This document shows positions 1 to 64,000 of a DNA stretch of 64,000 nucleotides, piece after piece (position 1 is the stretch's first letter; each line of letters starts with the position of its first letter). Source of the stretch: Paenibacillus sp. FSL R7-0204 (lineage in GTDB: Bacteria; Bacillota; Bacilli; Paenibacillales; Paenibacillaceae). The position numbers and the translations under genes are program-made. The notes below the pieces were generated by a model. The model had not been told where the DNA came from. It was given only the letters and a program-made list of their open reading frames with translations, and did not search any database. The stretch is from assembly GCF_038002225.1 (NCBI RefSeq), contig NZ_JBBOCA010000001.1:2480001-2544000 (forward strand). The letters are read 5' to 3'.

Positions 1-1
1 T

Positions 2-2602
2 TATCTGCAGGTCCGTCCGGAGCAGAGAGAACGGCTGGACCGCTATATCCGTGAAGGACGCATTCATTTCGGTCCGTGGTACGTGCTCCAGGACGAGTTC
101 CTGACCAGCGGGGAGGCGAATCTGCGCAATCTGCTGATCGGGCATATGGACGCCAGACCCTTCGGGATCATCTCCAAAACCGGCTATTTCCCTGACTCCT
201 TCGGCAACATGGGCCAGGCACCGCAGATTCTCCGGCAGGCCGGAATTACGAATGCCATCTTCGGACGCGGCGTGAAGCCGACAGGATTCAACAATGAAGT
301 CAGCGAGAACGATACCTACGAGTCTCCTTATTCCGAGATGATCTGGCGTTCGCCGGACAGCTCGGAGGTGCTGGGCGTGCTGTTCGCCAACTGGTACTGC
401 AACGGGATGGAGGTTCCGGCCGATCCGGTGGCCGCCAAGGCTTATTGGGACAAGAATCTCGCAGACGCCGAGAAGTTCGCTTCTACGCCGCATCTGCTGT
501 TCATGAACGGCTGCGATCACCAGCCAATTCAGACCGATCTGTCCGAGGCGATCCGCACAGCTTCAGGCCTGTATCCTGATGTGGAGTTCGTGCATTCCAA
601 TTTCGACAAGTATCTGAAGGCGCTGGAAGACAATCTTCCCGGCAATCTGGTGACGGTGGAAGGGGAGCTGCGCAGCCAGCATACGGATGGATGGGGAACA
701 CTGGTCAACACGGCGTCCTCGCGGGTGTATCTGAAGCAATTGAACCAATCCGGTCAGACTTTGCTGGAAAAGGTGGCTGAGCCATTGGCGGCGTTCGCTG
801 CGCTGGCCGGGGTACAGGCCTATCCGCATGCGCTGCTGACCTATGCATGGAAGACGCTCATGCAGAATCATCCGCATGACAGCATCTGCGGGTGCAGCGT
901 GGATGAGGTGCACCGCGAGATGGTGACCCGGTTCGCCAAGAGCAGCCAGATGGCTGAGGCGATTGCCACCCAGAGCGCGGCTGCATTAACTGAAGCCATT
1001 GATGTGGCCGGAGTCACGGCCTGGGGAGCGGAAGCGGTTCCGTTCACCGTATTTAATACCAGCGGCTGGTCTAGAACCGGAACGGTTACGGTGGAGCTGA
1101 TTACAGTCAAGAAATATTTCCCTGAGGGGCCCAATCCGCAGACTCTGGCCAGAGAGCTTGCACAGGAGCCGCTTGGTGAATGGCAGATTATGGACGAAGA
1201 GGGCAAAGTCTATCCGGGCCGGCTTGAGGATCTCGGAGTCCACTTCGGCTACGAGCTGCCCAAGGACCGCTTCCGCCAGCCTTATATGGCGCGTAAGGTC
1301 CGGGTGAGCTTCCCGGCAGCGGATGTGGCAGCGCTTGGGTACCGTACGTATGCATTGGTTCCCGCGGCCGCTGCCGCCGGAGCGGAAGCAGCCGAGTTGG
1401 ATAGTGTGTATGTCCAGGGTCACACCATGGAGAATGCCAAGCTGATCGTTGCGGTTGCAGATAACGGTACTGTGACTGTTACAGACAAGCAATCAGGTGC
1501 GGTGTATGCCGGATTGAATGCATATGAGAATACCGGGGACATCGGCAATGAGTATGTGTACCGCCAGCCGGAAGGCAGCGAGGTGCTGACCACCGAAGGC
1601 TTGACGGCTGAGATTTCAATCGAGGAGCAGTCCCCGTCGCGTGTGGTGATGCAGACGGTGCTGCGCTGGGAGGTTCCGGCCAGTGCAGACGAGACTTTCC
1701 TTACCGAGAAGCAGCAGATGGTACCGTTCACGGAGCGCAATGCCGGGCGTTCGGAGCAGATGGTTTCGCTTGTACTGACAACCCATTACACGCTGGAAGC
1801 CGGAAGCGGAATGCTGCAGGTAAGCACCAGCTTCAACAATCAGGCCAAGGACCAGCGGCTTAGAGCCTTGTTCCCTTCAGGACTCGAAGCGGATCACCAC
1901 TATGCGGACTCCGTCTTCGAGGTGGCCAGACGTAATAACCGGCCAGCGGCAGAATGGATCAATCCGAGCAACGCCCAGCATCAGCAGGTATTCGTCAGTG
2001 TTGCAGACGGAGTCCATGGACTTGCCGTGGCGAACAAAGGCCTGAATGAATACGAGGTTCTGCTGGACGGGAAGAACACGATTGCCGTGACCCTGCTGCG
2101 TTCCTCCTCTGAGCTGGGAGACTGGGGCGTGTTCGAGACGCCGGAGGCCCAGTGCCTGGGCGAGCAGAACGTAGAATATGCAATCATCCCTTACACTGGT
2201 GACGGCGCTGTATCCGGTGCTTATGCCCAGGCTTACCAATACCAGATTCCATGGACGGTCCTTCAGACCCAAGGCCCGGCTGCACGCGTACCGGCCGTCA
2301 ATGGACGTCCGCATGCAGGCGGAATGGCTCTGCCGGTATCCGGGCAGTGGCTAAGCTGGAATGCCGAAGCTTCCCCGTTGGCCTTCTCCACCCTGAAGCT
2401 ATCCGAGGAGACGGGCGATCTCGTGGCCCGCTGGTACAATCTGGGCGCAGAAGCAGCCGAGCTTAAAGTTACCCCTTCCTTCAAGGCCGGGGCGGTCTAC
2501 GAGAGTGATGTGCTGGAGCGCCGGGTCTCGAAGCTGGCAGCAGCGGAGCAGACCGTGGACGGCTTCAAGATCGTCACGCAGGTGTACCAGTTGGAGAAAT
2601 AG
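2..2602 (+). CDS. GH38 alpha-mannosidase, 5'-truncated by window edge
   Basis: Hydrolyses terminal alpha-mannosyl linkages, probably in the cytoplasm because MngB-type relatives carry no signal peptide. The reading frame is already open at base 2 and its first residues (YLQVRPEQRERLDRYIREGR) align with residues about 60-80 of the complete GH38 protein encoded at 55.0 kb, so roughly 60 N-terminal residues lie outside the window, including the first zinc-binding HxHWD motif. Visible hallmarks are YFPDSFG with the presumed nucleophile Asp (bases 194-196), the FGRGVKPTGFNN stretch, and NHPHDSICGCSVDEVH with the zinc-ligand His. The C-terminal two thirds are the beta-sandwich domains of the family and end normally at TAG. 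A strong terminator follows, so it is the last gene of its transcript. An internal GTG near base 83 also opens the frame but would remove conserved sequence. Substrate linkage cannot be read from sequence. Confidence 0.93.
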   Translation, partial: YLQVRPEQRERLDRYIREGRIHFGPWYVLQDEFLTSGEANLRNLLIGHMDARPFGIISKTGYFPDSFGNMGQAPQILRQAGITNAIFGRGVKPTGFNNEVSENDTYESPYSEMIWRSPDSSEVLGVLFANWYCNGMEVPADPVAAKAYWDKNLADAEKFASTPHLLFMNGCDHQPIQTDLSEAIRTASGLYPDVEFVHSNFDKYLKALEDNLPGNLVTVEGELRSQHTDGWGTLVNTASSRVYLKQLNQSGQTLLEKVAEPLAAFAALAGVQAYPHALLTYAWKTLMQNHPHDSICGCSVDEVHREMVTRFAKSSQMAEAIATQSAAALTEAIDVAGVTAWGAEAVPFTVFNTSGWSRTGTVTVELITVKKYFPEGPNPQTLARELAQEPLGEWQIMDEEGKVYPGRLEDLGVHFGYELPKDRFRQPYMARKVRVSFPAADVAALGYRTYALVPAAAAAGAEAAELDSVYVQGHTMENAKLIVAVADNGTVTVTDKQSGAVYAGLNAYENTGDIGNEYVYRQPEGSEVLTTEGLTAEISIEEQSPSRVVMQTVLRWEVPASADETFLTEKQQMVPFTERNAGRSEQMVSLVLTTHYTLEAGSGMLQVSTSFNNQAKDQRLRALFPSGLEADHHYADSVFEVARRNNRPAAEWINPSNAQHQQVFVSVADGVHGLAVANKGLNEYEVLLDGKNTIAVTLLRSSSELGDWGVFETPEAQCLGEQNVEYAIIPYTGDGAVSGAYAQAYQYQIPWTVLQTQGPAARVPAVNGRPHAGGMALPVSGQWLSWNAEASPLAFSTLKLSEETGDLVARWYNLGAEAAELKVTPSFKAGAVYESDVLERRVSKLAAAEQTVDGFKIVTQVYQLEK

Positions 2603-2636
2603 GCTATACAGCATAAATTGCATAGAAACCGAAGAT

Positions 2637-2696
2637 AAGCGGTGCAACCTGCAAGCTCATTCAGGAATGAGCCTTGGGTTTGTCCCGCTTTTTTTT
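2637..2696 (+). terminator. rho-independent terminator after the GH38 gene
   Basis: A two-level hairpin lies 35 bases after the stop codon. The outer arms AAGCGG/CCGCTT and CAACC/GGTTTG enclose an inner GCTCATT-cagg-AATGAGC stem. Eight T residues follow immediately. Confidence 0.8.
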
Positions 2697-2813
2697 GATG
2701 CTCTTAAGCGGACACTCTGAAGATTTAGCGGATTTGGCGGATACAGATATCCAGTCCAATCCCACCCGCTGCGAATACAATAACGTATATCAATGGGGAC
2801 AGGGGGAGCGTAG

Positions 2814-3470
2814 ATGATGGTATGGAACAGCAGCAGACCTGTGTTTGAGACGGATGAGCGGGGGACGCATCTGAATACCGCTTGGGAAGGGCATCGCAGA
2901 TTCGGCTACGACTTGGTCCGACATATGAAGTCTGGCAAGATCGTAGAATTGGGGACGTATTACGGCGCTTCTCACTTCGCCTTCTGTCAGGCAGTCAAGG
3001 ATCATGGGCTTGCAACGGAATGTTACGCAGTCGATACGTGGTTAGGCGACCAGCATTCGGGACTGTACGATGAATCCTGTTACCAGTCCGTGTTATCCTC
3101 ATCGGGCACCTATTACCCCGGGATCTCTCATCTGCTGCGCATGACCTTCGACGAGGCATTGCTTCAATTTGCAGACCGAAGCATCGACTTGCTGCATATT
3201 GACGGTCTTCACACCTATGAGGCGGTCAAGCATGATTATGAGTCCTGGCTGCCGAAGCTGGCGGAATGCGGCGTTATTTTGTTCCATGATATTGCAGCTA
3301 TGCAAGAAGACTTCGGCGTATACCGCTACTGGGAAAGTCTGCAGATGCAGTACTACGCAGTACAATTCGAGCATAGCTACGGACTTGGCATTCTGATGCC
3401 CAAGGGCTGCACCCCGGTAACCTTGCACATGCACGCTAACTGGAATGTAATCAAGCCGCTGTATCCTTAA
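2814..3470 (+). CDS. class I SAM-dependent methyltransferase-like protein (Methyltransf_24 type)
   Basis: A 218-residue protein with the layout of a class I Rossmann methyltransferase. KIVELGTYYGASHFAF at about residues 42-57 is motif I (the SAM-binding loop), CYAVDTWLGD at about 71-80 is motif II with an acidic residue, and IDLLHIDGLHTYEAVKHDYE with CGVILFHD at about 125-165 form the later strands. LHIDGxHxYExVxxDxxxW is typical of Methyltransf_24 proteins found near glycan and lipopolysaccharide genes. No transmembrane segment or signal peptide is evident. The acceptor substrate is unknown. The ATG at 2814 is preceded by a good AGGGGGAG site; a second ATG directly follows it. The gene stands alone between a terminator and a convergent hydrolase gene whose stop lies only a few bases away. 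Confidence 0.75.
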   Translation: MMVWNSSRPVFETDERGTHLNTAWEGHRRFGYDLVRHMKSGKIVELGTYYGASHFAFCQAVKDHGLATECYAVDTWLGDQHSGLYDESCYQSVLSSSGTYYPGISHLLRMTFDEALLQFADRSIDLLHIDGLHTYEAVKHDYESWLPKLAECGVILFHDIAAMQEDFGVYRYWESLQMQYYAVQFEHSYGLGILMPKGCTPVTLHMHANWNVIKPLYP

Positions 3471-3478
3471 CCCCGCTG

Positions 3479-4501
3479 CTAGTCTGCCAGCATCCCCAGA
3501 ATCGTCTGCACCACCAGCTCCGGCTGGTCATGAATGACCATATGGCCGCTCTTCTCCGCGATTATTAGCTCGCTATGGGAGGAGAGGCTCAGCATATTGC
3601 GCTGGCCCTCCTGCCAGATCGCTTCCAGCCGCCGGCCTGCATCTTCGGAGACTCCGAAGGATGCATAGTCCTGAGGTAGGCCACGAGCGATCACCTTGAC
3701 CGGGAGGGAGCCGAAGCTCTGTCCGCGGATGGCATCCTCGGTAGAGCTGGCGAGCGCTGCTTCCTGCTCCTTGGCGGCAAAATAACTTGGCGTGGATATA
3801 ACGTTAATGAACGCCCCGCGGTCCTGTGAAGCAACCAGTCCCGCAAGTAGCTGATCCTGGAATAGCCGCAGCACACCGGATCGCTTGAGCAGGCTCAGCA
3901 GGGAAGCGCTGGGGTTGCCGGCAATATTCTCGGCGGCCTGAACCGGCTTCGTCTCGCGGTCGTCATTCTCGGGTCTGGCATCAATCAGCACCAGTCCGGT
4001 TACTTCGTCCGGGTAGGTCTGAGTGAACAGCCGGGCATACATGCCGCCGAGAGAGTGGCCGACCATCAAGTAAGGGCCGGGAATCTCTGCATTCTTCAGT
4101 GCCGTATGCAGCTCACGCACGATATTGGCGCCTGAGCGTTCCGTATCCGCCTGCTCGCTCCAGGCATACCCGGCCCTATCGTAAGTGACAACGGTTGCGT
4201 GTTCAGCTAACAGTTCAGGAATTTCTCTCCACGACAGGCTGGTTTCGCCGCTGCCTGCCTCCAGAATAATAGTCGGGGCTCCTGCTCCTAACAGGCGAAT
4301 GTGCAGGTTATAGCCGCCGGCATCCACTAGTCGGCCCGGTGCAGGATAGCTTTTACGGGCGGAGCTTGCGGCAATGGCTTCATATAGGAACCCAGATCCT
4401 ATGAGAAATAGGATGGCAGATACAAGAATAAGCAGTAGCTTAAGCAGCCTGCTTCGCAGTTTCGGCGCAGCAGGTTTCGGATGACTTGAAGAGTTGGTCA
4501 T
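3479..4501 (-). CDS. alpha/beta hydrolase, membrane-anchored N-terminus
   Basis: A 340-residue serine hydrolase of the alpha/beta fold. One hydrophobic segment at about residues 18-45 (LLKLLLILVSAILFLIGSGF) should act as an uncleaved signal anchor, placing the catalytic domain outside the cell. The nucleophile elbow is GHSLGG (residues about 147-152), preceded by the oxyanion region LEAGSGE and the VTYDRAGYAWS strand. Catalytic Asp is probably within VLIDARPEND or the later strand, and the His is in EKSGHMVIHDQPELV near the C-terminus. This arrangement is common in uncharacterised esterase/haloperoxidase-like proteins, and no substrate can be assigned. The start codon is 14 bases from AAGGAG, a long gap, but no other start fits. 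The promoter region carries a perfect 14-bp palindrome, suggesting control by a dimeric repressor not encoded next to it. Confidence 0.82.
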   Translation of the reverse strand: MTNSSSHPKPAAPKLRSRLLKLLLILVSAILFLIGSGFLYEAIAASSARKSYPAPGRLVDAGGYNLHIRLLGAGAPTIILEAGSGETSLSWREIPELLAEHATVVTYDRAGYAWSEQADTERSGANIVRELHTALKNAEIPGPYLMVGHSLGGMYARLFTQTYPDEVTGLVLIDARPENDDRETKPVQAAENIAGNPSASLLSLLKRSGVLRLFQDQLLAGLVASQDRGAFINVISTPSYFAAKEQEAALASSTEDAIRGQSFGSLPVKVIARGLPQDYASFGVSEDAGRRLEAIWQEGQRNMLSLSSHSELIIAEKSGHMVIHDQPELVVQTILGMLAD

Positions 4502-4526
4502 GGCGATAGGTTCGTCTCCTTTTTAC

Positions 4527-4580
4527 AATACAATTGTATTATTTAAAAATAGTATAACAGCCTGTCCCGCAATGAAGCAA
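4527..4580 (-). promoter_or_regulatory. candidate promoter with 14-bp palindromic operator for the hydrolase gene
   Basis: On the minus strand TTGCTT (4575-4580) and TATACT (4551-4556), 18 bases apart, form a plausible sigma-A promoter. Just downstream of the -10 lies the perfect palindrome AATACAATTGTATT (4527-4540), a position typical of a repressor operator. The binding protein is unknown. Confidence 0.5.
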
Positions 4581-4701
4581 TGTCCTAAAAAATGAAAAAA
4601 AACCGTCTCCACAGCCGGATCTGCCGGACTAGCCGTTTAAATCCCCCTCCATAAGGGTAAAGTACAAACAAATAAAACCGGAAGAGAAAGGCGGTAAGCT
4701 T

Positions 4702-4848
4702 ATGCTGTGGGGATTAATCGGACTGGTAGTGGTGGTATGGCTGTTAGGCCTCATCTTTAATTTCATGGGCAATATGATTCATCTGCTGCTGTTTGTCGCA
4801 GCGGTCCTGTTCGTGATCAACCTGTTCAAGGGGCGGTCGCGGAGATAA
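4702..4848 (+). CDS. small lmo0937-type membrane protein
   Basis: A 48-residue protein starting MLWGLIGLVVVVWLLGLIF. It consists of two hydrophobic stretches (about residues 3-19 and 28-43) separated by a short polar FNFMGNMIH turn and ends in a basic tail, GRSRR. This is the pattern of the lmo0937/DUF5670 family of tiny Firmicute membrane proteins, whose members contain a similar two-helix hairpin with an MxH turn. AAAGGCGG lies about seven bases before the ATG. It stands alone with its own spacing on both sides. Function is unknown; relatives are often stress-associated, but nothing here shows that directly. Confidence 0.75.
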   Translation: MLWGLIGLVVVVWLLGLIFNFMGNMIHLLLFVAAVLFVINLFKGRSRR

Positions 4849-4993
4849 AGGGAAATGAGCGGATAGGAATAGGCAGTGAAGCATGTGTCCCTGTGAAGGA
4901 GGCATGTGCTTTTTTTATGTGCCGTCTGGACACCCATTGCCCGGTTGCCTATAATTAATGAAAATGAATGAAAATATACACGGAGGAGATTCA

Positions 4994-5551
4994 ATGCGCA
5001 AACCGATCATCGCCGTCGATATGGATGATACCATCTGCCATCTCGTGAAGCGTGCGATATACCACAATAACATTGAGTTTCCTACACATCCGCTTCGCTA
5101 CGAAGATATGATGGATTGGAACACGGACCATCTGCGTCATCCGGACAGCACCATGGATCTGTTCTTCGGCAGACCGGGCCTCTACGAGGAGCTTGAGCTG
5201 TTCGACGAATATGTGGTGGAAGAGATGGAGAAGCTGCACAACGCCTATGACGTTATTATTGTAACGGCCGCTGTCCCGAAGACGGTGCTGGAGAAATGGA
5301 ACTGGCTGCAAAAGCATATGCCGTATATCCCGGCCGACAATTTCTTCACCTGCAAGCGGAAGCATCTGATCGGCTACGATCTGCTGATTGATGACGGCCC
5401 GCATAACCTGCTGCCCGCCGTTCAGGCAGGGAAGAAGGTGCTCTGTATTCCGCATCCGTGGAACCTGAGGGTACGGGAGCAATACTCTTTTCCGCTGATG
5501 ACCTCCTGGGAGGGTGCCAAGGAACGGGTGGATGAGATTTTGCAGGCGTAG
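4994..5551 (+). CDS. HAD-family 5'(3')-deoxyribonucleotidase-like protein
   Basis: A 185-residue cytosolic phosphatase of the HAD superfamily, NT5C type, which dephosphorylates nucleoside monophosphates. Motif I is VDMDDT (Asp nucleophile and Asp acid/base, residues about 8-12), motif II is the Thr of IIVTAA (about 99), motif III the Lys region FTCKRKHL (about 128), and motif IV is IDDGPHNL (about 140). All four are intact. The helical cap between motifs I and II includes MMDWNTDHL and FFGRPGLYEEL, as in bacterial members. The ATG at 4994 sits behind an ideal CGGAGGAG site; an upstream in-frame ATG would place this site inside the coding sequence and is rejected. A short hairpin follows the stop codon. 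Confidence 0.85.
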   Translation: MRKPIIAVDMDDTICHLVKRAIYHNNIEFPTHPLRYEDMMDWNTDHLRHPDSTMDLFFGRPGLYEELELFDEYVVEEMEKLHNAYDVIIVTAAVPKTVLEKWNWLQKHMPYIPADNFFTCKRKHLIGYDLLIDDGPHNLLPAVQAGKKVLCIPHPWNLRVREQYSFPLMTSWEGAKERVDEILQA

Positions 5552-5581
5552 GATGAACCTGAACTTGAATAACTGCCTGAA

Positions 5582-5607
5582 GATAAGCCTCGCTGCTGCG
5601 GGCTTAT
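5582..5607 (+). terminator. weak hairpin after the nucleotidase gene
   Basis: ATAAGCC pairs with GGCTTAT around a GC-rich inner stem. There is no long T tract, so termination is uncertain. Confidence 0.3.
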
Positions 5608-5730
5608 TGTGCTATGTCCGGGAGGCCTGTCTGCCGCCTGTCCTGCCATAAATCCGCTGTCGAACATTATCAGAATTTGCGGTATGATGAATATATCATT
5701 GCGTTTTTTGCTCCAAGGAGGATTGCGGGT

Positions 5731-7323
5731 TTGTATATTAGGTTGAAGCGCACGCTTCGTCAAAGTCAAAAGCTGAGTCTGACCACGCTGCTCACAGTTC
5801 TGGTAACGCTGGTGGTTCTGCTAACTTCGAGTATTCTTCTGCTCGGTTCGTATGAGTCCAAGAAGCGGTCCTTAATGGAGACCACGCTTCATCTGAATTA
5901 CCTTAATGCTGACCGGATGTCCAAAACGATGGATTCCTTATTTCAGTCTATGCACGGGACTTTGGAATACAACGCTATCAGGCTGTCTGACATAGACGCT
6001 ATGCCGCCGCAGGAAGTGAATGATTCCCTGGATCTGATGCGCAGCAGCAGCAATTTTTTCAATTCCATCACCATGGTTGACGCCAGCGGACTCATCCGCA
6101 ATGTCTCACCTGCCAGCTTAGGGACCGCAGGCAAGCACGTCAGCTCAACGAATAGCAAGGAAGCATTAGCACTCCGCAAGCCTTATATTTCTTCCCCTTA
6201 TTTGACGGCCAATACCAAGCGGTTAATCGTATTTTTGAGCCAGCCCATCTTCGATGCTGCGGGTACCTATGCTGGAATTCTTAGCGGCACTATCTATCTT
6301 CAGGAGAATAATGTGCTGTCTGAGATTTTTGACAATGGGCAGGAGGATGATTCGGGGGCTTATTATTATATTGTGGATTCAGAAGGGCATCTGGTGTATC
6401 ACCCGGATAAAGCGCGGATCGGCACAGATGTCAGCAGTAATGAGGTTGTGCAGCAGCTGATGAATAAGAGAAGCGGGGAACAGCCTGTCACGAGCATCCG
6501 GGGCATCGAGATGCTGGCCGGTTATTCCAGTGTGCCTGCCAATGGCTGGGGCATTGTGGTCGTCTCCCCGATTAGCCAGATTCATAAGGAGCTGATGGGG
6601 CATGTTCGTATCCTGATCGGCTATTCCTCCTTGCCGTTCATCGTCCTGCTGCTGGGGGTTATTCTGCTGGCACGCAAGTTCGCGCGCCCCTTCGTCTATC
6701 TGGCTGATGTGGTGAGCAAGATGGGCAAGGAGCAGATAGAATTGCAGGAAGCGAAGCGCTATTGGAGCCGGGAGGCGTATTTACTGACAGACGGCGTATC
6801 GCTTGCCCTGGCCAATATCCAGCAGCAGACCGAGCAGTTGACCTATGAAGCCGAGACGGATGTGCTGACCGGTCTGATGAACCGCAGGTCTCTGGAGAAT
6901 ACGATCAGCCAGCGGATGAGCTCAGGTGTCCCCTTTTCACTGGTGCTGCTGGATATTGATAAGTTCAAGCTGGTCAATGACACGTACGGCCATAATCTGG
7001 GCGATGAAGTTCTGAAGCATGTCGTCCGGGTCATTGTAACCTCGCTTCGCCCGGATGATGCCTGTTACCGCTATGGCGGGGAGGAATTCGTTATTCTGCT
7101 GGCCCGGACTACGCCTGCGGAGGCCTTTAGCGCTGCGGAGCGAATCCGTCTTGCTGTCGAGCGGAGCCAGGCGCCAATTGCGGAGCAGCTTACGATTTCA
7201 CAGGGAATTGCCCACTATCCATCGCATGCCGCCGACCTTACGGGACTGCTTGTGAAGGCGGATCAGGCCTTGTATCTGGCGAAAAGCAGAGGGCGCAACC
7301 AGTCGGTGATTACGGAGTCTTAG
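5731..7323 (+). CDS. membrane diguanylate cyclase with Cache sensor domain
   Basis: Makes cyclic di-GMP from two GTP. The 530-residue protein has a transmembrane helix at about residues 18-40, an extracytoplasmic dCache-like domain of about 240 residues, a second helix near 290-312, a linker and a C-terminal GGDEF domain (about 370-525). The active-site loop reads GGEEF (residues 449-453). RPDD lies exactly five residues before it (440-443), matching a product-inhibition I-site, so the enzyme should be active and feedback-controlled. No EAL domain is attached. The chosen start is TTG at 5731, nine bases after AAGGAGG; the frame is open further upstream, but that part would cross the ribosome binding site. 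The ligand of the Cache domain is unknown. The gene is monocistronic, with the malate kinase promoter following. Confidence 0.9.
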   Translation: MYIRLKRTLRQSQKLSLTTLLTVLVTLVVLLTSSILLLGSYESKKRSLMETTLHLNYLNADRMSKTMDSLFQSMHGTLEYNAIRLSDIDAMPPQEVNDSLDLMRSSSNFFNSITMVDASGLIRNVSPASLGTAGKHVSSTNSKEALALRKPYISSPYLTANTKRLIVFLSQPIFDAAGTYAGILSGTIYLQENNVLSEIFDNGQEDDSGAYYYIVDSEGHLVYHPDKARIGTDVSSNEVVQQLMNKRSGEQPVTSIRGIEMLAGYSSVPANGWGIVVVSPISQIHKELMGHVRILIGYSSLPFIVLLLGVILLARKFARPFVYLADVVSKMGKEQIELQEAKRYWSREAYLLTDGVSLALANIQQQTEQLTYEAETDVLTGLMNRRSLENTISQRMSSGVPFSLVLLDIDKFKLVNDTYGHNLGDEVLKHVVRVIVTSLRPDDACYRYGGEEFVILLARTTPAEAFSAAERIRLAVERSQAPIAEQLTISQGIAHYPSHAADLTGLLVKADQALYLAKSRGRNQSVITES

Positions 7324-7405
7324 CCGAATTACTTTAAATTGTGATAATCGCGCTTTGAGTGCTTTTGCGTTATAATCGAGAAAAATTTCCTGAAGGTGGA
7401 GTATT

Positions 7406-9016
7406 GTGAGAATTGGTACAAAAAGATTACGCCTTCAGACCACCATCACCCTGATGATCTGCCTGATCGTTGTGCTCGTGCTGCTGATTGTGTATATGAT
7501 GTTCGGCATCAGATTCTCCGAAGAGGCCCGGGCTTCTCTGGAGAACAAGGCCATCACGATTGCCCGCACGGTCTCCCGCACGCCGGGGGTGGTCGACGGG
7601 CTGCTTGCAGAGTCCGATTCCGGCAGCATCCAGCGTTATGCAACCGATATTAGCGCCATCAATGACGTTCAATTCGTGGTGGTGATGGATATGGGCGGCA
7701 TTCGCCGTTCCCATCCCGATCCTAAGCTGATCGGCAAGCACTTTATGGGCGGGGATGAGACGGATGCGTTGCACGGCAAGGAGACTATATCCGTCGCTGA
7801 GGGCTCGCTCGGTTATTCTGTGAGAGCGTTCTCACCGGTCTTTGCCGCTGACGGCAAGCAGGTTGGAGCAGTAGCTGTAGGCATATCGCTGGGCAGCGTC
7901 CGTTCCGCCGTACAGCAGAACCGCTGGATTATCTACTCGGGCATCCTGGTCGGCGGACTGATGGGGATATTCGGTGCCATCCTGCTCGCCCGCAAAATCA
8001 AGCGGATGATGTTCGGCATGGAGCCGGGAGAAATCGCCAAATTGCTGGAGGAGCGCAGTGCCATGCTGCAATCGACCAAGGAGGGGATTCTGGCCGTCGA
8101 TAAGGAATCGCGGATTACCCTGGTGAACGCTGAGGCCCGGAGGCTGATGGGCAGTGTAGGCTTGAACCAGGAACCGGTAGGCAAGCAGGCCGGGCAGTTC
8201 TGGCCGCTGCTGCGGATGGAGAAGGTGCTGCAGACCGGAGAAGCCTTGCAGGATAAGGAAGTGGACCAGAGCGGCATCACGCTGCTGGTGAATGTGGTTC
8301 CGGTCCGGGTGAACGGAATCATCGAAGGGGCGATTGCCACGTTCCGGGACAAGACCGAGATCAGTATTCTGATGGAGCGGCTTTCCGGTATCTCCCTGTA
8401 CGCCGAAGCGCTGCGTGCCCAGACCCATGAGTTCATGAACAAACTCCATGTCATCATGGGGCTGAATACTATGCGCAGATACGACCGGCTGGAGGAATAT
8501 CTCACGGATATTGTGCAAAATATCCAGACAGAGGCGGACTCGGTGGTCCGGCAGGTCAAAGACCCGGTGATGGTCGGCTTCCTGCTCGGCAAGCTCAGCA
8601 GAATCAGGGAGGCCGATGTGCGGCTGGTAATCCGGGATGATGGTATGCTGCCTGAAGCAGCGGATCACCAGGTGGCGCGGGAGCTGGTGACGATTACGGG
8701 CAACCTGCTGGACAATGCGCTGGAGGCACTCCAAGGCGCGGACAATAAGCAGATCGAGATTGGATTCCGGCATAAGGACCACCAGCTTACTCTCCAGGTT
8801 AGTGATAACGGGACGGGCATATCGGCGGAGGATGGAGTCCACCTGTTTGAACAGGGCTATTCGACCAAAGGCGGCGACCGGGGCGTAGGGCTGTATCTGG
8901 TGCGGCGAAGTATAGTCAAGCTGGGCGGAACGATTACGTATGACAGCCGGGAAGGGGAAGGCACCGAATTCACGGTGCAGATTCCTTATAGAGCGAGGAA
9001 TGATGCTAACGCATGA
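7406..9016 (+). CDS. DcuS/CitA/MalK-type sensor histidine kinase
   Basis: Sensor kinase for extracellular C4-dicarboxylates or citrate, by family and context most likely malate. Of 536 residues, helix 1 is at about 12-34, followed by a periplasmic-type Cache domain (about 35-170, with the VMDMGGIRRSHPDPKLIGK signature of the DcuS/CitA group), helix 2 (about 175-197), a cytoplasmic PAS domain (about 210-320), the histidine region RAQTHEFMNKLHVI with phosphoacceptor His341, and an HATPase domain with N-box NLLDNALEAL, DNGTGIS and GVGLYLVR. The start is GTG behind AAGGTGGAG; TATAAT at 7371-7376 is a candidate -10. The response regulator follows about 75 bases downstream, then the transporter and malic enzyme, matching the MalK-MalR arrangement of Bacillus. 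Confidence 0.92.
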   Translation: MRIGTKRLRLQTTITLMICLIVVLVLLIVYMMFGIRFSEEARASLENKAITIARTVSRTPGVVDGLLAESDSGSIQRYATDISAINDVQFVVVMDMGGIRRSHPDPKLIGKHFMGGDETDALHGKETISVAEGSLGYSVRAFSPVFAADGKQVGAVAVGISLGSVRSAVQQNRWIIYSGILVGGLMGIFGAILLARKIKRMMFGMEPGEIAKLLEERSAMLQSTKEGILAVDKESRITLVNAEARRLMGSVGLNQEPVGKQAGQFWPLLRMEKVLQTGEALQDKEVDQSGITLLVNVVPVRVNGIIEGAIATFRDKTEISILMERLSGISLYAEALRAQTHEFMNKLHVIMGLNTMRRYDRLEEYLTDIVQNIQTEADSVVRQVKDPVMVGFLLGKLSRIREADVRLVIRDDGMLPEAADHQVARELVTITGNLLDNALEALQGADNKQIEIGFRHKDHQLTLQVSDNGTGISAEDGVHLFEQGYSTKGGDRGVGLYLVRRSIVKLGGTITYDSREGEGTEFTVQIPYRARNDANA

Positions 9017-9092
9017 AGCATATGTGAATGATGACGAGTAAAGATAATTAATGAAAAGGGTGGAAAGCCCATGAAGAGTGGTGATAACCATT

Positions 9093-9800
9093 ATGATCAA
9101 AGTACTTATTGTTGAAGATGATCCCATGGTGTCGGAGATGAACAAGTTTTATCTGCAGCAGGTGGAGGGCTTCCGTGCTGATGGCTGGGCCAGCTCGGCG
9201 GAAGAAGTGCTGGGTATGCTGGAGAAGCAGGCCTATGATCTGATCCTGCTGGATATCTACATGAAGGAGAGCAACGGGCTGGAGCTGCTGTCCGAGATCC
9301 GCAGAAGAGGCGTGAAGATCGATGTCATCGTGATCTCGGCGGCGAGCGATAAGGAGAGTATCCAGGAAGCGCTGCAGAACGGGGCGGTGGACTACTTGAT
9401 CAAGCCGTTCGAGTTCGCAAGGCTCCGGGCCGCGCTGAACGGATACCGGGAGCAGAACAAGCTGTTCCGCAGCCAGGAGCGGTTGAACCAGTCGGAGTTG
9501 GACAGGCTGTCCCGGTTCAAGCAGGAACGGACGACCTCGCAGGAGCTGGCGAAGGGCTTCACCCGTCAGACACTCCAGACCATCTGGCGTGCCGTAGAGG
9601 CCTGCGGCAGCGAACTGTTCTCCGCCGAGGATATCTCGGCGGTATCCGGCATCTCCCGCGTCTCCGCCGGCAAATACCTGATCGGCCTGACCGAGATGGG
9701 CGTGCTGGAGATGGACCTCGTCTACGGCAGCATCGGCCGTCCGGTGCAGAAATACCGGCTCGCTCCGAATGGTAAGAGTTTGATTACTAAGTATATTTGA
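9093..9800 (+). CDS. CitB/MalR-type response regulator
   Basis: Partner of the preceding kinase. The receiver domain (residues 1-120) has the acidic pair ED-D at 8-10, phosphoacceptor Asp54 in LILLDIYM, and the conserved Lys in YLIKPF. A C-terminal helix-turn-helix region (about 165-225, EDISAVSGISRVSAGKYLIGL) is of the type found in DctR/CitT/MalR regulators rather than OmpR or NarL. It should activate the adjacent 2-hydroxycarboxylate transporter when phosphorylated. The ATG at 9093 is chosen because GGTGAT lies seven bases upstream; GTG codons 12 and 15 bases earlier are alternatives that would add a few residues before the canonical IKVLIVEDD. A strong terminator ends the two-gene operon. 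Confidence 0.9.
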   Translation: MIKVLIVEDDPMVSEMNKFYLQQVEGFRADGWASSAEEVLGMLEKQAYDLILLDIYMKESNGLELLSEIRRRGVKIDVIVISAASDKESIQEALQNGAVDYLIKPFEFARLRAALNGYREQNKLFRSQERLNQSELDRLSRFKQERTTSQELAKGFTRQTLQTIWRAVEACGSELFSAEDISAVSGISRVSAGKYLIGLTEMGVLEMDLVYGSIGRPVQKYRLAPNGKSLITKYI

Positions 9801-9820
9801 GTACAACTAACTAACTTTGG

Positions 9821-9853
9821 AGCTCCTGCCGCGTACCTGCGGCGGAGCTTTTT
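9821..9853 (+). terminator. rho-independent terminator of the sensor/regulator operon
   Basis: AGCTCC-t-GCCGC pairs with GCGGC-GGAGCT around a gtacct loop, followed by a run of T. It lies 20 bases after the regulator stop. Confidence 0.85.
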
Positions 9854-9897
9854 GAGTTGCACAGACAGCGGAAGTAGGCTGGGAGCTTTTAAGCCCC

Positions 9898-9999
9898 GCC
9901 GAAAGTCGGCGATAGGCGCAAATGAGGAGCACAAATGCACCTGAATTAGCCAAAGGTCGGCGTTAAGCGCAAATGAAGAGCACTAGTGCACCTGAAGTA
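9898..9999. repeat. two tandem degenerate 51-bp units in the intergenic region
   Basis: Unit 1 starts GCCGAAAGTCGGCGATAGGC and unit 2 GCCAAAGGTCGGCGTTAAGC, exactly 51 bases apart; both contain GCGCAAATGA and end in GTGCACCTGAA- or ATGCACCTGAA-type sequence. The first unit can form the hairpin GCCGA-aag-TCGGC. The rest of the gap up to about 10.16 kb has looser ACCTGnCTCCnTCTGA-type repeats and no credible gene. Confidence 0.7.
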
Positions 10000-10167
10000 A
10001 CCTGGCTCCGTCTGAAGCTCCCTAATACTAACTAATGTTACCTGCCTCCCTCTGATACTACCTGTATTTTTCTGACCTACCCGACTCGACCTACGCCCTT
10101 TCCAGCACCTATAATCAAATTCGATCAAGTAGAGTGCTCTACCAATCCCCTGTCCCCAGCCTCTTTC

Positions 10168-10181
10168 TGATAGCGCTTACT
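10168..10181 (+). promoter_or_regulatory. cre-like site (upstream copy)
   Basis: TGATAGCGCTTACT matches the CcpA consensus TGWAANCGNTNWCA at 12 of 14 positions, including the central CG. It lies about 100 bases before the transporter start and suggests glucose repression of malate uptake. Confidence 0.45.
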
Positions 10182-10220
10182 TTAATAATTTACAAAACCC
10201 CTTTATTACTTTCATAAAAA

Positions 10221-10234
10221 CAAAAGCGCTTTCA
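10221..10234 (-). promoter_or_regulatory. cre-like site (proximal copy)
   Basis: CAAAAGCGCTTTCA; read on the minus strand it is TGAAAGCGCTTTTG, matching the CcpA consensus over the first 12 positions. It lies 47 bases before the transporter start, where CcpA binding would block transcription. Confidence 0.55.
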
Positions 10235-10281
10235 AAGCAGCTATGATGAATTTGTAAAAGAGTTAAGGAGGTAAGGTTAAC

Positions 10282-11640
10282 ATGCAAAAAGCAATTCAAC
10301 CCCCACTTTCGGTACCGGAACAGCAGCCTGTTGTACTGAAGCAAGGAGAACAGGGTTTTGTCCAGAAGCTTCTGCACTTAAAGGTAGGCGTTATTCCGCT
10401 CCCATTGTATGTGGTATTTGCACTCATTATTTTTGCGGCTTCTGTGCTTGGTGAACTGCCAAACGACATGATCGGCGGCTTTGCAGTAATTATTGTCCTG
10501 GGGGTGCTGCTCAGTGATCTGGGTTTCAAGCTTCCGATTCTGAAAAATATCGGCGGTCCCGCGATCCTCTCCCTAATGATCCCATCGTTCCTGGTCTTCT
10601 GGAATGTGCTTGATCCTTCGGTGCTCGAATCGGTCAACACGCTGATGAAGACATCGAACTTCCTCTACCTGTACATCTCGATTCTGGTAGCCGGAAGTAT
10701 TACCGGGATGAACCGGACCACGCTGATTAACGGCTTCATCCGCATCTTCATCCCGATGATGGCCGGAACTCTCGCCGCAGTGGCTGCGGGTCTGGGCGTA
10801 GGTGTACTGCTAGGCTATAGCGCACACCGGACGCTGTTCTATATTATCGTGCCTATTATCGGCGGCGGTGTTGGTGAAGGGATTCTCCCGCTGTCCATCG
10901 CGTTCTCGCAGATCCTTGGCGGGGAATCCGGCTCCTATGTGGCCCAGATGATTCCGGCAGCGGTGATCGGCAACGTGTTTGCGATTATCGGAGCGGGCCT
11001 GCTCAAGCGGATGGCTGACAAAAATCCGTCCATCACCGGGAACGGTGTCCTGGTGAAATCGAAGGACGGCCAGAAGCTGGCGGGCAGCACGTATGACAGC
11101 GCGAAGCCGGACTTCCTGCTGATGGGCGCGGGCCTGCTGTTCGCCTGCGGGTTGTTCATCACCGGACATCTGCTGTCGCCGTTCGTCGGCATTCCGGGTC
11201 CGATCCTGATGATCTTCGCAGCGGCACTACTCAAGATTTCCAAGCTGCTCCCGTCCAAAATCGAGCAGGGCGCTTATCAGCTCTACAAGCTGGTCTCTGG
11301 TACTTTAACCTGGCCGCTCATGGTCGGCCTCGGGATGCTGTACATTCCGCTGAAGGATGTCGCGGCCCTGATCTCGCTTCCTTATATTATTGTCTGCGCT
11401 ACCGTTATCGTGGCGATGACGATCACCGGCTATTTTACCGGCAAATGGGTCAATATGTATCCGGTCGAAGCGGCCATTGTTACCGGCTGCCGCGGCGGCC
11501 TTGGCGGAACAGGCGATGTAGCCATTCTGTCTGCCTCGGGACGCATGGAGCTGATGCCGTTCGCACAGATCTCCACCCGTATCGGCGGTGCGATTACAGT
11601 AGTTGTGGCCACGCTGCTCATCTCTGTATGGGGCGGTTAA
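10282..11640 (+). CDS. 2-hydroxycarboxylate (malate/citrate) transporter, 2HCT family
   Basis: A 452-residue integral membrane symporter that takes up malate or citrate with Na+ or H+. It has the 2HCT pattern of about eleven hydrophobic segments and the two re-entrant GGxG loops: IIGGGVGEGILPLSIA (residues about 192-207) and CRGGLGGTGDVAILSAS (about 404-420), which are the family signature. The N-terminus (about 40 residues) is hydrophilic and cytoplasmic. TAAGGAGGT precedes the ATG. The position after a MalK/MalR-type two-component pair and before malic enzyme argues for malate (MaeN-like) rather than citrate (CimH-like), but the sequence alone does not separate these. Two cre-like sites upstream imply catabolite repression besides activation by the regulator. 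Confidence 0.92.
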   Translation: MQKAIQPPLSVPEQQPVVLKQGEQGFVQKLLHLKVGVIPLPLYVVFALIIFAASVLGELPNDMIGGFAVIIVLGVLLSDLGFKLPILKNIGGPAILSLMIPSFLVFWNVLDPSVLESVNTLMKTSNFLYLYISILVAGSITGMNRTTLINGFIRIFIPMMAGTLAAVAAGLGVGVLLGYSAHRTLFYIIVPIIGGGVGEGILPLSIAFSQILGGESGSYVAQMIPAAVIGNVFAIIGAGLLKRMADKNPSITGNGVLVKSKDGQKLAGSTYDSAKPDFLLMGAGLLFACGLFITGHLLSPFVGIPGPILMIFAAALLKISKLLPSKIEQGAYQLYKLVSGTLTWPLMVGLGMLYIPLKDVAALISLPYIIVCATVIVAMTITGYFTGKWVNMYPVEAAIVTGCRGGLGGTGDVAILSASGRMELMPFAQISTRIGGAITVVVATLLISVWGG

Positions 11641-11746
11641 TCAGAGTGCTCAATCCGCAGAAGAGAAGCCTGAATCACATGAAATCGTATCCAATCGTGT
11701 CTAAATCGTGGACAATTTTCAGGTGTCAGCTTTTATCTTGCCAATC

Positions 11747-11758
11747 CGATAATTATCG
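11747..11758. promoter_or_regulatory. 12-bp palindrome upstream of malic enzyme
   Basis: CGATAATTATCG is a perfect palindrome in the gap between the transporter and malic enzyme genes, about 150 bases before the latter. It may be an operator; no cognate regulator is evident. Confidence 0.25.
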
Positions 11759-11910
11759 CGGAGAATGACTAAGGGAGTATATGAAATGCAGAGTTGACGG
11801 GCCTGCATACGGGTCTGGTAAGGTTCCCGGTGCAGGAGGATCCGATATATATAGAAAGATCTGAGAATAGATGCAAGCAAACGGTTAACCAGTTGAATGG
11901 AGGAGTTAAT

Positions 11911-13095
11911 ATGGAACTATTAGAAGAAATTATGCTGCTGCATAAAGGCGGTAAGCTTGAAACTACCCTGAAGCATCCGATTCTATGCAAAGACGACCTG
12001 TCCAAAGTCTACACGCCGGGTGTGGCGAAGGTCTGTCAGGCGATTGCCGACGATCAGTCCCAGGCTTATGAGCTAACCACGAAGAAGAATACCGTCGCTG
12101 TTATATCCGATGGTACGGCTGTACTGGGGCTTGGCGATATCGGGCCGAAGGCGGCCATGCCGGTCATGGAAGGTAAGGCAGCGCTGTTCAAGCAGTTCGC
12201 AGATGTCGACGCCGTGCCGATTTGCCTGGACACCAAGAATACCGAAGAGATTATTGCGATTGTAAAAGCACTTGCCCCAACGTTCGGCGGCATTAACCTG
12301 GAGGACATTTCCTCTCCGCGCTGCTTCGAGATTGAAGCCAGACTGAGAGCCGAGCTGGACATTCCGGTCTTCCATGATGATCAGCATGGGACGGCGATTG
12401 TGGTTACTGCGGGACTACTGAACGCGCTTAAGGTATGCGGCAAGAATATCAAGGATGTCAAAATCGTGGTGAACGGCATCGGCGCGGCAGGCATCTCCGT
12501 CTCCAAAATGCTGCTGCATGCCGGAGCGGTCAACCTCATCGGCGTGGACCGGGAGGGCGCGATTAACCGGCTGGCGGATTATGAGCGCAGCCATTGGAGC
12601 GATTACGCCCAGATTACGAACCCTTATCTTGAAACCGGAAGTCTGTCCGATGTGATCAAAGGCGCGGATGTCTTCATCGGAGTCTCTGCACCGGATGTGT
12701 TGAAGCTGGAAGATGTGCTGAACATGGCCACCGATCCGATTGTGTTCGCCATGGCGAACCCGATGCCGGAGATTGATCCCGCGATTGCTGCGCCGCATGT
12801 AAGAGTCATGGCGACCGGCCGTTCCGACTATCCGAACCAGATTAACAATGTACTGTGCTTCCCTGGGATATTCAGAGGCGCGCTGGATTGTGAAGCTACG
12901 GATATCAATGAAGACATGAAGCTGGCGGCTGCAGAGGCGATCTCCTCAGTGATTGACCCGTCTGAGCTGCATGAGAAATATATTATCCCGGACGCCTTCG
13001 ATCCGCGGGTAGTAGAGAGAATCCGCATGGCTGTAGCCGAAGCGGCAGCTAAGAGCGGCGTAGCCCGCAAGAACCTGCTGGTCGGCATTAACTGA
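11911..13095 (+). CDS. malic enzyme, short NAD(P)-dependent type
   Basis: Oxidative decarboxylation of malate to pyruvate in the cytosol. The 394-residue length and sequence fit the short bacterial malic enzymes such as Bacillus YtsJ rather than the ~560-residue form. The malic N-domain (about 15-150) has VYTPGVAKVCQAI with the catalytic Tyr and the metal-binding FGGINLEDISSPRCFEIE and VFHDDQHGTAIV stretches. The NAD-binding domain (about 160-390) has the VVNGIGAAGISVSKML Rossmann loop. GGAGGAG lies five bases before the ATG; the frame is open for another 39 codons upstream, but that stretch lacks a start with a site and is not conserved in the family. It converts the malate imported by the preceding transporter. 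A strong terminator follows. Confidence 0.93.
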   Translation: MELLEEIMLLHKGGKLETTLKHPILCKDDLSKVYTPGVAKVCQAIADDQSQAYELTTKKNTVAVISDGTAVLGLGDIGPKAAMPVMEGKAALFKQFADVDAVPICLDTKNTEEIIAIVKALAPTFGGINLEDISSPRCFEIEARLRAELDIPVFHDDQHGTAIVVTAGLLNALKVCGKNIKDVKIVVNGIGAAGISVSKMLLHAGAVNLIGVDREGAINRLADYERSHWSDYAQITNPYLETGSLSDVIKGADVFIGVSAPDVLKLEDVLNMATDPIVFAMANPMPEIDPAIAAPHVRVMATGRSDYPNQINNVLCFPGIFRGALDCEATDINEDMKLAAAEAISSVIDPSELHEKYIIPDAFDPRVVERIRMAVAEAAAKSGVARKNLLVGIN

Positions 13096-13120
13096 TACGC
13101 ATATTAATGAAGATACACCA

Positions 13121-13153
13121 AAAGGCAAGCTCGTCAGATGAGCTTGCCTTTTT
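13121..13153 (+). terminator. rho-independent terminator after malic enzyme
   Basis: Perfect stem AAAGGCAAGCTC/GAGCTTGCCTTT with a seven-base loop, followed by T residues. Confidence 0.9.
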
Positions 13154-13312
13154 CTTTGCAAGCTGGAGGTGTTGCTCAGGAAGTGTGCTGCTGTAGGGGA
13201 GAGAGACGCTTGGCGCTGGTTATGATTGCGGAATTTGGGGTAATGAACGGGAGATTCTGGGCCGGATACGGGAGTTCCGGCTGTACATAAATATGAACCT
13301 GGAGGGAACGAG

Positions 13313-14377
13313 ATGAGTGAGCAAGAAGTGGAAGCCATCGGCTGGGATGCGATAGAGGAACAGATGACAGGACTATACGGACAACAGGAGCCGAAGCATT
13401 ATGCTGCAATGCTGCCGTATAGCCTGGGGGGCAATGACCCGCTGAACGGAATTAGCGCCTATGCAGCCGAGCAGCCATACCCGCATTGGCATTTCGTAAC
13501 CTTCGGCTTCTCCGAGCTGTTTGAGAAGGAGTCTGAAGACCTTGAATACAGCGGCTACGGCTTTGAGCTGACCTTCCGTCTGGCGCGTAGTGCAGGTGAG
13601 GAGGAGCCTCCAGCCTGGGCGATTAATCTGCTGCAGAACATGGCCAGATATGTATTCTCCAGCGGCAATATCTTTGCTTCCGGTCATCATCTGGATGCCA
13701 ATGGCCCGATTTGCCTGGGGGCTGATACCCGGCTGACGGCACTGGCGTTCACCGATGACCCGGAGCTTCCGGCTGTAGATACGCCGAACGGCCGTGTGGA
13801 ATTCCTGCAGATGGTAGGAATCACAGCGGACGAGCTGGAAGCGATGATGTCCTGGAATACCAACGCCTTCCTGGAGGCCAGTCAGGAGGTGCTCCCTCTC
13901 TATATCACCGATCTTGCCCGGGATTCGCTGCTCCGGCTACCTGTCATCCAGGAAGCGGTACGTCAGGGCATTGAGCGTGACGGATCACAGACGGGCATTC
14001 TATATGTAGATGAACTGGATTATGAGCCGGGCAAAAGCCGCCTGCTCGGCACAGCACCTGCTGTCCTGACCATAGGAGCAAGGCAGGCACCGACTATAGC
14101 CAAGCTGCTGCGCGGCCGTCTGCTGAAGGGGAAGCCGCTGACACTGAACAGCAAGCAGCGGCAGGTGATGCTGGAGCTGAAACCCGTTAACGGGACTGTG
14201 ATCAACGAGGATTTTGTCCGCATCGGCTTGACGGAAGCGGCGGTCCTGGAGCTGGAGGAGAAGCTCCAGCCCAAGGAAGGGGAGCTCCGGCTGTCTGCCG
14301 CCAAAGAATTGAAGGTGCAGATCCGCAAGACCTACATCAAAGACCAGGAAGGTAATGTGGTCGAAACTATTGGCTAA
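13313..14377 (+). CDS. suppressor-of-fused (SUFU) domain protein
   Basis: A 354-residue soluble protein. The region of about 20-190 matches the SUFU fold known from Hedgehog signalling and from many bacterial proteins: YGQQEPKHYAAMLPYSLGGNDPLNGISAY, PHWHFVTFGFSELFEK, GYGFELTFRL and the later WAINLLQNMARYVFSSGNIFASGHH. The C-terminal 150 residues are a second mixed domain with no signature I recognise. In bacteria SUFU-like domains occur as immunity proteins of polymorphic toxin systems and as stand-alone proteins; no toxin gene is adjacent, so its role here is open. It has its own site (CTGGAGGGA) and stands alone between two terminator- or promoter-like gaps. Confidence 0.8.
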   Translation: MSEQEVEAIGWDAIEEQMTGLYGQQEPKHYAAMLPYSLGGNDPLNGISAYAAEQPYPHWHFVTFGFSELFEKESEDLEYSGYGFELTFRLARSAGEEEPPAWAINLLQNMARYVFSSGNIFASGHHLDANGPICLGADTRLTALAFTDDPELPAVDTPNGRVEFLQMVGITADELEAMMSWNTNAFLEASQEVLPLYITDLARDSLLRLPVIQEAVRQGIERDGSQTGILYVDELDYEPGKSRLLGTAPAVLTIGARQAPTIAKLLRGRLLKGKPLTLNSKQRQVMLELKPVNGTVINEDFVRIGLTEAAVLELEEKLQPKEGELRLSAAKELKVQIRKTYIKDQEGNVVETIG

Positions 14378-14481
14378 CCGCGCGGACGGCAGCTTTCTTT
14401 TTGGCAAATAGATACCCGTCTATCCCAGAGCCGTTTCATGAGGAAATTAAACATAGCCGTATTCCGGCCTGAAGACCAAAT

Positions 14482-14520
14482 CTTTAGCTTATCTTTAGAC
14501 TTGGTTTAGTCTGAATTAAG
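14482..14520 (+). promoter_or_regulatory. four hexamers at exact 11-bp period upstream of the AI-2E family gene
   Basis: CTTTAG, CTTTAG, GTTTAG and ATTAAG begin at 14482, 14493, 14504 and 14515. The spacing of one helical turn is typical of OmpR/PhoB-family response regulators. TATATT at 14531-14536 follows as a candidate -10 with no recognisable -35, as expected for an activator-dependent promoter. Confidence 0.45.
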
Positions 14521-14583
14521 AATCCCCGGCTATATTTAAGTGAACAAGAAACGCTGCTTAAAATAACGGAACGGGAGTCCACT

Positions 14584-15732
14584 ATGGCCAAATTGAATTT
14601 GTTTATCCGCATTTGTATTGCCGTGCTGCTGGTGCTGGGTATAATCTACGTCAGCTCACTGGTAGACTTTATTTTTACCCCTATTATCTCGCTCTTCAAT
14701 GTTGTGATGGTGCCGTTAATGCTGGCCGTCTTCTTCTATTATCTGCTTCGGCCCCTGATTGACTTCCTGTCCTCGCGCAAAATGAAGCGGACGCTGGCGA
14801 TCCTGCTGGTCTATCTGGTGATTGCTATTCTGCTGCTGGGCTTCACGGTAGGCGTCTGGCCTTCGCTGCAAAGTCAGCTGCTGAACCTGGTCAACAATAT
14901 GCCGGGTGTGCTGAGAGCAGTGGGGGAGCAGCTTAGTAAGCTGGAGAATACTGAATTGCTGTCGGGACTGCTTCCAGAGAATATGAACCTGTCCAGCCAA
15001 TTGATAGGCTATTTGAATACAGGCTTCTCGCTGGCAACGGGATATGTGACCGGGCTGTTCTCCTTTGTTTCTAATTTTGCGATTGTGCTGTTCACCTTTC
15101 CGATCCTGCTGTTCTACATGCTGAAGGAGGGCGGGAAGTTCGGCGATAAGGTAGTGAGCTTCTTCCCCAAACGGTATCACGAGGAAGGCGCCGGGGTGGT
15201 TGCCGAGATTGACAACGTGATGGGCAGCTTCATCGTCGGCAGAGTGCTGGTCAATCTGGCGCTCGGCGTGCTCATGTACATCGGGTTCCTGATCATCGGC
15301 CTGCCGTATGCGCTGCTGCTGACGCTGGTGGCGGTGCTGATGAACTTTATCCCGTTTATCGGAGCGATTCTGTCTACCGTACCGATCTTCATCATTGGTC
15401 TGATTGAGTCCCCGTCAACGGCGATCTGGTCCATTGTGGTTGTGCTCGTTGCGCAGCAGATTCAGGATAACCTGGTGGCCCCATATATCTTTGGTAAAAG
15501 CATGGATATCCACCCGCTGACTACCATCATTCTCGTCCTGGCCGGCGGCGATTTCGGCGGAATCATCGGCATCCTGGTCATTATTCCGGTCTATATGATG
15601 CTCAAAATCATCATCGTTAAGCTCTACCAGCTCTTCCTCCGCAAGCGCTGGGACGAGGAGCCGGCAGAGCCAATCGGGCCGGCAGAGCCGGTGCCCGGGG
15701 GGACGGTGTCTTCTGCGGAAGCGGGGGAGTAG
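14584..15732 (+). CDS. AI-2E family transporter (PerM/YhhT-like)
   Basis: A 382-residue polytopic membrane protein with about eight helices: pairs at about 5-45 and 60-90, then a soluble-looking stretch of about 95-145, and a cluster at about 150-330. Family hallmarks include FVSNFAIVLFTFPILLFYMLKEG, the LIIGLPYALLLTLVAVLMNFIPFIGAIL motif and DNLVAPYIFGKSMDIHPLTTIILVL. Members were named for autoinducer-2 export, but many are Na+/H+ antiporters or of unknown function, so the substrate is unassigned. The C-terminal 30 residues are rich in Pro, Glu and Ala. Four 11-bp-spaced repeats upstream suggest response-regulator control. Confidence 0.88.
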   Translation: MAKLNLFIRICIAVLLVLGIIYVSSLVDFIFTPIISLFNVVMVPLMLAVFFYYLLRPLIDFLSSRKMKRTLAILLVYLVIAILLLGFTVGVWPSLQSQLLNLVNNMPGVLRAVGEQLSKLENTELLSGLLPENMNLSSQLIGYLNTGFSLATGYVTGLFSFVSNFAIVLFTFPILLFYMLKEGGKFGDKVVSFFPKRYHEEGAGVVAEIDNVMGSFIVGRVLVNLALGVLMYIGFLIIGLPYALLLTLVAVLMNFIPFIGAILSTVPIFIIGLIESPSTAIWSIVVVLVAQQIQDNLVAPYIFGKSMDIHPLTTIILVLAGGDFGGIIGILVIIPVYMMLKIIIVKLYQLFLRKRWDEEPAEPIGPAEPVPGGTVSSAEAGE

Positions 15733-16102
15733 GTGGAGTGAAATAAGGCAGATTAAGGGCGGATTAGCGTGTGAATGGTGTAGAGAAAGTGCGAGTTGGG
15801 TAGAGTAAGGGCGAGTAGGTTGAAGTAAGAGTGGAGTTGGGCCGGACTTGGGACAGAGTTGGAAAAAAGGCACTTATTTCGCGCGGAATGGACGGTTACG
15901 GGGGAGTAGGTGGAAAAAGTACACCTAATCTTCCAAATTATAAGGATTCGCCGAAAGTCGGCCCCAGTAAGTGTTGTTTATCCAACTAATATCAGGAAGT
16001 GTATCTCTAGCGCGAAATTAGATGTACTAAATCCACTTGCTTCTGTCAAAGGAAGATAAAGTTCTAGACTGAAAAATAAAGTGTTAGACTGACAATGTTT
16101 CA
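15733..16102. other. gene-free intergenic stretch with repeats
   Basis: No credible gene. About 15740-15870 is a purine-rich (G/A) stretch with GAGTAGGT- and GAGTTGG-type quasi-repeats. A GCCGAAAGTCGGC hairpin at 15950-15962 repeats the core of the 51-bp units near 9.9 kb. ATAAAGTTCTAGACTGA and ATAAAGTGTTAGACTGA start at 16055 and 16075, 20 bases apart. Base composition shifts to AT-rich toward the methyltransferase gene. Confidence 0.6.
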
Positions 16103-16130
16103 TTGAGCTAACGGTCAGGTTAGTTATAAA
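16103..16130 (+). promoter_or_regulatory. promoter of the leader/methyltransferase unit with inverted repeat in the spacer
   Basis: TTGAGC (16103-16108) and TATAAA (16125-16130) are 16 bases apart. The spacer contains CTAAC-ggtcag-GTTAG, an inverted repeat placed where a repressor or MerR-type regulator could act. Confidence 0.55.
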
Positions 16131-16240
16131 AGAACTATACATTGATAATACAATTTGTTCCAGCTACAATCATAGAGAATATAGCTTTTTTATTGCTATG
16201 TAGTCATTTTTCCAGCTCTCCATTAAATGATGAAAGGTTG

Positions 16241-16345
16241 ATGTCAGATGATAAATACAAAATTTTCTGCTCGCTTAATCTCTTGGAGGGCGACTATACT
16301 TTAACCCTCCTAAAAAATGGAGGATTAGTTTACTATGTCATTTAA
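16241..16345 (+). CDS. putative leader peptide upstream of the methyltransferase
   Basis: A 34-residue frame starting MSDDKYKIFCSLNLLEGD and ending in LVYYVI. GAAAGG lies a few bases before its ATG. Its last codons overlap the start of the methyltransferase gene in another frame, so translation could be coupled. It spans both halves of the competing hairpins described for this region, as leader peptides of translational attenuators do. The sequence resembles no peptide family known to me, and the frame is open upstream as well; it could be non-functional. Confidence 0.4.
   Translation: MSDDKYKIFCSLNLLEGDYTLTLLKNGGLVYYVI
16285..16324 (+). promoter_or_regulatory. attenuator-like competing hairpins that can mask the methyltransferase Shine-Dalgarno
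   Basis: Segment 1 GGAGGG (16285-16290) can pair with segment 2 CCCTCC (16305-16310). Segment 2 with its flank, TAACCCTCC, can instead pair at eight of nine positions with GGAGGATTA (16319-16327), which contains the ribosome binding site of the methyltransferase. Segment 1 has no start codon within reach, so it is not itself an obvious binding site. The two pairings are mutually exclusive, as in Erm- and Cat-type translational attenuators. Confidence 0.5.
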
Positions 16346-17141
16346 CTGGATAAACGCAGAAGAGTTTTCTTTTAACAGCTTCTTGTTAATGGACAGATGG
16401 ATTGTACGCATGATATGTAACAATTATGCCGGATGCGGCGAGTATTGTGATAACTTGAGCATAGCTTTAGCATATAACCCATCAGTAGCATGGTACTTTG
16501 CACATAAAAGCCCTGAAAGCAAGCCTTCGATTGAAAAAATGATTGCAATGGCGCCCAAAAATCTTACACCTCATGAAATTCGAAAAGCAGAGGTATTTGT
16601 AATTCATGCAATGGAAACTGCGGTCGTCTATGTTTATCCCGATATTATGAACCAAAACTGCGATTATATTTACGGCTGGGATAAACAGTTACTATTTGAA
16701 CTTGCAGATTTTACGGATAAGGTGGTTCTCGACCTAGGAAGCGGTACAGGGAGGCTTGCATTTGCCGCAGCAGAAAAGGCAAAAAGTGTTTATGCAAGCG
16801 AACCTACCGATATGCTAAGGGAGTACATGCGCGATAAAATCAAACGTGAGAATATTAATAATGTTGTAGTCGTAGACGGTACGATCGAGAAAATCCCTTA
16901 TGAGGATAATTCCTTCGATATTGCGATGTCGGGGCATGTAGTAGGCGACAATTATGACGCTCAGATTGCTGAACTGTCCAGGGTTGTTAAAAACGGTGGT
17001 TACATTATTGATTGCATCGGGGAAGATAATAGGAAAAGGGAACCCGATGAAGAATTAATAAAAAGAGGTTTTGAGTCGCTTTATCATGTTAGTATATCTG
17101 GTGGCGATATATACAGGTATCGTAAGCTAGTTCGTAAATAA
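16335..17141 (+). CDS. class I SAM-dependent methyltransferase, AT-rich, probably acquired
   Basis: A 268-residue cytosolic protein. Residues about 1-115 form a helical N-terminal part without a known signature. Residues about 125-235 are a Methyltransf_11/UbiE-type Rossmann domain: VVLDLGSGTGRLAFAAAE (motif I), VYASEPTDMLREYM (acidic loop), IEKIPYEDNSFDIAMSGHVVG (motif IV region) and ELSRVVKNGGYIIDCIGED. Base composition is clearly more AT-rich than in the neighbours, and codons such as AAT, ATA and TTA are frequent. Upstream are a promoter with an inverted repeat, a short leader frame and a hairpin that can cover the GGAGG site, a combination familiar from inducible antibiotic-resistance methyltransferases. 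Whether the target is RNA, a drug or another small molecule is unknown. A terminator follows. Confidence 0.8.
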   Translation: MSFNWINAEEFSFNSFLLMDRWIVRMICNNYAGCGEYCDNLSIALAYNPSVAWYFAHKSPESKPSIEKMIAMAPKNLTPHEIRKAEVFVIHAMETAVVYVYPDIMNQNCDYIYGWDKQLLFELADFTDKVVLDLGSGTGRLAFAAAEKAKSVYASEPTDMLREYMRDKIKRENINNVVVVDGTIEKIPYEDNSFDIAMSGHVVGDNYDAQIAELSRVVKNGGYIIDCIGEDNRKREPDEELIKRGFESLYHVSISGGDIYRYRKLVRK

Positions 17142-17166
17142 ATGCGTGTCATTAATAACGTGTTAG

Positions 17167-17197
17167 AAGGCTCTGTATTTACTGACAGAGCCTTTTT
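17167..17197 (+). terminator. rho-independent terminator after the methyltransferase
   Basis: AAGGCTCTGT pairs with ACAGAGCCTT around an eight-base loop, followed by TTT-A. Confidence 0.85.
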
Positions 17198-17259
17198 ACT
17201 TTTCCATCATTCCGAACATTATGATGTCAGATTGAACTAACCTCTATATTCCAATGCAC

Positions 17260-18003
17260 CTACTCCCGCATCAAAAACGTCCGCGTCCGCTCCAGCTTCG
17301 GACTGCCGAAGATCTCCTCCGGTGTGCCGGATTCAGCAATGTCACCGTTGTCCATGAAGAAGACGCGGTCGGCGACATCACGGGCGAAGCTCATCTCATG
17401 GGTGACGATCATCATCGTCATGTTCTCCTCGGCCAGCTGGCGGATGACGCGCAGCACCTCGCCGGTCAATTCAGGATCAAGCGCCGAGGTCGGTTCATCG
17501 AACAGGAGAATATCCGGGCTGAGCATCATCGCTCTGGCGATGGCGACCCGCTGCTTCTGCCCGCCTGACAGCGTGGAGGGGTAGACGTCGGCTTTGTCAG
17601 CCAGGCCTACCTTAGCGAGCAGCTCCCGGCTCTTGGCCGTGATCTGCTGCACACTCTCCCGCTTCAGCGTGCGCGGGGCAAGCTCCAGGTTGTCCCGCAC
17701 ACTAAGATGCGGAAAAAGATTAAAATGCTGAAACACCATCCCCATACTTGAGGTGATGTCTCTAATATTCGCCGTACTGGCGTAGCGTCCGTTCTCAACC
17801 AGCGTTTTGCCGCAGATTGAGATGCTGCCCCCGGTGACCTCCTCCAGATGCACGAGACTGCGCAGAATGGTGCTTTTACCGGAACCCGAGGGTCCGATCA
17901 CGGCAACGACTTCGCCGGGCTTCACGTCAAAGCTTATCTGGTTCAGCACACTGAGGCTGCCGAAGTCTTTCTTCAATTGCCGTACTTCAATCATGCTACT
18001 CAT
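17260..18003 (-). CDS. polar amino-acid ABC transporter, ATP-binding subunit
   Basis: The ATPase of a GlnQ/HisP-type importer, last gene of a three-gene operon with the permease 16 bases upstream and the binding protein before that. All ATPase motifs are intact: Walker [11 protein letters not shown]-loop [11 protein letters not shown], signature LSGGQKQR, Walker [15 protein letters not shown] and switch His in VTHEMSFA. The order of these motifs and the length of 247 residues are standard for the family. ATG at 18003 follows AAGGG at a suitable distance; a TTG two codons upstream and an ATG three codons downstream are alternatives. The amino acid transported cannot be told from this subunit. 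Confidence 0.93.
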
Positions 18004-18018
18004 AGCCAAACAGCCCTT

Positions 18019-18678
18019 CTACTCAAATTTGAAACGTCTCTCCAGCAGCTTAAAGAATAGTGTCAGCACCAGTGTCATCAGCAGATAAATGACGCCCGCT
18101 ACGACAAAAGGAGTGACGGTGAAATCACGGTTCACCGCCGTCTTGGCGAAATTCAGCAGCTCCGGCACCGCCACGGCATACAGCAGAGCGGTATCCTTGA
18201 CCAGTGTAATGGACTCATTGGCAACCGCAGGCAGGGCCACGCGGAACATCTGAGCGAGAATAACCTTGCGCAGCGTCTGCCACCGGCTAAGCCCCAGAAC
18301 CTTGGCCGCCTCATGCTGGCCTTTATCGATCGAGAGCAGCCCGCCCCGGAAAATCTCGGCGAAATAAGCGCCGTAATTGAGAATAAAGCCCAGGCTGGCC
18401 GCTACAAAACGGTCCATAACCAGATATTCCCCGATTACGGGGATCTGCGGCAGGCCGAAGCAGAAGAAGAACAATTGCAGCAGGAGCGGCGTTCCGCGCA
18501 TGACGTAAATATAGGTGTGTGCGATCCAGGCCAGCGGCTTTAGCGTGCTTTTGGCCATCAGCGTGACCACCATCCCGAGCGGAATGGACAGCACGATCAC
18601 GATCAGGAACAACAGCACCGTAGTCCGGGCGCCTTCCAGCATCGGTCCGGAAATTCTAATAATATAATCGATATCCAT
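18019..18678 (-). CDS. polar amino-acid ABC transporter, permease subunit
   Basis: A 219-residue membrane subunit of the HisM/GlnP type. About five hydrophobic helices start at residues about 18, 53, 80, 140 and 185. The EAA loop, EAAKVLGLSRWQTLRKVILAQMFRVALP at about 118-145, contacts the ATPase. A single permease gene implies a homodimeric channel. It lies 14 bases after the binding-protein gene and 16 before the ATPase gene, so the three are co-transcribed. Confidence 0.93.
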   Translation of the reverse strand: MDIDYIIRISGPMLEGARTTVLLFLIVIVLSIPLGMVVTLMAKSTLKPLAWIAHTYIYVMRGTPLLLQLFFFCFGLPQIPVIGEYLVMDRFVAASLGFILNYGAYFAEIFRGGLLSIDKGQHEAAKVLGLSRWQTLRKVILAQMFRVALPAVANESITLVKDTALLYAVAVPELLNFAKTAVNRDFTVTPFVVAGVIYLLMTLVLTLFFKLLERRFKFE

Positions 18679-18692
18679 GGCTTAACCGGCTC

Positions 18693-19466
18693 CTAGTTCA
18701 ATACTTTATTCTCTCCGAACCACTTGGTTGAGATCTCGGCGGCTGTTCCGTCATTGCTCAGTTCATCCAGCGCCTTCTGCAGCTCATCCAGCAGTGCGTC
18801 ATTGCCTTTCTTAATTCCGATGCCATATTGCTCAGGGGCCAGTGATTCTTCCATCAGCTTGTACGTATCCGGTTCCTTGGCTATGTAATATCTGGCGACA
18901 ACCTCATCGATGACCACCCCGTCCAGACGGCCCGACTTCAGGTCGGTCAGCGCCAGCACATTATCGGTGAATTCAGACACGCCGCTAAGCTTCGCCTTGA
19001 TCGGATTCGCATCCAGGGCATCGGCGGCAGAGGAGAGGCTCTGAAGTCCAATTTCCATACCTGCCAGATCCTCAAGCTTCGCCAGCGTTGAATCCGCCAG
19101 CACAACGACCACCTGACTGTTCTCCAGATAAGGCTTTGTAAATAATACCTTGTTCTTACGCTCGTCCGTGATGGTGTATCCGTTCCAGATCATATCAATC
19201 CGTCCGCTGTTCAGCTCGGATTCCTTGGCGGACCAGTCAATCGGCTGGAAGGTAACCTCCTTGCCCATCTTCTTGACAGCCGCTCGCGCATAGTCAATAT
19301 CGAAGCCGACAAGCTCATTGTCGTCATCCCGGAAGCCCATCGGGGCGAACTTGTCGTCTATGCCGATCACCAGCTTACCGTCCTTATTCCCTGAACTGGA
19401 GCATCCGGACAGCACAGCAACAGCCAGCGCCATTAATAATAGTATCCATAATCCTTGCTTCTTCAT
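18693..19466 (-). CDS. polar amino-acid ABC transporter, substrate-binding lipoprotein
   Basis: A 257-residue lipoprotein that captures the amino acid outside the membrane. The signal peptide MKKQGLWILLLMALAVAVLSG ends at the lipobox LSGC with Cys22 as the lipid-modified residue. The mature part is an SBP_bac_3 domain: KLVIGIDDKFAPMGFRDDDNELVGFDIDYARAA, TFQPIDWSAKESELNSGRIDMIWNG, and ERKNKVLFTKPYLENSQVV are the family signatures. FAPMGF and DxxxE/D residues favour a polar amino acid or cystine, but specificity is not assigned. It is the first gene of the operon. Downstream genes follow closely, with no terminator between. Confidence 0.92.
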   Translation of the reverse strand: MKKQGLWILLLMALAVAVLSGCSSSGNKDGKLVIGIDDKFAPMGFRDDDNELVGFDIDYARAAVKKMGKEVTFQPIDWSAKESELNSGRIDMIWNGYTITDERKNKVLFTKPYLENSQVVVVLADSTLAKLEDLAGMEIGLQSLSSAADALDANPIKAKLSGVSEFTDNVLALTDLKSGRLDGVVIDEVVARYYIAKEPDTYKLMEESLAPEQYGIGIKKGNDALLDELQKALDELSNDGTAAEISTKWFGENKVLN

Positions 19467-19664
19467 CTCTTTAATCCCCCTAGTAGATTGCGTGCCGCAT
19501 CCGTTACTTTAGTTCGTTAATACGTTATCAGGCTATCATAATAGCATATCATGTGAGTTCATGTCGATAGAGTTGAGAGAGGCAGATGTGTCCAAAATAA
19601 ATCAAACTCCTCCGTCCCGGAGCTGATCGTGTTCATGTGTGCTTGGCTGTCCGCTTGAACGGCC

Positions 19665-19703
19665 AACCGCCTCCATCCCGGCAGTGCCGGAATGAAGGCG
19701 GTT
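19665..19703. terminator. inverted repeat between binding-protein and pectate-lyase genes
   Basis: AACCGCC...CCGGC pairs with GCCGG...GGCGGTT around a short AGT loop, with two mismatches inside the stem. It lies downstream of the pectate lyase gene on the minus strand, but the T tract is poor. The remainder of the ~300-base gap shows only the likely promoter side of the ABC operon. Confidence 0.45.
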
Positions 19704-19769
19704 TCAGATAACAGCTATATGCGGAAAGCCCCAGCTACCGTATTTACACCAGCTTCTCTACCTTTTGCT

Positions 19770-20453
19770 TCAGTATTGCGTGTTGCCCGATTGGCTGGTC
19801 TTGCCTGAGGCAAAACCCTTGAACAAGGCAGGCACACTGTGGTAGCGGGTATTGGTGATTTTGGCGGCGCTGCTGCTGCTGTCTGTGCGGAAAATAGAAT
19901 CCTTGACGTTCGAGATGTCAGAGCTGTCCAGAGTGAAGTTCACGGTGAACGAGGTTCCGCCGTTCTGGCGGGCCAGCTTGCCGATGTCATTTGCTTTGAA
20001 GTTCTTGATGTTGATCGTGCCTGCCGCGTTGATCTGGAACACTTTATCGTAGGCTTTGTACGCACCTCCGCCTGTAATGTTGACGGTGCCGGAGGCCTTC
20101 AGGGTCAGGGCATCCTCGCCGACATCCTGCCAGGTCACATTGGAGATGGTAGCATTCCCGTAACAGTGCACCCCGTCTGCGCCGGGAGCGCCGATAATTA
20201 CATTTTTGAGTGTAGCATTCTTTTCCAGCCGGAAGATGGGCTTCTGGTTCTCTGCCTGGCTGCCGTCTCCCAGCGTACTTGGATTGGCGACAAACGTCTG
20301 GCCATTGCCGTTATACGTCTGCCCTTCCGGAACAACGATCGTCGAATTGACCACAATCGGCGATGCGGCAGATACCTCGGGGGGACTGGCAACATAGAAC
20401 GAAGACAACAGTGCAACTGACAGGAGCAAGCCAACTACCTTTTTCAAAAACAT
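19770..20453 (-). CDS. secreted pectate lyase, polysaccharide lyase family 3
   Basis: Cleaves polygalacturonate by beta-elimination outside the cell. The protein of 227 residues begins with a signal peptide ([20 protein letters not shown], cleavage probably after VSA near residue 30). The remainder is a compact right-handed beta-helix of PL3 type: [84 protein letters not shown] and the [17 protein letters not shown] stretch are family landmarks. No carbohydrate-binding module is attached. AAGGGCGG lies just before the ATG; a TTG two codons later is at a better distance and may be the real start. An upstream in-frame ATG is rejected because it precedes the signal peptide by 17 polar residues. 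Confidence 0.9.
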
Positions 20454-20691
20454 TCCGCCCTTCAACTGTAGAATTAGGTCCGGCGAACCGGTCCCTTGTG
20501 GCATACCAGCCAGATGTGCACCTCTGATGGCACCCGATATCTAGCCTATTCAGAACACGTGTGCATAGAACATAAACCTTACATGGAGAACAATTTCCAT
20601 ATTTCAGACACAATTAGTCAAGGGTTGCAAGCTGAGAGATAAAGGATAACAATAGTAGAATAACAGAGTAAGAGAAGCGGAGGAGAATAGA

Positions 20692-21372
20692 ATGACTCAG
20701 GAAGAGCTTGACGCAATGTGGGAGAAGCAAATGCAAGAGGAGAAAGAAGAGAAGGTGAAGAAGTACAGCATTCTGAACACCTTGGCGCTGCAAGGGCAGA
20801 CCGTACTGGCGGGCTCCTCGCTGATGGAGTTTTTTCCGGTGAATGAATTGCAGCAGACGCTGGAGAAGCGGACGGTTATTTATAACCGCGGGATTGCGGG
20901 CTATGTGACCCGGGAATTACTTGAAGCGCTGGAGGTATGTGTGCTGGAGCTTACGCCTTCGAAGCTGTTCATTAATATCGGCACGAACGACATCAGTTCA
21001 GCGGACGGGGAGTATGAGCTTGGAAAGCTGCTTGCGAAGTACAATGAGATTCTGACCCGGACCCGGGAGAGGCTGCCGGAGTGTAAGGTGTATGTCATGG
21101 CGTATTATCCGGTGAATGCCAAGGCTGACTTCCCCGGAATGGATGAGGAGCTGCGGGAGAATTACTTCAGAACGAGAACCAATGCTGCGCTGCTGGAAGC
21201 AAACCGGGCCGTGGAGGAGCTGGCGCTTAAGCACGGCTATGAGTTCATTAATGTGAATGAGGGACTGACGGACGCCGAAGGGAATCTGAAGGCAGAGTAT
21301 ACGATGGACGGCGTTCATATGTATGCTAACGGGTATGCGGTGGTGCTGAATAATCTTAAGGCATATTTGTAA
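20692..21372 (+). CDS. SGNH/GDSL-type hydrolase
   Basis: A 226-residue cytosolic esterase-like protein of the SGNH fold. Block I is LAGSSLMEFFP with the nucleophile Ser (residue 42 or 43), block II the Gly of YNRGIAGY, block III the GTND motif in FINIGTNDIS, and block V DGVHMYANGY with the catalytic Asp and His. Residues 1-28 form a charged helix (KQMQEEKEEKVKK). The combination resembles GDSL lipases/acylhydrolases annotated in many Firmicutes; the substrate is unknown. GGAGGAG precedes the ATG, and TTGCAA with TAACAAT upstream is a possible promoter. It converges on the MFS gene through a shared terminator. Confidence 0.87.
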   Translation: MTQEELDAMWEKQMQEEKEEKVKKYSILNTLALQGQTVLAGSSLMEFFPVNELQQTLEKRTVIYNRGIAGYVTRELLEALEVCVLELTPSKLFINIGTNDISSADGEYELGKLLAKYNEILTRTRERLPECKVYVMAYYPVNAKADFPGMDEELRENYFRTRTNAALLEANRAVEELALKHGYEFINVNEGLTDAEGNLKAEYTMDGVHMYANGYAVVLNNLKAYL

Positions 21373-21409
21373 AAAAGAAAGAGCAGACGGGCGGCTCCCT
21401 TCTGCTCTT
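21371..21409. terminator. bidirectional terminator between SGNH hydrolase and MFS genes
   Basis: AAAGAGCAGA pairs with TCTGCTCTT around a 13-base loop. Six A residues on the left give a U tract for the minus-strand transcript. Confidence 0.8.
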
Positions 21410-21423
21410 CCCTGATCCCTTGC

Positions 21424-22695
21424 TTAAATCAACTCCCGCCGCCGCTTCAAATACACATACAGCACGATGCCCGACAGGGAGCAGACGGCGGCGCATAAGC
21501 CGATAAATCCGTACCCTGCCTGGAGACCGCGCAGCAGGCCGAGCTCTGTAGTGCCGCCGTACATTCTTTTGACGGTCTCAATCACCCAGCCGATAATGTA
21601 ATTGCCGATGACGCTGCCGAGGCCCATCAGGGTTACCACGAAGGTAATTGCAGTGTCGCTTCCGTTCGGGTAACGGCGGGCGATGAAGGCCATAACGGTA
21701 GGATAGATAATAGCAATTCCGGCCCCCGAGAGGGCGAACAGAAAGGCGAGACGCTCCCCGCCAGCCAAAGCGGCGAAGGTACAGACCGCCGAGAAGCAGG
21801 AGAAGATGATCAGCGAGAGGACGAAGCCGATCCGGTCCGTCAGTGCGCCGAGCACAAGCCGCCCGAGAGAGAATACAAGGAAGAAAGCAGAGAGCAGGCC
21901 GGAAGCCCGTACAGTGTCCCAGGCATAGGCTTTTTCCAGAAAGTTAACCAGCCAGCCGCCTACCGCCAGCTCCGAGACCACGCCGAAGGACAGGATCATC
22001 ACCATCATCCAGAGTGCAGGATCACGCGTCAGAGTGCGGAAGGAGGTGCGGTCCTCCTGCGGAAGATCATCTCCGGGAAATGTGCTGCGCAGCGCCGAGA
22101 GAATCGGCAGCAGACAGAGCGACAGCATGACCAGATACATCCCCCGCCAGTCCAGCAGATGTCCGAACACGCTCATCGACATGACTCCGGTAGCGAGAAG
22201 CGGCGCCACGGTTGAGCTTAATCCATAGAAGAAGTGGGATAAGTTCATCATCATCCCCGTGTTTTTGACGAAAATACGTGCCCCCAGAATCGCCAGTCCG
22301 ATCTCCAGCATCCCGTTCCCGATGTACATCAGGAAGTAGGAGGAAGCAAACAGCGGATAGCTGTGCGACAAGTAGATGAATACCCCCGAGAGGACCATGG
22401 AAGCGAACGAAATGATAGTGACGGCCTTGATGCCCCATTTGCGGACAAGAATAGCGGTGAAGGAGCAGGCGATCAGATAGCCCAGCGCGTTCAGTGAGAG
22501 CAGGGTGCCGAGCTGGCCTTCATCCAGATTGAACGACAACTGAATCCGCGGAATGGCGGGCCCTTTAATATTTTCCGAGATGCCAAAGACGACAAAGCCC
22601 AGAAAGATCGTAACGAGCTGCATGATATAGACGGTATTGCGTTTTTTGCCGGATGTGCTGGCGGAATTGCCAGAGTTGCCGGATTGAGCTTTCAC
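21424..22695 (-). CDS. MFS transporter, probable sugar permease
   Basis: A 423-residue major facilitator with twelve predicted helices in two sixfold halves. The loop between helices 2 and 3 (LVRKWGIKAV) and the matching LGALTDRIGFVLS between helices 8 and 9 are the characteristic MFS loops. A polar N-terminal tail of about 22 residues (QSGNSGNSASTSGKKRN) precedes helix 1. Sequence style is that of the FucP/GlcP-like sugar permeases of Firmicutes. It follows the ROK regulator gene by about 40 bases on the same strand, suggesting a regulator-transporter operon for an unidentified sugar or sugar derivative. Confidence 0.88.
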   Translation of the reverse strand: MKAQSGNSGNSASTSGKKRNTVYIMQLVTIFLGFVVFGISENIKGPAIPRIQLSFNLDEGQLGTLLSLNALGYLIACSFTAILVRKWGIKAVTIISFASMVLSGVFIYLSHSYPLFASSYFLMYIGNGMLEIGLAILGARIFVKNTGMMMNLSHFFYGLSSTVAPLLATGVMSMSVFGHLLDWRGMYLVMLSLCLLPILSALRSTFPGDDLPQEDRTSFRTLTRDPALWMMVMILSFGVVSELAVGGWLVNFLEKAYAWDTVRASGLLSAFFLVFSLGRLVLGALTDRIGFVLSLIIFSCFSAVCTFAALAGGERLAFLFALSGAGIAIIYPTVMAFIARRYPNGSDTAITFVVTLMGLGSVIGNYIIGWVIETVKRMYGGTTELGLLRGLQAGYGFIGLCAAVCSLSGIVLYVYLKRRRELI

Positions 22696-22733
22696 AGTAG
22701 ATAGCCTCCTGGATGATACAAAATAGTTATGCC

Positions 22734-23765
22734 TTACTTTCGTTCAACCAGGTGGAACCGGTAGTTCAGGCTTTCCGTGGTTGTGGTAATCAGTCCGCTC
22801 ATGTACTCCTGCCGGGTATCCCGCTGAATAATAAGCTCAGGCATATGTTCAGGCGGAATAATGTCCAGGCATCCGCTGCGCAGATCCTCCAGCATCTCCG
22901 GCGAGATATTGTCACCAGTGAGTACGATGGTGGCCGGGTTGATGATGCTGATGATCGATACCAGTGCATGTACGGCCAGCCTGCGGGGATCGCCTGTACC
23001 TTGAAGCAGCCGGAGCTGCTCTTCTCTGGTTATGCCGTAAGGCAGGTAAGACACCTCACCGCTAAAAAAGCTGTGGCCGTTAAGCAAACGCCCGTTCACC
23101 ATGAAGCCGGCCCCCGGGTAATGATTCTTGGGGAAGGTCAGCACGGCAAAATGACTCTCTTCGTCCAGGAGAAGCTTCTGGTACAAGCCGTACACCGTCA
23201 GATTCATATCATTCTCAATGATGATCTCTACCTCTTCATAGCGTTCCTTCAGAAAAAGTCCGAGCGGCTGCTCTGCAAGCGCGGGGACATCGCAGATTCC
23301 TATCCGGTCCTGCTGTACTACCCCCGGAATGCCGATGCCGATTGCCTGCACATTCAGACGGTCCGCAATCATCTCATCCAGCCACTCTCCGAGGGTATCT
23401 GGAGTAATCTCGTCATAATCCTTAACGGCTTCCTCTATGATTTCACCGTTCAGATTGGCAAGCGCACAGGTAATGGATTGCCGGCCGCCCTCTGCACGCA
23501 CAATCATACAGATAATAGAATAGTAATCTGCATTGAACTGATATTTCCTTGCCGGTCTGCCGCCGCTGGATTCCTCCCAGCCCAGCTCCAGAATTTCACC
23601 AGTCTGGACCAGTTCATTCAGAATGGTGCCACAGGTAGCCACGCTTAGCCGTGTCTGTCCTGCGACGGATGCTTTGGTGCCGGTGCCGGAGGTGCGCAGC
23701 GCATTTTTTACCAGTTCTATGTTTATTTTCTTGACCAGTTGTGTGTTATGAGACGGTTGCGGCAT
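22734..23765 (-). CDS. ROK-family transcriptional regulator without the usual zinc motif
   Basis: A 343-residue repressor-type protein. Residues about 10-75 form a winged helix (IELVKNALRTSGTGTKASVAGQTRLSVATCGTILNELVQTGEI). Residues about 80-330 are the ROK sugar-binding fold, with AIGIGIPGVV, IIENDMNLTVYG and the PGAGFMVNGRLLNGHSFFSGEVS region. The GHxxxxxG part is present, but the CxCGxxGCxE zinc cluster expected right after it is absent, and no Cys follows. Sugar phosphorylation is therefore unlikely, though ligand sensing may remain. It probably controls the MFS gene downstream. The ligand is unknown. Confidence 0.87.
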   Translation of the reverse strand: MPQPSHNTQLVKKINIELVKNALRTSGTGTKASVAGQTRLSVATCGTILNELVQTGEILELGWEESSGGRPARKYQFNADYYSIICMIVRAEGGRQSITCALANLNGEIIEEAVKDYDEITPDTLGEWLDEMIADRLNVQAIGIGIPGVVQQDRIGICDVPALAEQPLGLFLKERYEEVEIIIENDMNLTVYGLYQKLLLDEESHFAVLTFPKNHYPGAGFMVNGRLLNGHSFFSGEVSYLPYGITREEQLRLLQGTGDPRRLAVHALVSIISIINPATIVLTGDNISPEMLEDLRSGCLDIIPPEHMPELIIQRDTRQEYMSGLITTTTESLNYRFHLVERK

Positions 23766-23881
23766 AGCGGATTTCCCCTCCCGGATGAATCTACTCAGGT
23801 TATTAAAAGAGTTATAATAAGTGTATTGTAGTCAGTTTCCGGTGAAAGGGCAAGATATAATTATCTCGTCTTATAACGAAT

Positions 23882-23930
23882 AAAAAGCTCATATTGGCAG
23901 GGTTGTATGACCTCCCTAACCAATACGAGC
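23882..23930 (-). terminator. terminator on the minus strand after the decayed frame
   Basis: GCTCGTATTGG pairs with CCAATATGAGC (one non-Watson-Crick position) and is followed by TTTTTA when read on the minus strand. It implies that a transcript once came from the region around 24.0-24.4 kb. Confidence 0.6.
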
Positions 23931-24035
23931 CTATTAACGACAAATGCAATTATGCGTTTGAACTACAGTAAACTTAAAGGCAGTATGTGATGCGAAATAC
24001 AGAGCTTCTGAGCTGCTAATATCAGTAGTACCAAG

Positions 24036-24260
24036 TTAAGAAATTCTAAATATGCTTACATTACTGTAAGTGTCAGATTGTCCTGTAACTTGCAAGGTTA
24101 ACCCCGTAATCCCTTGGGCTAAAACTGGGAAAATAAGCTCTGAGACGGCCGTAGTTACACTTATCAGACCACTGGCCGTCAGCGCCAGGCCGCCAGGTCC
24201 TGCAGTTCCTCCATCTGCTTTATACAGATAGGAGGGGAAGGGGGTAATTGTACCGTTCAA
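24036..24260 (-). pseudogene. short hypothetical frame, probably a remnant of a larger protein
   Basis: Codes for about 74 residues (NGTITPFPSYLYKADGG ... VTGQSDTYSNVSIFRIS), Gly/Thr/Ser-rich and beta-like. The frame continues upstream only a few codons to a TGA and has no ribosome binding site; it could start at a TTG. Just upstream in another frame lies YAADWRVNGTGATLVKQP and a frame ending in NLLTGS, so a single frameshift could explain two pieces of one former gene. A minus-strand terminator follows at the expected place. I do not recognise the family; the style is that of an exported or surface protein. Confidence 0.35.
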
Positions 24261-24456
24261 CTTCCTGTCAGTAAATTTGATTTTCTTTCAAGTATGCGCC
24301 CGGAATGGCAGGGTATCGGCTGTTTAACTAAGGTAGCACCTGTTCCATTCACCCTCCAGTCAGCAGCATACTTGATGATTAATATTAGTAATAATCTGTT
24401 TTACTGGTTTGGTGCGGACTTAGAGGTTGAGTACGTTATAAGAAAGCAAATGCAAA

Positions 24457-24510
24457 ACAGAAAGAGACATCTCATGGAGAGATCAAGCTCCCGGAGATGT
24501 CTCTTTCTGT
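24457..24510 (-). terminator. long perfect stem-loop downstream of the AraC gene
   Basis: The arms ACAGAAAGAGACATCTC and GAGATGTCTCTTTCTGT are a perfect 17-bp inverted repeat with a 20-base loop. On the minus strand it ends in CTGTTTTGC, so it would terminate the AraC transcript. The ~200 bases to its left on the plus strand hold no gene. Confidence 0.75.
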
Positions 24511-24564
24511 TAAATATTTGGCTATTGGAGATATCCAGTTAATTTTTCATTAGGATACTTCAAG

Positions 24565-25392
24565 TTACCGCAGCTCGCTCGGTGTCCGCAGCTTAACCTG
24601 CTTGAACACCCGGTTGAAGGTGCGGATATTGGTGAAGCCGCATTCCAAGGCGATATCGAGGATGCTTTTATCGGTGCCCAGCAGCAGACGTTCCGCCTGA
24701 TTGACGCGGATGCTGTTCAGGTACGCCACATAACTCATGCCTGAGATGCTTTTGAAGAAGCGGGAGAAGTAGAACAGGCTCATATTGGCATGCCGGGCGG
24801 CATCGGCCAGGGTAATGGGGTGCATGTAATGGACATCCAGATACTCCAGCACCTCCTGCATAATCTTCATATTCGTAATGCGCCGCTTATCCTTATGCGG
24901 ATTTACGATATCCAGCGGCATCTGCCGCAGAATCAGCGCACACAGCTCATGCAGCAGGCCGGTCACCAGCTGTTCATGATGCGGGGGCTTCTCCAGATAC
25001 TCCTCCAGCAGCTCCTGCATGATGGCGGGCAGGCGGGGATTACCTTGTTCAGCATCAGACTGGCTCTGGTCCAGAAAAGGAGACATCAGCCGCTTATTCA
25101 GGGGCCAGCCTGCCGGATATCCGATCAGTGAAGGATTGAAAATAATCATCAGCAGCTTGGACTCGCTGTTCTTGCTGTCATAATAATGGATATCTCCGCT
25201 GCTGCATACGGCCAGATCCCCGGCGGTCAGCACCCGTGTCTCGGAGTTGATCCCCATCCTTATCGAACCCTCCAACACATAGACGATCTCCAGATCATTG
25301 TGCCAGTGGGCCAGAAAATTAATATTCCGGCTCACAAAGGCAGTGAAGGGAAACGCATAGCCGTACGTCCGGTTCTCGTGAAACGCTCTCAT
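24565..25392 (-). CDS. AraC-family regulator with cupin sensor domain
   Basis: A 275-residue transcription factor. The N-terminal AraC-binding cupin (about 15-150, FLAHWHNDLEIVYVLEGSIRMGINSETRVLTAGDLAV) should bind a sugar. The C-terminal double helix-turn-helix (about 170-275) includes ITLADAARHANMSLFYFSRFFKSISGMSYVAYLNSIRVNQAERLLL and ILDIALECGFTNIRTFNRVFKQ. It is transcribed divergently from the ThuA/oxidoreductase pair, and the gap between them carries a 10-base direct repeat spaced by 21 bases, the usual operator geometry of AraC proteins. The same element recurs before the GH43 genes 7 kb away, so both operons may belong to its regulon. Confidence 0.92.
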   Translation of the reverse strand: MRAFHENRTYGYAFPFTAFVSRNINFLAHWHNDLEIVYVLEGSIRMGINSETRVLTAGDLAVCSSGDIHYYDSKNSESKLLMIIFNPSLIGYPAGWPLNKRLMSPFLDQSQSDAEQGNPRLPAIMQELLEEYLEKPPHHEQLVTGLLHELCALILRQMPLDIVNPHKDKRRITNMKIMQEVLEYLDVHYMHPITLADAARHANMSLFYFSRFFKSISGMSYVAYLNSIRVNQAERLLLGTDKSILDIALECGFTNIRTFNRVFKQVKLRTPSELR

Positions 25393-25484
25393 GGTTACTC
25401 CTGTTCTCGTCCTCCCAGTGGTTCGCTAGGAAGCGGTTTCAGTAATTAGATGCTTACCGCATAATGTAGTCTTAAATTTAGCAA

Positions 25485-25515
25485 AAAATGACCATTCTCA
25501 CAAGCAAAATGACGA
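25485..25515 (+). promoter_or_regulatory. AraC-type direct-repeat operator before the ThuA operon
   Basis: AAAATGACCA at 25485 and AAAATGACGA at 25506 are spaced 21 bases start to start, with CACAAGC between. The site lies about 100 bases before the ThuA gene and beside the divergent AraC regulator. A near-identical element lies at 32338-32368. Confidence 0.6.
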
Positions 25516-25616
25516 GCAGAGACGCCAGCAATGGATTACAATTTCTTCAGGAAGACCTGATCTGAATCATTCTATTAACCTGAATTCGATAAATAGGACA
25601 AAAAGGAGAGCTTGAT

Positions 25617-26276
25617 ATGGCAAAGAAGGCATTGATTGTAAAAGGTGGATGGGACGGGCATGAACCGAATGAGGTAGGAGCGCTTTTTGCAGATATCCTT
25701 ACGAATGAAGGCTTCGAGGTTGAAGTCTCGGATACGCTGGACAGCTTGGGTGATGCGGAGGCGCTGAAGGCGCTGAACCTGATTGTACCGGTGTGGACCA
25801 TGGGCGAAATCAAGGGGGAGCAGTGCTCGGCAGTTCTGGCGGCAGTGGCTTCCGGCGTAGGCATCGCGGGCTGTCACGGCGGGATGTGCGACTCCTTCCG
25901 TACCAATACGGAATGGCAATTTTTGACCGGATCACAATGGGTGGCGCATCCCTTCAATGACGGGGTGGATTATGAAGTGAACATCGTGAAATCCGGCTCC
26001 AGCCCGATTGTGGAAGGCATGCAGGACTTCATGGTGAAGTCGGAGCAGTATTATCTGCATGTGGATCCGGCGGTGAATGTACTGGCTACCACCACTTTTG
26101 TGATGAGTGAAGGCGAGCATTCGGCCAATGGTGTCATTACGATGCCGGTGGTCTATACGAAGAAATGGGGCCAGGGCAAGGTATTCTATAACGCGCTTGG
26201 ACATCATGCGGATGTGTTCGATATCCCGGAGGCCAAGGAACTGATGCGCCGGGGCTTCTTGTGGGCAGCCAAATAA
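25617..26276 (+). CDS. ThuA domain protein
   Basis: A 219-residue protein of the ThuA (trehalose utilisation) family, a class I glutamine-amidotransferase-like fold. GGWDGHEPNEVGALFADIL at the N-terminus, LIVPVWTMGEIKGEQ, GIAGCHGGMCDSFR with the nucleophile-elbow-like Cys, and VEGMQDFMVKSEQYYLHVDP are characteristic. ThuA proteins act with Gfo/Idh/MocA oxidoreductases (ThuB) in conversion of disaccharides to 3-keto derivatives, and one follows here 24 bases downstream. No transport gene is attached, so the substrate is probably made or imported elsewhere. AAAAGGAGAG precedes the ATG. Expression probably depends on the divergent AraC regulator. Confidence 0.9.
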   Translation: MAKKALIVKGGWDGHEPNEVGALFADILTNEGFEVEVSDTLDSLGDAEALKALNLIVPVWTMGEIKGEQCSAVLAAVASGVGIAGCHGGMCDSFRTNTEWQFLTGSQWVAHPFNDGVDYEVNIVKSGSSPIVEGMQDFMVKSEQYYLHVDPAVNVLATTTFVMSEGEHSANGVITMPVVYTKKWGQGKVFYNALGHHADVFDIPEAKELMRRGFLWAAK

Positions 26277-26300
26277 ACGAAGGACAAGGTGGGAAACAGC

Positions 26301-27404
26301 GTGCGTAAAGTAAAAATTGGGATTGTCGGCTGCGGGAATATCAGCAGCATTTATTTTGAGAATTTGACCGGAACCTTCAAGAATACGGAGGTCTATGCCT
26401 GTTCGGATCTTAATCTGGAGCGGGCGCAGCAGGCCGCAGAGCAGTACGGGGTTCCGAATGTGTGGACGACAGCGGAGCTGCTGGCTTCGGAGGAGATTGA
26501 AATTGTCGTGAATCTGACGACGCCAAATTACCACTTCGAGGTGTGTAAGCAGGCGCTGCTGTCAGGCAAGCATGTCTATGTAGAGAAGCCGCTATCGCTG
26601 TCGCTTGAGCATGGGACTGAGCTGGTGGAGCTGGCTAAGGAAAAAGGGTTGTTCATCGGCTGCGCGCCGGACACCTTCCTCGGAGCGGGCCTGCAGACCT
26701 GCGCGAAGCTGATCGCGGACGGGTATATCGGAGAGCCGGTAGCGGCGACGGCTTTCATGCTCTGCCACGGGCATGAGAGCTGGCACCCGGACCCTGAGTT
26801 CTATTACCAGGCCGGCGGCGGCCCGATGTTCGATATGGGACCGTATTATCTGACGGCTCTGGTATCCTTGCTGGGCCCGGCGACTACAGTATGCGGCATG
26901 ACCAAGACCTCGTTCCCTACCCGGACGATCACCAGTGAGAAGAAGTTCGGCAAGGTAGTGGAGGTTGAAGTACCTACGCATGTGGCCGGAACGATTCAGT
27001 TCGCCAGCGGTGCTGTCGCAACGATGATTACCAGCTTCGATGTCTGGCACAGCACACTGCCGCGTATCGAGATCTACGGCTCGCTGGGCACCCTGATTGT
27101 GCCGGACCCGAACACCTTCGGCGGCCCGATCCTCCTGCGTCCGGCGCATAGCGCAGAATTCAAGGAGATTCCGGTGGTGCACAGCTATGAAGGCAACAGC
27201 CGGGGAATTGGGGTAGCAGATATGGCCCGATGCATCGAGACTGGTGAGACCCCGCGCGCAAATGGCGAGCTGGCGAATCATGTGCTGGAGATCATGCACG
27301 CCTTCCACACCAGCTCCGATTCGAAGCGCTATGCGGAGCTGACCACCACCTGCGACCAGCCGAAGCCGCTTGCTCCAGGACTGATTAAGGGGTATTTGGA
27401 GTAA
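26301..27404 (+). CDS. Gfo/Idh/MocA-family oxidoreductase (ThuB-like)
   Basis: A 367-residue NAD(P)-dependent dehydrogenase acting on a sugar or sugar derivative. The N-terminal Rossmann domain starts KIGIVGCGNIS, with VVNLTTPNYHFEV and GKHVYVEKPLSL (the EKP motif contains the catalytic Lys). The C-terminal domain (about 130-350) has the GGGPMFDMGPYYLTAL signature with the conserved Asp/His-type residues. GTG at 26301 lies eight bases after AAGGTGG; a GTG four codons earlier would overlap that site. It is the second gene after ThuA, and a terminator follows. Confidence 0.92.
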   Translation: MRKVKIGIVGCGNISSIYFENLTGTFKNTEVYACSDLNLERAQQAAEQYGVPNVWTTAELLASEEIEIVVNLTTPNYHFEVCKQALLSGKHVYVEKPLSLSLEHGTELVELAKEKGLFIGCAPDTFLGAGLQTCAKLIADGYIGEPVAATAFMLCHGHESWHPDPEFYYQAGGGPMFDMGPYYLTALVSLLGPATTVCGMTKTSFPTRTITSEKKFGKVVEVEVPTHVAGTIQFASGAVATMITSFDVWHSTLPRIEIYGSLGTLIVPDPNTFGGPILLRPAHSAEFKEIPVVHSYEGNSRGIGVADMARCIETGETPRANGELANHVLEIMHAFHTSSDSKRYAELTTTCDQPKPLAPGLIKGYLE

Positions 27405-27477
27405 CGGATTGTAACGAAAAGTAGCTAAAAGGAGCTAATCGTAACAAAAAGTATAGTGGTAGTAGCATTTCAACAGG

Positions 27478-27519
27478 CAGCGTTCTGTCCCCGGTTGCGG
27501 GGAGGGACGCTGTTTTTTT
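27478..27519 (+). terminator. rho-independent terminator of the ThuA operon
   Basis: CAGCGT and TCCCC pair with GGGGA and ACGCTG, with an internal bulge. Seven T residues follow. Confidence 0.75.
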
Positions 27520-27606
27520 GTAAGGTGGAGTGGAGGAGGCTCGGCGCGAATGTATGCGTTTGTGCGAGAGCATCCTCCTCAACTAATCAGGTTCCTCTCT
27601 GTTTGA

Positions 27607-27622
27607 ACTTGTATATACAAGT
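27607..27622. promoter_or_regulatory. TreR operator
   Basis: ACTTGTATATACAAGT is a perfect 16-bp palindrome, of the form bound by GntR/HutC-type trehalose repressors of Bacillus. It lies 40 bases before treA and overlaps the probable promoter (TTGAAC at 27604 as -35). TreR, encoded at the end of the operon, should bind here. Confidence 0.8.
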
Positions 27623-27661
27623 GTAATGTATGTCAACAAGTTCTTCATGGAGGTGCTTCAT

Positions 27662-29380
27662 TTGAATCAAGAGAGTCAAGCCCGGCCAGCGGAATGGTGG
27701 CGGCGGTCCACAGTGTATCAGGTATATCCGAAGAGCTTCAAGGATACGACAGGGAACGGAACCGGCGATATCAGAGGCCTGACGGAGAAGCTGGATTATT
27801 TGCAGGAGCTGGGGATTGATATTGTCTGGCTTCAGCCGGTCTATGCCTCGCCCGGACATGATAACGGTTACGACGTGGCGGATTATGAGCGGATCAACCC
27901 GGAATTCGGTACGATGGAGGACTTCGAAGAGCTGGTAGCGCAGCTGCACCGGCGCGGAATGAAGCTGATGACAGATATCGTAGTCAACCATACCTCGACA
28001 GAGCATGAGTGGTTCAAGCAGGCGATCTCCAGCCGGGACAATCCGTACCGCGATTATTATATCTGGAAGGACCCGGCGCCAGGCGGGGGAGTACCGAACA
28101 ATTGGCAGTCGAAGTTCGGCGGTCCCGCCTGGCAGTTCGACGAGGCGTCAGGCCAATATTATCTTACTCTTTTTGACAAGACACAGGCGGATCTAAATTG
28201 GGAAAATCCTCAGGTCCGCAGCGCGGTGAACCAGATGATGCTGTTCTGGGCCCGCAAGGGTGTGGATGGATTTCGGATGGATGTCATTAACCTGATCTCC
28301 AAGGACCAGCGCTTCCCGGATGATGACGGGAATGTGCCGCCGGGCGACGGGCGGAAGTATTACACAGACGGTCCACGGGTCCACGAATACATCCGGGCGA
28401 TGTACGATGAGGTGTTCGGCCCGCATGAGCTGATTACGGTCGGTGAGATGTCCTCTACGACACTTGAGCAGTGCATCCGTTATTCCAATCCTGAGCGGCG
28501 GGAATTCTCAATGACCTTCAACTTCCATCATCTGAAGGTGGATTATCCGAACGGCCGGAAGTGGGAGCTGATGCGTTATGATTTCGAGGCGCTGAAACGA
28601 CTGTTCTCGGAGTGGCAGACCGGGATGCAGGAGGGCGGGGGCTGGAACGCTTTATTTTTCAACAATCACGATCAGCCTCGCGCGCTTTCCAGATTCACCG
28701 ATGATGACAAGTACCGCATTGAGAGCGCCAAGCTGCTGGCAACCACCTTGCATGGACTTCAAGGCACGCCGTATGTCTATCAGGGAGAAGAGATCGGGAT
28801 GCCGAATCCCAAATGGCGGGGTATTGAAGAATTTCGCGATATCGAGTCGCTGAATATGTACCGGATTCTGTGTGAGCGGGGTGCAAGCCCCGGGGAGGCG
28901 CTCGCGATCCTGCAGGAACGTTCAAGGGACAACTCCCGGACGCCGATGCAGTGGGATACAAGCGCGAATGCAGGCTTCACCACCGGAACGCCTTGGCTAA
29001 AAGTGGACGAGCGGTACCCGGACATCAATGTGCGTCAGGCGCTGGAGCAGCCGAATTCGATTTTCCATCACTACCGTAAGCTGATCGCTTTGCGTAAATC
29101 ACACACTATTTTCGTGGATGGATTATACTGCAGGCTGGACGAAGGACATCCCGAGGTGTTCGCTTATGCGCGGACCGGAGATAATGAGGCGCTTGTCGTA
29201 GTCTCGAACTTCAGCAGCAAGGAGATAACCTTCCGGCTCCCGGATGATCACTGGACGGACTTAAGCGCTAGGGGGAAGGATAAGCTCCTGCTTGGCAATA
29301 CCGGAGAGCATCCTGCACTTACGCAAGAGCTTCAGCTCCGTCCGTATGGTTCATACCTGTGGCTAATTAGCCAGGAGTGA
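27662..29380 (+). CDS. treA: trehalose-6-phosphate hydrolase (GH13)
   Basis: Splits trehalose 6-phosphate into glucose and glucose 6-phosphate in the cytoplasm. The 572-residue protein follows Bacillus TreA closely: STVYQVYPKSFKDTTGNGTGDIRG at the start, KYYTDGPRVHEY before domain B's end, and the GH13 catalytic triad Asp207 (GFRMDVINL), Glu262 (TVGEMSSTT) and Asp337 (NNHDQPR). The start is TTG at 27662, six bases after GGAGGTG; an upstream in-frame ATG would put this site within the gene. It is first in the operon treA-treP-treR, the reverse of the treP-treA-treR order in Bacillus subtilis. Confidence 0.93.
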   Translation: MNQESQARPAEWWRRSTVYQVYPKSFKDTTGNGTGDIRGLTEKLDYLQELGIDIVWLQPVYASPGHDNGYDVADYERINPEFGTMEDFEELVAQLHRRGMKLMTDIVVNHTSTEHEWFKQAISSRDNPYRDYYIWKDPAPGGGVPNNWQSKFGGPAWQFDEASGQYYLTLFDKTQADLNWENPQVRSAVNQMMLFWARKGVDGFRMDVINLISKDQRFPDDDGNVPPGDGRKYYTDGPRVHEYIRAMYDEVFGPHELITVGEMSSTTLEQCIRYSNPERREFSMTFNFHHLKVDYPNGRKWELMRYDFEALKRLFSEWQTGMQEGGGWNALFFNNHDQPRALSRFTDDDKYRIESAKLLATTLHGLQGTPYVYQGEEIGMPNPKWRGIEEFRDIESLNMYRILCERGASPGEALAILQERSRDNSRTPMQWDTSANAGFTTGTPWLKVDERYPDINVRQALEQPNSIFHHYRKLIALRKSHTIFVDGLYCRLDEGHPEVFAYARTGDNEALVVVSNFSSKEITFRLPDDHWTDLSARGKDKLLLGNTGEHPALTQELQLRPYGSYLWLISQE

Positions 29381-29433
29381 ACGAGAGAATCACCTTCTAA
29401 TCTGCATTAATCAACTATGCGAGGAGTGACAAT

Positions 29434-31419
29434 ATGGCTATAGACCGCAAAAATGTTGAAGAGATCGTCCGGGCGGTGGGAGGCAAGGAGAATATTGAGG
29501 TGGCTACGCATTGTGTAACGCGCCTAAGATTCTCGCTCTATGATGAGAGTAAGGTGGACGCGGCTGCGCTGGACCGCAATGATCTGGTGAAGGGACAATT
29601 CTCTTCCCAGGGGCAATTCCAGATTGTCATCGGACCGGGAACGGTAGATAAAGTATATGATGAGATGATTAAGCTGACCGGCGGTACCCGTTCCTCCAAG
29701 GATGAGGTGAAATCAGCTGCAGCCCGCAACCAGAACCCGCTTCAGCGGGCCATCAAGACACTGGCAGATATCTTCATTCCAATTCTTCCGGCAATCGTTA
29801 CTGCGGGTCTGCTTCTGGGGATCAATAACCTGCTGACCGGCCCGGGGATCTTCTTCAGCGATTCGCTGGTGGATGTCTATCCGCAGTGGAAGGACATTGC
29901 TGCTATCATTAATACGATTGCCAGTACGGCATTTACATTCTTGCCCGCACTGATCGGCTGGGCAGCCGTGACCCGCTTCGGGGGCAGCCCGCTGCTGGGG
30001 ATTGTGCTGGGTCTGATTCTGGTGCATCCAGACTTATTGAGTGCGTACGGCTATGCTAACGCTTCTACGGAAGGAACGGTTCCAACCTGGAATCTGTTCG
30101 GCTGGCATCTGGAGCGGATCGGTTATCAGGGACAGGTGCTGCCGGTCCTGGTATCGGCCTATATCCTCGCCAGAATTGAGAAGTTCCTGGACAAGCGCGT
30201 CCATGATTCTGTCAAGCTGCTGGTGGTTGCGCCGGTGACGCTGCTGATTACAGGCTTCCTGGCCTTCACGATCATCGGACCGGTTACGTTCGGCATTGCC
30301 AATGCCATCACCTCCGGCCTGGTGTATGTATTCGATCATTTTGCCATCCTCGGCGGTCTAATCTATGGCGGATTCTATTCGCTGCTGGTCATTACTGGAA
30401 TGCATCACACCTTCCTGGCCGTGGACGTTCAGCTCATCGGCAGTGAAGGCGGCACCTTCCTCTGGCCGATGCTGGCACTCTCTAACATTGCCCAGGGTGC
30501 AGCCGCACTGGCTATGATGTTCGTGATTAAAGAACAGAAGACCAAGGGGCTGGCGGTGACCTCTTCCGTCTCGGCCTTCCTCGGAGTGACCGAGCCGGCG
30601 ATCTTCGGGGTGAATATCCGCTACCGCTATCCGTTCATCTTCGGGATGATCGGCTCCGCGATAGCCGGGGTGCTGCTCACGCTGAATCAGGTCCGGGCCA
30701 CTTCCATTGGGGTAGGAGGGATTCCCGGCTTCCTGTCGATCTTCCCTAACCAGTGGGGCGTATTCTTCATCGGGATGGCGATCGTGCTGATCGTGCCTTT
30801 TGTCGCCACTGTGCTATATGGCCGGGCAGTTGTGCAGCGTGGACTGAACAAATCGGAAGCAACAGCAGGCGTAACAGCAGCCGATTCTTCCGTTACAGCC
30901 CCTGAGCTAAGCAGCCGCAGCTCCGTACAAGGCTCGCAGGAGCAGGAGCCGGTGAATATCCTGGAGCTGGCGTCACCGCTTAACGGAACGGCGGTGCCGC
31001 TGGAGCAGGTTCCTGATCCCGCTTTTGCTGAGCGACAGATGGGGGATGGAATTGCCATTGAACCTTCCGAAGGCAAGGTCTATGCTCCCTTCGATGCTAC
31101 GGTAGCCCACGTGATTAAGAGCAAGCACGCGCTGATTCTGGAGCATGCCAGCGGAGTTCAGGTGCTGATCCATGTCGGGATTAACACCGTGTCGCTCAAA
31201 GGCGAAGGGTTCACGACAACTAAGCAGATCGGCGATAAGGTACGGGCTGGAGAGCTTCTGCTGGAATTCGATATGGAGGCTATACGTGCCGCCGGATATC
31301 CCTTAATTACTCCTATTATCATCCCTGCCGGGCAGGAGATGGTGGAGCGGATCGAGGAGCAGAGCGGACCGGCCACGGCGAAGCAGACCCGTATTCTAAC
31401 CGTTCATCTTAAGGGTTGA
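29434..31419 (+). CDS. treP: trehalose PTS transporter, fused EIIBCA
   Basis: Imports and phosphorylates trehalose. Three domains occur in one 661-residue chain. EIIB (about 1-90) has the phosphorylated Cys27 in THCVTRLRF. EIIC (about 105-470) has some ten membrane helices and the GMHHTFLAVDVQLIG and FLGVTEPAIFGVN family loops. EIIA (about 510-660) is of the glucose type, with LIHVGINTVSLKGEGF and the phosphorylated His580, preceded by a flexible Ser/Ala-rich linker. Many TreP proteins lack the EIIA domain and borrow that of another permease; here the fusion makes the permease self-sufficient apart from EI and HPr. AGGAGTGA precedes the ATG. Confidence 0.93.
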   Translation: MAIDRKNVEEIVRAVGGKENIEVATHCVTRLRFSLYDESKVDAAALDRNDLVKGQFSSQGQFQIVIGPGTVDKVYDEMIKLTGGTRSSKDEVKSAAARNQNPLQRAIKTLADIFIPILPAIVTAGLLLGINNLLTGPGIFFSDSLVDVYPQWKDIAAIINTIASTAFTFLPALIGWAAVTRFGGSPLLGIVLGLILVHPDLLSAYGYANASTEGTVPTWNLFGWHLERIGYQGQVLPVLVSAYILARIEKFLDKRVHDSVKLLVVAPVTLLITGFLAFTIIGPVTFGIANAITSGLVYVFDHFAILGGLIYGGFYSLLVITGMHHTFLAVDVQLIGSEGGTFLWPMLALSNIAQGAAALAMMFVIKEQKTKGLAVTSSVSAFLGVTEPAIFGVNIRYRYPFIFGMIGSAIAGVLLTLNQVRATSIGVGGIPGFLSIFPNQWGVFFIGMAIVLIVPFVATVLYGRAVVQRGLNKSEATAGVTAADSSVTAPELSSRSSVQGSQEQEPVNILELASPLNGTAVPLEQVPDPAFAERQMGDGIAIEPSEGKVYAPFDATVAHVIKSKHALILEHASGVQVLIHVGINTVSLKGEGFTTTKQIGDKVRAGELLLEFDMEAIRAAGYPLITPIIIPAGQEMVERIEEQSGPATAKQTRILTVHLKG

Positions 31420-31456
31420 CCCGTGCAGATCAGACATGCAATATAAGGAATGGAGG

Positions 31457-31478
31457 ACAGCCCTGCGGGGCTGTTTTT
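31457..31478 (+). terminator. terminator between treP and treR
   Basis: ACAGCCC-tgcg-GGGCTGT followed by five T residues. It may lower treR expression relative to treA and treP. Confidence 0.75.
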
Positions 31479-31503
31479 CTACAATTTAGGGCGGTGATGA
31501 TTG

Positions 31504-32223
31504 ATGAGAGAGAATATATTTTTGCAGATCTATACGGAATACAGCAGCCATATCCAGTCCGGCCAGCTCGCGCCCGGAACCAAGCTGCCCTCTGAGAGTG
31601 AACTGGCGGAGGCTTATAAGACATCGCGGGAGACGGTGCGCAAGGCGCTGAATCTTTTGTACCGCGAGGGCTACATTAACAAAATCAAAGGCAGGGGCTC
31701 GTTCGTGCTGGATATGACGCGGATGGATTTTCCCGTAACCGGACTGATCTCATTCCAGGAGCTGACGGGGACGCTAGGGGTTCCCTCGCGGACACTGGTA
31801 GAAGAGACGGTCCTGGAGCCGGCAGGCTCCCTGCTGGCCCGGCAGCTGCAACTCGCTGGAGAGACTCCGGTATGGAAGGTCATCCGCGCCAGAGAGATTG
31901 AAGCCGAGCGGATTATTCTGGACAAGGACTATTTCCGGTCCGATATCGTTCCCTTCCTCAGCAAGGAGATCGCAGAAGGCTCCATTTATGAATATCTGGA
32001 GGTTGAACTGGGTCTGAAGATCAGTTATGCCAAAAAGCTGATCTCCGTTGAGCCCGTGACCGGGGAGGATCAGCGCCTGCTGGACCTGAAGCAATACCAG
32101 CATATTGTCGTGGTGCGGAACTATGTGTATCTGGAGAATACCGTGCTGTTCCAATATACCGAATCCCGGCATCGGCTGGACAAGTTTCAGTTTGTGGATT
32201 TTGCCAGAAGGGTTAGGCGGTGA
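31504..32223 (+). CDS. treR: trehalose operon repressor, GntR/HutC family
   Basis: A 239-residue regulator. The N-terminal winged helix (about 1-70) contains LPSESELAEAYKTSRETVRKALNLLYREGYINKIKGRGSFV, the GntR signature. The UTRA ligand domain (about 90-235) should sense trehalose 6-phosphate. It is the last gene of the tre operon, and a perfect palindrome of the TreR type lies before treA. ATG at 31504 follows GGGCGGTGATG; the TTG immediately before it is an alternative. A terminator separates it from treP, so expression may be partial read-through. Confidence 0.92.
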   Translation: MRENIFLQIYTEYSSHIQSGQLAPGTKLPSESELAEAYKTSRETVRKALNLLYREGYINKIKGRGSFVLDMTRMDFPVTGLISFQELTGTLGVPSRTLVEETVLEPAGSLLARQLQLAGETPVWKVIRAREIEAERIILDKDYFRSDIVPFLSKEIAEGSIYEYLEVELGLKISYAKKLISVEPVTGEDQRLLDLKQYQHIVVVRNYVYLENTVLFQYTESRHRLDKFQFVDFARRVRR

Positions 32224-32337
32224 ACGCTCAGGGATAGGCTGGCGGAAGAGCATTCCTGACCTGGCTGAATATGAAGCACCATAAGCAGTTTTTAATTATC
32301 TTTTGAGACTACTATAGGTAGCCGTTAAACTCCGCAA

Positions 32338-32368
32338 AAAATGACCATTTCCTCAAGCAAAATGGCGA
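32338..32368 (+). promoter_or_regulatory. AraC-type direct-repeat operator before the GH43 operon
   Basis: AAAATGACCA at 32338 and AAAATGGCGA at 32359, again 21 bases apart, with CTCAAGC between. Twenty-nine bases around it are nearly the same as the element at 25485-25515. It lies about 160 bases before the GH43 start. The rest of the ~300-base gap contains a cre-like site and no gene. Confidence 0.6.
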
Positions 32369-32490
32369 GCAAACGGTGCTTATTTCCAGTAGAATCGGTT
32401 AGAGGCGGAAATTGTACATTTTTTCGGGGGAAATTCTTTAGTCTGCGCATAGGAAAGTTTAATCCTGGCTTGTACAATAACACTAGCGAT

Positions 32491-32504
32491 TGTAAACGCT
32501 TGCT
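32491..32504 (+). promoter_or_regulatory. cre-like site before the GH43 operon
   Basis: TGTAAACGCTTGCT matches the CcpA consensus at 12 of 14 positions with the central CG intact. It lies some 20 bases before the GH43 start, suggesting catabolite repression. Confidence 0.5.
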
Positions 32505-32525
32505 TTCATTCCAGAGGAGGGTATG

Positions 32526-34046
32526 ATGCATTCCATGAATGTGCGGAATCCCGTAATTGCCGGGTATTATCCGGACCCCAGTGTGGTCCGTGTGAATGAA
32601 GATTTCTATCTGATTAACAGTACCTTTGAATATTTTCCGGGTGTGCCTATCTTCCATAGCAGGGACCTGATCGACTGGACCCCCATAGGGCATGTGCTGA
32701 CCCGCCAGTCCCAGCTGGATCTGCGGACCACCAAGAGCTCGTCAGGCATCTACGCCGCCACCATCCGCTATCATGCCGGGCGATTCTACATGATTACAAC
32801 CGATGTCAGAGGCATCGGCAATTTCTATGTGACTGCGGACAAGCCCGAGGGGCCCTGGTCTGATCCGGTTCTGCTGCCGCACGGGGGCATTGATCCTTCC
32901 CTGTTCTTCGATGATGACGGGCGCGCCTATGTTACGGTGCAGAACGGTGCAGGCTATGAATCGCATATTATCCAGTACGAGATTGATCCGTTGTCCGGCG
33001 AAGTGCTGTCAGAGCCGGTCAACATCTGGAGCGGAGATGACGGCCCGTGGGTTGAAGGCCCGCATCTGTACAAAATCAAGGGTGCCTACTACCTGATGAC
33101 CGCCTCAGGCGGCACGGCGGGCGATCACCGGGAGATTATTGCCCGCAGCAGCCATCCTTACGGCCCGTTCGAGGACAAGCCGGAGCCGATCCTGACCCAC
33201 CGGGGACTGAAGGACCATCCCGTCCAATGCCTTGGACATGCCGATCTGGTGGAGGATACGTCCGGTCAGTGGTGGGCGGTCTTCCTGGGCATGCGTCCCG
33301 TGGAAGGCCGGTATTCCCCGCTGGGCCGGGAGACCTTCCTGGCTCCGGTCACCTGGACAGAGGACGGCTGGCCGATGATTGACAATAATGAAGGCACCGT
33401 TATAGCCGCTGACGAGTCCAGCCTGGAGGACCAGGTGCTGCGCTTTACGCCAGGGGACGGCTTCGGGCCGGAGTGGGCTTTCCTCCGCGCCTATGAAGCG
33501 GAGCGTTATTCCTGGACCGAGCGCGATGGCAGCCTGACCGTGCACGGGAATGCTTACACGCTGGACGATGAAGCACCGGCTGTGTTCGCATGCCTACGCC
33601 AGCAGCATCACCGGATGGAGCTGGGCGTCAGCCTTGACTTCACGCCGGTGACCGAAGGTGAGCATGCCGGACTGGCTGCGCGGCTGAACAACCGGGGATA
33701 TCTTTTCTGGGGACTTACTTGCCGCAACGGCCGCCGGGTGATGGAGCTTGTAGTGAAGAACGGTGAGGAGCGGCAGGTTCACCAGTATGAGGTAAGCGGT
33801 CAAGGTGCCGTTCAGCTTCGCCTCCGCTGCGACGGCCATCACTACCACTGCTCCTATTCGGCAGATGGAGTGTCCTGGCATGAAGTCCCGGAGACGGTTC
33901 ATGTATCGGTCCTGTCCCCGGAAGTCAATGGCGGCTTCACCGGTGTCTGCCTTGGCGCACATGCCTCGGGCAATGGAACAGAGGATGCCAGCCCTGCTTA
34001 TTATGAAGGATTTTATTATTCCAATATCAAAGGAGATGCCTTATGA
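32526..34046 (+). CDS. GH43 beta-xylosidase / alpha-L-arabinofuranosidase
   Basis: A 506-residue cytosolic enzyme that removes xylose or arabinose from short xylan or arabinan pieces. The five-bladed propeller (about 5-300) has the three family acids: Asp in YYPDPSVVR (base), Asp in GIDPSLFFDDDG (pKa modulator) and Glu in WVEGPHLYK (acid). VINSTFEYFPGVPIFHSRDLIDW-type sequence near the start is typical of the xylosidase subfamilies. A C-terminal beta-sandwich (about 320-500) is the GH43_C2/DUF1349-type accessory domain. ATG at 32526 is five bases after GAGGAGGG; the ATG one codon upstream is too close. It overlaps the next GH43 gene by four bases (ATGA). Confidence 0.9.
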   Translation: MHSMNVRNPVIAGYYPDPSVVRVNEDFYLINSTFEYFPGVPIFHSRDLIDWTPIGHVLTRQSQLDLRTTKSSSGIYAATIRYHAGRFYMITTDVRGIGNFYVTADKPEGPWSDPVLLPHGGIDPSLFFDDDGRAYVTVQNGAGYESHIIQYEIDPLSGEVLSEPVNIWSGDDGPWVEGPHLYKIKGAYYLMTASGGTAGDHREIIARSSHPYGPFEDKPEPILTHRGLKDHPVQCLGHADLVEDTSGQWWAVFLGMRPVEGRYSPLGRETFLAPVTWTEDGWPMIDNNEGTVIAADESSLEDQVLRFTPGDGFGPEWAFLRAYEAERYSWTERDGSLTVHGNAYTLDDEAPAVFACLRQQHHRMELGVSLDFTPVTEGEHAGLAARLNNRGYLFWGLTCRNGRRVMELVVKNGEERQVHQYEVSGQGAVQLRLRCDGHHYHCSYSADGVSWHEVPETVHVSVLSPEVNGGFTGVCLGAHASGNGTEDASPAYYEGFYYSNIKGDAL

Positions 34047-35038
34047 ATCAGCAACAACCCCCTAAGCCTAATCAACCCATCGTAACTCACATCTATACAG
34101 CGGACCCGTCTGCCCATGTCTATGAAGGCAAAATCTATATCTATCCTTCCCACGATCTGGATCATGACGAGCCGAGCAATGACAACGGCGACCAGTATAA
34201 AATGGAAGACTACCATGTTCTCTCGATGGACAGCTTCGATTCCCCGGTGGTCGATCACGGCGAAGCGCTGCATGTGAGAGATATTCCATGGGCTTCAAAG
34301 CAGCTTTGGGCTCCAGATGCCGCTTATAAGAACAACACCTACTATCTGTTCTTCCCGGCCCGCGACCATGACGGCATCTTCCGTCTTGGTGTGGCAACGT
34401 CGGAGTCTCCGGCAGGCCCGTTCTCCCCGCAGCCGAATTATATGGAAGGCAGCTTCAGTATTGACCCGGCCGTGCTGGTAGATGACGACAACCAGGCGTA
34501 TATCTACTTCGGCGGACTCTGGGGCGGCCAACTGGAGAAGTGGCAGACCGGCAGCTTCGTGCCGGATGCGGAAGGGCCGGCTGCCGACCAGCCGGCGCTT
34601 GGACCGCAAGTTGCGCTGCTTAGCGACGATATGCTGTCCTTCCAGGGCAAGCCTGCCGAGATCTCGATTGTCGATGAAGACGGGAATCCGATTCTGGCGG
34701 GGGATGAGGAGCGCAGATATTTTGAAGGCCCATGGATGCACAAATATAACGGCGATTACTACCTGTCCTACTCAACTGGAACCACGCATAAGCTCGTGTA
34801 TGCAATCGGCAAGAACCCGATGGGACCGTTCACGTTCAAGGGTGAGATTCTGTCTCCGGTTATCGGCTGGACGACTCACCACTCCATTGTGCAAGTGGAA
34901 GACAAATGGTATCTGTTCTATCACGACAGCTCCTTGTCGGAAGGCGTCAACCACAAGCGCTGCGTGAAGTATACCGAGCTGAAATACAACGAAGATGGCA
35001 CGATCCAGAAGATCAATCCTTACCCGGACGCGGAGTAA
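34043..35038 (+). CDS. GH43 family glycosidase
   Basis: A 331-residue single-domain propeller enzyme, translationally coupled to the previous GH43 through an ATGA overlap. The family acids are in YTADPSAHVYEGKIY (base), SIDPAVLVDDDNQAY (modulator) and RRYFEGPWMHKY (acid). SHDLDHDEPSNDNGDQYKMEDYHV near the start and WTTHHSIVQVEDKWYLFYHDS are typical of arabinofuranosidase/xylosidase-type GH43 members. No signal peptide is present, so both enzymes act on imported oligosaccharides. No transporter is encoded in this pair; a separate importer must supply substrate. Exact linkage is not determined by sequence. Confidence 0.9.
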   Translation: MNQQQPPKPNQPIVTHIYTADPSAHVYEGKIYIYPSHDLDHDEPSNDNGDQYKMEDYHVLSMDSFDSPVVDHGEALHVRDIPWASKQLWAPDAAYKNNTYYLFFPARDHDGIFRLGVATSESPAGPFSPQPNYMEGSFSIDPAVLVDDDNQAYIYFGGLWGGQLEKWQTGSFVPDAEGPAADQPALGPQVALLSDDMLSFQGKPAEISIVDEDGNPILAGDEERRYFEGPWMHKYNGDYYLSYSTGTTHKLVYAIGKNPMGPFTFKGEILSPVIGWTTHHSIVQVEDKWYLFYHDSSLSEGVNHKRCVKYTELKYNEDGTIQKINPYPDAE

Positions 35039-35140
35039 GCTAGCGGATTTATGTAATGAAGGTAAGTAACATATGAGACAAACATGAGGCAGCTCCTTGC
35101 GGGGCTGCTTCTTGGCGTGGCAAGGGTGCGGGTGCTGCAT

Positions 35141-35496
35141 GTAATCGGAAAACCGATCACAATTGAACCGGGGGCGCTACGTCAGCCGAATGTAATCGGA
35201 AAACCGATCACAATTGGACCGGGCGCGCTACGTCGGCCGAATGTAATCGGAAAACCGATCACAATTGGACCGGGCGCGCTACGTCGGCCGAATGTAATCG
35301 GAAAACCGATCACAATTGAACCGGGGGCGCTACGTCAGCCGAATGTAATCGGAAAACCGATCACAATTGGACCGGGGGCGCCGCGTTGGCCAAATGTAAT
35401 CGAAAAACCGATCACAATGGACCGGACGCGCCGCGTAGGCCAAATGTAATCGAAAAACCGATCACAATTGGATCGGGTGCGCCGCATCGGCCAGTT
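35141..35496. repeat. tandem array of seven 51-bp units
   Basis: Units start at 35141, 35192, 35243, 35294, 35345, 35396 and 35446; each begins GTAATCGGAAAACCGATCAC or GTAATCGAAAAACCGATCAC. The unit carries the small hairpin ATCGG-aaa(a)-CCGAT and a GC-rich part GGCGC...GGCC. Units 2 and 3 are identical and units 1 and 4 are identical; the last two are diverged and the sixth is 50 bases. The length being a multiple of three keeps several frames open, which gives false coding signals. Around it, 35039-35810 holds no credible gene. Confidence 0.9.
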
Positions 35497-35654
35497 GGAA
35501 AGTAGCAGATTGAGCAGACAGCAGGGGAAGAGGCACAGAATGTCGCCATCTGAGTAACTATCCAGCATAGCCAGCCGCCACCAGAATGAGCATCCCATCG
35601 AATAAGCACGTAGAAACAAAGCCGCATCACCGTCCCGGGTCTATCTCACTGCAC

Positions 35655-35687
35655 TTTTCTTTAATTTGACCAGCGAATCTTTAATTT
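35655..35687 (+). promoter_or_regulatory. direct repeat before the GH85 gene, candidate YesN site
   Basis: TCTTTAATTT occurs at 35658 and 35678, 20 bases apart. The first copy sits in TTTCTTTAATTTGAC, similar to two sequences before the binding-protein gene at 43.2 kb. TATATAGT at about 35716-35723 could be the -10. Confidence 0.4.
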
Positions 35688-35810
35688 CGCTTCTATTAGT
35701 CCCCGCATGAGCTGCTATATAGTAACCTTGATCACTATTATTCAGAAGGAAGATTCATCCAGTTATTATGAATGCGTTCTCATCAAACTGAAGAATGAGG
35801 AGAGTGAACA

Positions 35811-38618
35811 ATGGTAGCTACATCCCGGACACACAGAATTCGTAAGCTGACTTCAGCGGTATTAGGTACAGCGCTGCTGGTGACCCTGCTGCCGCAGACA
35901 GCCATGGCCGGAGACACCTGGCCGTTCAAAGGGGAAAGCGCACACGGTGCCAATCAGCCCAGCGTACACGGCTATACCAGCCAGCACATTGCGGACTGGA
36001 GTCCGCAGAGAGATCAGGACGCGGCGCTGCTGCGCTCACGGGTTCCGTTGCAGCAGCGGATTGCACCTTTCCAGCAGACTCAGGCCAATCCGGCGCTGAA
36101 TCCGGCGGTGCAGATGATGAATGTTGCGGGCGATTATGGCAATGCTTTTATCGAGAATGCCCCGTACACCAACAAGTTCGCCCAGTACCACTTCAACTTC
36201 TGGCAGTACATTGACTATTATTCCTACTGGCACGGAACAGCGACAGCGTATACACCGCCGGAATATTACGACGATCTGGCCCAGTCTGACTGGCAGCAGA
36301 AATGGTTCGAGTTCGGCATGCTGAACATTCCGAATCCTACCTATACCGATGCCGCGCATAAGAATGGGGTTATGTCGCTGGCCGGAGTGTTCTTCTCGAA
36401 CAATGACCGGGGACAGCAGACCTATAAGCAGATGATCGTGAAGGACGCGAGCGGGAAGTTCCCGGTAGCCGAGAAAATGATTGAAATGGCCGAATATTTC
36501 GGGTATGACGGGTACTTCCTGAATCAGGAGGAGCAGAATCCGAATGTGGCGACAGCGGATCTTCCCGATTATATTGCTTTTATGAAAGCGCTACAGGATG
36601 GCGGGCTGTATGTGCAGTGGTACGATTCCCTGAATACAGCCACGGGAGCCAATGTCTTCGCCAGAACCTTCAATAACAATAATATCTCCATGCTCTACGA
36701 TAAAGCGGCCCACAAGCCGGTGTCGAATTCGTTTTTCTTCGATTACGGTATGGGCAGCTCGCAGATTACCTCGGCGGCGAATTACTTGAATTCCTTCAAT
36801 GCGGCCCAGGGGACGAGCTACAATCTCTTTGAGACCGGCTTCGCGGGACTTGAAGCCGGGCGCGACCGCTTCAAGAGCGTGCAAGGCTCAGCCTTGAGCA
36901 GCAAGCTGGCCGGGGGAATTCCACGGACCAGCCTGGCGACACTGGGCGCGGACTTTGTCCATGCCGGTCTGGATGAGGATATGAACAAGTCCTGGCCGGT
37001 CTCGAAACGTACGGATAACAACTACCAGTGGATGACGAACCTGCGCGAGCAGCTATGGTGGTCAGGACCACAGGTGAACCCGAAGAATACAGCGGTGTCT
37101 TCCAATAATACGGTAGCCGATGTGTATGCCGATAACCGCTACTGGCCGGGGATTGCTTCGGTTATTGCCGAGCGCTCGGTGGTGAAGGATTCTAACTTCT
37201 ATACTAGCTTCAATACCGGCCACGGCCTCTCTTATTACAAGGATGGAGCGGTATCCAGCGCGGCGGAATGGTCGAATATGAGCCTGCAGGATGTTCCGGT
37301 CACCTGGCAATGGTGGCAGGATACTTCAGGCAACCGTCTGAACGTGGACTTCGATTATGGTCCGGGTTATGACCAGACCGCCAATTCGCGTATGAATTAC
37401 CAGCAGCTTGGCGGTTACAACGGCGGCAGCTCGCTGGCAGTGAGCGGGAATCTGAACAGCGAGAACTTCCTGCGTCTCTACAAGAGCGAGCTTGCCGTGA
37501 AGGCTGGTTCCAAGCTGTCCGTTGTCTACAACAAGCCGTCGGCAGACGATGCCACAGTGCTTAGCGCAGGCCTCATCTTCCGCGATAACCCGAATCAAGT
37601 AGTGAAGATTCCTATTGCGAATAGCGGGAAGCACACCACGGGCTGGACCACGGCCGAGCTTAATCTTGGTGCTTATGCCGGGCGGGAGATTGCGGCTTTC
37701 GGCCTGGTGTTCGCCCCTGGAGCCACTCCAACCGCCAATTACCAGATGAACATCGGCCAGCTGCGGATTCATGACGGCTCGGCGGTCCGGACTGCGGCTC
37801 CTGCCGGTCTCTCTATTGCCCAGGCACTGCCGGGCATGAATGAGATGATCGTGAAGTGGAATATGGACACCGATTACTCCAAGGTGAAGCAATATAATGT
37901 GTACGTGAACGATATCTATATGGGCGGAAAATATGATGAGACCTTCTATATCAAGAAGCTTCCGGCCAAATCCGGCGTGCTGAAGGTGGCGGCTGTAGGT
38001 GCAGACGGGCTTGAGGGCGATCCGGCCACGCTGTCCTTCGACCTGAATGCTGCGGTATCCAAGGTGACTGCCGAATCCGCTGCGAATGGAGACTTCCTGG
38101 TAAAGTGGACGAATCCCGCCGCAGCCCAGGGAAGTATCAAGGTAATAGTGAAGTCGGTGAACTGGACTACCACGCCGCAGCCGGTATCGAAGGAATTGAC
38201 TGTGCTGCAGGGTGCGACCTCAGCGCTGTTCCAGAATATGCCCGTTAACGGAGATGAGTATACGGTTACCGTTCAAGCCGGAAATACCGATAAAATAACC
38301 TATAACGGAACGTTCACCGACAAGGTGTCCGAGCCTTATGCAGAGAACTGGTCCTGGAACGGCAATACGCTGAACCTGCCGATGCCAAGCACCCGGGACT
38401 GGCGGTATATGTACATTAACGAAGACGGCCAGAACCGGTCGTTCCCGGTCACCTATCTGTCCGGTGCTGCGGGCATGAAGCCGATGATCATCCGCGGCCG
38501 CACGACTAAGGCTGCGCTGAGCTTCACCTCTACCGCGGCAACAGTTACAGTGGTCATGGAGGATTACAGCGGCAACAAGTCGCAGCCTGTATACCTTAAA
38601 GGCCAACCAACGCCGTAA
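35811..38618 (+). CDS. secreted endo-beta-N-acetylglucosaminidase, GH85
   Basis: Cuts the chitobiose core of N-glycans and releases the oligosaccharide from glycoproteins. The 935-residue protein has a signal peptide (about 1-33, cleavage after TAMA). The GH85 barrel (about 34-400) carries DGYFLNQE with catalytic Asn238 and Glu240, the Asn/Glu pair used for substrate-assisted catalysis. DTWPFKGESAHGANQPSVHGY and QYHFNFWQYIDYYSYWHG are family landmarks. Later regions are a jelly-roll module (about 520-660) and beta-sandwich Fn3-like modules (about 665-935). There is no LPxTG or SLH anchor, so it is probably released. A terminator follows, then a two-component system. It starts the N-glycan locus. 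Confidence 0.93.
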   Translation: MVATSRTHRIRKLTSAVLGTALLVTLLPQTAMAGDTWPFKGESAHGANQPSVHGYTSQHIADWSPQRDQDAALLRSRVPLQQRIAPFQQTQANPALNPAVQMMNVAGDYGNAFIENAPYTNKFAQYHFNFWQYIDYYSYWHGTATAYTPPEYYDDLAQSDWQQKWFEFGMLNIPNPTYTDAAHKNGVMSLAGVFFSNNDRGQQTYKQMIVKDASGKFPVAEKMIEMAEYFGYDGYFLNQEEQNPNVATADLPDYIAFMKALQDGGLYVQWYDSLNTATGANVFARTFNNNNISMLYDKAAHKPVSNSFFFDYGMGSSQITSAANYLNSFNAAQGTSYNLFETGFAGLEAGRDRFKSVQGSALSSKLAGGIPRTSLATLGADFVHAGLDEDMNKSWPVSKRTDNNYQWMTNLREQLWWSGPQVNPKNTAVSSNNTVADVYADNRYWPGIASVIAERSVVKDSNFYTSFNTGHGLSYYKDGAVSSAAEWSNMSLQDVPVTWQWWQDTSGNRLNVDFDYGPGYDQTANSRMNYQQLGGYNGGSSLAVSGNLNSENFLRLYKSELAVKAGSKLSVVYNKPSADDATVLSAGLIFRDNPNQVVKIPIANSGKHTTGWTTAELNLGAYAGREIAAFGLVFAPGATPTANYQMNIGQLRIHDGSAVRTAAPAGLSIAQALPGMNEMIVKWNMDTDYSKVKQYNVYVNDIYMGGKYDETFYIKKLPAKSGVLKVAAVGADGLEGDPATLSFDLNAAVSKVTAESAANGDFLVKWTNPAAAQGSIKVIVKSVNWTTTPQPVSKELTVLQGATSALFQNMPVNGDEYTVTVQAGNTDKITYNGTFTDKVSEPYAENWSWNGNTLNLPMPSTRDWRYMYINEDGQNRSFPVTYLSGAAGMKPMIIRGRTTKAALSFTSTAATVTVVMEDYSGNKSQPVYLKGQPTP

Positions 38619-38659
38619 GGCGCGGGTAGGGAATAAGTACCGCCCATTCTGCACAACAT

Positions 38660-38713
38660 ACACAAAGCGCTCACCCTCTGGCAAAATTAGCAGGGGGGAG
38701 CGCTTCTTGTGTA
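38660..38713 (+). terminator. probable terminator after GH85
   Basis: ACACAAAGCGCTC pairs with GAGCGCTTCTTGTGT with a small bulge, enclosing a second partial stem ACCCTCTG/CAGGGGG. The T tract is weak. Confidence 0.5.
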
Positions 38714-38763
38714 TCCCGGCTAGCCGTGCCTGCAAGGCTAGCAACTATGTTAGGAGGTGAATG

Positions 38764-40587
38764 ATGCGAAGCCTTTCGCTGTACCGCAAGTATTTTAAAG
38801 ACAATATGTTCCTGCGCTTCACGCTAATCGTGTCCTGTATTTTCATAGCCACCATTATCGCTTTCTCTTATCTGGTGCTGCTGTTAATCTCGGATTCGGC
38901 TGTGCAGCGCCAGATGGATATCCAGCGCAAGAGTATGGAGAGCGTCAGCAACTATGTGGAGAACAAATATCAATCTGTTCAGGATATGCTCCGTGATGTG
39001 TACAGGGACGCGAGTCTAGCCAGTAATACGACCTTCCTGCTGGAGAATCCCTTAAGCGATTATATCGAGCACCGGCTGGACCGCTTTCTTCTGGGAGAAC
39101 AGTCCACCTCGAACGCCATCCAGTATTTCCAGAACAAGATTGACGATGACCCCGATATCCGTGGCCTGATTCTGTACAGCGCCAACCAGCAGGTGATGTA
39201 TTATTATGACAACCGCCGGCAGTTCGAGCGGATCTCGACCAATGCGGCGCATTCTTTTGTCCCCGATTCAATGGTGCTGGGTGAGGAGAGTGTCGTCTCG
39301 GTTCCGAATATCTGGGTGCTGAAAAGTATAGGTATGCCGGCAGCCCCGCTGTTCTCTGTGAAAATACCCATCAATAATAAGTCCTCGCTGCTCAATATCG
39401 GCCAGCTGCTGGTCTACTTCGATTCCGAGGCCATCTGGCAGGCCATGAATAATTATAAGCAGGACTTCAAAGGCGACATCCTTGTGCTCTCGGCCCAGAA
39501 TGAAGTCATCTTCGATTCCTCAGGGAAGGGATACGGCCGGAAGCTGCCGAAGCTGCAAGAAATTAACGCTGGCGAGGAATTTACGATAGAGGGAATGGTC
39601 GTCACGAGTCTGACACAGAGCCAGGCGGGTTATACAGTGGTCAGCCTGATCTCGAAGCAGGAGCTGGCTGAGACCTACAGTAGTGCGCAGAGCACCATTG
39701 TGTCCATCGCACTGGTCTGTATTCTGTTTGCCGTGCTGCTGCCGGCAATGTTCATATCTAATTTTGCCAAACGGACCCACCGCATTATCCGCTTCACCCG
39801 CAAAGTCAAGAACGGGGATCTGAACACCCGGATTGTGGACGGCAAGGAAGATGAATTAGGCCAGATTGCCAAGAGCTTCAACAGCATGCTGGATGAACTG
39901 AACCAATATATCGACCAGGTCTATAAGGCGGAAATCAAACAGAAGCATACGGAGATCGCTACGCTGGAGGCCAGGGTGAATCCGCATTTTCTGTATAATA
40001 CATTAGAGGTTATTCGGATGCGGGCGATTTCGAGCGGGGCGAAGGATGTGGGGGAAATGATCTACAGCCTGTCCATGCTGTTCAAGTCGTACGTCCGTCC
40101 GAAGCTGAAATATACGTTCAAGGATGAGCTGGAGGCCTGCCGCCTGTATCTGGAATTATTCCGTATCCGGTACAAGGACAGGTTCGCGTATACCATCGAA
40201 TGCCGCCCGGAGCTGGAGGAGCTTCCTGTACTCAAAATGTCGCTGCAGCCGGTCATTGAAAACTATGTTCTGCACGGCATGCGGACAGGGCAGACTGATA
40301 ATGTGATCCGTATTGTGATCACAGCGGAGCCGGAGCATATCCGGGTCAGGGTTACGGATAACGGCAAGGGCATTGCGGAGGAGCGGCTGGTCCGGCTCCG
40401 CGAGGTGCTGGAGGATCACGGCGAGTTGTCCGGGTCCGAGTCGTTCGGGCTGCGCAGTATTCATGAGCGGCTGAGACTGATGTACGGCAAGCCCTACGGC
40501 GTAGATCTGGAAAGTGAGGTGGGCACCGGAACAGAGGTTACGATTACTTTTCCATACCCGCTGAAGGAGGAGAACGCAGATGTATAA
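38764..40587 (+). CDS. YesM-type sensor histidine kinase
   Basis: Membrane sensor for an extracellular sugar signal, probably N-glycan fragments by context. Of about 607 residues, helix 1 is at about 18-42, an extracytoplasmic dCache-like domain lies at about 43-290, and helix 2 at about 300-322, followed by HAMP (about 325-375). The His_kinase domain carries EARVNPHFLYNTLEVIRMR with phosphoacceptor His408, and the HATPase part has MSLQPVIENYVLHG, VTDNGKGI and SFGLRSIHERL. Two ATG codons follow AGGAGGTGA; the second gives the better spacing. Its last eight bases (ATGTATAA) overlap the start of the response regulator, so the two are translationally coupled. Confidence 0.92.
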   Translation: MRSLSLYRKYFKDNMFLRFTLIVSCIFIATIIAFSYLVLLLISDSAVQRQMDIQRKSMESVSNYVENKYQSVQDMLRDVYRDASLASNTTFLLENPLSDYIEHRLDRFLLGEQSTSNAIQYFQNKIDDDPDIRGLILYSANQQVMYYYDNRRQFERISTNAAHSFVPDSMVLGEESVVSVPNIWVLKSIGMPAAPLFSVKIPINNKSSLLNIGQLLVYFDSEAIWQAMNNYKQDFKGDILVLSAQNEVIFDSSGKGYGRKLPKLQEINAGEEFTIEGMVVTSLTQSQAGYTVVSLISKQELAETYSSAQSTIVSIALVCILFAVLLPAMFISNFAKRTHRIIRFTRKVKNGDLNTRIVDGKEDELGQIAKSFNSMLDELNQYIDQVYKAEIKQKHTEIATLEARVNPHFLYNTLEVIRMRAISSGAKDVGEMIYSLSMLFKSYVRPKLKYTFKDELEACRLYLELFRIRYKDRFAYTIECRPELEELPVLKMSLQPVIENYVLHGMRTGQTDNVIRIVITAEPEHIRVRVTDNGKGIAEERLVRLREVLEDHGELSGSESFGLRSIHERLRLMYGKPYGVDLESEVGTGTEVTITFPYPLKEENADV

Positions 40588-42097
40588 GGTGTTTATTGTG
40601 GATGATGAGCCGTTCATTCTTAGCGGCCTGCAGGATATATTGGATTGGGAGGAGCTGGGCCTCACGATTGCCGGGCAGGCGGAGAACGGGCAGGAAGCGC
40701 TGGAGCAGCTGCGGGAGATTCCGGCCGATATTCTGATTACCGATATCTCCATGCCGGTGATGACCGGTCTTGAGCTGATCCGCGCCGTCCGGGAATTCCG
40801 CCCGGACATGAAGGTGGTGGTGCTGAGCGGCTTCGATGAATTCATGTATGTGAAGGAAGGCCTGTCACTCGGGATCGAGAACTATCTGCTGAAGCCGATT
40901 AATCTGGAGGAATTCCAGCAGACGCTGGAGACGATTGTGGAGAAGCTGAACGTCTCCAGGCTGGATATGCAGTGGTGGGAATATACGAATTCCGTGCTAA
41001 AGGATAATGTGCTGCTGCGCTGGCTGCGGGGGCAGATTGATCCGCAGGAGCGCTCCGAGCGGCTGAATCTGATCGGTCTGCCGCTCAGCAGCCGTTATGT
41101 GCAGGTTGCCCTGCTACAGGTAGAGCCGGCAACGGATACCTTCAGGAAGAGGGTATCCGATCTGGCTGAGGCCGAGGCTTCGTTCTTCATGTTCTGGGAT
41201 TCGGATAATGATCTGGTGCTGATACATAACTATGAAGAAGTCTCCGCCGGTGCGGCGGAGATGGCGTGCATGCTGGAGGAGATTAACGGCTTATGCACCG
41301 GCGGTGAGAAGCTGCGCTCGGCAGTGGGGTCGCCTGTGTACGGGGGGGACGCCGCTCCTGCAAGCTATGAGCAGGCGAAGCAGGCGCAGGAGTTCCTGGA
41401 GATTCACCCGGAGCGCAGCAGCATCTATTATGAGCAGCTGAGGGACCGGAAGGAGGATCTGGGGTCGGTCCTGCCGGGCGACTGGAGTGATTACGCCAAG
41501 CTCATTATGTCCAAGAATGCGGCGGGGCTGTCGGAGCAGCTGGAGCTATATTTTGCAGCCCCAAGTATGGACGGGTTAACGCCAGCGATGCTGGAGGAGA
41601 TCTCGCTGGAATGGATTCTGTTCTTCCGGGTGCTGATCAAGGATATCCGCAGTGAAACGGAGCGGGAGTGTATTGCGGAGGGCTTGACGGCGATCCGCCG
41701 GGCGAATTCGCTGCCCGCACTGTCCGCTGCGCTCCGGCAGACCTCGGCAGGCATCATCGGGCTGCTGGACCGGGAGCTGAAGAGTCCGGTGGTGAATCAG
41801 GTGCTGAATTATATCGCGAAATCGTACAGTGAGGATCTGTCGCTGAAGAAGCTGGGCTTCATGTTCAACATTCATCCGGTGTATCTGGGACAGCTGTTCC
41901 ATAAGACGACCGGTGAATCGTTTGCGGAATATATGAACCGCTACCGGATCGATAAGGCCAAGGAGCAGCTCCGCTCAACGAACCTGAAGGTTCAGGAGAT
42001 CGCCAGGAATGTAGGGTACTGGGAAATGGGCTATTTCTACAAGCAATTCAAGAAATATGTCGGCATCTCGCCGACGGAATTCAAGGGGCTGCTGTGA
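40580..42097 (+). CDS. YesN-type response regulator with AraC DNA-binding domain
   Basis: Partner of the overlapping kinase gene. The 505-residue protein has a receiver domain (1-125) with acidic DDE at 9-11, phosphoacceptor Asp55 in ILITDISMP and Lys in YLLKPI. A long middle region (about 130-400) is typical of the class. The AraC double helix-turn-helix (about 405-505) includes VVNQVLNYIAKSYSEDLSLKKLGFMFNIHPVYLGQLFHKTTGESFAEYMNRYRIDKAKEQL and VQEIARNVGYWEMGYFYKQFKKYVG. It should activate the importer and glycosidase genes downstream and perhaps the GH85 gene upstream, since similar sequence elements lie before both. Confidence 0.93.
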   Translation: MYKVFIVDDEPFILSGLQDILDWEELGLTIAGQAENGQEALEQLREIPADILITDISMPVMTGLELIRAVREFRPDMKVVVLSGFDEFMYVKEGLSLGIENYLLKPINLEEFQQTLETIVEKLNVSRLDMQWWEYTNSVLKDNVLLRWLRGQIDPQERSERLNLIGLPLSSRYVQVALLQVEPATDTFRKRVSDLAEAEASFFMFWDSDNDLVLIHNYEEVSAGAAEMACMLEEINGLCTGGEKLRSAVGSPVYGGDAAPASYEQAKQAQEFLEIHPERSSIYYEQLRDRKEDLGSVLPGDWSDYAKLIMSKNAAGLSEQLELYFAAPSMDGLTPAMLEEISLEWILFFRVLIKDIRSETERECIAEGLTAIRRANSLPALSAALRQTSAGIIGLLDRELKSPVVNQVLNYIAKSYSEDLSLKKLGFMFNIHPVYLGQLFHKTTGESFAEYMNRYRIDKAKEQLRSTNLKVQEIARNVGYWEMGYFYKQFKKYVGISPTEFKGLL

Positions 42098-42127
42098 GGC
42101 GGCCCCAGAGTTAAATCGTTACATACA

Positions 42128-43132
42128 TTAGCCATGTAATTGTTGGAGAATATAGTTTGAACAATAACTCTCTTTTTCTGAGATGCTTTTTAACAGCCCT
42201 AATATAATTTTTGTATTATCAGGCTTATTTGTAATGTAGTTTTTTAGAATAATGTTTAAGGCGGTTTTAGAATTTTTAACATTACAGGCATAGCTAGTCA
42301 ACAGCTCTTCAGGCAGGTGATGGATGTAACCGTGATTTTGCAAGAACTCAATGCAGCTTTGCTTAAGTAAATGATATTCTTGGATGACATACATATTTCG
42401 GACTACAGAAGAGTGCTCCATTTTGTGTTTTTTGTGAAGATATACATCTTCCAGAAAGGAATAAATAGAATTTCCGTATGCAGCTACATTATGTTCAAGG
42501 CCGAATGTGGAATATTGGTCCTGAGACAAGTTTACGTTATGTTCAAATGAATGATAAATTTTGTCTAAATTAAGATCAAAAATTTGCCCGATATCCAATT
42601 CTAATATGTAGGTGAACCCCGCCCAGCCGTCCGTATACTGGTTATTCACAAGCCCCTCATAAATGGAAGCATACGGAACAAGGTGGGTACAATAAATCAT
42701 CTTATCGTTAAACCCGCAGACCTCAAATTCTTCCTTAAGGTCATCATATCCGTAAATGAATGTCTCGTGTATAAAATGTCTTTTTTGGTAGCTTGATCTG
42801 TTGTTTATATAAAATTCATCCATGAATAAATAAATATATTTCCCGGTGTCAATGTAATGCTTGAAAGTCTGGAGTAAATCTGAAAGGACTAAATCTGTAT
42901 TTTTAATTTTCTCTACGTTCAGTAACGGGTAGGTCTCGGGGTGATCAATTATATTTCCTGTATCAAATACAATGTCCAAGCTGAAATCATGTTCAAACAC
43001 TTTGAGATTTGTAAAATTAGTGTAAATCCAGTTATAGAAGCTGGGGTGAAAGGATGCCACGCTTAACGGAAAAGCATTATACAAATGTCCCCGAATCATT
43101 GGTTTTTGAATAGGCAGTATGTTTGCGTTCAA
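42128..43132 (-). CDS. BtrH/C39-like protein, orphan, AT-rich
   Basis: A 334-residue soluble protein. I recognise only the general pattern of BtrH_N-type proteins found near non-ribosomal peptide or ribosomal peptide clusters, in particular YIYLFMDEFYINNRSSYQKRHFIHE and FIYGYDDLKEEFEVCGF, which resemble a cysteine-protease-derived fold. The catalytic residues of a true C39 peptidase are not evident. Base composition is strongly AT-rich (TTT, AAA and ATA codons common), unlike the flanking sugar genes, and it lies on the opposite strand between the two-component pair and the importer. The start is TTG at 43132, nine bases after GGTGGAG. An earlier ATG is rejected because a TATAAT -10 lies inside that stretch. 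Confidence 0.7.
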   Translation of the reverse strand: MNANILPIQKPMIRGHLYNAFPLSVASFHPSFYNWIYTNFTNLKVFEHDFSLDIVFDTGNIIDHPETYPLLNVEKIKNTDLVLSDLLQTFKHYIDTGKYIYLFMDEFYINNRSSYQKRHFIHETFIYGYDDLKEEFEVCGFNDKMIYCTHLVPYASIYEGLVNNQYTDGWAGFTYILELDIGQIFDLNLDKIYHSFEHNVNLSQDQYSTFGLEHNVAAYGNSIYSFLEDVYLHKKHKMEHSSVVRNMYVIQEYHLLKQSCIEFLQNHGYIHHLPEELLTSYACNVKNSKTALNIILKNYITNKPDNTKIILGLLKSISEKESYCSNYILQQLHG

Positions 43133-43171
43133 TTTGCAATTCTCCACCTTTCTGTAAGCCATTGTCCTAAT

Positions 43172-43177
43172 ATTATA
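43172..43177 (-). promoter_or_regulatory. -10 element of the BtrH-like gene
   Basis: TATAAT on the minus strand, 40 bases before the TTG start. The -35 region is poor. It supports the downstream start codon. Confidence 0.5.
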
Positions 43178-43233
43178 CAGCATATATTTGGAAAAAGGTG
43201 GAGCGGTTTTTCTTTGTAAGCAGCGAATTAGTA

Positions 43234-43295
43234 TAGTCTTTCTTTATTTCATACCTGAAAATATATAGTTTTTCTTCTATTTGAAACTGCTTTCA
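43234..43295 (+). promoter_or_regulatory. repeats and cre-like site before the sugar-binding protein gene
   Basis: TAGTCTTTCTTTATTT at 43234 and TAGTTTTTCTTCTATTT at 43266 are near-copies 32 bases apart, candidate binding sites of the YesN regulator. TGAAACTGCTTTCA (43282-43295) matches the CcpA consensus except for one central position. TATAAA follows closely at about 43300. Confidence 0.4.
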
Positions 43296-43391
43296 TCTTA
43301 TAAAGTTAAGGTATAGCTCAAGGCAAGCAGCAGCCGGGACGATCCGGTAAGCCTGAAAGACCAGACAGCTAATTAAAAGGGGGTACGGCAA

Positions 43392-44897
43392 ATGAGTAAG
43401 AAAAAGAAACACTTCTCCTTGTTGTTGACAACGCTTTTAACCGTTTCACTGGCGCTAACGGCGTGCGGGGGGAACAGTAAGAACAATGCAGGCGGGGAAG
43501 CAGCTTCAGGCGGCAACAAAGCCTCGGAGGCTACCGAAAAGCCAGTAGAGCTGATCTGGTACACGATTGGGCCACCGCAGAAAGATATGGACAAGGTGCT
43601 CACAGAAGTCAATAAATACACACTTGAGAAAATCAACGCCACACTGAATATCAAAATGATCGACTTCGGCGACTATACACAAAAAATGCAGGTTATGGCA
43701 GCTTCCGGTGAGCCGATGGATATCCTGTTCACCTCTTCCTGGGCCTTCGATTATGTGCAGAATGCACGTAAGGGTGCCTTCCTGCAGCTTGATGATCTGC
43801 TGAAGAATCAGGGCAAGGGCATTGTGGATACGATTGATCCGGCTTTCCTGGAAGGCTCCAAGGTAGACGGTCACAACTATGCGATTCCTGCGAACAAAGA
43901 GCTTCCGGCTCAAGAGGTGTTCCGCTTCAACAAAGAGCTGCTCGACAAATACAAGCTGGATCTGACCAGCGTGAAGACGATGGCCGACCTGGAGCCGCTG
44001 CTCAAAACCATCAAGGAAAACGAGCCTGGAATCACTCCCTATGCGATGGTTAAGGACTTCATGCCGATCATGCCTTTTGACTATGTGATTGAGAAGATGC
44101 CGATGGCTGTCTATATGGACACCAAGGACTACAAAGTGGTCAACATCCTGGAAACTCCAGAGATCAAGGAAGCGCTTAAGACCGTCCGCAAATTCTATCA
44201 GGCTGGCTACATCTCTCCTGAAGTAGCGACTATAAGCTCGGTAGATGACCTGTACAAATCGGGTAAATGGTTCACCGATCGCGCCTCGACCCAGCCGCTG
44301 GCTGACAATTTGTGGTCCGCCAGCTATGGTTATCCAGTCGTGTCGACTCCAGCCAGTAAGCCTTATATCTACAACTGGTCCGTAATGGGTTCCATGCAGG
44401 CTATCTCGGCTAACTCCGCGTATCCTGAGAAAGCGATGGAATTCCTGAACCTGCTGAACACAGATCCTAAGCTGCGCAATATGATTGACTCCGGGATCGA
44501 AGGTGTGCATTACGAAAAAATTAGTGAGAATATGATGAAGAATCTGCCAGACGCGAAGAACTATGATATGTCAACGTTCTCCTTGGGCAACATCATGATT
44601 ACCTATCTGAATGAAGGCGACCCTGAGAACAAATGGGAAGAATTCAAGAAGTTCAATGATGCCGGTATCAACGCACCGCTGCTCGGCTTCAACTTCGATA
44701 CGTCCAAGGTGACGAATGAAATCGCCGCTGTTCAGAACGTGAAGGAAGAATTCTGGGCACCGCTGATGACCGGATCTGTAGATTCGGAAGAATACCTGAC
44801 CAAGGCTAACGAGAAATTGAAGGCTGCCGGTCTGGATAAAATTATTGCCGAAGCTCAAACACAGATCGACGCCTGGAAAGCAGCGAATAATAAGTAG
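43392..44897 (+). CDS. ABC transporter substrate-binding lipoprotein (DUF3502 type)
   Basis: The extracellular receptor for the oligosaccharide importer of the N-glycan locus. Of 501 residues, the signal peptide MSKKKKHFSLLLTTLLTVSL ends with lipobox LTAC and Cys25 is the lipid-modified residue. A Gly/Asn/Ser-rich tether (26-50) follows. The mature domain starts PVELIWYTIGPPQKDMDKVLTEVNKYTLEKINA and runs as SBP family 1 with a DUF3502-type C-terminal part (about 350-500). A terminator-like hairpin separates it from the two permease genes, a common way to keep binding protein in excess. No ATPase gene is present; such importers borrow a shared MsmK/MsmX-type ATPase. Confidence 0.92.
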   Translation: MSKKKKHFSLLLTTLLTVSLALTACGGNSKNNAGGEAASGGNKASEATEKPVELIWYTIGPPQKDMDKVLTEVNKYTLEKINATLNIKMIDFGDYTQKMQVMAASGEPMDILFTSSWAFDYVQNARKGAFLQLDDLLKNQGKGIVDTIDPAFLEGSKVDGHNYAIPANKELPAQEVFRFNKELLDKYKLDLTSVKTMADLEPLLKTIKENEPGITPYAMVKDFMPIMPFDYVIEKMPMAVYMDTKDYKVVNILETPEIKEALKTVRKFYQAGYISPEVATISSVDDLYKSGKWFTDRASTQPLADNLWSASYGYPVVSTPASKPYIYNWSVMGSMQAISANSAYPEKAMEFLNLLNTDPKLRNMIDSGIEGVHYEKISENMMKNLPDAKNYDMSTFSLGNIMITYLNEGDPENKWEEFKKFNDAGINAPLLGFNFDTSKVTNEIAAVQNVKEEFWAPLMTGSVDSEEYLTKANEKLKAAGLDKIIAEAQTQIDAWKAANNK

Positions 44898-44910
44898 CAT
44901 TCTATTAGAG

Positions 44911-44946
44911 GATCGGGCGGGTGATTAGACTTGGCCCGATCTTTTT
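44911..44946 (+). terminator. attenuating terminator between binding protein and permeases
   Basis: GATCGGGC pairs with GCCCGATC, followed by TTTTT. It lies within the operon, so partial read-through is expected. Confidence 0.8.
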
Positions 44947-44988
44947 GTATAAACGGAAGAATTTTCCGGCATAGGAGGAACTAGAAGT

Positions 44989-45915
44989 ATGGGGAAAATA
45001 GGAAAGTCCGCCAAGGATATATTGAGAAATAAAGTGCTGCTGTTTATGGTTCTGCCGGGCACACTGTGGTTTTTATTCTTCTCTTACCTGCCGATGGTGG
45101 GTACGGTCATTGCGTTTAAGCAGTACCGCTTCAGCCGGGATGGCTTCTGGGCCAGCATCATCAACAGCAAGTGGGTCGGCTGGGATAATTTCAAATTTCT
45201 GTTCAGCACTAATGACGCCTATCTGATCACACGCAATACTCTTTTATATAACATAGCCTTCATCGGCCTGGGCCTGATTCTGTCGGTCCTGCTGGCGGTG
45301 GTGCTGTCCGAGATTGCCAATAAAAAACTGGCCAAGTTCTATCAGACAGGCATGTTCCTGCCGTATTTTCTGTCCTGGGTCGTTGTGGGCTACTTCGCAT
45401 TCAGCTTCCTGAGCTCGGAGCGGGGCCTGCTTAACTCCCTGTTCGGCAGCAATATCGCCTGGTACTCGGAATCAAAATACTGGCCGTTCATTATTATATT
45501 CGTATTCCTCTGGAAGGCCGTCGGCTATAACAGCGTGGTCTATCTCGCCGCCATTATGGGTATAGACAAATCCCTCTACGAAGCCGCAATGATCGACGGA
45601 GCCAGCAAGCTCCAGCAGATCCGCAGTATCACGCTGCCGATGCTGAAGCCGATCATTATCATCATGACGCTGCTTGCGATCGGGAAGATTTTCTATGCCG
45701 ATTTCGGGCTGTTCTATCAGGTGCCGAGAGATTCGGGGACGCTCTACAGCGTGACTAACGTAATCGATACGTATGTATACCGTGGACTTAAGACTACCGG
45801 CGAGATCGGAATGAGTACGGCTGCGGGCCTATATCAATCAGTGGTCGGGTTCGTGCTGGTTCTTACCTCTAATTACATCGTGCGCAAATTCGATAAGGAC
45901 AGTGCATTATTCTAG
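44989..45915 (+). CDS. carbohydrate ABC transporter permease (LplB type)
   Basis: A 308-residue permease with about six helices. It has the BPD_transp EAA loop LYEAAMIDGASKLQQIRSITLPMLKPIIIIM at about 195-225. FLFFSYLPMVGTVIAFKQYRF at the N-terminus and the SEIANKKLAKFYQTGMFLPYFLSWVVVGYF stretch mark the LplB/YtcP-partner subfamily that works with DUF3502-type binding proteins. GGAGGAACT precedes the ATG. The second permease gene follows after 29 bases. It forms the heteromeric channel of the importer. Confidence 0.93.
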   Translation: MGKIGKSAKDILRNKVLLFMVLPGTLWFLFFSYLPMVGTVIAFKQYRFSRDGFWASIINSKWVGWDNFKFLFSTNDAYLITRNTLLYNIAFIGLGLILSVLLAVVLSEIANKKLAKFYQTGMFLPYFLSWVVVGYFAFSFLSSERGLLNSLFGSNIAWYSESKYWPFIIIFVFLWKAVGYNSVVYLAAIMGIDKSLYEAAMIDGASKLQQIRSITLPMLKPIIIIMTLLAIGKIFYADFGLFYQVPRDSGTLYSVTNVIDTYVYRGLKTTGEIGMSTAAGLYQSVVGFVLVLTSNYIVRKFDKDSALF

Positions 45916-45944
45916 GGAAAATTAAGGAAAGTGAGGTCATCCAA

Positions 45945-46862
45945 ATGTCTGCTAACGCTGCGAAATCGCGCGATTTCCATCGGCTGTCGCCGGTGCTGAG
46001 TACCATCTTCAACTGTATCGCCGGAGGCTTTGCCATCTTGTGTATCTTCCCGTTCCTGTTCGTTGTCCTCATCTCGTTCACGGACGAAGGGGCGCTTGCG
46101 CGGGACGGCTATCGGTTAATTCCGGCCAAATGGAGTCTGGAAGCCTACAAATATGTATTTAGCTCAGGGGACACGCTGCTTCGTTCGTACGGAGTGACCA
46201 TTGCGGTAACCGTCATCGGTACGATTGTCAGCCTGCTTATTATTTCACTTTATGCCTATGCCATTTCTCGTAAAAGCTTCAAATACCGCAATTTCTTCGC
46301 GTTCTTTTCCTTTTTCACGATGCTGTTTAACGGCGGGCTGGTTCCGACCTATATTGTGGTAACACAGATGCTGGGCCTGAAGGACAGCATTTGGGCGCTG
46401 GTGCTGCCGCTGGCGGTGAATGCTTTTTACATTATGATTCTGCGTACCTTCTATATTACCAGTGTGCCTGATGCGCTGATCGAATCGGCCAAAATCGACG
46501 GCGCGGGAGAGTTCCGCACCTTCCTGAAAATTGTGCTGCCGCTGTCCCTTCCGGGCCTGGCGACGATCGGGCTGTTCAGCACGCTCGGGTACTGGAACGA
46601 CTGGTTCAACGCCCTGCTCTATATTGACAATCCGAACCTGGTGCCGCTGCAGTCCATGCTGATGCGCATTGAGACAAGCATGCAGTTCATTCTGCAGAAC
46701 TCGCAGAACAGTTCATTAAGCCTGGAGGCCCTACGCAACATGCCGCAGGATACCTCGCGTATGGCGATGGTGGTGCTGGCTACAGGACCGATTATCTTCG
46801 CTTATCCGTTCTTCCAGCGTTACTTCATTCAGGGTCTTACGGTTGGGGCAGTTAAGGAGTAA
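45945..46862 (+). CDS. carbohydrate ABC transporter permease (LplC/YtcP type)
   Basis: A 305-residue permease with six helices, second subunit of the channel. RYFIQGLTVGAVKE at the C-terminus is the standard ending of the LplC class. The EAA loop IESAKIDGAGEFRTFLKIVLPLSLPGLATIGLF is at about 180-212. GNDWFN-type sequence (YWNDWFNALLYI) follows it. Together with the preceding permease and the lipoprotein it makes a complete importer apart from the ATPase. A GH3 gene starts about 60 bases downstream, apparently in the same operon. Confidence 0.93.
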   Translation: MSANAAKSRDFHRLSPVLSTIFNCIAGGFAILCIFPFLFVVLISFTDEGALARDGYRLIPAKWSLEAYKYVFSSGDTLLRSYGVTIAVTVIGTIVSLLIISLYAYAISRKSFKYRNFFAFFSFFTMLFNGGLVPTYIVVTQMLGLKDSIWALVLPLAVNAFYIMILRTFYITSVPDALIESAKIDGAGEFRTFLKIVLPLSLPGLATIGLFSTLGYWNDWFNALLYIDNPNLVPLQSMLMRIETSMQFILQNSQNSSLSLEALRNMPQDTSRMAMVVLATGPIIFAYPFFQRYFIQGLTVGAVKE

Positions 46863-46923
46863 GCTTCGAATCCAAATCTTAAATATATTTTATATAGATC
46901 AAAGGAGAGAGGGTGGAGCCAGG

Positions 46924-49218
46924 ATGTTATATAGAGACCGTACACAGCCCGTCAAAGAGCGGACAGAGCATCTGCTTGGGCTGATGACGCCGGAAGAGAA
47001 GGTCGGCCAGCTGGTGCAGCTGTTCGGATGGCAGACCTATGATCATACAGATGGAACGATAGAGTTGACAGAAGACTTCAAGCGCCAGATCCGCGAAGGC
47101 GGTGTCGGCGCATTATACGGAACCCTGCGTGCCGATCCCTGGACAGGGGTTACGCTGGAGAGCGGGCTGGATGCGCGGGCTGGAGCGGAGGCAGTGAATT
47201 CGATTCAGCGTTATGCCCTTGAGCATTCCAGGCTGGGTATTCCGCTCTTAATCGGTGAGGAGTGCTCACATGGTCATATGGCCATCGGGGCCACGGTATT
47301 TCCGGTTCCGCTGCTGATCGGCAGCACCTGGAATGTGGACCTCTACCGGGAGATGTCCCAGGCGGTCGCGCGCGAGACCCGTGCTCAGGGCGGCGCTGTA
47401 ACCTATTCCCCGGTGCTGGATGTGGTACGTGATCCGCGCTGGGGCCGGACCGAGGAATGCTTCGGAGAAGATCCGTATCTCATCGGCGAATATGCCGTAG
47501 CGTCTGTGGAAGGACTACAGGGCGACCGGCTGGACAGCGCGTCCAGCGTGGGGGCAACCCTCAAGCACTTCGTTGCTTATGGCAGCTCTGAGGGCGGCCG
47601 GAATGCTGGTCCGGCGCATATCGGCAAGCGCGAGCTGCTGGAAGTCGATATGTACCCGTTCCGCAAAGCGGTGGAAGCCGGTGCGGTCTCCATTATGCCG
47701 GCCTATAACGAGATTGACGGCGTGCCTTGCACTACGAACCGGGAGCTGCTGGAAGAGATTCTGCGCGGTGAATGGGGCTTCGAGGGCATGGTCATTACCG
47801 ATTGCGGTGCGATCGATATGCTGGCCTCGGGCCATGATACAGCGGACAGCGGGGAGGATGCAGCCGTACAGGCACTTACCGCCGGGATTGATATGGAGAT
47901 GTCCGGCGTGATGTTCGGCGGATATCTGCTTACGGCGCTGCGCTCCGGACGGCTGGATGAGAAGCTGGTGGACCAGGCGGCAGCGCGTGTGCTGGAGCTG
48001 AAGTTCCGGCTGGGCCTGTTTGAGCAGCCATATGCCGATCCTGATGTGGCAGAGCAGGTGATCGGCAGCGCGGAACATGCGGAGCTGGCGCGGAGCGTTG
48101 CGGCAGAAGGGATTGTGCTGCTGAAGAATAACGGCATTCTTCCGCTGGCGAAGGATAAGGGTACGGTTGCCGTGATTGGGCCGAACGCAGACATCGGCTA
48201 CAATCAGCTTGGCGATTACACCTCGCCGCAGCCGCGTGACCGTGTGGTTACAGTGTTGGCTGGAATACGGGCCAAGCTTGCCGTGCAGCCGGAGCGGGTA
48301 GGTTATGCACCAGGCTGCCGGATCAAGGACAACTCCACCGAGGGCTTCGAGCTTGCGCGTAAGGTGGCGGCCGAAGCGGATATTATTGTGCTGGCCCTCG
48401 GCGGGTCGAGTGCCCGTGACTTCGGTGAAGGCAGCATCGATCTGCGGACCGGAGCCTCGAAGGTGACGGAGAATACGCTTAGCGATATGGACTGCGGCGA
48501 AGGCATCGACCGCATGTCACTTCATCTGTCCGGTGTTCAGCTGGAGCTGATGAAGGAGCTGAAGGCGATTGGCAAGCCGGTAGTCGTTGTGTATATCAAC
48601 GGACGTCCCATTGCCGAGCCGTGGATTGATGAGCAGGCGGATGCCATTCTGGAAGCCTGGTATCCGGGTCAGGAGGGCGGTCATGCCATTGCTGATATCC
48701 TGTTCGGCGATGTCAATCCGTCCGGCAGGCTGACTCTCTCCCTCCCTGAGGATGTAGGGCAACTGCCAGTGTATTACTTAGGCAAACGTTCCCGGGGAGT
48801 ACGCTATCTGGAAGGGAATTCGCAGCCGCGTTATCCGTTCGGCTTCGGACTCAGCTATACCGAATTCAGCTATAGCGGAATACAGGTAGAGCCAGCGGTG
48901 ATCACAGCAGACGGAACGGCTGAGGTTACAGTGGAAGTGGAGAACACAGGCTCCCGCAGCGGTGCGGAGGTCGTGCAGCTATATATTTCCGATCTGGTCA
49001 GTAAGGTGACTAGACCGGCCAAGGAACTCAAGGGCTTCCGCAAGATCGTACTGGAGCCGGGAGAGAAGCAGAAGGTGAGCTTCACGTTGAATGCAGAGCA
49101 TCTAAGCTATATCGGGACGGATTATAAGCTGGTGGTCGAGCCGGGAAGCTTCCGAATCGGTGTCGGCAGGAATGTGAACGATACGCTGAATATAGATCTT
49201 ACGGTTACGGAGGACTAA
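46924..49218 (+). CDS. GH3 family beta-glycosidase
   Basis: A 764-residue cytosolic enzyme. The TIM-barrel domain (about 20-330) has KHFVAYGSSEGGRN and the nucleophile Asp in MVITDCGAIDML at about 290. The alpha/beta sandwich domain (about 370-600) contains GGSSARDFGEGSIDLRTG and SDMDCGEGIDRMSL. The Fn3-like domain (about 660-760) closes the chain. The barrel lacks the KH(F)PGHG sequence of bacterial NagZ hexosaminidases, so a beta-glucosidase or beta-xylosidase type is more likely than N-acetylglucosaminidase. Its role in N-glycan breakdown is therefore unclear; plants carry core xylose, which a beta-xylosidase could remove. The ATG at 46924 is chosen because upstream sequence runs into the permease gene. 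Confidence 0.88.
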   Translation: MLYRDRTQPVKERTEHLLGLMTPEEKVGQLVQLFGWQTYDHTDGTIELTEDFKRQIREGGVGALYGTLRADPWTGVTLESGLDARAGAEAVNSIQRYALEHSRLGIPLLIGEECSHGHMAIGATVFPVPLLIGSTWNVDLYREMSQAVARETRAQGGAVTYSPVLDVVRDPRWGRTEECFGEDPYLIGEYAVASVEGLQGDRLDSASSVGATLKHFVAYGSSEGGRNAGPAHIGKRELLEVDMYPFRKAVEAGAVSIMPAYNEIDGVPCTTNRELLEEILRGEWGFEGMVITDCGAIDMLASGHDTADSGEDAAVQALTAGIDMEMSGVMFGGYLLTALRSGRLDEKLVDQAAARVLELKFRLGLFEQPYADPDVAEQVIGSAEHAELARSVAAEGIVLLKNNGILPLAKDKGTVAVIGPNADIGYNQLGDYTSPQPRDRVVTVLAGIRAKLAVQPERVGYAPGCRIKDNSTEGFELARKVAAEADIIVLALGGSSARDFGEGSIDLRTGASKVTENTLSDMDCGEGIDRMSLHLSGVQLELMKELKAIGKPVVVVYINGRPIAEPWIDEQADAILEAWYPGQEGGHAIADILFGDVNPSGRLTLSLPEDVGQLPVYYLGKRSRGVRYLEGNSQPRYPFGFGLSYTEFSYSGIQVEPAVITADGTAEVTVEVENTGSRSGAEVVQLYISDLVSKVTRPAKELKGFRKIVLEPGEKQKVSFTLNAEHLSYIGTDYKLVVEPGSFRIGVGRNVNDTLNIDLTVTED

Positions 49219-49220
49219 AG

Positions 49221-52200
49221 ATGGAGCAGATACACATCGAACGGATTAACCGGTTCATCCGGGAATGCTCACAGCAGCAGTGGCTGGAATACCGGGTGCT
49301 TGACGACTGGAAAGTCTTCTCCACCATCTACCGGCAGCCGGGACACTATGACGAAGCACAGCCTTATTCGGGCAGTGAAGCGTTCGGATTGTTTCCGAGT
49401 GTGCAAGGCACCACCTATTACTTCCGCACTACCCTGGATATCCCGGCGGACTGGACCGATGCGGACACCGGGCTGATCTTCCACTCCGGCGGCGAAGGGC
49501 TGTTGCGTGTGAACGGAGCCTCGCGGCAGGGGATTGACCGCAATCATACCTATGCTTCCCTGAATCCTCAGACGGGCGGCAGACACCCGGAGATTGAGAT
49601 TGAGCTCTATGATCCGATCCCTGAGCCGGATGATCCGCTGAATAAGCAGGCGGTCATTCAGCCGCCGGTCCGGTCGATCACCGCAGCGCTGGTCAGAGTG
49701 AATCTGCCTGTACAGTCGCTGATGTATACAGTGACCGTCATCCGGGATTCGATGCTGCTGTTGCCGGAGCAGGATTTCCGGCGTGTCCGTATGCTGGAGG
49801 CGCTGCATCAGGCGATGGATGCTTATGTGAATTTGGGACCTGCAGGCGCGGCGGACAGCAGCGGAATACAGGTGATTGAGCAGGAACTGGTGGCAAAAGT
49901 GAAGGCCATCGGCGGCAACAGTGAGGGCTTCATTCATATGATCGGGCAGTCGCATATCGACATCGCCTGGTTATGGCCTACCCGGGAGACGGTGCGCAAG
50001 ACCAGCCGGACCTTCTCAAGCGTACATGCCCTGATGGAGGAGTACCCGGAATACCGCTATGCCCAGAGCCAGCCGCAGCTGTTCGCTTATCTGAAGGACA
50101 ATGATCCAGAATTATATGAGAAGGTGAAGGCACGGATTCAGGAAGGCCGGTGGGAGCTGGTCGGCGGCATGTGGGTTGAGCCGGATCTGAATATTCCCAG
50201 CGGGGAATCCCTGATGCGGCAGATGCTGTACGGGCAGCGGTTCTACCAGGAGGAGTTCGGACAGCAGTCCGAGATTGAATGGCTGCCGGATACCTTCGGC
50301 TATTGCGCTTCCCTGCCGCAGATCCTGAAGCACGGCAAGGTCCGTTACTTCATGACCACGAAGCTCGGCTGGAATGACACGAACCTGTTCCCGTATGACC
50401 TGTTCCACTGGGTCGGCATCGACGGGACAGCGCTATTATCTTATATGAACCATGGCGTGAATGAGAATACGCTGCCGAAGGATATCCATGAGCACTGGCA
50501 GTCCTATCGCCAAAAAGCCGTTCACAGCGAGCAAATGCTGCTCTACGGACACGGGGACGGCGGCGGCGGCGTGACGAGGGAGATGCTGGAATACCTGTCG
50601 CGCTCGGAGCTGATGGTGGGTCAGCCTGCCTCCGGCTACAGCACGGCGGCAGATTTCTTCGCCGGGATCGAGCAGGCTGCACCTGAGTTGCCGGTCTGGC
50701 AGGGCGACCTCTATCTGGAGCTGCACCGGGGAACCTATACCACCCATGCGCGGAACAAACGCAATAACCGCAAGGCCGAGATTCTGTACCGGGAAGCTGA
50801 GCTATGGCAGACCCTTACAGGACACCAGTTGACACCGCAGCGGCGGGAAGAGGTAGGGCAAGCGCTGCATGAAGGCTGGAAGCTGATTCTGCTCAACCAG
50901 TTCCATGATATTATCCCTGGCTCGTCGATTCCCGAGGTCTATGAGACTTCGGACAAGGAATACAAGAACATCTTCATCCTTGGGGAGAGCAGCCTGAAGT
51001 CCGTCATGGAGGCTGCCGTATCAGCTATTGATACCCGTGGAGAGGGACAGCCTTATGTCATCCTGAACGGACTGGGCTGGACACGGGATATGGTGGCCCA
51101 GCTTGCGGTTGCTCCAGGAGTAGAGCTTACCCATCCGGCTGTATATGACGGGAACGGAACACGGCTTCCGGCAGAGCTGACTACAGCAGGAAAGCAAACG
51201 GTGCTCCGTGTGCGGGTGCCGGAGGTGCCGGCTTTCGGGTATGTAACCGTGTGGCTGCGGGAAGAGGAGCAGCAGGGGGCAAACGCATCGGATGCAGGCA
51301 ATAACTCAATCTCTGCGGCGAAATCCGCTATGTTCGATGACCGCTGGGAGACCGGCTACTACCAGCTCCAGTTCAACGAGCTGGGCGAGATCATCAGCCT
51401 GTATGACAAGGAAGCCGGACGTGAGATTGTGAAGTCCGGGGAAGCGTTGAACCGGCTGCATTTCTTCCATGACCGGCCGATTCTATGGGATGCCTGGGAT
51501 ATTGACAGCCGGTATGAGGAGCAGCCTGCCGGAGCAGCGGTGCTGCTGGAGAAGCGGCTGCTCTCCACAGGACCGGTCTGCGATGTACTGTTCTTCCGCT
51601 GGAGTCTAGGCCAATCGGAAATACAGCAGGAGCTGATCCTGTACCACACCGACAAGCGGATCGACTTCAAGACGAAGGTTCAGTGGCACGAAGCCCACAA
51701 GCTGCTGAAGGTTGGCTTCCCGATTGATGTAGTGACCAGCAGGGCCACATATGAGATTCCGTTCGGCGCACTGGAGCGGACTACGCACCGCAACACCAGC
51801 TGGGAGCAGGCACAGTACGAGGTCTGCGGTCACCGGTATGCCGATGTGTCGGAGCATGACTATGGCGTCAGCCTGCTGAACGACTGCAAATACGGCTACG
51901 ACACGCAGGGCAGCACCATCCGTCTGTCCCTGCTGCGCGCTCCGCGCTGGCCGGATCATTCAGCGGATCAGGGAGAGCATGAATTCACCTATTCGCTCTA
52001 CCCGCATACCGGAGACTGGCGTTCGGCGCATACCCAGCGCAAGGCCGCTGAGTTGAATCACGCTTCCTGCGCGGTAGCCTGCGAGGCAAGTGCAGGGCAG
52101 CATCCGTCCACCGGTTCTTTCCTTCCCTACGAAGGGAAGCAGGTAGTACTGGATACCGTCAAGCTGGCGGAAGATGGACGCGGCAGTATCCTGCGGCTGT

Positions 52201-52379
52201 ACGAATCAGCCGGTGGACGTGAGACGGTACGGATCAACTGGCCGCTGCCGCACTCCGCTCTCTATCTGTCCAATGCACTGGAGGAAGAGACTGAGCTGCT
52301 GCCGGATGAAGACGGCGTGCTGACGCTGACCTTCCATCCGTTCGAGATCAAGACGATTAAGATCATTCATGCTGGATAG
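49221..52379 (+). CDS. GH38 alpha-mannosidase, long (Ams1-like) type
   Basis: Removes alpha-mannose from imported glycans in the cytoplasm. The 1052-residue protein has an N-terminal beta-domain (about 1-230) not found in the MngB-like GH38 proteins of this window. GQSHIDIAWLWPTRET carries zinc ligands His245 and Asp247. EWLPDTFGYCASLPQIL carries the nucleophile Asp357 (also a zinc ligand), and NQFHDIIPGSSIPEVYE the last ligand His. The C-terminal half is the beta-sandwich of the family. It begins three bases after the GH3 stop and so is co-transcribed with it. The domain arrangement resembles yeast vacuolar Ams1 and its bacterial relatives. Linkage preference is unknown. Confidence 0.92.
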   Translation: MEQIHIERINRFIRECSQQQWLEYRVLDDWKVFSTIYRQPGHYDEAQPYSGSEAFGLFPSVQGTTYYFRTTLDIPADWTDADTGLIFHSGGEGLLRVNGASRQGIDRNHTYASLNPQTGGRHPEIEIELYDPIPEPDDPLNKQAVIQPPVRSITAALVRVNLPVQSLMYTVTVIRDSMLLLPEQDFRRVRMLEALHQAMDAYVNLGPAGAADSSGIQVIEQELVAKVKAIGGNSEGFIHMIGQSHIDIAWLWPTRETVRKTSRTFSSVHALMEEYPEYRYAQSQPQLFAYLKDNDPELYEKVKARIQEGRWELVGGMWVEPDLNIPSGESLMRQMLYGQRFYQEEFGQQSEIEWLPDTFGYCASLPQILKHGKVRYFMTTKLGWNDTNLFPYDLFHWVGIDGTALLSYMNHGVNENTLPKDIHEHWQSYRQKAVHSEQMLLYGHGDGGGGVTREMLEYLSRSELMVGQPASGYSTAADFFAGIEQAAPELPVWQGDLYLELHRGTYTTHARNKRNNRKAEILYREAELWQTLTGHQLTPQRREEVGQALHEGWKLILLNQFHDIIPGSSIPEVYETSDKEYKNIFILGESSLKSVMEAAVSAIDTRGEGQPYVILNGLGWTRDMVAQLAVAPGVELTHPAVYDGNGTRLPAELTTAGKQTVLRVRVPEVPAFGYVTVWLREEEQQGANASDAGNNSISAAKSAMFDDRWETGYYQLQFNELGEIISLYDKEAGREIVKSGEALNRLHFFHDRPILWDAWDIDSRYEEQPAGAAVLLEKRLLSTGPVCDVLFFRWSLGQSEIQQELILYHTDKRIDFKTKVQWHEAHKLLKVGFPIDVVTSRATYEIPFGALERTTHRNTSWEQAQYEVCGHRYADVSEHDYGVSLLNDCKYGYDTQGSTIRLSLLRAPRWPDHSADQGEHEFTYSLYPHTGDWRSAHTQRKAAELNHASCAVACEASAGQHPSTGSFLPYEGKQVVLDTVKLAEDGRGSILRLYESAGGRETVRINWPLPHSALYLSNALEEETELLPDEDGVLTLTFHPFEIKTIKIIHAG

Positions 52380-52666
52380 AAGCACACAACTATATAGATT
52401 GAACTTGGGATTTAAGTTAAGGAAAAAGTGGCGGAGGGGAATTTTGGAACTGTAGGAGCGTTAGCGTCCGCCTGAAAGCTTTCCGTAGGAAAGCTCGCAT
52501 CGTAAGCATCAGCTGTCTGCGGATTTCAACCATTAAAAAAGGAACAAATCAAGAAATCTGCAGAAGGGCAGCGGCCGGAAGTCCAAAACTTCTCTGGAGT
52601 CACTGCCAATTCCAAAAACATAAGTCCAGCTATACCAATAGATTAAGCGAGAAGGAGACTACTACC
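52380..52666. other. intergenic gap with inverted repeat
   Basis: AGCTTTCC-gta-GGAAAGCT at 52477-52495 is a perfect 8-bp stem within GCG- and CGT-rich sequence. Such stretches look like a dispersed intergenic element. There is no T tract beside it. No gene is visible. The GH125 gene has GAAGGAGA at the right end. Confidence 0.5.
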
Positions 52667-53986
52667 TTGGAACAATTCAGACTTCCCCGCATTGAGATGC
52701 CGGAGCTTGCGCTGACGTCATCCATTCAGGCCGTGCTGGCCGACGCCGAAGTGAAGCTGGCTCACCGGCCCAAGCTTCAGCGCCTGTTCCGCAACTGCTT
52801 CCCGAATACACTGGAGACCACTACCAAGCTGCTTGATGACGGAACCACCTTTGTCATTACGGGGGACATTCCTGCTTGCTGGCTGCGCGATTCGGTGGAG
52901 CAGGTCATTCATTATGTGCCTTTTGCCGCGGAAGATGCTGACCTGCAGCGGATTATCGGCGGGCTGATCAAGCGCCATACAGAGTATGTGCTGATCGATC
53001 CTTACGCCAACGCGTTCAATGAATCCGCCAATGACTGGCACTGGAATGCTGCCGATGTGACGGAGATGTCGCCTTGGGTGTGGGAGCGCAAATTCGAGAT
53101 CGACTCGCTGTGCTTCGTGATCCGGCTGGCCCATGCTTACTGGGAAGAGACGAAGCAGACCGGCTTCTTCACCGCCGATTTCAAAAAAATGCTGCGCGTC
53201 ATCACCGACCTGTTCAAGCGCGAGCAGCATCATGCCGAGAAGTCCCCGTACCGCTTCACGCGGAACAACGGGATTATGGAGGATTCCATCCGTAACGGCG
53301 GCTTAGGGATGCCTGTGAATTATACCGGCATGATCTGGTCCGGCTTCCGCTCCAGTGATGACGCCTGCGATTTCCATTACAACATTCCGGGGAATATGTT
53401 CGCTGTGGTGGCGCTGCGGCAGATGCAGGATTTTGCCGAGTGGGTCTTCCGGGATCTGGATTTCCTCGCCGAGCTGAAGGAGCTGGAGCAGGAGGTCGAT
53501 CACGGCATCAAGCTGTACGGCATCTACCGCCACCCGGAATTCGGGCCGATCTACGCCTACGAGACGGACGGGTACGGCAACTATAGCCTGATGGATGACG
53601 CCGGAACGCCGGGCCTGATGTCCATTCCATACCTGGGCTATTTGAACAATGATGATCCGGTCTACCAGAATACGAGACGGTTTGCGCTAAGCAAGGAGAA
53701 TCCGTTCTACTTTGAGGGCAAAGCCGCCAAGGGAATCGGCAGTCCGCATACTCCTCGGGGCTACATCTGGCATATGGCCTTGTCGATGCAAGGCATTACG
53801 GCAGACAGCAAGGAAGAGCGGCTGGCGGTGATCGCCATGCTGGAAGCGACCGATGCCGATACCGGCTATATGCATGAAGGCTTCCACGCCGATGATCCGT
53901 CCGTGTTCACCCGCAAGTGGTTCGCCTGGTCGAACAGCTTGTTCTCACAGCTTATTTTGCGGGCGCTGAAGGAAGGCATTCTCTAA
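52667..53986 (+). CDS. GH125 exo-alpha-1,6-mannosidase
   Basis: A 439-residue cytosolic enzyme of family GH125, known for exo-alpha-1,6-mannosidase activity on N-glycan cores. The (alpha/alpha)6 barrel shows the family landmarks [89 protein letters not shown] and the late [18 protein letters not shown] and [26 protein letters not shown]. The start is TTG, eleven bases after GAAGGAG. It precedes the GH130 gene by about 40 bases. In pneumococci a GH125 works beside GH38 and GH85 on imported glycans, supporting the proposed pathway. Confidence 0.94.
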
Positions 53987-54024
53987 GACAAACATACTTT
54001 TTCACAGATAAAGGAGACCTGATC

Positions 54025-55023
54025 ATGAGTACAATTATTGGACAAGCACTACCGAACATCCCTTGGCAGGAGAAGCCTGAGGGCACGAATTCCCCGGTAT
54101 GGAGATATTCCGCCAACCCGATCATTCCGCGCAACGCCATTCCGAACTCGAACAGTGTGTTCAACTCGGCGGTCATTCCGTTTGAGGGCGGCTTCGCAGG
54201 AGTGTTCCGCTGTGATTCGCGGTCGGTCAGCATGGATATCTTCGCGGGCTTCAGTGAAGACGGCGTGAACTGGAACATCAACCACGAGCCGATCGTTTTC
54301 GAGGGCGATGAAGAGATCACCAAGCGCGAGTACCGCTATGATCCGCGTGTCTGCAAGATTGATGACCGTTATTATGTATCCTGGTGTAACGGCTACCACG
54401 GGCCAACAATCGGCCTGGCGTACACATTCGATTTCAAAACGTTCCACCAGCTGGAGAATGCCTTCCTGCCGTATAACCGGAACGGAGTGCTGCTCCCGCG
54501 CAAAATTGGCGGCAACTATGCGATGCTCAGCCGTCCTAGCGATACCGGGCATACGCCGTTTGGCGATATTTTTTACAGTGAGAGTCCTGATCTGACCTTC
54601 TGGGGCAAACACCGCTATGTAATGGGTACGGTGGACGGTGATGCTTCCGCTTGGCAGTCCAAGAAAATTGGTCCAGGTCCGATTCCGATTGAAACCGACA
54701 AGGGCTGGCTGCTGATTTATCACGGCGTTATCAACACTTGTAACGGATTCGTCTACCGCATGGGTGTCGCGCTGCTGGATCTGGATCAGCCTTGGAAGGT
54801 AAAAGCCCGCTCGCGCAACTACATTCTCGGACCGGAAACGCTGTATGAATGTGTCGGCGATGTGCCGAACGTAACCTTCCCTTGCGCGGCATTGACCGAT
54901 GCGGCCACCGGGCGGATTGCCATCTACTACGGCTGTGCAGATACGGTGACGGGGCTGGCCTTCACGACGGTGGACGAACTAATCAGCTATATGGATGAAT
55001 ATCCGCTGGAGATTGAGGGGTAA
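54025..55023 (+). CDS. GH130 mannoside phosphorylase or mannosidase
   Basis: A 332-residue five-bladed propeller enzyme. It has the GH130 pattern [73 protein letters not shown] with the catalytic Asp, and [37 protein letters not shown]130 enzymes phosphorolyse beta-mannosides; members next to GH38, GH125 and GH85 genes act on Man-beta-1,4-GlcNAc, the core left after alpha-mannose removal. That reaction is inferred for this one. ATG at 54025 follows AAAGGAGAC; an upstream in-frame GTG or ATG in the GH125 gene is rejected. It is followed seven bases later by the second GH38. Confidence 0.9.
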
Positions 55024-55029
55024 CCGGTT

Positions 55030-57768
55030 ATGACCACAAAACAGACGGCACATATTATCTCACATACGCACTGGGACCGGGAATGGTATCTGCCTTATGA
55101 ACGCCATCACATCCGGCTGATCCAGCTCGTGGACACGCTGCTGGACACACTGGAGCAGAACCCGGACTTCCGCAGCTTCTTCTTCGACGGGCAGACGATT
55201 ATCATCGAGGATTATCTTCAGGTCCGTCCGGAGAACCGGGAGCGGCTGGTACGGCAGATCCGTGAGGGACGGATTTACATCGGACCTTGGTACATTCTGC
55301 AGGATGCTTATCTCACCAGCCCGGAGGCCAATGTGCGTAACTTACAGCTAGGACATCAGGATGCGGCAGTCTATGGGGAAGTGTCCAAAATCGGTTATTT
55401 CCCGGACACCTTCGGCCTGACCGGACAGATTCCGCAGCTCATGCAGCAGGCCGGCATCACTAACGCCTTCTTCGGGCGCGGAGTGAAGCCGACAGGCTTC
55501 AACAATATGGTCTCCGATGACGGCTATGAATCCTCGTTCTCGGAGCTGGTCTGGGAAGGGCCGGACGGCTCGCAGGTACTGGGTATCCTGTTCGCCAACT
55601 GGTATTCTAACGGGAATGAGGTTCCCGTTGAGATGGATGAAGCCCGCCGTTTCTGGGAGCGCAAGCTGGGCGATGCCCGGCAGTATACAGCGACTGATCA
55701 GCTGCTGTTCATGAACGGCTGCGATCACCAGCCGCTGCAGACCGACTTGCCGGAGGCGATCCGCACAGCAGAGAAGCTGCACCCGGAGGTCTCCTTCGTT
55801 CATTCCAACTTCCCGGATTATATTAAGGCAGTGGAAGCTTCACTGGCTGGCCGCACCTTGTCCACGGTAAAGGGCGAGCTGCGGAGCCAGCGCACGGACG
55901 GTTGGGGGACGCTGGTCAATACTGCTTCCGCCCGGGTATATCTGAAGCAGCTCAACCAACGCGGCCAGTCACTGCTGGAGAAGGTAGCCGAGCCGCTGGC
56001 GGTTATCGCGGGGCTGCATGGCGGGGAGTATCCGCATCATCTACTGGATTATGCGTGGAAGACGCTGCTGCAGAACCATCCGCATGATTCCATCTGCGGC
56101 TGCAGCGTGGATGAGGTGCACCGCGAGATGGTTACCCGCTTCGACAAGAGTTATCACACGGCCGAAGGCATCGTTGCAGATAGTATGGAGGCGATCACCG
56201 CAGCGGTGGACACCTCCGGCTTCGCCGCTTACGGCGAAGAGGCCCTTCCGCTTGTTGTAACCAATACCAGCGGCTGGAGCCGTACCGGTACGGTGACCGT
56301 GGAGCTGGATGCAGCCCGCCAGTATCTGCGCGACGGGCTGTCTCTTGAAGAGAATGCCCGGTTGATGAAAGCCGTAGACCTAGCCGGACGGGTCCTGGTC
56401 GATGAGCAGGGCCAGCCGATTCCTTGTACGGTAGAGGATCTTGGCCTGTCCTTCGGCTATGATCTGCCGGATGACCGCTTCCGCCAGCCGTATAGCTGCC
56501 GCAAGGTGCGGCTGACCTTCGAGGCGGCGGAGGTGCCTGCCCTGGGGCTGCGCACCTATGCCTGGGTTCGCCCTCTTGGGGCGGCTGCCGCTGAAGAAGT
56601 CTCCTCGCTGGTTCACGGCGCGCGCGTGCTGGAGAACGATACCCTGCGGGTCGAGGTTATGGCTGACGGCTCCTTCACGCTGGAGCATAAGCCAAGCGGC
56701 AAGCTCTACCAGGGCCTCGGTGTCTACGAGAACACAGGTGACATCGGGAACGAATATATGTACAGACAGCCTGCGGGCGAAGTGCCGCTGACGACTCTCG
56801 GCCTTAACGCGGATATCGCTGTTATTGAAGATACGCCATACCGTGCTTCCATCGAAATCACTCATGAATGGGAGATTCCGGCTTCAGCCGATGACCTGCT
56901 GGAAGAAGAACAGCGGGCGCTGGTCTATTATCCAGAGCGGCTGGCGCAGCGTGCTGCCGCCACGGTAACCTTGAAGCTGCGGACTGTCTTAAGACTGGAG
57001 CGCAGCGGCAAAGGACTGGAAGTGAAGAGTTATATCGATAATACGGCTAAAGACCACCGTCTGCGGATGCTGTTCCCTGCGGATCTGGCCGCAGCCTCAC
57101 ACCGCGTGGATTCGATGTTCGAGCTGGCGGAGCGTCCGAACGAGCCCGCGCCGGAATGGCAGAATCCAAGTAATGCGCAGCATCAGCAGTGCTTCGTGGA
57201 TGTTACGGGGGAGAACGCAGGCCTAACGGTTGCTAACCTCGGATTACACGAATACGAGATTCTGCGGGATGGCCGCAATACGATCGCCGTTACGCTGCTC
57301 CGCAGTGTTGGCGAGATGGGTGACTGGGGTTGGTTCCCTACACCGGAAGCCCAGTGCCTGGGAGAGCAAACAGCAGATCTGCTGCTTCTTCCGCATAGCG
57401 GGGATGCTGTAACCTCCGGTGCCGCTGCTGCTGCTTACCAGTTCCAGATTCCGTGGACCTGCGCGCAGGCAGAGGTTCATACCGGGACGATTCCCGCCGT
57501 GTATTCGGCCGTCCGCTGGAACGGCAGGACCGCTGCCTTCTCCTCCATGAAGCTGAACAAAGAGCGCGGCGATGTGCTGCTCCGCTGGTTCAACATGACG
57601 GGCGAGTCCTGTATACTGGAGCTGGAACCAGCGCTTCCGGCTGCCGCCATCTATACTTCAAATGTACTGGAAACAGAAGGTGAAGAGCTTCAGCTAGAAG
57701 GAGCCGCTTCGCTGAAGCTTCCGCTTGGCGGACATGAGATTACAACGGTTGGTATCCGGCTGAGCTAA
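55030..57768 (+). CDS. GH38 alpha-mannosidase (MngB-like)
   Basis: A 912-residue cytosolic alpha-mannosidase and close paralogue of the truncated protein at the left edge of the window. The N-terminus SHTHWDREWYLPYERHH carries zinc ligands (His14 and Asp16), YFPDTFGLTGQIPQLMQQAG the nucleophile Asp126, and NHPHDSICGCSVDEVHREM the last zinc ligand. The beta-sandwich region runs from about 400 to the end. It is of the shorter class without the N-terminal domain seen in the neighbouring 1052-residue GH38. Two GH38 enzymes of different type suggest cleavage of different alpha-linkages. The start follows the GH130 gene by seven bases, so translation is probably coupled. Confidence 0.93.
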   Translation: MTTKQTAHIISHTHWDREWYLPYERHHIRLIQLVDTLLDTLEQNPDFRSFFFDGQTIIIEDYLQVRPENRERLVRQIREGRIYIGPWYILQDAYLTSPEANVRNLQLGHQDAAVYGEVSKIGYFPDTFGLTGQIPQLMQQAGITNAFFGRGVKPTGFNNMVSDDGYESSFSELVWEGPDGSQVLGILFANWYSNGNEVPVEMDEARRFWERKLGDARQYTATDQLLFMNGCDHQPLQTDLPEAIRTAEKLHPEVSFVHSNFPDYIKAVEASLAGRTLSTVKGELRSQRTDGWGTLVNTASARVYLKQLNQRGQSLLEKVAEPLAVIAGLHGGEYPHHLLDYAWKTLLQNHPHDSICGCSVDEVHREMVTRFDKSYHTAEGIVADSMEAITAAVDTSGFAAYGEEALPLVVTNTSGWSRTGTVTVELDAARQYLRDGLSLEENARLMKAVDLAGRVLVDEQGQPIPCTVEDLGLSFGYDLPDDRFRQPYSCRKVRLTFEAAEVPALGLRTYAWVRPLGAAAAEEVSSLVHGARVLENDTLRVEVMADGSFTLEHKPSGKLYQGLGVYENTGDIGNEYMYRQPAGEVPLTTLGLNADIAVIEDTPYRASIEITHEWEIPASADDLLEEEQRALVYYPERLAQRAAATVTLKLRTVLRLERSGKGLEVKSYIDNTAKDHRLRMLFPADLAAASHRVDSMFELAERPNEPAPEWQNPSNAQHQQCFVDVTGENAGLTVANLGLHEYEILRDGRNTIAVTLLRSVGEMGDWGWFPTPEAQCLGEQTADLLLLPHSGDAVTSGAAAAAYQFQIPWTCAQAEVHTGTIPAVYSAVRWNGRTAAFSSMKLNKERGDVLLRWFNMTGESCILELEPALPAAAIYTSNVLETEGEELQLEGAASLKLPLGGHEITTVGIRLS

Positions 57769-57799
57769 TCCAGGCGAAGAAGGAAGAGGTGAGAAAAGT

Positions 57800-59302
57800 A
57801 TGGGGATGGATATGGATGAACCATTAGATCGGCAAGCCTCCAATAACGGCCCGCTTACCGGTGTACAGCAGCAGATTGCGGCGGTAGCCGGGGGACAATG
57901 GCGCTTGTCTGCCGGGTTCAAAGCGCGAATTGTGGACAATGCGAGATCGGATAATAACAGTGTTCTGAACGAAACAGTCTTTAGGGTTCTGGGCCAATTC
58001 TCGGGCATTCTGACACCCTCTGACCAGATCATCGCTGTTGTTCATGGAGAAACGGAGAATCCTGCTTCGGGCGATATCGTCATTGAACTGACAGATCTTG
58101 AAGCTGCGGGAGACTTGGACAGCCAGGAAGCTTACGTCATTGAAATCGGGACTTATGTGAAGATCACTGCGCCAAGTGAACGGTCTGTGATGTACGGTCT
58201 GTGGACATTGCTGCAGCAGCTCGCAGATGACGGCTCCGTGCCCTGCGGCACCATCACCGATTACCCCGCCATGCGGGAGCGGGCGCTGCACATCGACATT
58301 GGCCGCAAATTCTACAGCGAAGACTGGCTCCTGGAGCGGATCAGAGAGATGTCCCGGCTGCGGCTGAATACGCTACAGCTGCATTTCTCCGAGAACGAGG
58401 GCTTCCGGCTGATGAGCGAGAGCCATCCTGAGGTGGTGTCGGAGCAAGCTTTAACCAAGCAGGAAATGAAGGCGATTATCCTTGAGGCACAGCGTTATCA
58501 TGTGGATATTATCCCTTCACTGGATTCACCGGGGCATCTGGGACAGGCGCTCCGTACTCATCCCGAGTGGCTGCTCAAGGATGCTTCGGGAGCCACGGCT
58601 CCGGGTGCGCTGGATATTACGAATCCGGCAGCCCGCCGGTTCGTGCTGGAGTTGATTGACGAATACGCCGAGTTATTTGCCGGCAGCCGCTATTTTCATA
58701 TTGGCGGGGATGAATTCATCAACTTCGCGGAGTTCGATAAGTATCCGCAGCTCGCGGAGTATGCCCGGAATGTGCTGAACATCAGCGAAGGCACGGGCGT
58801 GGACACTTATATTGATTACCTTAACGAGGTTGCAGAACATCTGGAGTCGAAGGGCTGGACCGTCCGTGCCTGGAATGATGGCCTCTACCGTGCAGATCAG
58901 ATCCAGCGGGTCGCGCCTAAGCCATCCATTCAGATCACATATTGGACGAAGTGGCACCCGATGATGGCCCCGGTGGAAGACATTCTCGCCAAGGGGCATC
59001 AGGTGATCAACTACAACGACGGCTACTTGTATTACGTGCTGGGCGAACATGCAGGCTACACGTATCCGACAGCCGAGAAAATCCGCGCCTCCTGGCATCC
59101 CGGCCTGTTCCCGGCCCGTACCGGGGAAGCTAAGCAGGAATACACGGGAGCCTATCCGCGCGAACTCATCGGCACCACCTTCTCCATCTGGAGCGATAAG
59201 CCGGAAGCGCAGACCGAAGCGGAAGTGGTGGCAGGCCTGCGCGGCCCGCTGCGGGCGATGGCGGAGCTGGCTTGGCTGGGGAAGAAGGATGCGGCTGAGT
59301 AG
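57800..59302 (+). CDS. GH20 beta-N-acetylhexosaminidase
   Basis: Removes terminal GlcNAc or GalNAc. The 500-residue protein has a GH20b-type N-terminal domain (about 15-150) and the catalytic barrel (about 153-495). The family acid pair is Asp304-Glu305 in YFHIGGDEF, which supports substrate-assisted catalysis. LHIDIGRKFYSEDWLLERIREMSRLRLNTLQLHFSENEGFR and IIPSLDSPGHLGQAL are further landmarks. There is no signal peptide, so it acts on imported sugars and could remove GlcNAc from complex-type antennae. It is the last gene of the N-glycan locus and is followed by a strong terminator. GAGGTGAG precedes the ATG. Confidence 0.92.
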   Translation: MGMDMDEPLDRQASNNGPLTGVQQQIAAVAGGQWRLSAGFKARIVDNARSDNNSVLNETVFRVLGQFSGILTPSDQIIAVVHGETENPASGDIVIELTDLEAAGDLDSQEAYVIEIGTYVKITAPSERSVMYGLWTLLQQLADDGSVPCGTITDYPAMRERALHIDIGRKFYSEDWLLERIREMSRLRLNTLQLHFSENEGFRLMSESHPEVVSEQALTKQEMKAIILEAQRYHVDIIPSLDSPGHLGQALRTHPEWLLKDASGATAPGALDITNPAARRFVLELIDEYAELFAGSRYFHIGGDEFINFAEFDKYPQLAEYARNVLNISEGTGVDTYIDYLNEVAEHLESKGWTVRAWNDGLYRADQIQRVAPKPSIQITYWTKWHPMMAPVEDILAKGHQVINYNDGYLYYVLGEHAGYTYPTAEKIRASWHPGLFPARTGEAKQEYTGAYPRELIGTTFSIWSDKPEAQTEAEVVAGLRGPLRAMAELAWLGKKDAAE

Positions 59303-59340
59303 ATGGCTGAATAGACAAACAGTATGGCATTCTATGATTG

Positions 59341-59389
59341 CAGCAACGGATACCGTCCGCTTTAGGGACTTGTCCGTTGCTGTTTTTTT
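59341..59389 (+). terminator. rho-independent terminator after the N-glycan locus
   Basis: CAGCAACGGA pairs perfectly with TCCGTTGCTG; seven T residues follow. Confidence 0.85.
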
Positions 59390-59515
59390 GTGTGAATGTA
59401 AAAAAGCGAACACAATGGGCGGGCACGGGGGCGGACCGGGTGATGCGTTTTGATTAAGGTAGCATAAATTGAACATGCCATCATGATGTGTAATGATAAT
59501 GAAGGGTGATAAATT

Positions 59516-59743
59516 ATGGAAGACAACCAAGTGTCAACCAGCATGAATAAGGTAAGCAAACAAGGTGGAGCTCGTACAGGCGCCGGCCGCAAGCCAATCG
59601 GTGTTACCCGGAAAATCTCCTTAACCTTGCCGGAGGAATGCTGGAATGAAATAGACCGTTGCTGCGGAAAAGGCGATTATTCCGTCTCTGAGGTGCTGCG
59701 TTCCATCATTGAAGATAATTTGCAGAAGGCAGATCTGCTATGA
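59516..59743 (+). CDS. small ribbon-helix-helix-like DNA-binding protein
   Basis: A 75-residue protein. The flexible basic N-terminus contains GGARTGAGRKPIG, an AT-hook-like stretch common before ribbon-helix-helix folds. VTRKISLTLPEECWNEIDRCCGKGDYSVSEVLRSIIEDNL looks like the beta strand and two helices of that fold. AAGGGTGAT precedes the ATG. It ends about 20 bases before an alpha/beta hydrolase gene. It may be a regulator of that gene or half of a toxin-antitoxin-like pair, but the neighbour is a normal hydrolase, so this is not supported. The target DNA is unknown. Confidence 0.65.
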   Translation: MEDNQVSTSMNKVSKQGGARTGAGRKPIGVTRKISLTLPEECWNEIDRCCGKGDYSVSEVLRSIIEDNLQKADLL

Positions 59744-59762
59744 AAGGAAGGGGCGGGAGCGG

Positions 59763-60575
59763 TTGTTCAAACCGGGGTACATAGAGGTTGAGGGCGGAGT
59801 GTTGTTCTATAGGCGCAGAGGCAGCGGAGAAGCGATCCTATTTGTTCATGGCAATTACAATGACCACCGGATATGGGAGGAACAGATGGAGAGGTTCTCC
59901 GCCAACTATGATGTTATCGGCTATGATCTGCGGGGCTACGGACATTCGGACACTCCCCGGCGTCCTTTTTCCAATGTGGAGGACCTGAAGCTGCTGCTGG
60001 ATACATTCGGCCTCACAAAAGTAACTCTAGTGGGTTCATCCCTGGGCGGCAGCGTAGCCACCGATTTCACGCTGGTCTATCCAGGCTATGTGGACTGCCT
60101 CATTCTGGCAGCCCCTTCGATCAGCGGCCGCAGCTATCCCGCGAGGATGCTATGGCAGGGGATCAAACAGCATATTCAGGTCAGGCTGAAGGGTGCTGAA
60201 CAAGCTATTGACCATTTTATCGCTAATTCTTATTGGGACTATTACTTCCCTGCGGCTGCAAAAGAAAAGGCCAGACAGAAAACGATAGACAATGTGCGGA
60301 GTCCCGGAAACTTCTGTCGGTTCCCTCCAAGCCTGTCGCAAGTGTCCAAGCCTTATGCCATTCATAGATTAGCGGAGATTGATCAACCAGTTCTTATCCT
60401 TATTGGCGCATTGGATCACCCTTACAATAGAGAGATCGCAGAAATTCTGCACAAAGGAATCAGACATTCCACGAAAATAATAATGCCGGACTGCGGCCAC
60501 CTGCCTTTTGTAGAAGAGCCTGAGAAGTTCTCTGCGCTGATTGCAGAATTTCTGCGGGATAATCATGATGCCTAA
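59763..60575 (+). CDS. alpha/beta hydrolase
   Basis: A 270-residue soluble serine hydrolase. HGNYNDHRIW gives the oxyanion region, and the nucleophile elbow is GSSLGGSVATDF with the Ser at about residue 97. The acid is probably Asp in LILIGALDHPYN, and the His is in MPDCGHLPFVEEPEKF. The cap domain has several basic residues. The set is that of the haloperoxidase/esterase/hydrolase group and the substrate is unknown. The start is TTG, close behind GGAAGGGGCGGGAG. Upstream in-frame ATG codons lie inside the preceding small gene and are rejected. It is probably in one operon with that gene. Confidence 0.85.
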   Translation: MFKPGYIEVEGGVLFYRRRGSGEAILFVHGNYNDHRIWEEQMERFSANYDVIGYDLRGYGHSDTPRRPFSNVEDLKLLLDTFGLTKVTLVGSSLGGSVATDFTLVYPGYVDCLILAAPSISGRSYPARMLWQGIKQHIQVRLKGAEQAIDHFIANSYWDYYFPAAAKEKARQKTIDNVRSPGNFCRFPPSLSQVSKPYAIHRLAEIDQPVLILIGALDHPYNREIAEILHKGIRHSTKIIMPDCGHLPFVEEPEKFSALIAEFLRDNHDA

Positions 60576-60640
60576 ATATCTAAAATTCAGATTATATACA
60601 TTTATGGTAATATAACAGAAAAAAGAGAGGCGGTGCAGGT

Positions 60641-61528
60641 ATGCAGAATATCAAAGTCTATCACTACGATGCGTTCAGCAGCATTCCAAACAAAGGGAAC
60701 CCGGCAGGGGTTGTGCTGGACGGCGAGGGTCTGACGGAGCAGCAAATGCAGGAGATTACAGCGAAGGTGGGCTTCAATGAGACGGCGTTTCCGTTAAAAT
60801 CTAACCTGGCGGATCTCAGAATCCGCTATTTTACGCCGGGGCATGAGATTAATCTCTGCGGCCACGGGACGATGGCGTTGTTGTATGCCATGAAGACGAA
60901 GGGGCTGCTTAAAGACGCCAGCGAGCTGACCATCGAGACCAAGGCAGGGGTCTTGCCCATCCGCTTCAGAGAAGAACACGGCGGATTTTATATGACGATG
61001 AGACAGGCCAGTCCGCAGTTTGAAGCTTTTAAAGGATCACTTGAGGACCTGGCCCGCTCGATCGGCCTTGAGCCCGGTGATATTGATCAGACCCTTCCAA
61101 CCATGTACGGCAGCACTGGAACGTGGACCTTACTGGTCCCGATTACAAGCCTGGACGCCTTCACCCGGATGGTGCCGGTCAACAAGCGGTTCCCTGAGGT
61201 GCTGAAGGAGATGCCCCGCTCGTCCATTCACCCGTTCTGCCTGGAGACGAATGATCCTGAGGCGCATATGCATGCCCGCCATTTCTCCTCCCCCTTCTCA
61301 GGGACTATTGAGGACCCGGTTACAGGCACAGCCTCTGGGGTGATGGGGGCTTATTATTCCAGGTACATCGGCGGACAAGGACCAGCCCCCTCCTTCGAGC
61401 TGCTAATTGAGCAGGGCCAAGAGATGGGCAGGGACGGCAGAGTCAGAGTGTCCGTGTCGGACAACGGTAACGCTATAGAAGTGACTGGCAACGCAGTTTA
61501 TGTGGGTGAATTTGATGTGATGCTGTGA
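60641..61528 (+). CDS. PhzF-family epimerase/isomerase
   Basis: A 295-residue protein of the PhzF fold (diaminopimelate-epimerase-like). It has two pseudo-symmetric halves: [47 protein letters not shown] with the conserved Glu at about 47, [20 protein letters not shown], and the second-half [22 protein letters not shown]. PhzF itself acts in phenazine biosynthesis, but most members in Firmicutes have no phenazine genes nearby, as here, and their reaction is unknown. AAAAGAGAGGCGGTGCAGGT precedes the ATG at slightly long spacing. It stands alone. Confidence 0.9.
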
Positions 61529-61550
61529 TCTCCCTCATTTCTGTCATTTG

Positions 61551-62138
61551 TCAGTTCTCCCCCTTGCCATAATGCAGTCCCGCCTGATAGGCCTGTTCCA
61601 GCAGTGCTTCATAATGCGCGGGCGGCGAATCCAGGGTCTCGTAAAAGAAATCAACCTTGGAGTCTGTGATTCCGCAGTAATCGGCAATTCCCACGTTCAG
61701 CAGACGCGTGGTGGCTTCATCATAATTACGTTTCTTCATCTGTTCCTCCGATACACCTGCCAGAGCCAGCCATAGCGCACGATAACCATGCAGATTACTT
61801 GTGCCGTAGGCAACCCTGTTGTTCAGCACCCGGTCGATATACCCCTTCAGCATGGCCGGCAGATGCCACCACCACAGCGGAAAAACAAATGCCAGGCCGT
61901 CATGCTGACGCAACCGCTCCATTTCCCGCTCTAATTCAGGAGAATAGGGCTGTTCCTGTTCACCTGCGGTCATATTGAGTTCCTCCCTCCCCTGCAGAAC
62001 AGGGTCAAATCCTATCCCATGCAAATCCAATATCTCATAATCATGGCCGGCCTGGCTCAATCCCTCTGCGAAACGGCGGGCGACCTGGAAGGTCAGGGAA
62101 TCTTGTCTTGGGTGTGATACGACGATTAATACGCTCAT
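61551..62138 (-). CDS. flavodoxin-fold NAD(P)H oxidoreductase
   Basis: A 195-residue flavoprotein of the NAD(P)H quinone reductase family (MdaB/KefF/YwrO type), which reduces quinones or related electrophiles. VSHPRQDSLTFQVARRFAEGL is the flavin-phosphate loop; HDGLAFVFPLWWWHLPAMLKGYIDRVL is the central signature. It is transcribed divergently from an HxlR regulator, a common pairing for redox- or electrophile-responsive detoxification genes. AAGAAAGGTAGTG is the ribosome binding region, and a minus-strand TATAAT at 62200-62205 is a candidate -10. The natural substrate is unknown. Confidence 0.88.
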   Translation of the reverse strand: MSVLIVVSHPRQDSLTFQVARRFAEGLSQAGHDYEILDLHGIGFDPVLQGREELNMTAGEQEQPYSPELEREMERLRQHDGLAFVFPLWWWHLPAMLKGYIDRVLNNRVAYGTSNLHGYRALWLALAGVSEEQMKKRNYDEATTRLLNVGIADYCGITDSKVDFFYETLDSPPAHYEALLEQAYQAGLHYGKGEN

Positions 62139-62261
62139 GCTGGTATCTTCACTACCTTTCTTAACAGCAGGTTTGTAGCCATGTTCCTTGGCTGATGCTA
62201 TTATAAACAGGAATCAAATAATCTGGAAGTACGCACTTTGCTGTTCTATAGGAAGGTGTAT

Positions 62262-62274
62262 GTTCCATAGGAAC
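62262..62274. promoter_or_regulatory. 13-bp inverted repeat in the HxlR/oxidoreductase gap
   Basis: GTTCC-ata-GGAAC is a perfect inverted repeat about 35 bases before the HxlR gene, with GGTTCC nearby. It could be the operator of the HxlR protein acting on its own and the divergent gene. Confidence 0.45.
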
Positions 62275-62307
62275 GTTGAGGTTCCCTACATAACGGAGGC
62301 AGAAGCA

Positions 62308-62679
62308 ATGACTGAACAGAGCGGCGATAGCGTTCCCAAAAAGTATAGAGTCGGCGTAGAGGCGGCGCTCGAAGTGATGGGCGGCAAGTGGAAGCCGTTA
62401 ATTATCTACCATCTTATGACCGGACAGAAGCGCACCTCCGAGCTGCTGCGGCTCATTCCGGGCTTAACCCAGAAAGTGCTGACTGCCCAGCTAAGAGGGC
62501 TGGAGAACGATGAGATTATCTCGCGGACCATCTACCAGGAGATTCCGCCCAGAGTGGAGTATGAGCTGACGGCCTACGGCTGGGGGCTGAAGCCCGCGCT
62601 GGACCTGTTATGCTACTGGGGAGAGGAGCATCTGGACAGGATTCATGGCGACAGGTCCAAGGTGCTGGGGGACTTTTAG
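62308..62679 (+). CDS. HxlR-family transcriptional regulator
   Basis: A 123-residue winged-helix repressor. The domain (about 14-105) reads VEAALEVMGGKWKPLIIYHLMTGQKRTSELLRLIPGLTQKVLTAQLRGLENDEIISRTIYQEIPPRVEYELTAYG, fully typical of HxlR/YodB proteins. No conserved Cys near the N-terminus is visible, so sensing by cysteine oxidation as in YodB or HypR is not apparent; a Cys occurs only late (LLCYWGEE). ATG at 62308 follows CGGAGG. It is divergent from the NAD(P)H oxidoreductase, its probable target. Confidence 0.9.
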   Translation: MTEQSGDSVPKKYRVGVEAALEVMGGKWKPLIIYHLMTGQKRTSELLRLIPGLTQKVLTAQLRGLENDEIISRTIYQEIPPRVEYELTAYGWGLKPALDLLCYWGEEHLDRIHGDRSKVLGDF

Positions 62680-62715
62680 GCAGCAGAGAGAGACAGAGAG
62701 AAAAGGGGAAAGAGC

Positions 62716-64000
62716 ATGGAATTTGCAAGTCTAACCACAGTCATCACCCTCATTAACATCATTCTGGCACTGGGCTTTCTGTTCATTGAGCGGAGGGAGG
62801 CGGGATATACCTGGGCCTGGCTGATGGTATTGTTTTTCATCCCGATTCTGGGATTTGTCTTGTATATCTTCTTCGGACGCAATCTCAAAAAAAAGAATTT
62901 CTACAAGCTCTTCATCGAGGAGCAGGAATATGTCCAGGCCGAAGCCGACAAGCAGCTGGCAGCCTTCGCGGAAGGGGCGGATGACCGGTCACAGCTGCTG
63001 ACGAACTATGCACAGCTCATCAACATGAATATCCGCTCGTCGCACGGCCTGTTATCCAGCGATAATGAGATTGTCATTTACAGTGACGGCCACCAGAAGT
63101 TCGCCGCGCTGTTCGAGGATATCCGCTCTGCCCGCGCAGAGATCAATATTCAGTATTACATCATCCAGCCGGACCAGCTCGGCACGAGGCTGAGGGATGC
63201 GCTGGTCCTGAAGGCGCGGGAAGGCGTGAAGGTGCGGCTGTTATATGATGAGGTCGGCTCGAAGCGGATTTCCCGGCATTTTTTCAGGGAATTGCGTGCA
63301 GCAGGGGGCGAGGTTGAAGTGTTCTTCCCGTCCCTGATCAAGCCGCTGAACTTCCGGATCAACAACCGGAATCACCGCAAGCTGTGTATTATTGACGGAA
63401 GCATCGCCTATATCGGCGGGTTCAATGTGGGGGATGAATATCTGGGGCAGGATCCGAAGTTCGGCTACTGGCGGGACACTCATCTCCGGATCACCGGAAA
63501 TGCCGTCAGCCATATCCAGGGCAGATTCATCCTTGACTGGCATCAGGCCGGGAAGCATGAGCGCGGCGATTACGGGGAATTCGTCTTCAACATGGAGCAG
63601 CATACAGGGACAAGCCCGGTCCAGATCATTACGAGCGGCCCCAATTCGTCAACCGAGCATCTGAAGAACATGTATATTAAGCTGATTTTGTCAGCCAAGG
63701 AAAGTGTGTATATTCAGACCCCGTACTTCATACCGGACACCAGCTTCATGGATGCCTGCAAAATCGCCCTGCTCTCCGGAGTTGATCTGCAGATTATGAT
63801 TCCCAACAAGCCTGACCATCCGTTCGTGTATTGGGCCACCTGGGCGTATGCCGGAGATCTGCTGAATTACGGGGCCAAAATCCTGCTCTACGAGAACGGC
63901 TTCCTGCACGCCAAAACGATTGTCGCAGACGGGGAGGTTGCCTCTGTCGGAACGATGAATATCGATTCGCGCAGCTTCCGGCTGAACTTCGAGGTCAATG
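62716..64000 (+). CDS. cls: cardiolipin synthase, 3'-truncated by window edge
   Basis: Joins two phosphatidylglycerol molecules to cardiolipin in the membrane. About 428 codons are visible. Two N-terminal helices (about 5-22 and 35-55) precede two phospholipase-D-type domains. The first HxK(x)4D motif is HRKLCIIDGSIAYIGGFN and the second HAKTIVADGEVASVGTMN. The frame runs off the right edge shortly after the second motif, so about 50 residues are missing. AAAGGGGAAAGAG precedes the ATG. It begins about 35 bases after the HxlR stop but is not evidently related to it. Confidence 0.93.
   Translation, partial: MEFASLTTVITLINIILALGFLFIERREAGYTWAWLMVLFFIPILGFVLYIFFGRNLKKKNFYKLFIEEQEYVQAEADKQLAAFAEGADDRSQLLTNYAQLINMNIRSSHGLLSSDNEIVIYSDGHQKFAALFEDIRSARAEINIQYYIIQPDQLGTRLRDALVLKAREGVKVRLLYDEVGSKRISRHFFRELRAAGGEVEVFFPSLIKPLNFRINNRNHRKLCIIDGSIAYIGGFNVGDEYLGQDPKFGYWRDTHLRITGNAVSHIQGRFILDWHQAGKHERGDYGEFVFNMEQHTGTSPVQIITSGPNSSTEHLKNMYIKLILSAKESVYIQTPYFIPDTSFMDACKIALLSGVDLQIMIPNKPDHPFVYWATWAYAGDLLNYGAKILLYENGFLHAKTIVADGEVASVGTMNIDSRSFRLNFEVN

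Follow-up and report, generated by a model that had tools for sequence, protein, structure and literature searches.

The overall plan of an N-glycan utilisation system that joins an ABC importer to a two-component switch is already known from streptococci (PMC5215778, PMC7075642). In the parts of the published descriptions consulted, Streptococcus pneumoniae combines EndoD, the importer NgtS-P1-P2 (ABCNG) and a carbohydrate-processing locus, which together provide a GH85 enzyme, an NgtS-type binding protein, two permeases, GH38, GH125 and GH20, and these genes are activated by the YesMN-type two-component system TCS07 (PMC5215778, PMC7075642, PMC11034029). For a pneumococcal counterpart of the promoter element described below, the consulted part of a 2020 account reports that no site was found (PMC7075642) and that of a 2024 account proposes the candidate CTWWWWWWAG (PMC11034029). 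Papers on N-glycan use by Paenibacillus were not found in the literature searched. Here, a window of 64,000 nucleotides (the whole stretch of DNA analysed) from Paenibacillus sp. FSL R7-0204 was found to carry the same set of families together with a YesMN-type pair (Table 1), and this locus is very probably the Paenibacillus version of the streptococcal N-glycan utilisation regulon (EndoD, NgtS-P1-P2, TCS07 and carbohydrate-processing locus). Gene content, family placement, synteny, and the presence and specificity of a promoter element all agree with this assignment.

Table 1. Features of the Paenibacillus locus, with positions given in the window.
Feature	Position	Strand	Remarks
Candidate operator 1	35659-35697	+	CTTTAATT-N23-CTTCTATT; ~114 bases 5' of GH85
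Secreted GH85 endo-beta-N-acetylglucosaminidase	35811-38618	+	935 aa; PF03644, 161 bits
YesM-type sensor kinase	38761-40587	+	weak dCache, HAMP, His_kinase, HATPase_c (Pfam)
YesN-type response regulator	40580-42097	+	receiver and AraC-type HTH (Pfam)
AT-rich orphan ORF	42128-43183	-	351 aa; between regulator and importer; no Pfam match
Candidate operator 2	43242-43281	+	CTTTATTT-N24-CTTCTATT; ~111 bases 5' of binding-protein gene
NgtS-type DUF3502 lipoprotein, putative glycan-binding subunit	43392-44897	+	PF12010 and PF01547; lipobox LTAC
Importer permease 1, NgtP1-like	44989-45915	+	PF00528
Importer permease 2, NgtP2-like	45945-46862	+	PF00528
Cytoplasmic GH3, beta-xylosidase-like	46924 (likely start)-49218	+	Pfam GH3 domains
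Cytoplasmic GH38, Ams1 type	49221-52379	+	Pfam; Ams1 chains best match
Cytoplasmic GH125 exo-alpha-1,6-mannosidase (putative)	52667-53986	+	PF06824, 516 bits
GH130 Man-beta-1,4-GlcNAc phosphorylase, subfamily-2 type (activity inferred)	54025 (likely start)-55023	+	PF04041
Cytoplasmic GH38, SpGH38 type	55030-57768	+	Pfam; 3lvt 850 bits, 2wyh 825 bits
Cytoplasmic GH20	57800-59302	+	PF00728

Open reading frames and Pfam matches recovered all twelve genes that an earlier note had named, in the order it gave, and translations read by eye agreed with its statement that GH85 has a secretion signal and the last six enzymes have none. All twelve lie on the plus strand, but the gene run is broken by a minus-strand ORF that the note had overlooked. 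Its GC content by codon position (0.40/0.24/0.40) differs from that of the twelve locus genes (0.45-0.66/0.33-0.44/0.63-0.75), among 57 surveyed loci it is present only in that of genome G075, and it has three relatives, its own protein included, among 5.8 billion proteins; it probably does not belong to the N-glycan system. The description of the locus as self-contained was overstated, as neither an importer ATPase nor a sugar-kinase family was matched by Pfam among the genes of 35811-59302. A ROK-family gene (22734-23765) lies about 12 kb upstream of the locus, the only GH92 occurs some 122 kb off in a separate locus beside PL8 and GH88-like genes, and the only GH29 of the genome some 2.35 Mb away. 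The upstream genes 27626-32223 were considered as a GlcNAc-PTS, a reading that was rejected because their alpha-amylase-family enzyme, EIIBCA and UTRA regulator resemble a trehalose set. Pfam matching of the locus genes gave no SusC/SusD pair of the type found in a Bacteroides polysaccharide utilisation locus.

The GH85 is the only one of the genome, its nearest solved chain is EndoD (2w91), and the alignment retains the N-x-E motif, which we take to have its usual role in GH85 enzymes. It is adjoined by the YesMN-type pair, whose sensor kinase matches dCache_1 with 20.8 bits, under the cut-off of 45. When compared with solved chains, the binding protein matched 5swa/5swb with an E value of 6e-80, and it heads the 19 NgtS match rows of its own genome with 271.8 bits and 38% identity, the row after it scoring 226.1. 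Permease 1 has a streptococcal counterpart at 363-374 bits in all 15 listed locus maps having one, and an importer of the same type adjoins GH125-GH38 in named streptococci. The contact residues Trp386 and Trp81 of NgtS are both Phe in the Paenibacillus protein; these columns are aromatic in the other aligned binding proteins as well, among them a paralogue from another importer, and therefore do not discriminate. For a survey of gene neighbourhoods, 57 GH125 loci from 55 genomes were picked from the GH125 places listed, mostly by rank and some from lower down, the underlying search having given a match in 287 of 392 genomes of the order. The NgtS-type importer adjoins GH125 in 50 of the 57 loci, more than expected by chance.

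The promoters of GH85 and of the importer share a candidate element of 39-40 bases. Within candidate operator 1, CTTTAATTT is repeated exactly, in direct orientation, at a period of 20 bases, and in candidate operator 2 the second half-site is degenerate. In the 7.7 Mb of its own genome the element has two matches, both at this locus, and the reversed pattern none. Across the 392 genomes of the order, a longer form was matched 97 times, in 91 genomes (reversed control, 0). Of these matches, 91 lie on the same strand 3.6-18 kb upstream of GH125, with none elsewhere on those contigs; the remaining six, which were fetched, stand before the binding protein (five) or GH85 (one). As the longer pattern was derived from inspected loci, the independent check consists only of its 56 matches in genomes not inspected before the pattern was built, six of them fetched and 50 judged by their distance from GH125. 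Of the 55 genomes that supplied the surveyed GH125 loci, 21 lack the longer form. With up to two mismatches allowed, the element preceded 47 of 50 binding-protein genes (absent from three) and 15 of the 16 fetched GH85 genes tested (absent from one). Before other genes the corresponding counts were 1/57 for GH125, 1/52 for the second GH38, 0/50 for permease 1, 0/42 for GH3 and 0/12 for the kinase, this last sample being small because many kinase genes sit at region ends. In a control with one shuffle per locus, in which base composition alone was preserved, nine matches were obtained against 80 in the real sequences. No copy of the element as such was detected ahead of the importer in streptococci; when as many as four mismatches were tolerated, matches turned up there in 37 of 58 permease 1 promoters and in 12 of 33 GH125 upstream stretches, but those listed sat at differing places, and the result was taken as no match. 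The element is a candidate operator of the GH85 and importer promoters, with YesN as its presumed binder. It makes the regulon testable by a single gel-shift and would allow the regulon to be traced through genomes. That GH85, regulators, importer and enzymes are chance neighbours serving separate substrates is scarcely credible, given the conserved adjacency of importer and GH125 and a single element confined to these promoters, even though importers of the NgtS type are common, as the 18 further NgtS-like match rows elsewhere in this genome indicate.

Among the enzymes, GH125 matches 2nvp, which one entry names alpha-1,6-mannosidase, with 524 bits. The GH130 scores 522 bits against UHGB_MP, 488 against 5ayd and 426 against TM1225, compared with at most 125 against other GH130 chains, and by sequence it appears to belong to the subfamily 2 group of Man-GlcNAc and manno-oligosaccharide phosphorylases. 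The slot beside GH125 holds GH130 in 33 of the 57 loci and, in 22, an uncharacterised protein of about 1050 residues, here called X0, but never both; X0 had no match in the genome of FSL R7-0204. A genome-wide exclusion of the two was rejected, as 225 of 392 genomes contain relatives of X0 and some of these genomes carry a locus GH130 (e.g. G123, G157, G356), so that the exclusion is seen only within the locus. On the tree used to count changes, 18 of 55 inner branches are open, and the lowest count it allows, three changes, is no firm lower bound. GH164 beta-mannosidase is the nearest fold to X0 by one of two aligners, and Foldseek ranks a beta-1,2-glucosyltransferase first; with 13% identity to the GH164 enzyme Bs164 and about 350 extra N-terminal residues in X0, this is a fold match only. 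X0 is often annotated as a beta-galactosidase; its context suggests a beta-mannosidase, and therefore these labels may be wrong. The alternative occupation of one slot is a ready-made natural case for comparing phosphorolysis and hydrolysis.

A set of GH38, GH125 and beta-xylosidase-like GH3 would also suit the chemistry of xylosylated alpha-mannans. A system for fungal or yeast mannoprotein or xylomannan, with enzymes acting on mannan oligosaccharides that possibly bear beta-xylose and with GH85 only incidental, can be envisaged, and the genome contains a second GH3-GH38-GH130-GH125 locus without GH85. We consider it improbable, as the element is common to GH85 and importer, the GH130 falls in the Man-GlcNAc group, GH76 and GH99 had no Pfam match among the locus genes, and the importer is of the NgtS type, the pneumococcal NgtS burying a single reducing-end GlcNAc according to the consulted part of its description (PMC5215778).

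The earlier note had listed two GH38 proteins; both are present and they are of different kinds, the first being nearest to Ams1 and the second to the 3lvt and 2wyh chains. The first may be a broad alpha-mannosidase and the second an alpha-1,3-mannosidase. The GH20 is probably an exo-beta-N-acetylhexosaminidase. Its nearest solved chains are lacto-N-biosidases, and lacto-N-biose antennae occur on plant glycans according to part of one account (PMC10154615); however, Gln190, Glu216 and Asn259, given as the subsite -2 residues of LnbB in the consulted part of PMC8004761, are Arg, His and Asp here in alignment columns read by hand, and the lacto-N-biosidase assignment was rejected. His263 and Asp467 of LnbB are retained in the same hand-read alignment.

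Of the solved chains, the two that match the GH3 best carry the names beta-xylosidase and xylosidase, and of seven NCBIfam models the best was the beta-xylosidase/alpha-L-arabinosidase model NF052329, with 596 bits against a curated cut-off of 1050 and a lead of just 36 bits over the next, a glucosidase model. Of three contexts read for GH3 relatives outside the order, L198 alone (45% identity) was a xylan locus; L197 contained sugar-transport and isomerase-like genes and L196 was uninformative. Where the binding protein was present (50 loci), 41 had both GH3 and the Ams1-type GH38, eight had neither of the two, and one had this GH38 alone, so that GH3-GH38 behaves as a cassette gained and lost together. 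Fourteen loci were counted as having neither gene, six of them lacking an NgtS-type protein at the cut-off, short contigs included. A locus for high-mannose N-glycans only, as the earlier note proposed, in which the Ams1-type GH38 replaces the pneumococcal GH92 alpha-1,2-mannosidase and GH3 and GH20 are accessory, would account for the absence of GH92, since this GH38 could handle alpha-1,2 bonds, and Bifidobacterium longum is described, in the part of the account consulted, as processing high-mannose glycans with three GH38s and GH125 (PMC10154615). Yet GH3 and the Ams1-type GH38 occur as a coupled pair, and beyond the core Man and GlcNAc bonds such glycans offer no beta-linked sugar for it; a restriction to them is unlikely. 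As the GH3 looks beta-xylosidase-like and would be left without a role, "high-mannose" is probably too narrow, and plant-type glycans are probably the better fit. We tentatively propose, with somewhat more doubt than confidence in the whole, a regulon for plant-type (xylosylated) N-glycans with uptake by an ABC importer and control by a two-component switch, in which the GH3-GH38 cassette would take off hindered mannose as well as the core beta-1,2-xylose, the element of 39-40 bases would act as the control code, and X0 of sister loci would be a clan GH-A beta-mannosidase of unassigned family that cuts the final Man-GlcNAc bond and was exchanged for phosphorolysis more than once. If true, this shows how Gram-positive soil bacteria may eat plant glycoproteins.

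In the mechanism that we infer, as regards each substrate, the sensed ligand and YesN as binder of the element, GH85 would cleave the chitobiose core outside the cell and the NgtS-type lipoprotein with its two permeases would take up the Man(n)GlcNAc product, powered by an ATPase encoded elsewhere. GH20 would trim terminal GlcNAc, the Ams1-type GH38, the SpGH38-type GH38 and GH125 would strip alpha-mannose, GH3 would take off a cap in beta linkage, which may be the core beta-1,2-xylose, and GH130 would convert Man-beta-1,4-GlcNAc to Man-1-P and GlcNAc by phosphorolysis. The YesM/YesN pair would sense the glycan and activate two promoters, that of GH85 and that of the importer-plus-enzymes run, through the two-half-site operator. 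The earlier proposal of one system for release, sensing, import and dismantling of N-glycans thus gains support from the NgtS-type binding protein, the GH130 group, synteny and the common candidate operator, once "high-mannose" and "self-contained" are dropped.

The combination of ABC importer and two-component activator holds for this locus, but it is not a novelty, having been described in streptococci. Unlike in S. pneumoniae, GH85 lies within the same gene run, the Man-GlcNAc step is assigned to GH130, the locus lacks GH92, GH29 and ROK genes, and it adds the GH3-GH38 cassette. The N-glycan operons of B. longum and Cutibacterium acnes share GH38 alpha-mannosidases and cleavage of the Man-GlcNAc bond; the C. 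acnes GH38 is cytoplasmic, 30% identical to Ams1 and close to sugar ABC transporter genes, whereas the bond is cut there by GH5_18 and not by GH130 or X0, and the consulted parts of these accounts describe no YesMN pair (PMC10154615, PMC6160142). Plant N-glycan loci of Bacteroides massiliensis and relatives, as far as the consulted part of their description goes, share GH3, there a beta-1,2-xylosidase for plant N-glycans, and GH130, near some PNGase genes, but differ in having SusC/D pairs and a PNGase, in using GH92 where the Paenibacillus locus has GH38 and GH125, and in a GH3 predicted to be periplasmic (PMC9522356). What is distinct in Paenibacillus is the candidate operator, the slot held by GH130 or X0, and the GH3-GH38 cassette.

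The twelve genes that the earlier note had placed in the locus were all found again, in the order and on the strand described there, and the GH85 enzyme is the sole member of its family encoded in the genome. The solved protein chains closest to the individual gene products are given in the table. Among the genes of 35811-59302, no match to an importer ATPase and no match to a sugar-kinase family was detected. Upstream of the locus, a ROK-family gene adjoins an MFS transporter gene and possibly encodes a sugar kinase or regulator. The region closer to GH85 contains a set of genes presumably for trehalose, followed by two GH43 genes; GH43 genes are also located before GH85 in close relatives.

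Positions and closest solved chains of the features discussed
Feature	Position	Strand	Closest solved chain or remark
ROK-family gene	22734-23765	-	47.8 bits; about 12 kb before GH85
Alpha-amylase-family enzyme, PTS EIIBCA, UTRA regulator	27626-32223		
Two GH43 genes	32523-35038		
AT-rich ORF	42128-43183	-	351 aa
Candidate operator 2	43242-43281		before binding-protein gene
GH85			EndoD
Binding protein			NgtS entries 5swa/5swb
GH130			UHGB_MP
GH3			two chains, named beta-xylosidase and xylosidase
First GH38			Ams1
Second GH38			3lvt and 2wyh
GH125			2nvp
Second mannoside locus, own genome (L194)	G000:C1:1182000-1201900		
Fucosidase-importer locus of a relative (L195)	G032:C1:248500-268400		
GH92 locus, own genome (L200)	G000:C1:2384000-2399000		GH92 at about 2.392 Mb

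When the genome was searched with pneumococcal NgtS, 19 match rows were obtained and the binding protein of the window ranked first (271.8 bits, 38% identity), the runner-up reaching 226.1 bits. In parallel, 57 loci with a GH125 gene, spread over 55 genomes of the order and picked among the GH125 places listed, were read and an NgtS-type protein was present in 50 of them. Both results support the proposal that the genes form one N-glycan system.

Comparison of the stretches upstream of GH85 and of the binding-protein gene across close relatives revealed an element common to both promoters, consisting of CTTTAWTT, a gap of 22-24 bases and then CTTCTATT. The GH85 copy contains an exact repeat of CTTTAATTT after 20 bases and the second half of the importer copy is degenerate. 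The spacing of the half-sites would suit an AraC-type regulator, and we infer that YesN, encoded in the adjacent two-component pair, is the protein binding this candidate operator. A search of the own genome with the pattern gave two matches, one before GH85 and one before the binding-protein gene, against none for its reversed control. Across 392 genomes of the order, a longer form of the element gave 97 matches in 91 genomes and its reversed control gave none. It is located upstream of a GH125 gene and on the same strand in 91 of the 97 cases, at distances of 3.6-3.8 kb (7 matches), 9.0-10.0 kb (77) or 15.8-17.9 kb (7), and the contigs concerned carry no other copy of the longer form. The remaining six, once fetched, were found before a binding-protein gene (5) or GH85 (1). 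As the longer form was built from loci already read, the independent check consists of the 56 matches in 56 other genomes. Of the 55 genomes read, 21 lack the longer form.

When up to two mismatches were allowed, the element stood ahead of the binding-protein gene in 47 of 50 cases and ahead of GH85 in 15 of 16, and was otherwise seen before one of 57 GH125 genes and one of 52 second GH38 genes, but before none of the permease-1 (0/50), GH3 (0/42) or kinase (0/12) genes. To judge from this placement, a single regulon seems to comprise two units, GH85 and the importer-plus-enzymes group. Between regulator and importer lies an AT-rich ORF overlooked in the earlier note, an orphan almost without relatives which is present in this genome and, among the 57 loci, only in that of G075. 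This ORF has operator 2 on its upstream side and may therefore share the promoter region there or interfere with it.

The own genome possesses a second mannoside locus (L194) with an importer, a GH3-GH38 pair, another GH130, GH38 and GH125, in which GH125 and GH38 are oriented oppositely to the importer, GH3, Ams1-type GH38 and GH130. Its GH3 is 67% identical to that of the window, transposase genes flank the locus on both sides, and the element as defined in the own genome is absent. Around the only GH92 gene of the genome are genes for a PL8 lyase and a GH88-like protein, together with a DUF3502 importer and a two-component system belonging to that locus.

The earlier note had proposed high-mannose glycans as the substrate; this is retained, though probably not as sole substrate. 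GH3 and the first GH38 occur as a cassette: among the 50 loci with a binding protein, both are present in 41, neither in 8 and GH38 alone in 1. The top-scoring model for GH3 is a beta-xylosidase/arabinosidase, which scored under the model's own cut-off and 36 bits over a glucosidase model. Elsewhere in the phylum, a relative at 45% identity has GH115, GH10 and GH43-like neighbors, a xylan locus; the surroundings of two further relatives were less informative. In a relative, L195 contains in a row a GH29 fucosidase, importer permeases, GH3, an Ams1-type GH38 and a xylose-isomerase-like protein, and could be a plant N-glycan set. In plant N-glycans, core beta-1,2-xylose is described as being removed by a Bacteroides GH3 once the alpha-1,3-mannose is gone (PMC9522356). 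A xylose carried by the beta-mannose would probably need to be removed before GH130, or X0, the uncharacterized protein of about 1050 residues found as its alternative beside GH125, can act. Taken together, these observations suggest plant-type glycans as substrates alongside high-mannose ones. Two other GH125 loci (L098 and L103) each carry two GH29-like genes and neither GH130 nor X0, L103 having in addition a Cache-AraC regulator.

This is a genuine N-glycan locus, and its two units are apparently co-regulated. Its plan is known from elsewhere; what is newest is the element, the xylosidase-like cassette and, in related loci, X0, and in the literature searched no description of this type of locus in Paenibacillus was found. 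Among 61 named streptococcal loci fetched, two permeases and NgtS are consecutive in 55, and GH125 and GH38 also lie within about 11 kb in 15 of the 16 whose maps were inspected; in L172 and L174 genes are split or missing. No full copy of the element was found in the streptococcal importer upstream regions. Before permease 1, loci L115-L175 share a conserved stretch containing TGTAAACGTTATCA, which resembles a CcpA cre site. In the case of S. pneumoniae, a 2020 study reports no site found for RR07, the response regulator of TCS07 (PMC7075642), and a 2024 study proposes CTWWWWWWAG (PMC11034029). Both this motif and the half-site described here start with CT followed by A/T bases.
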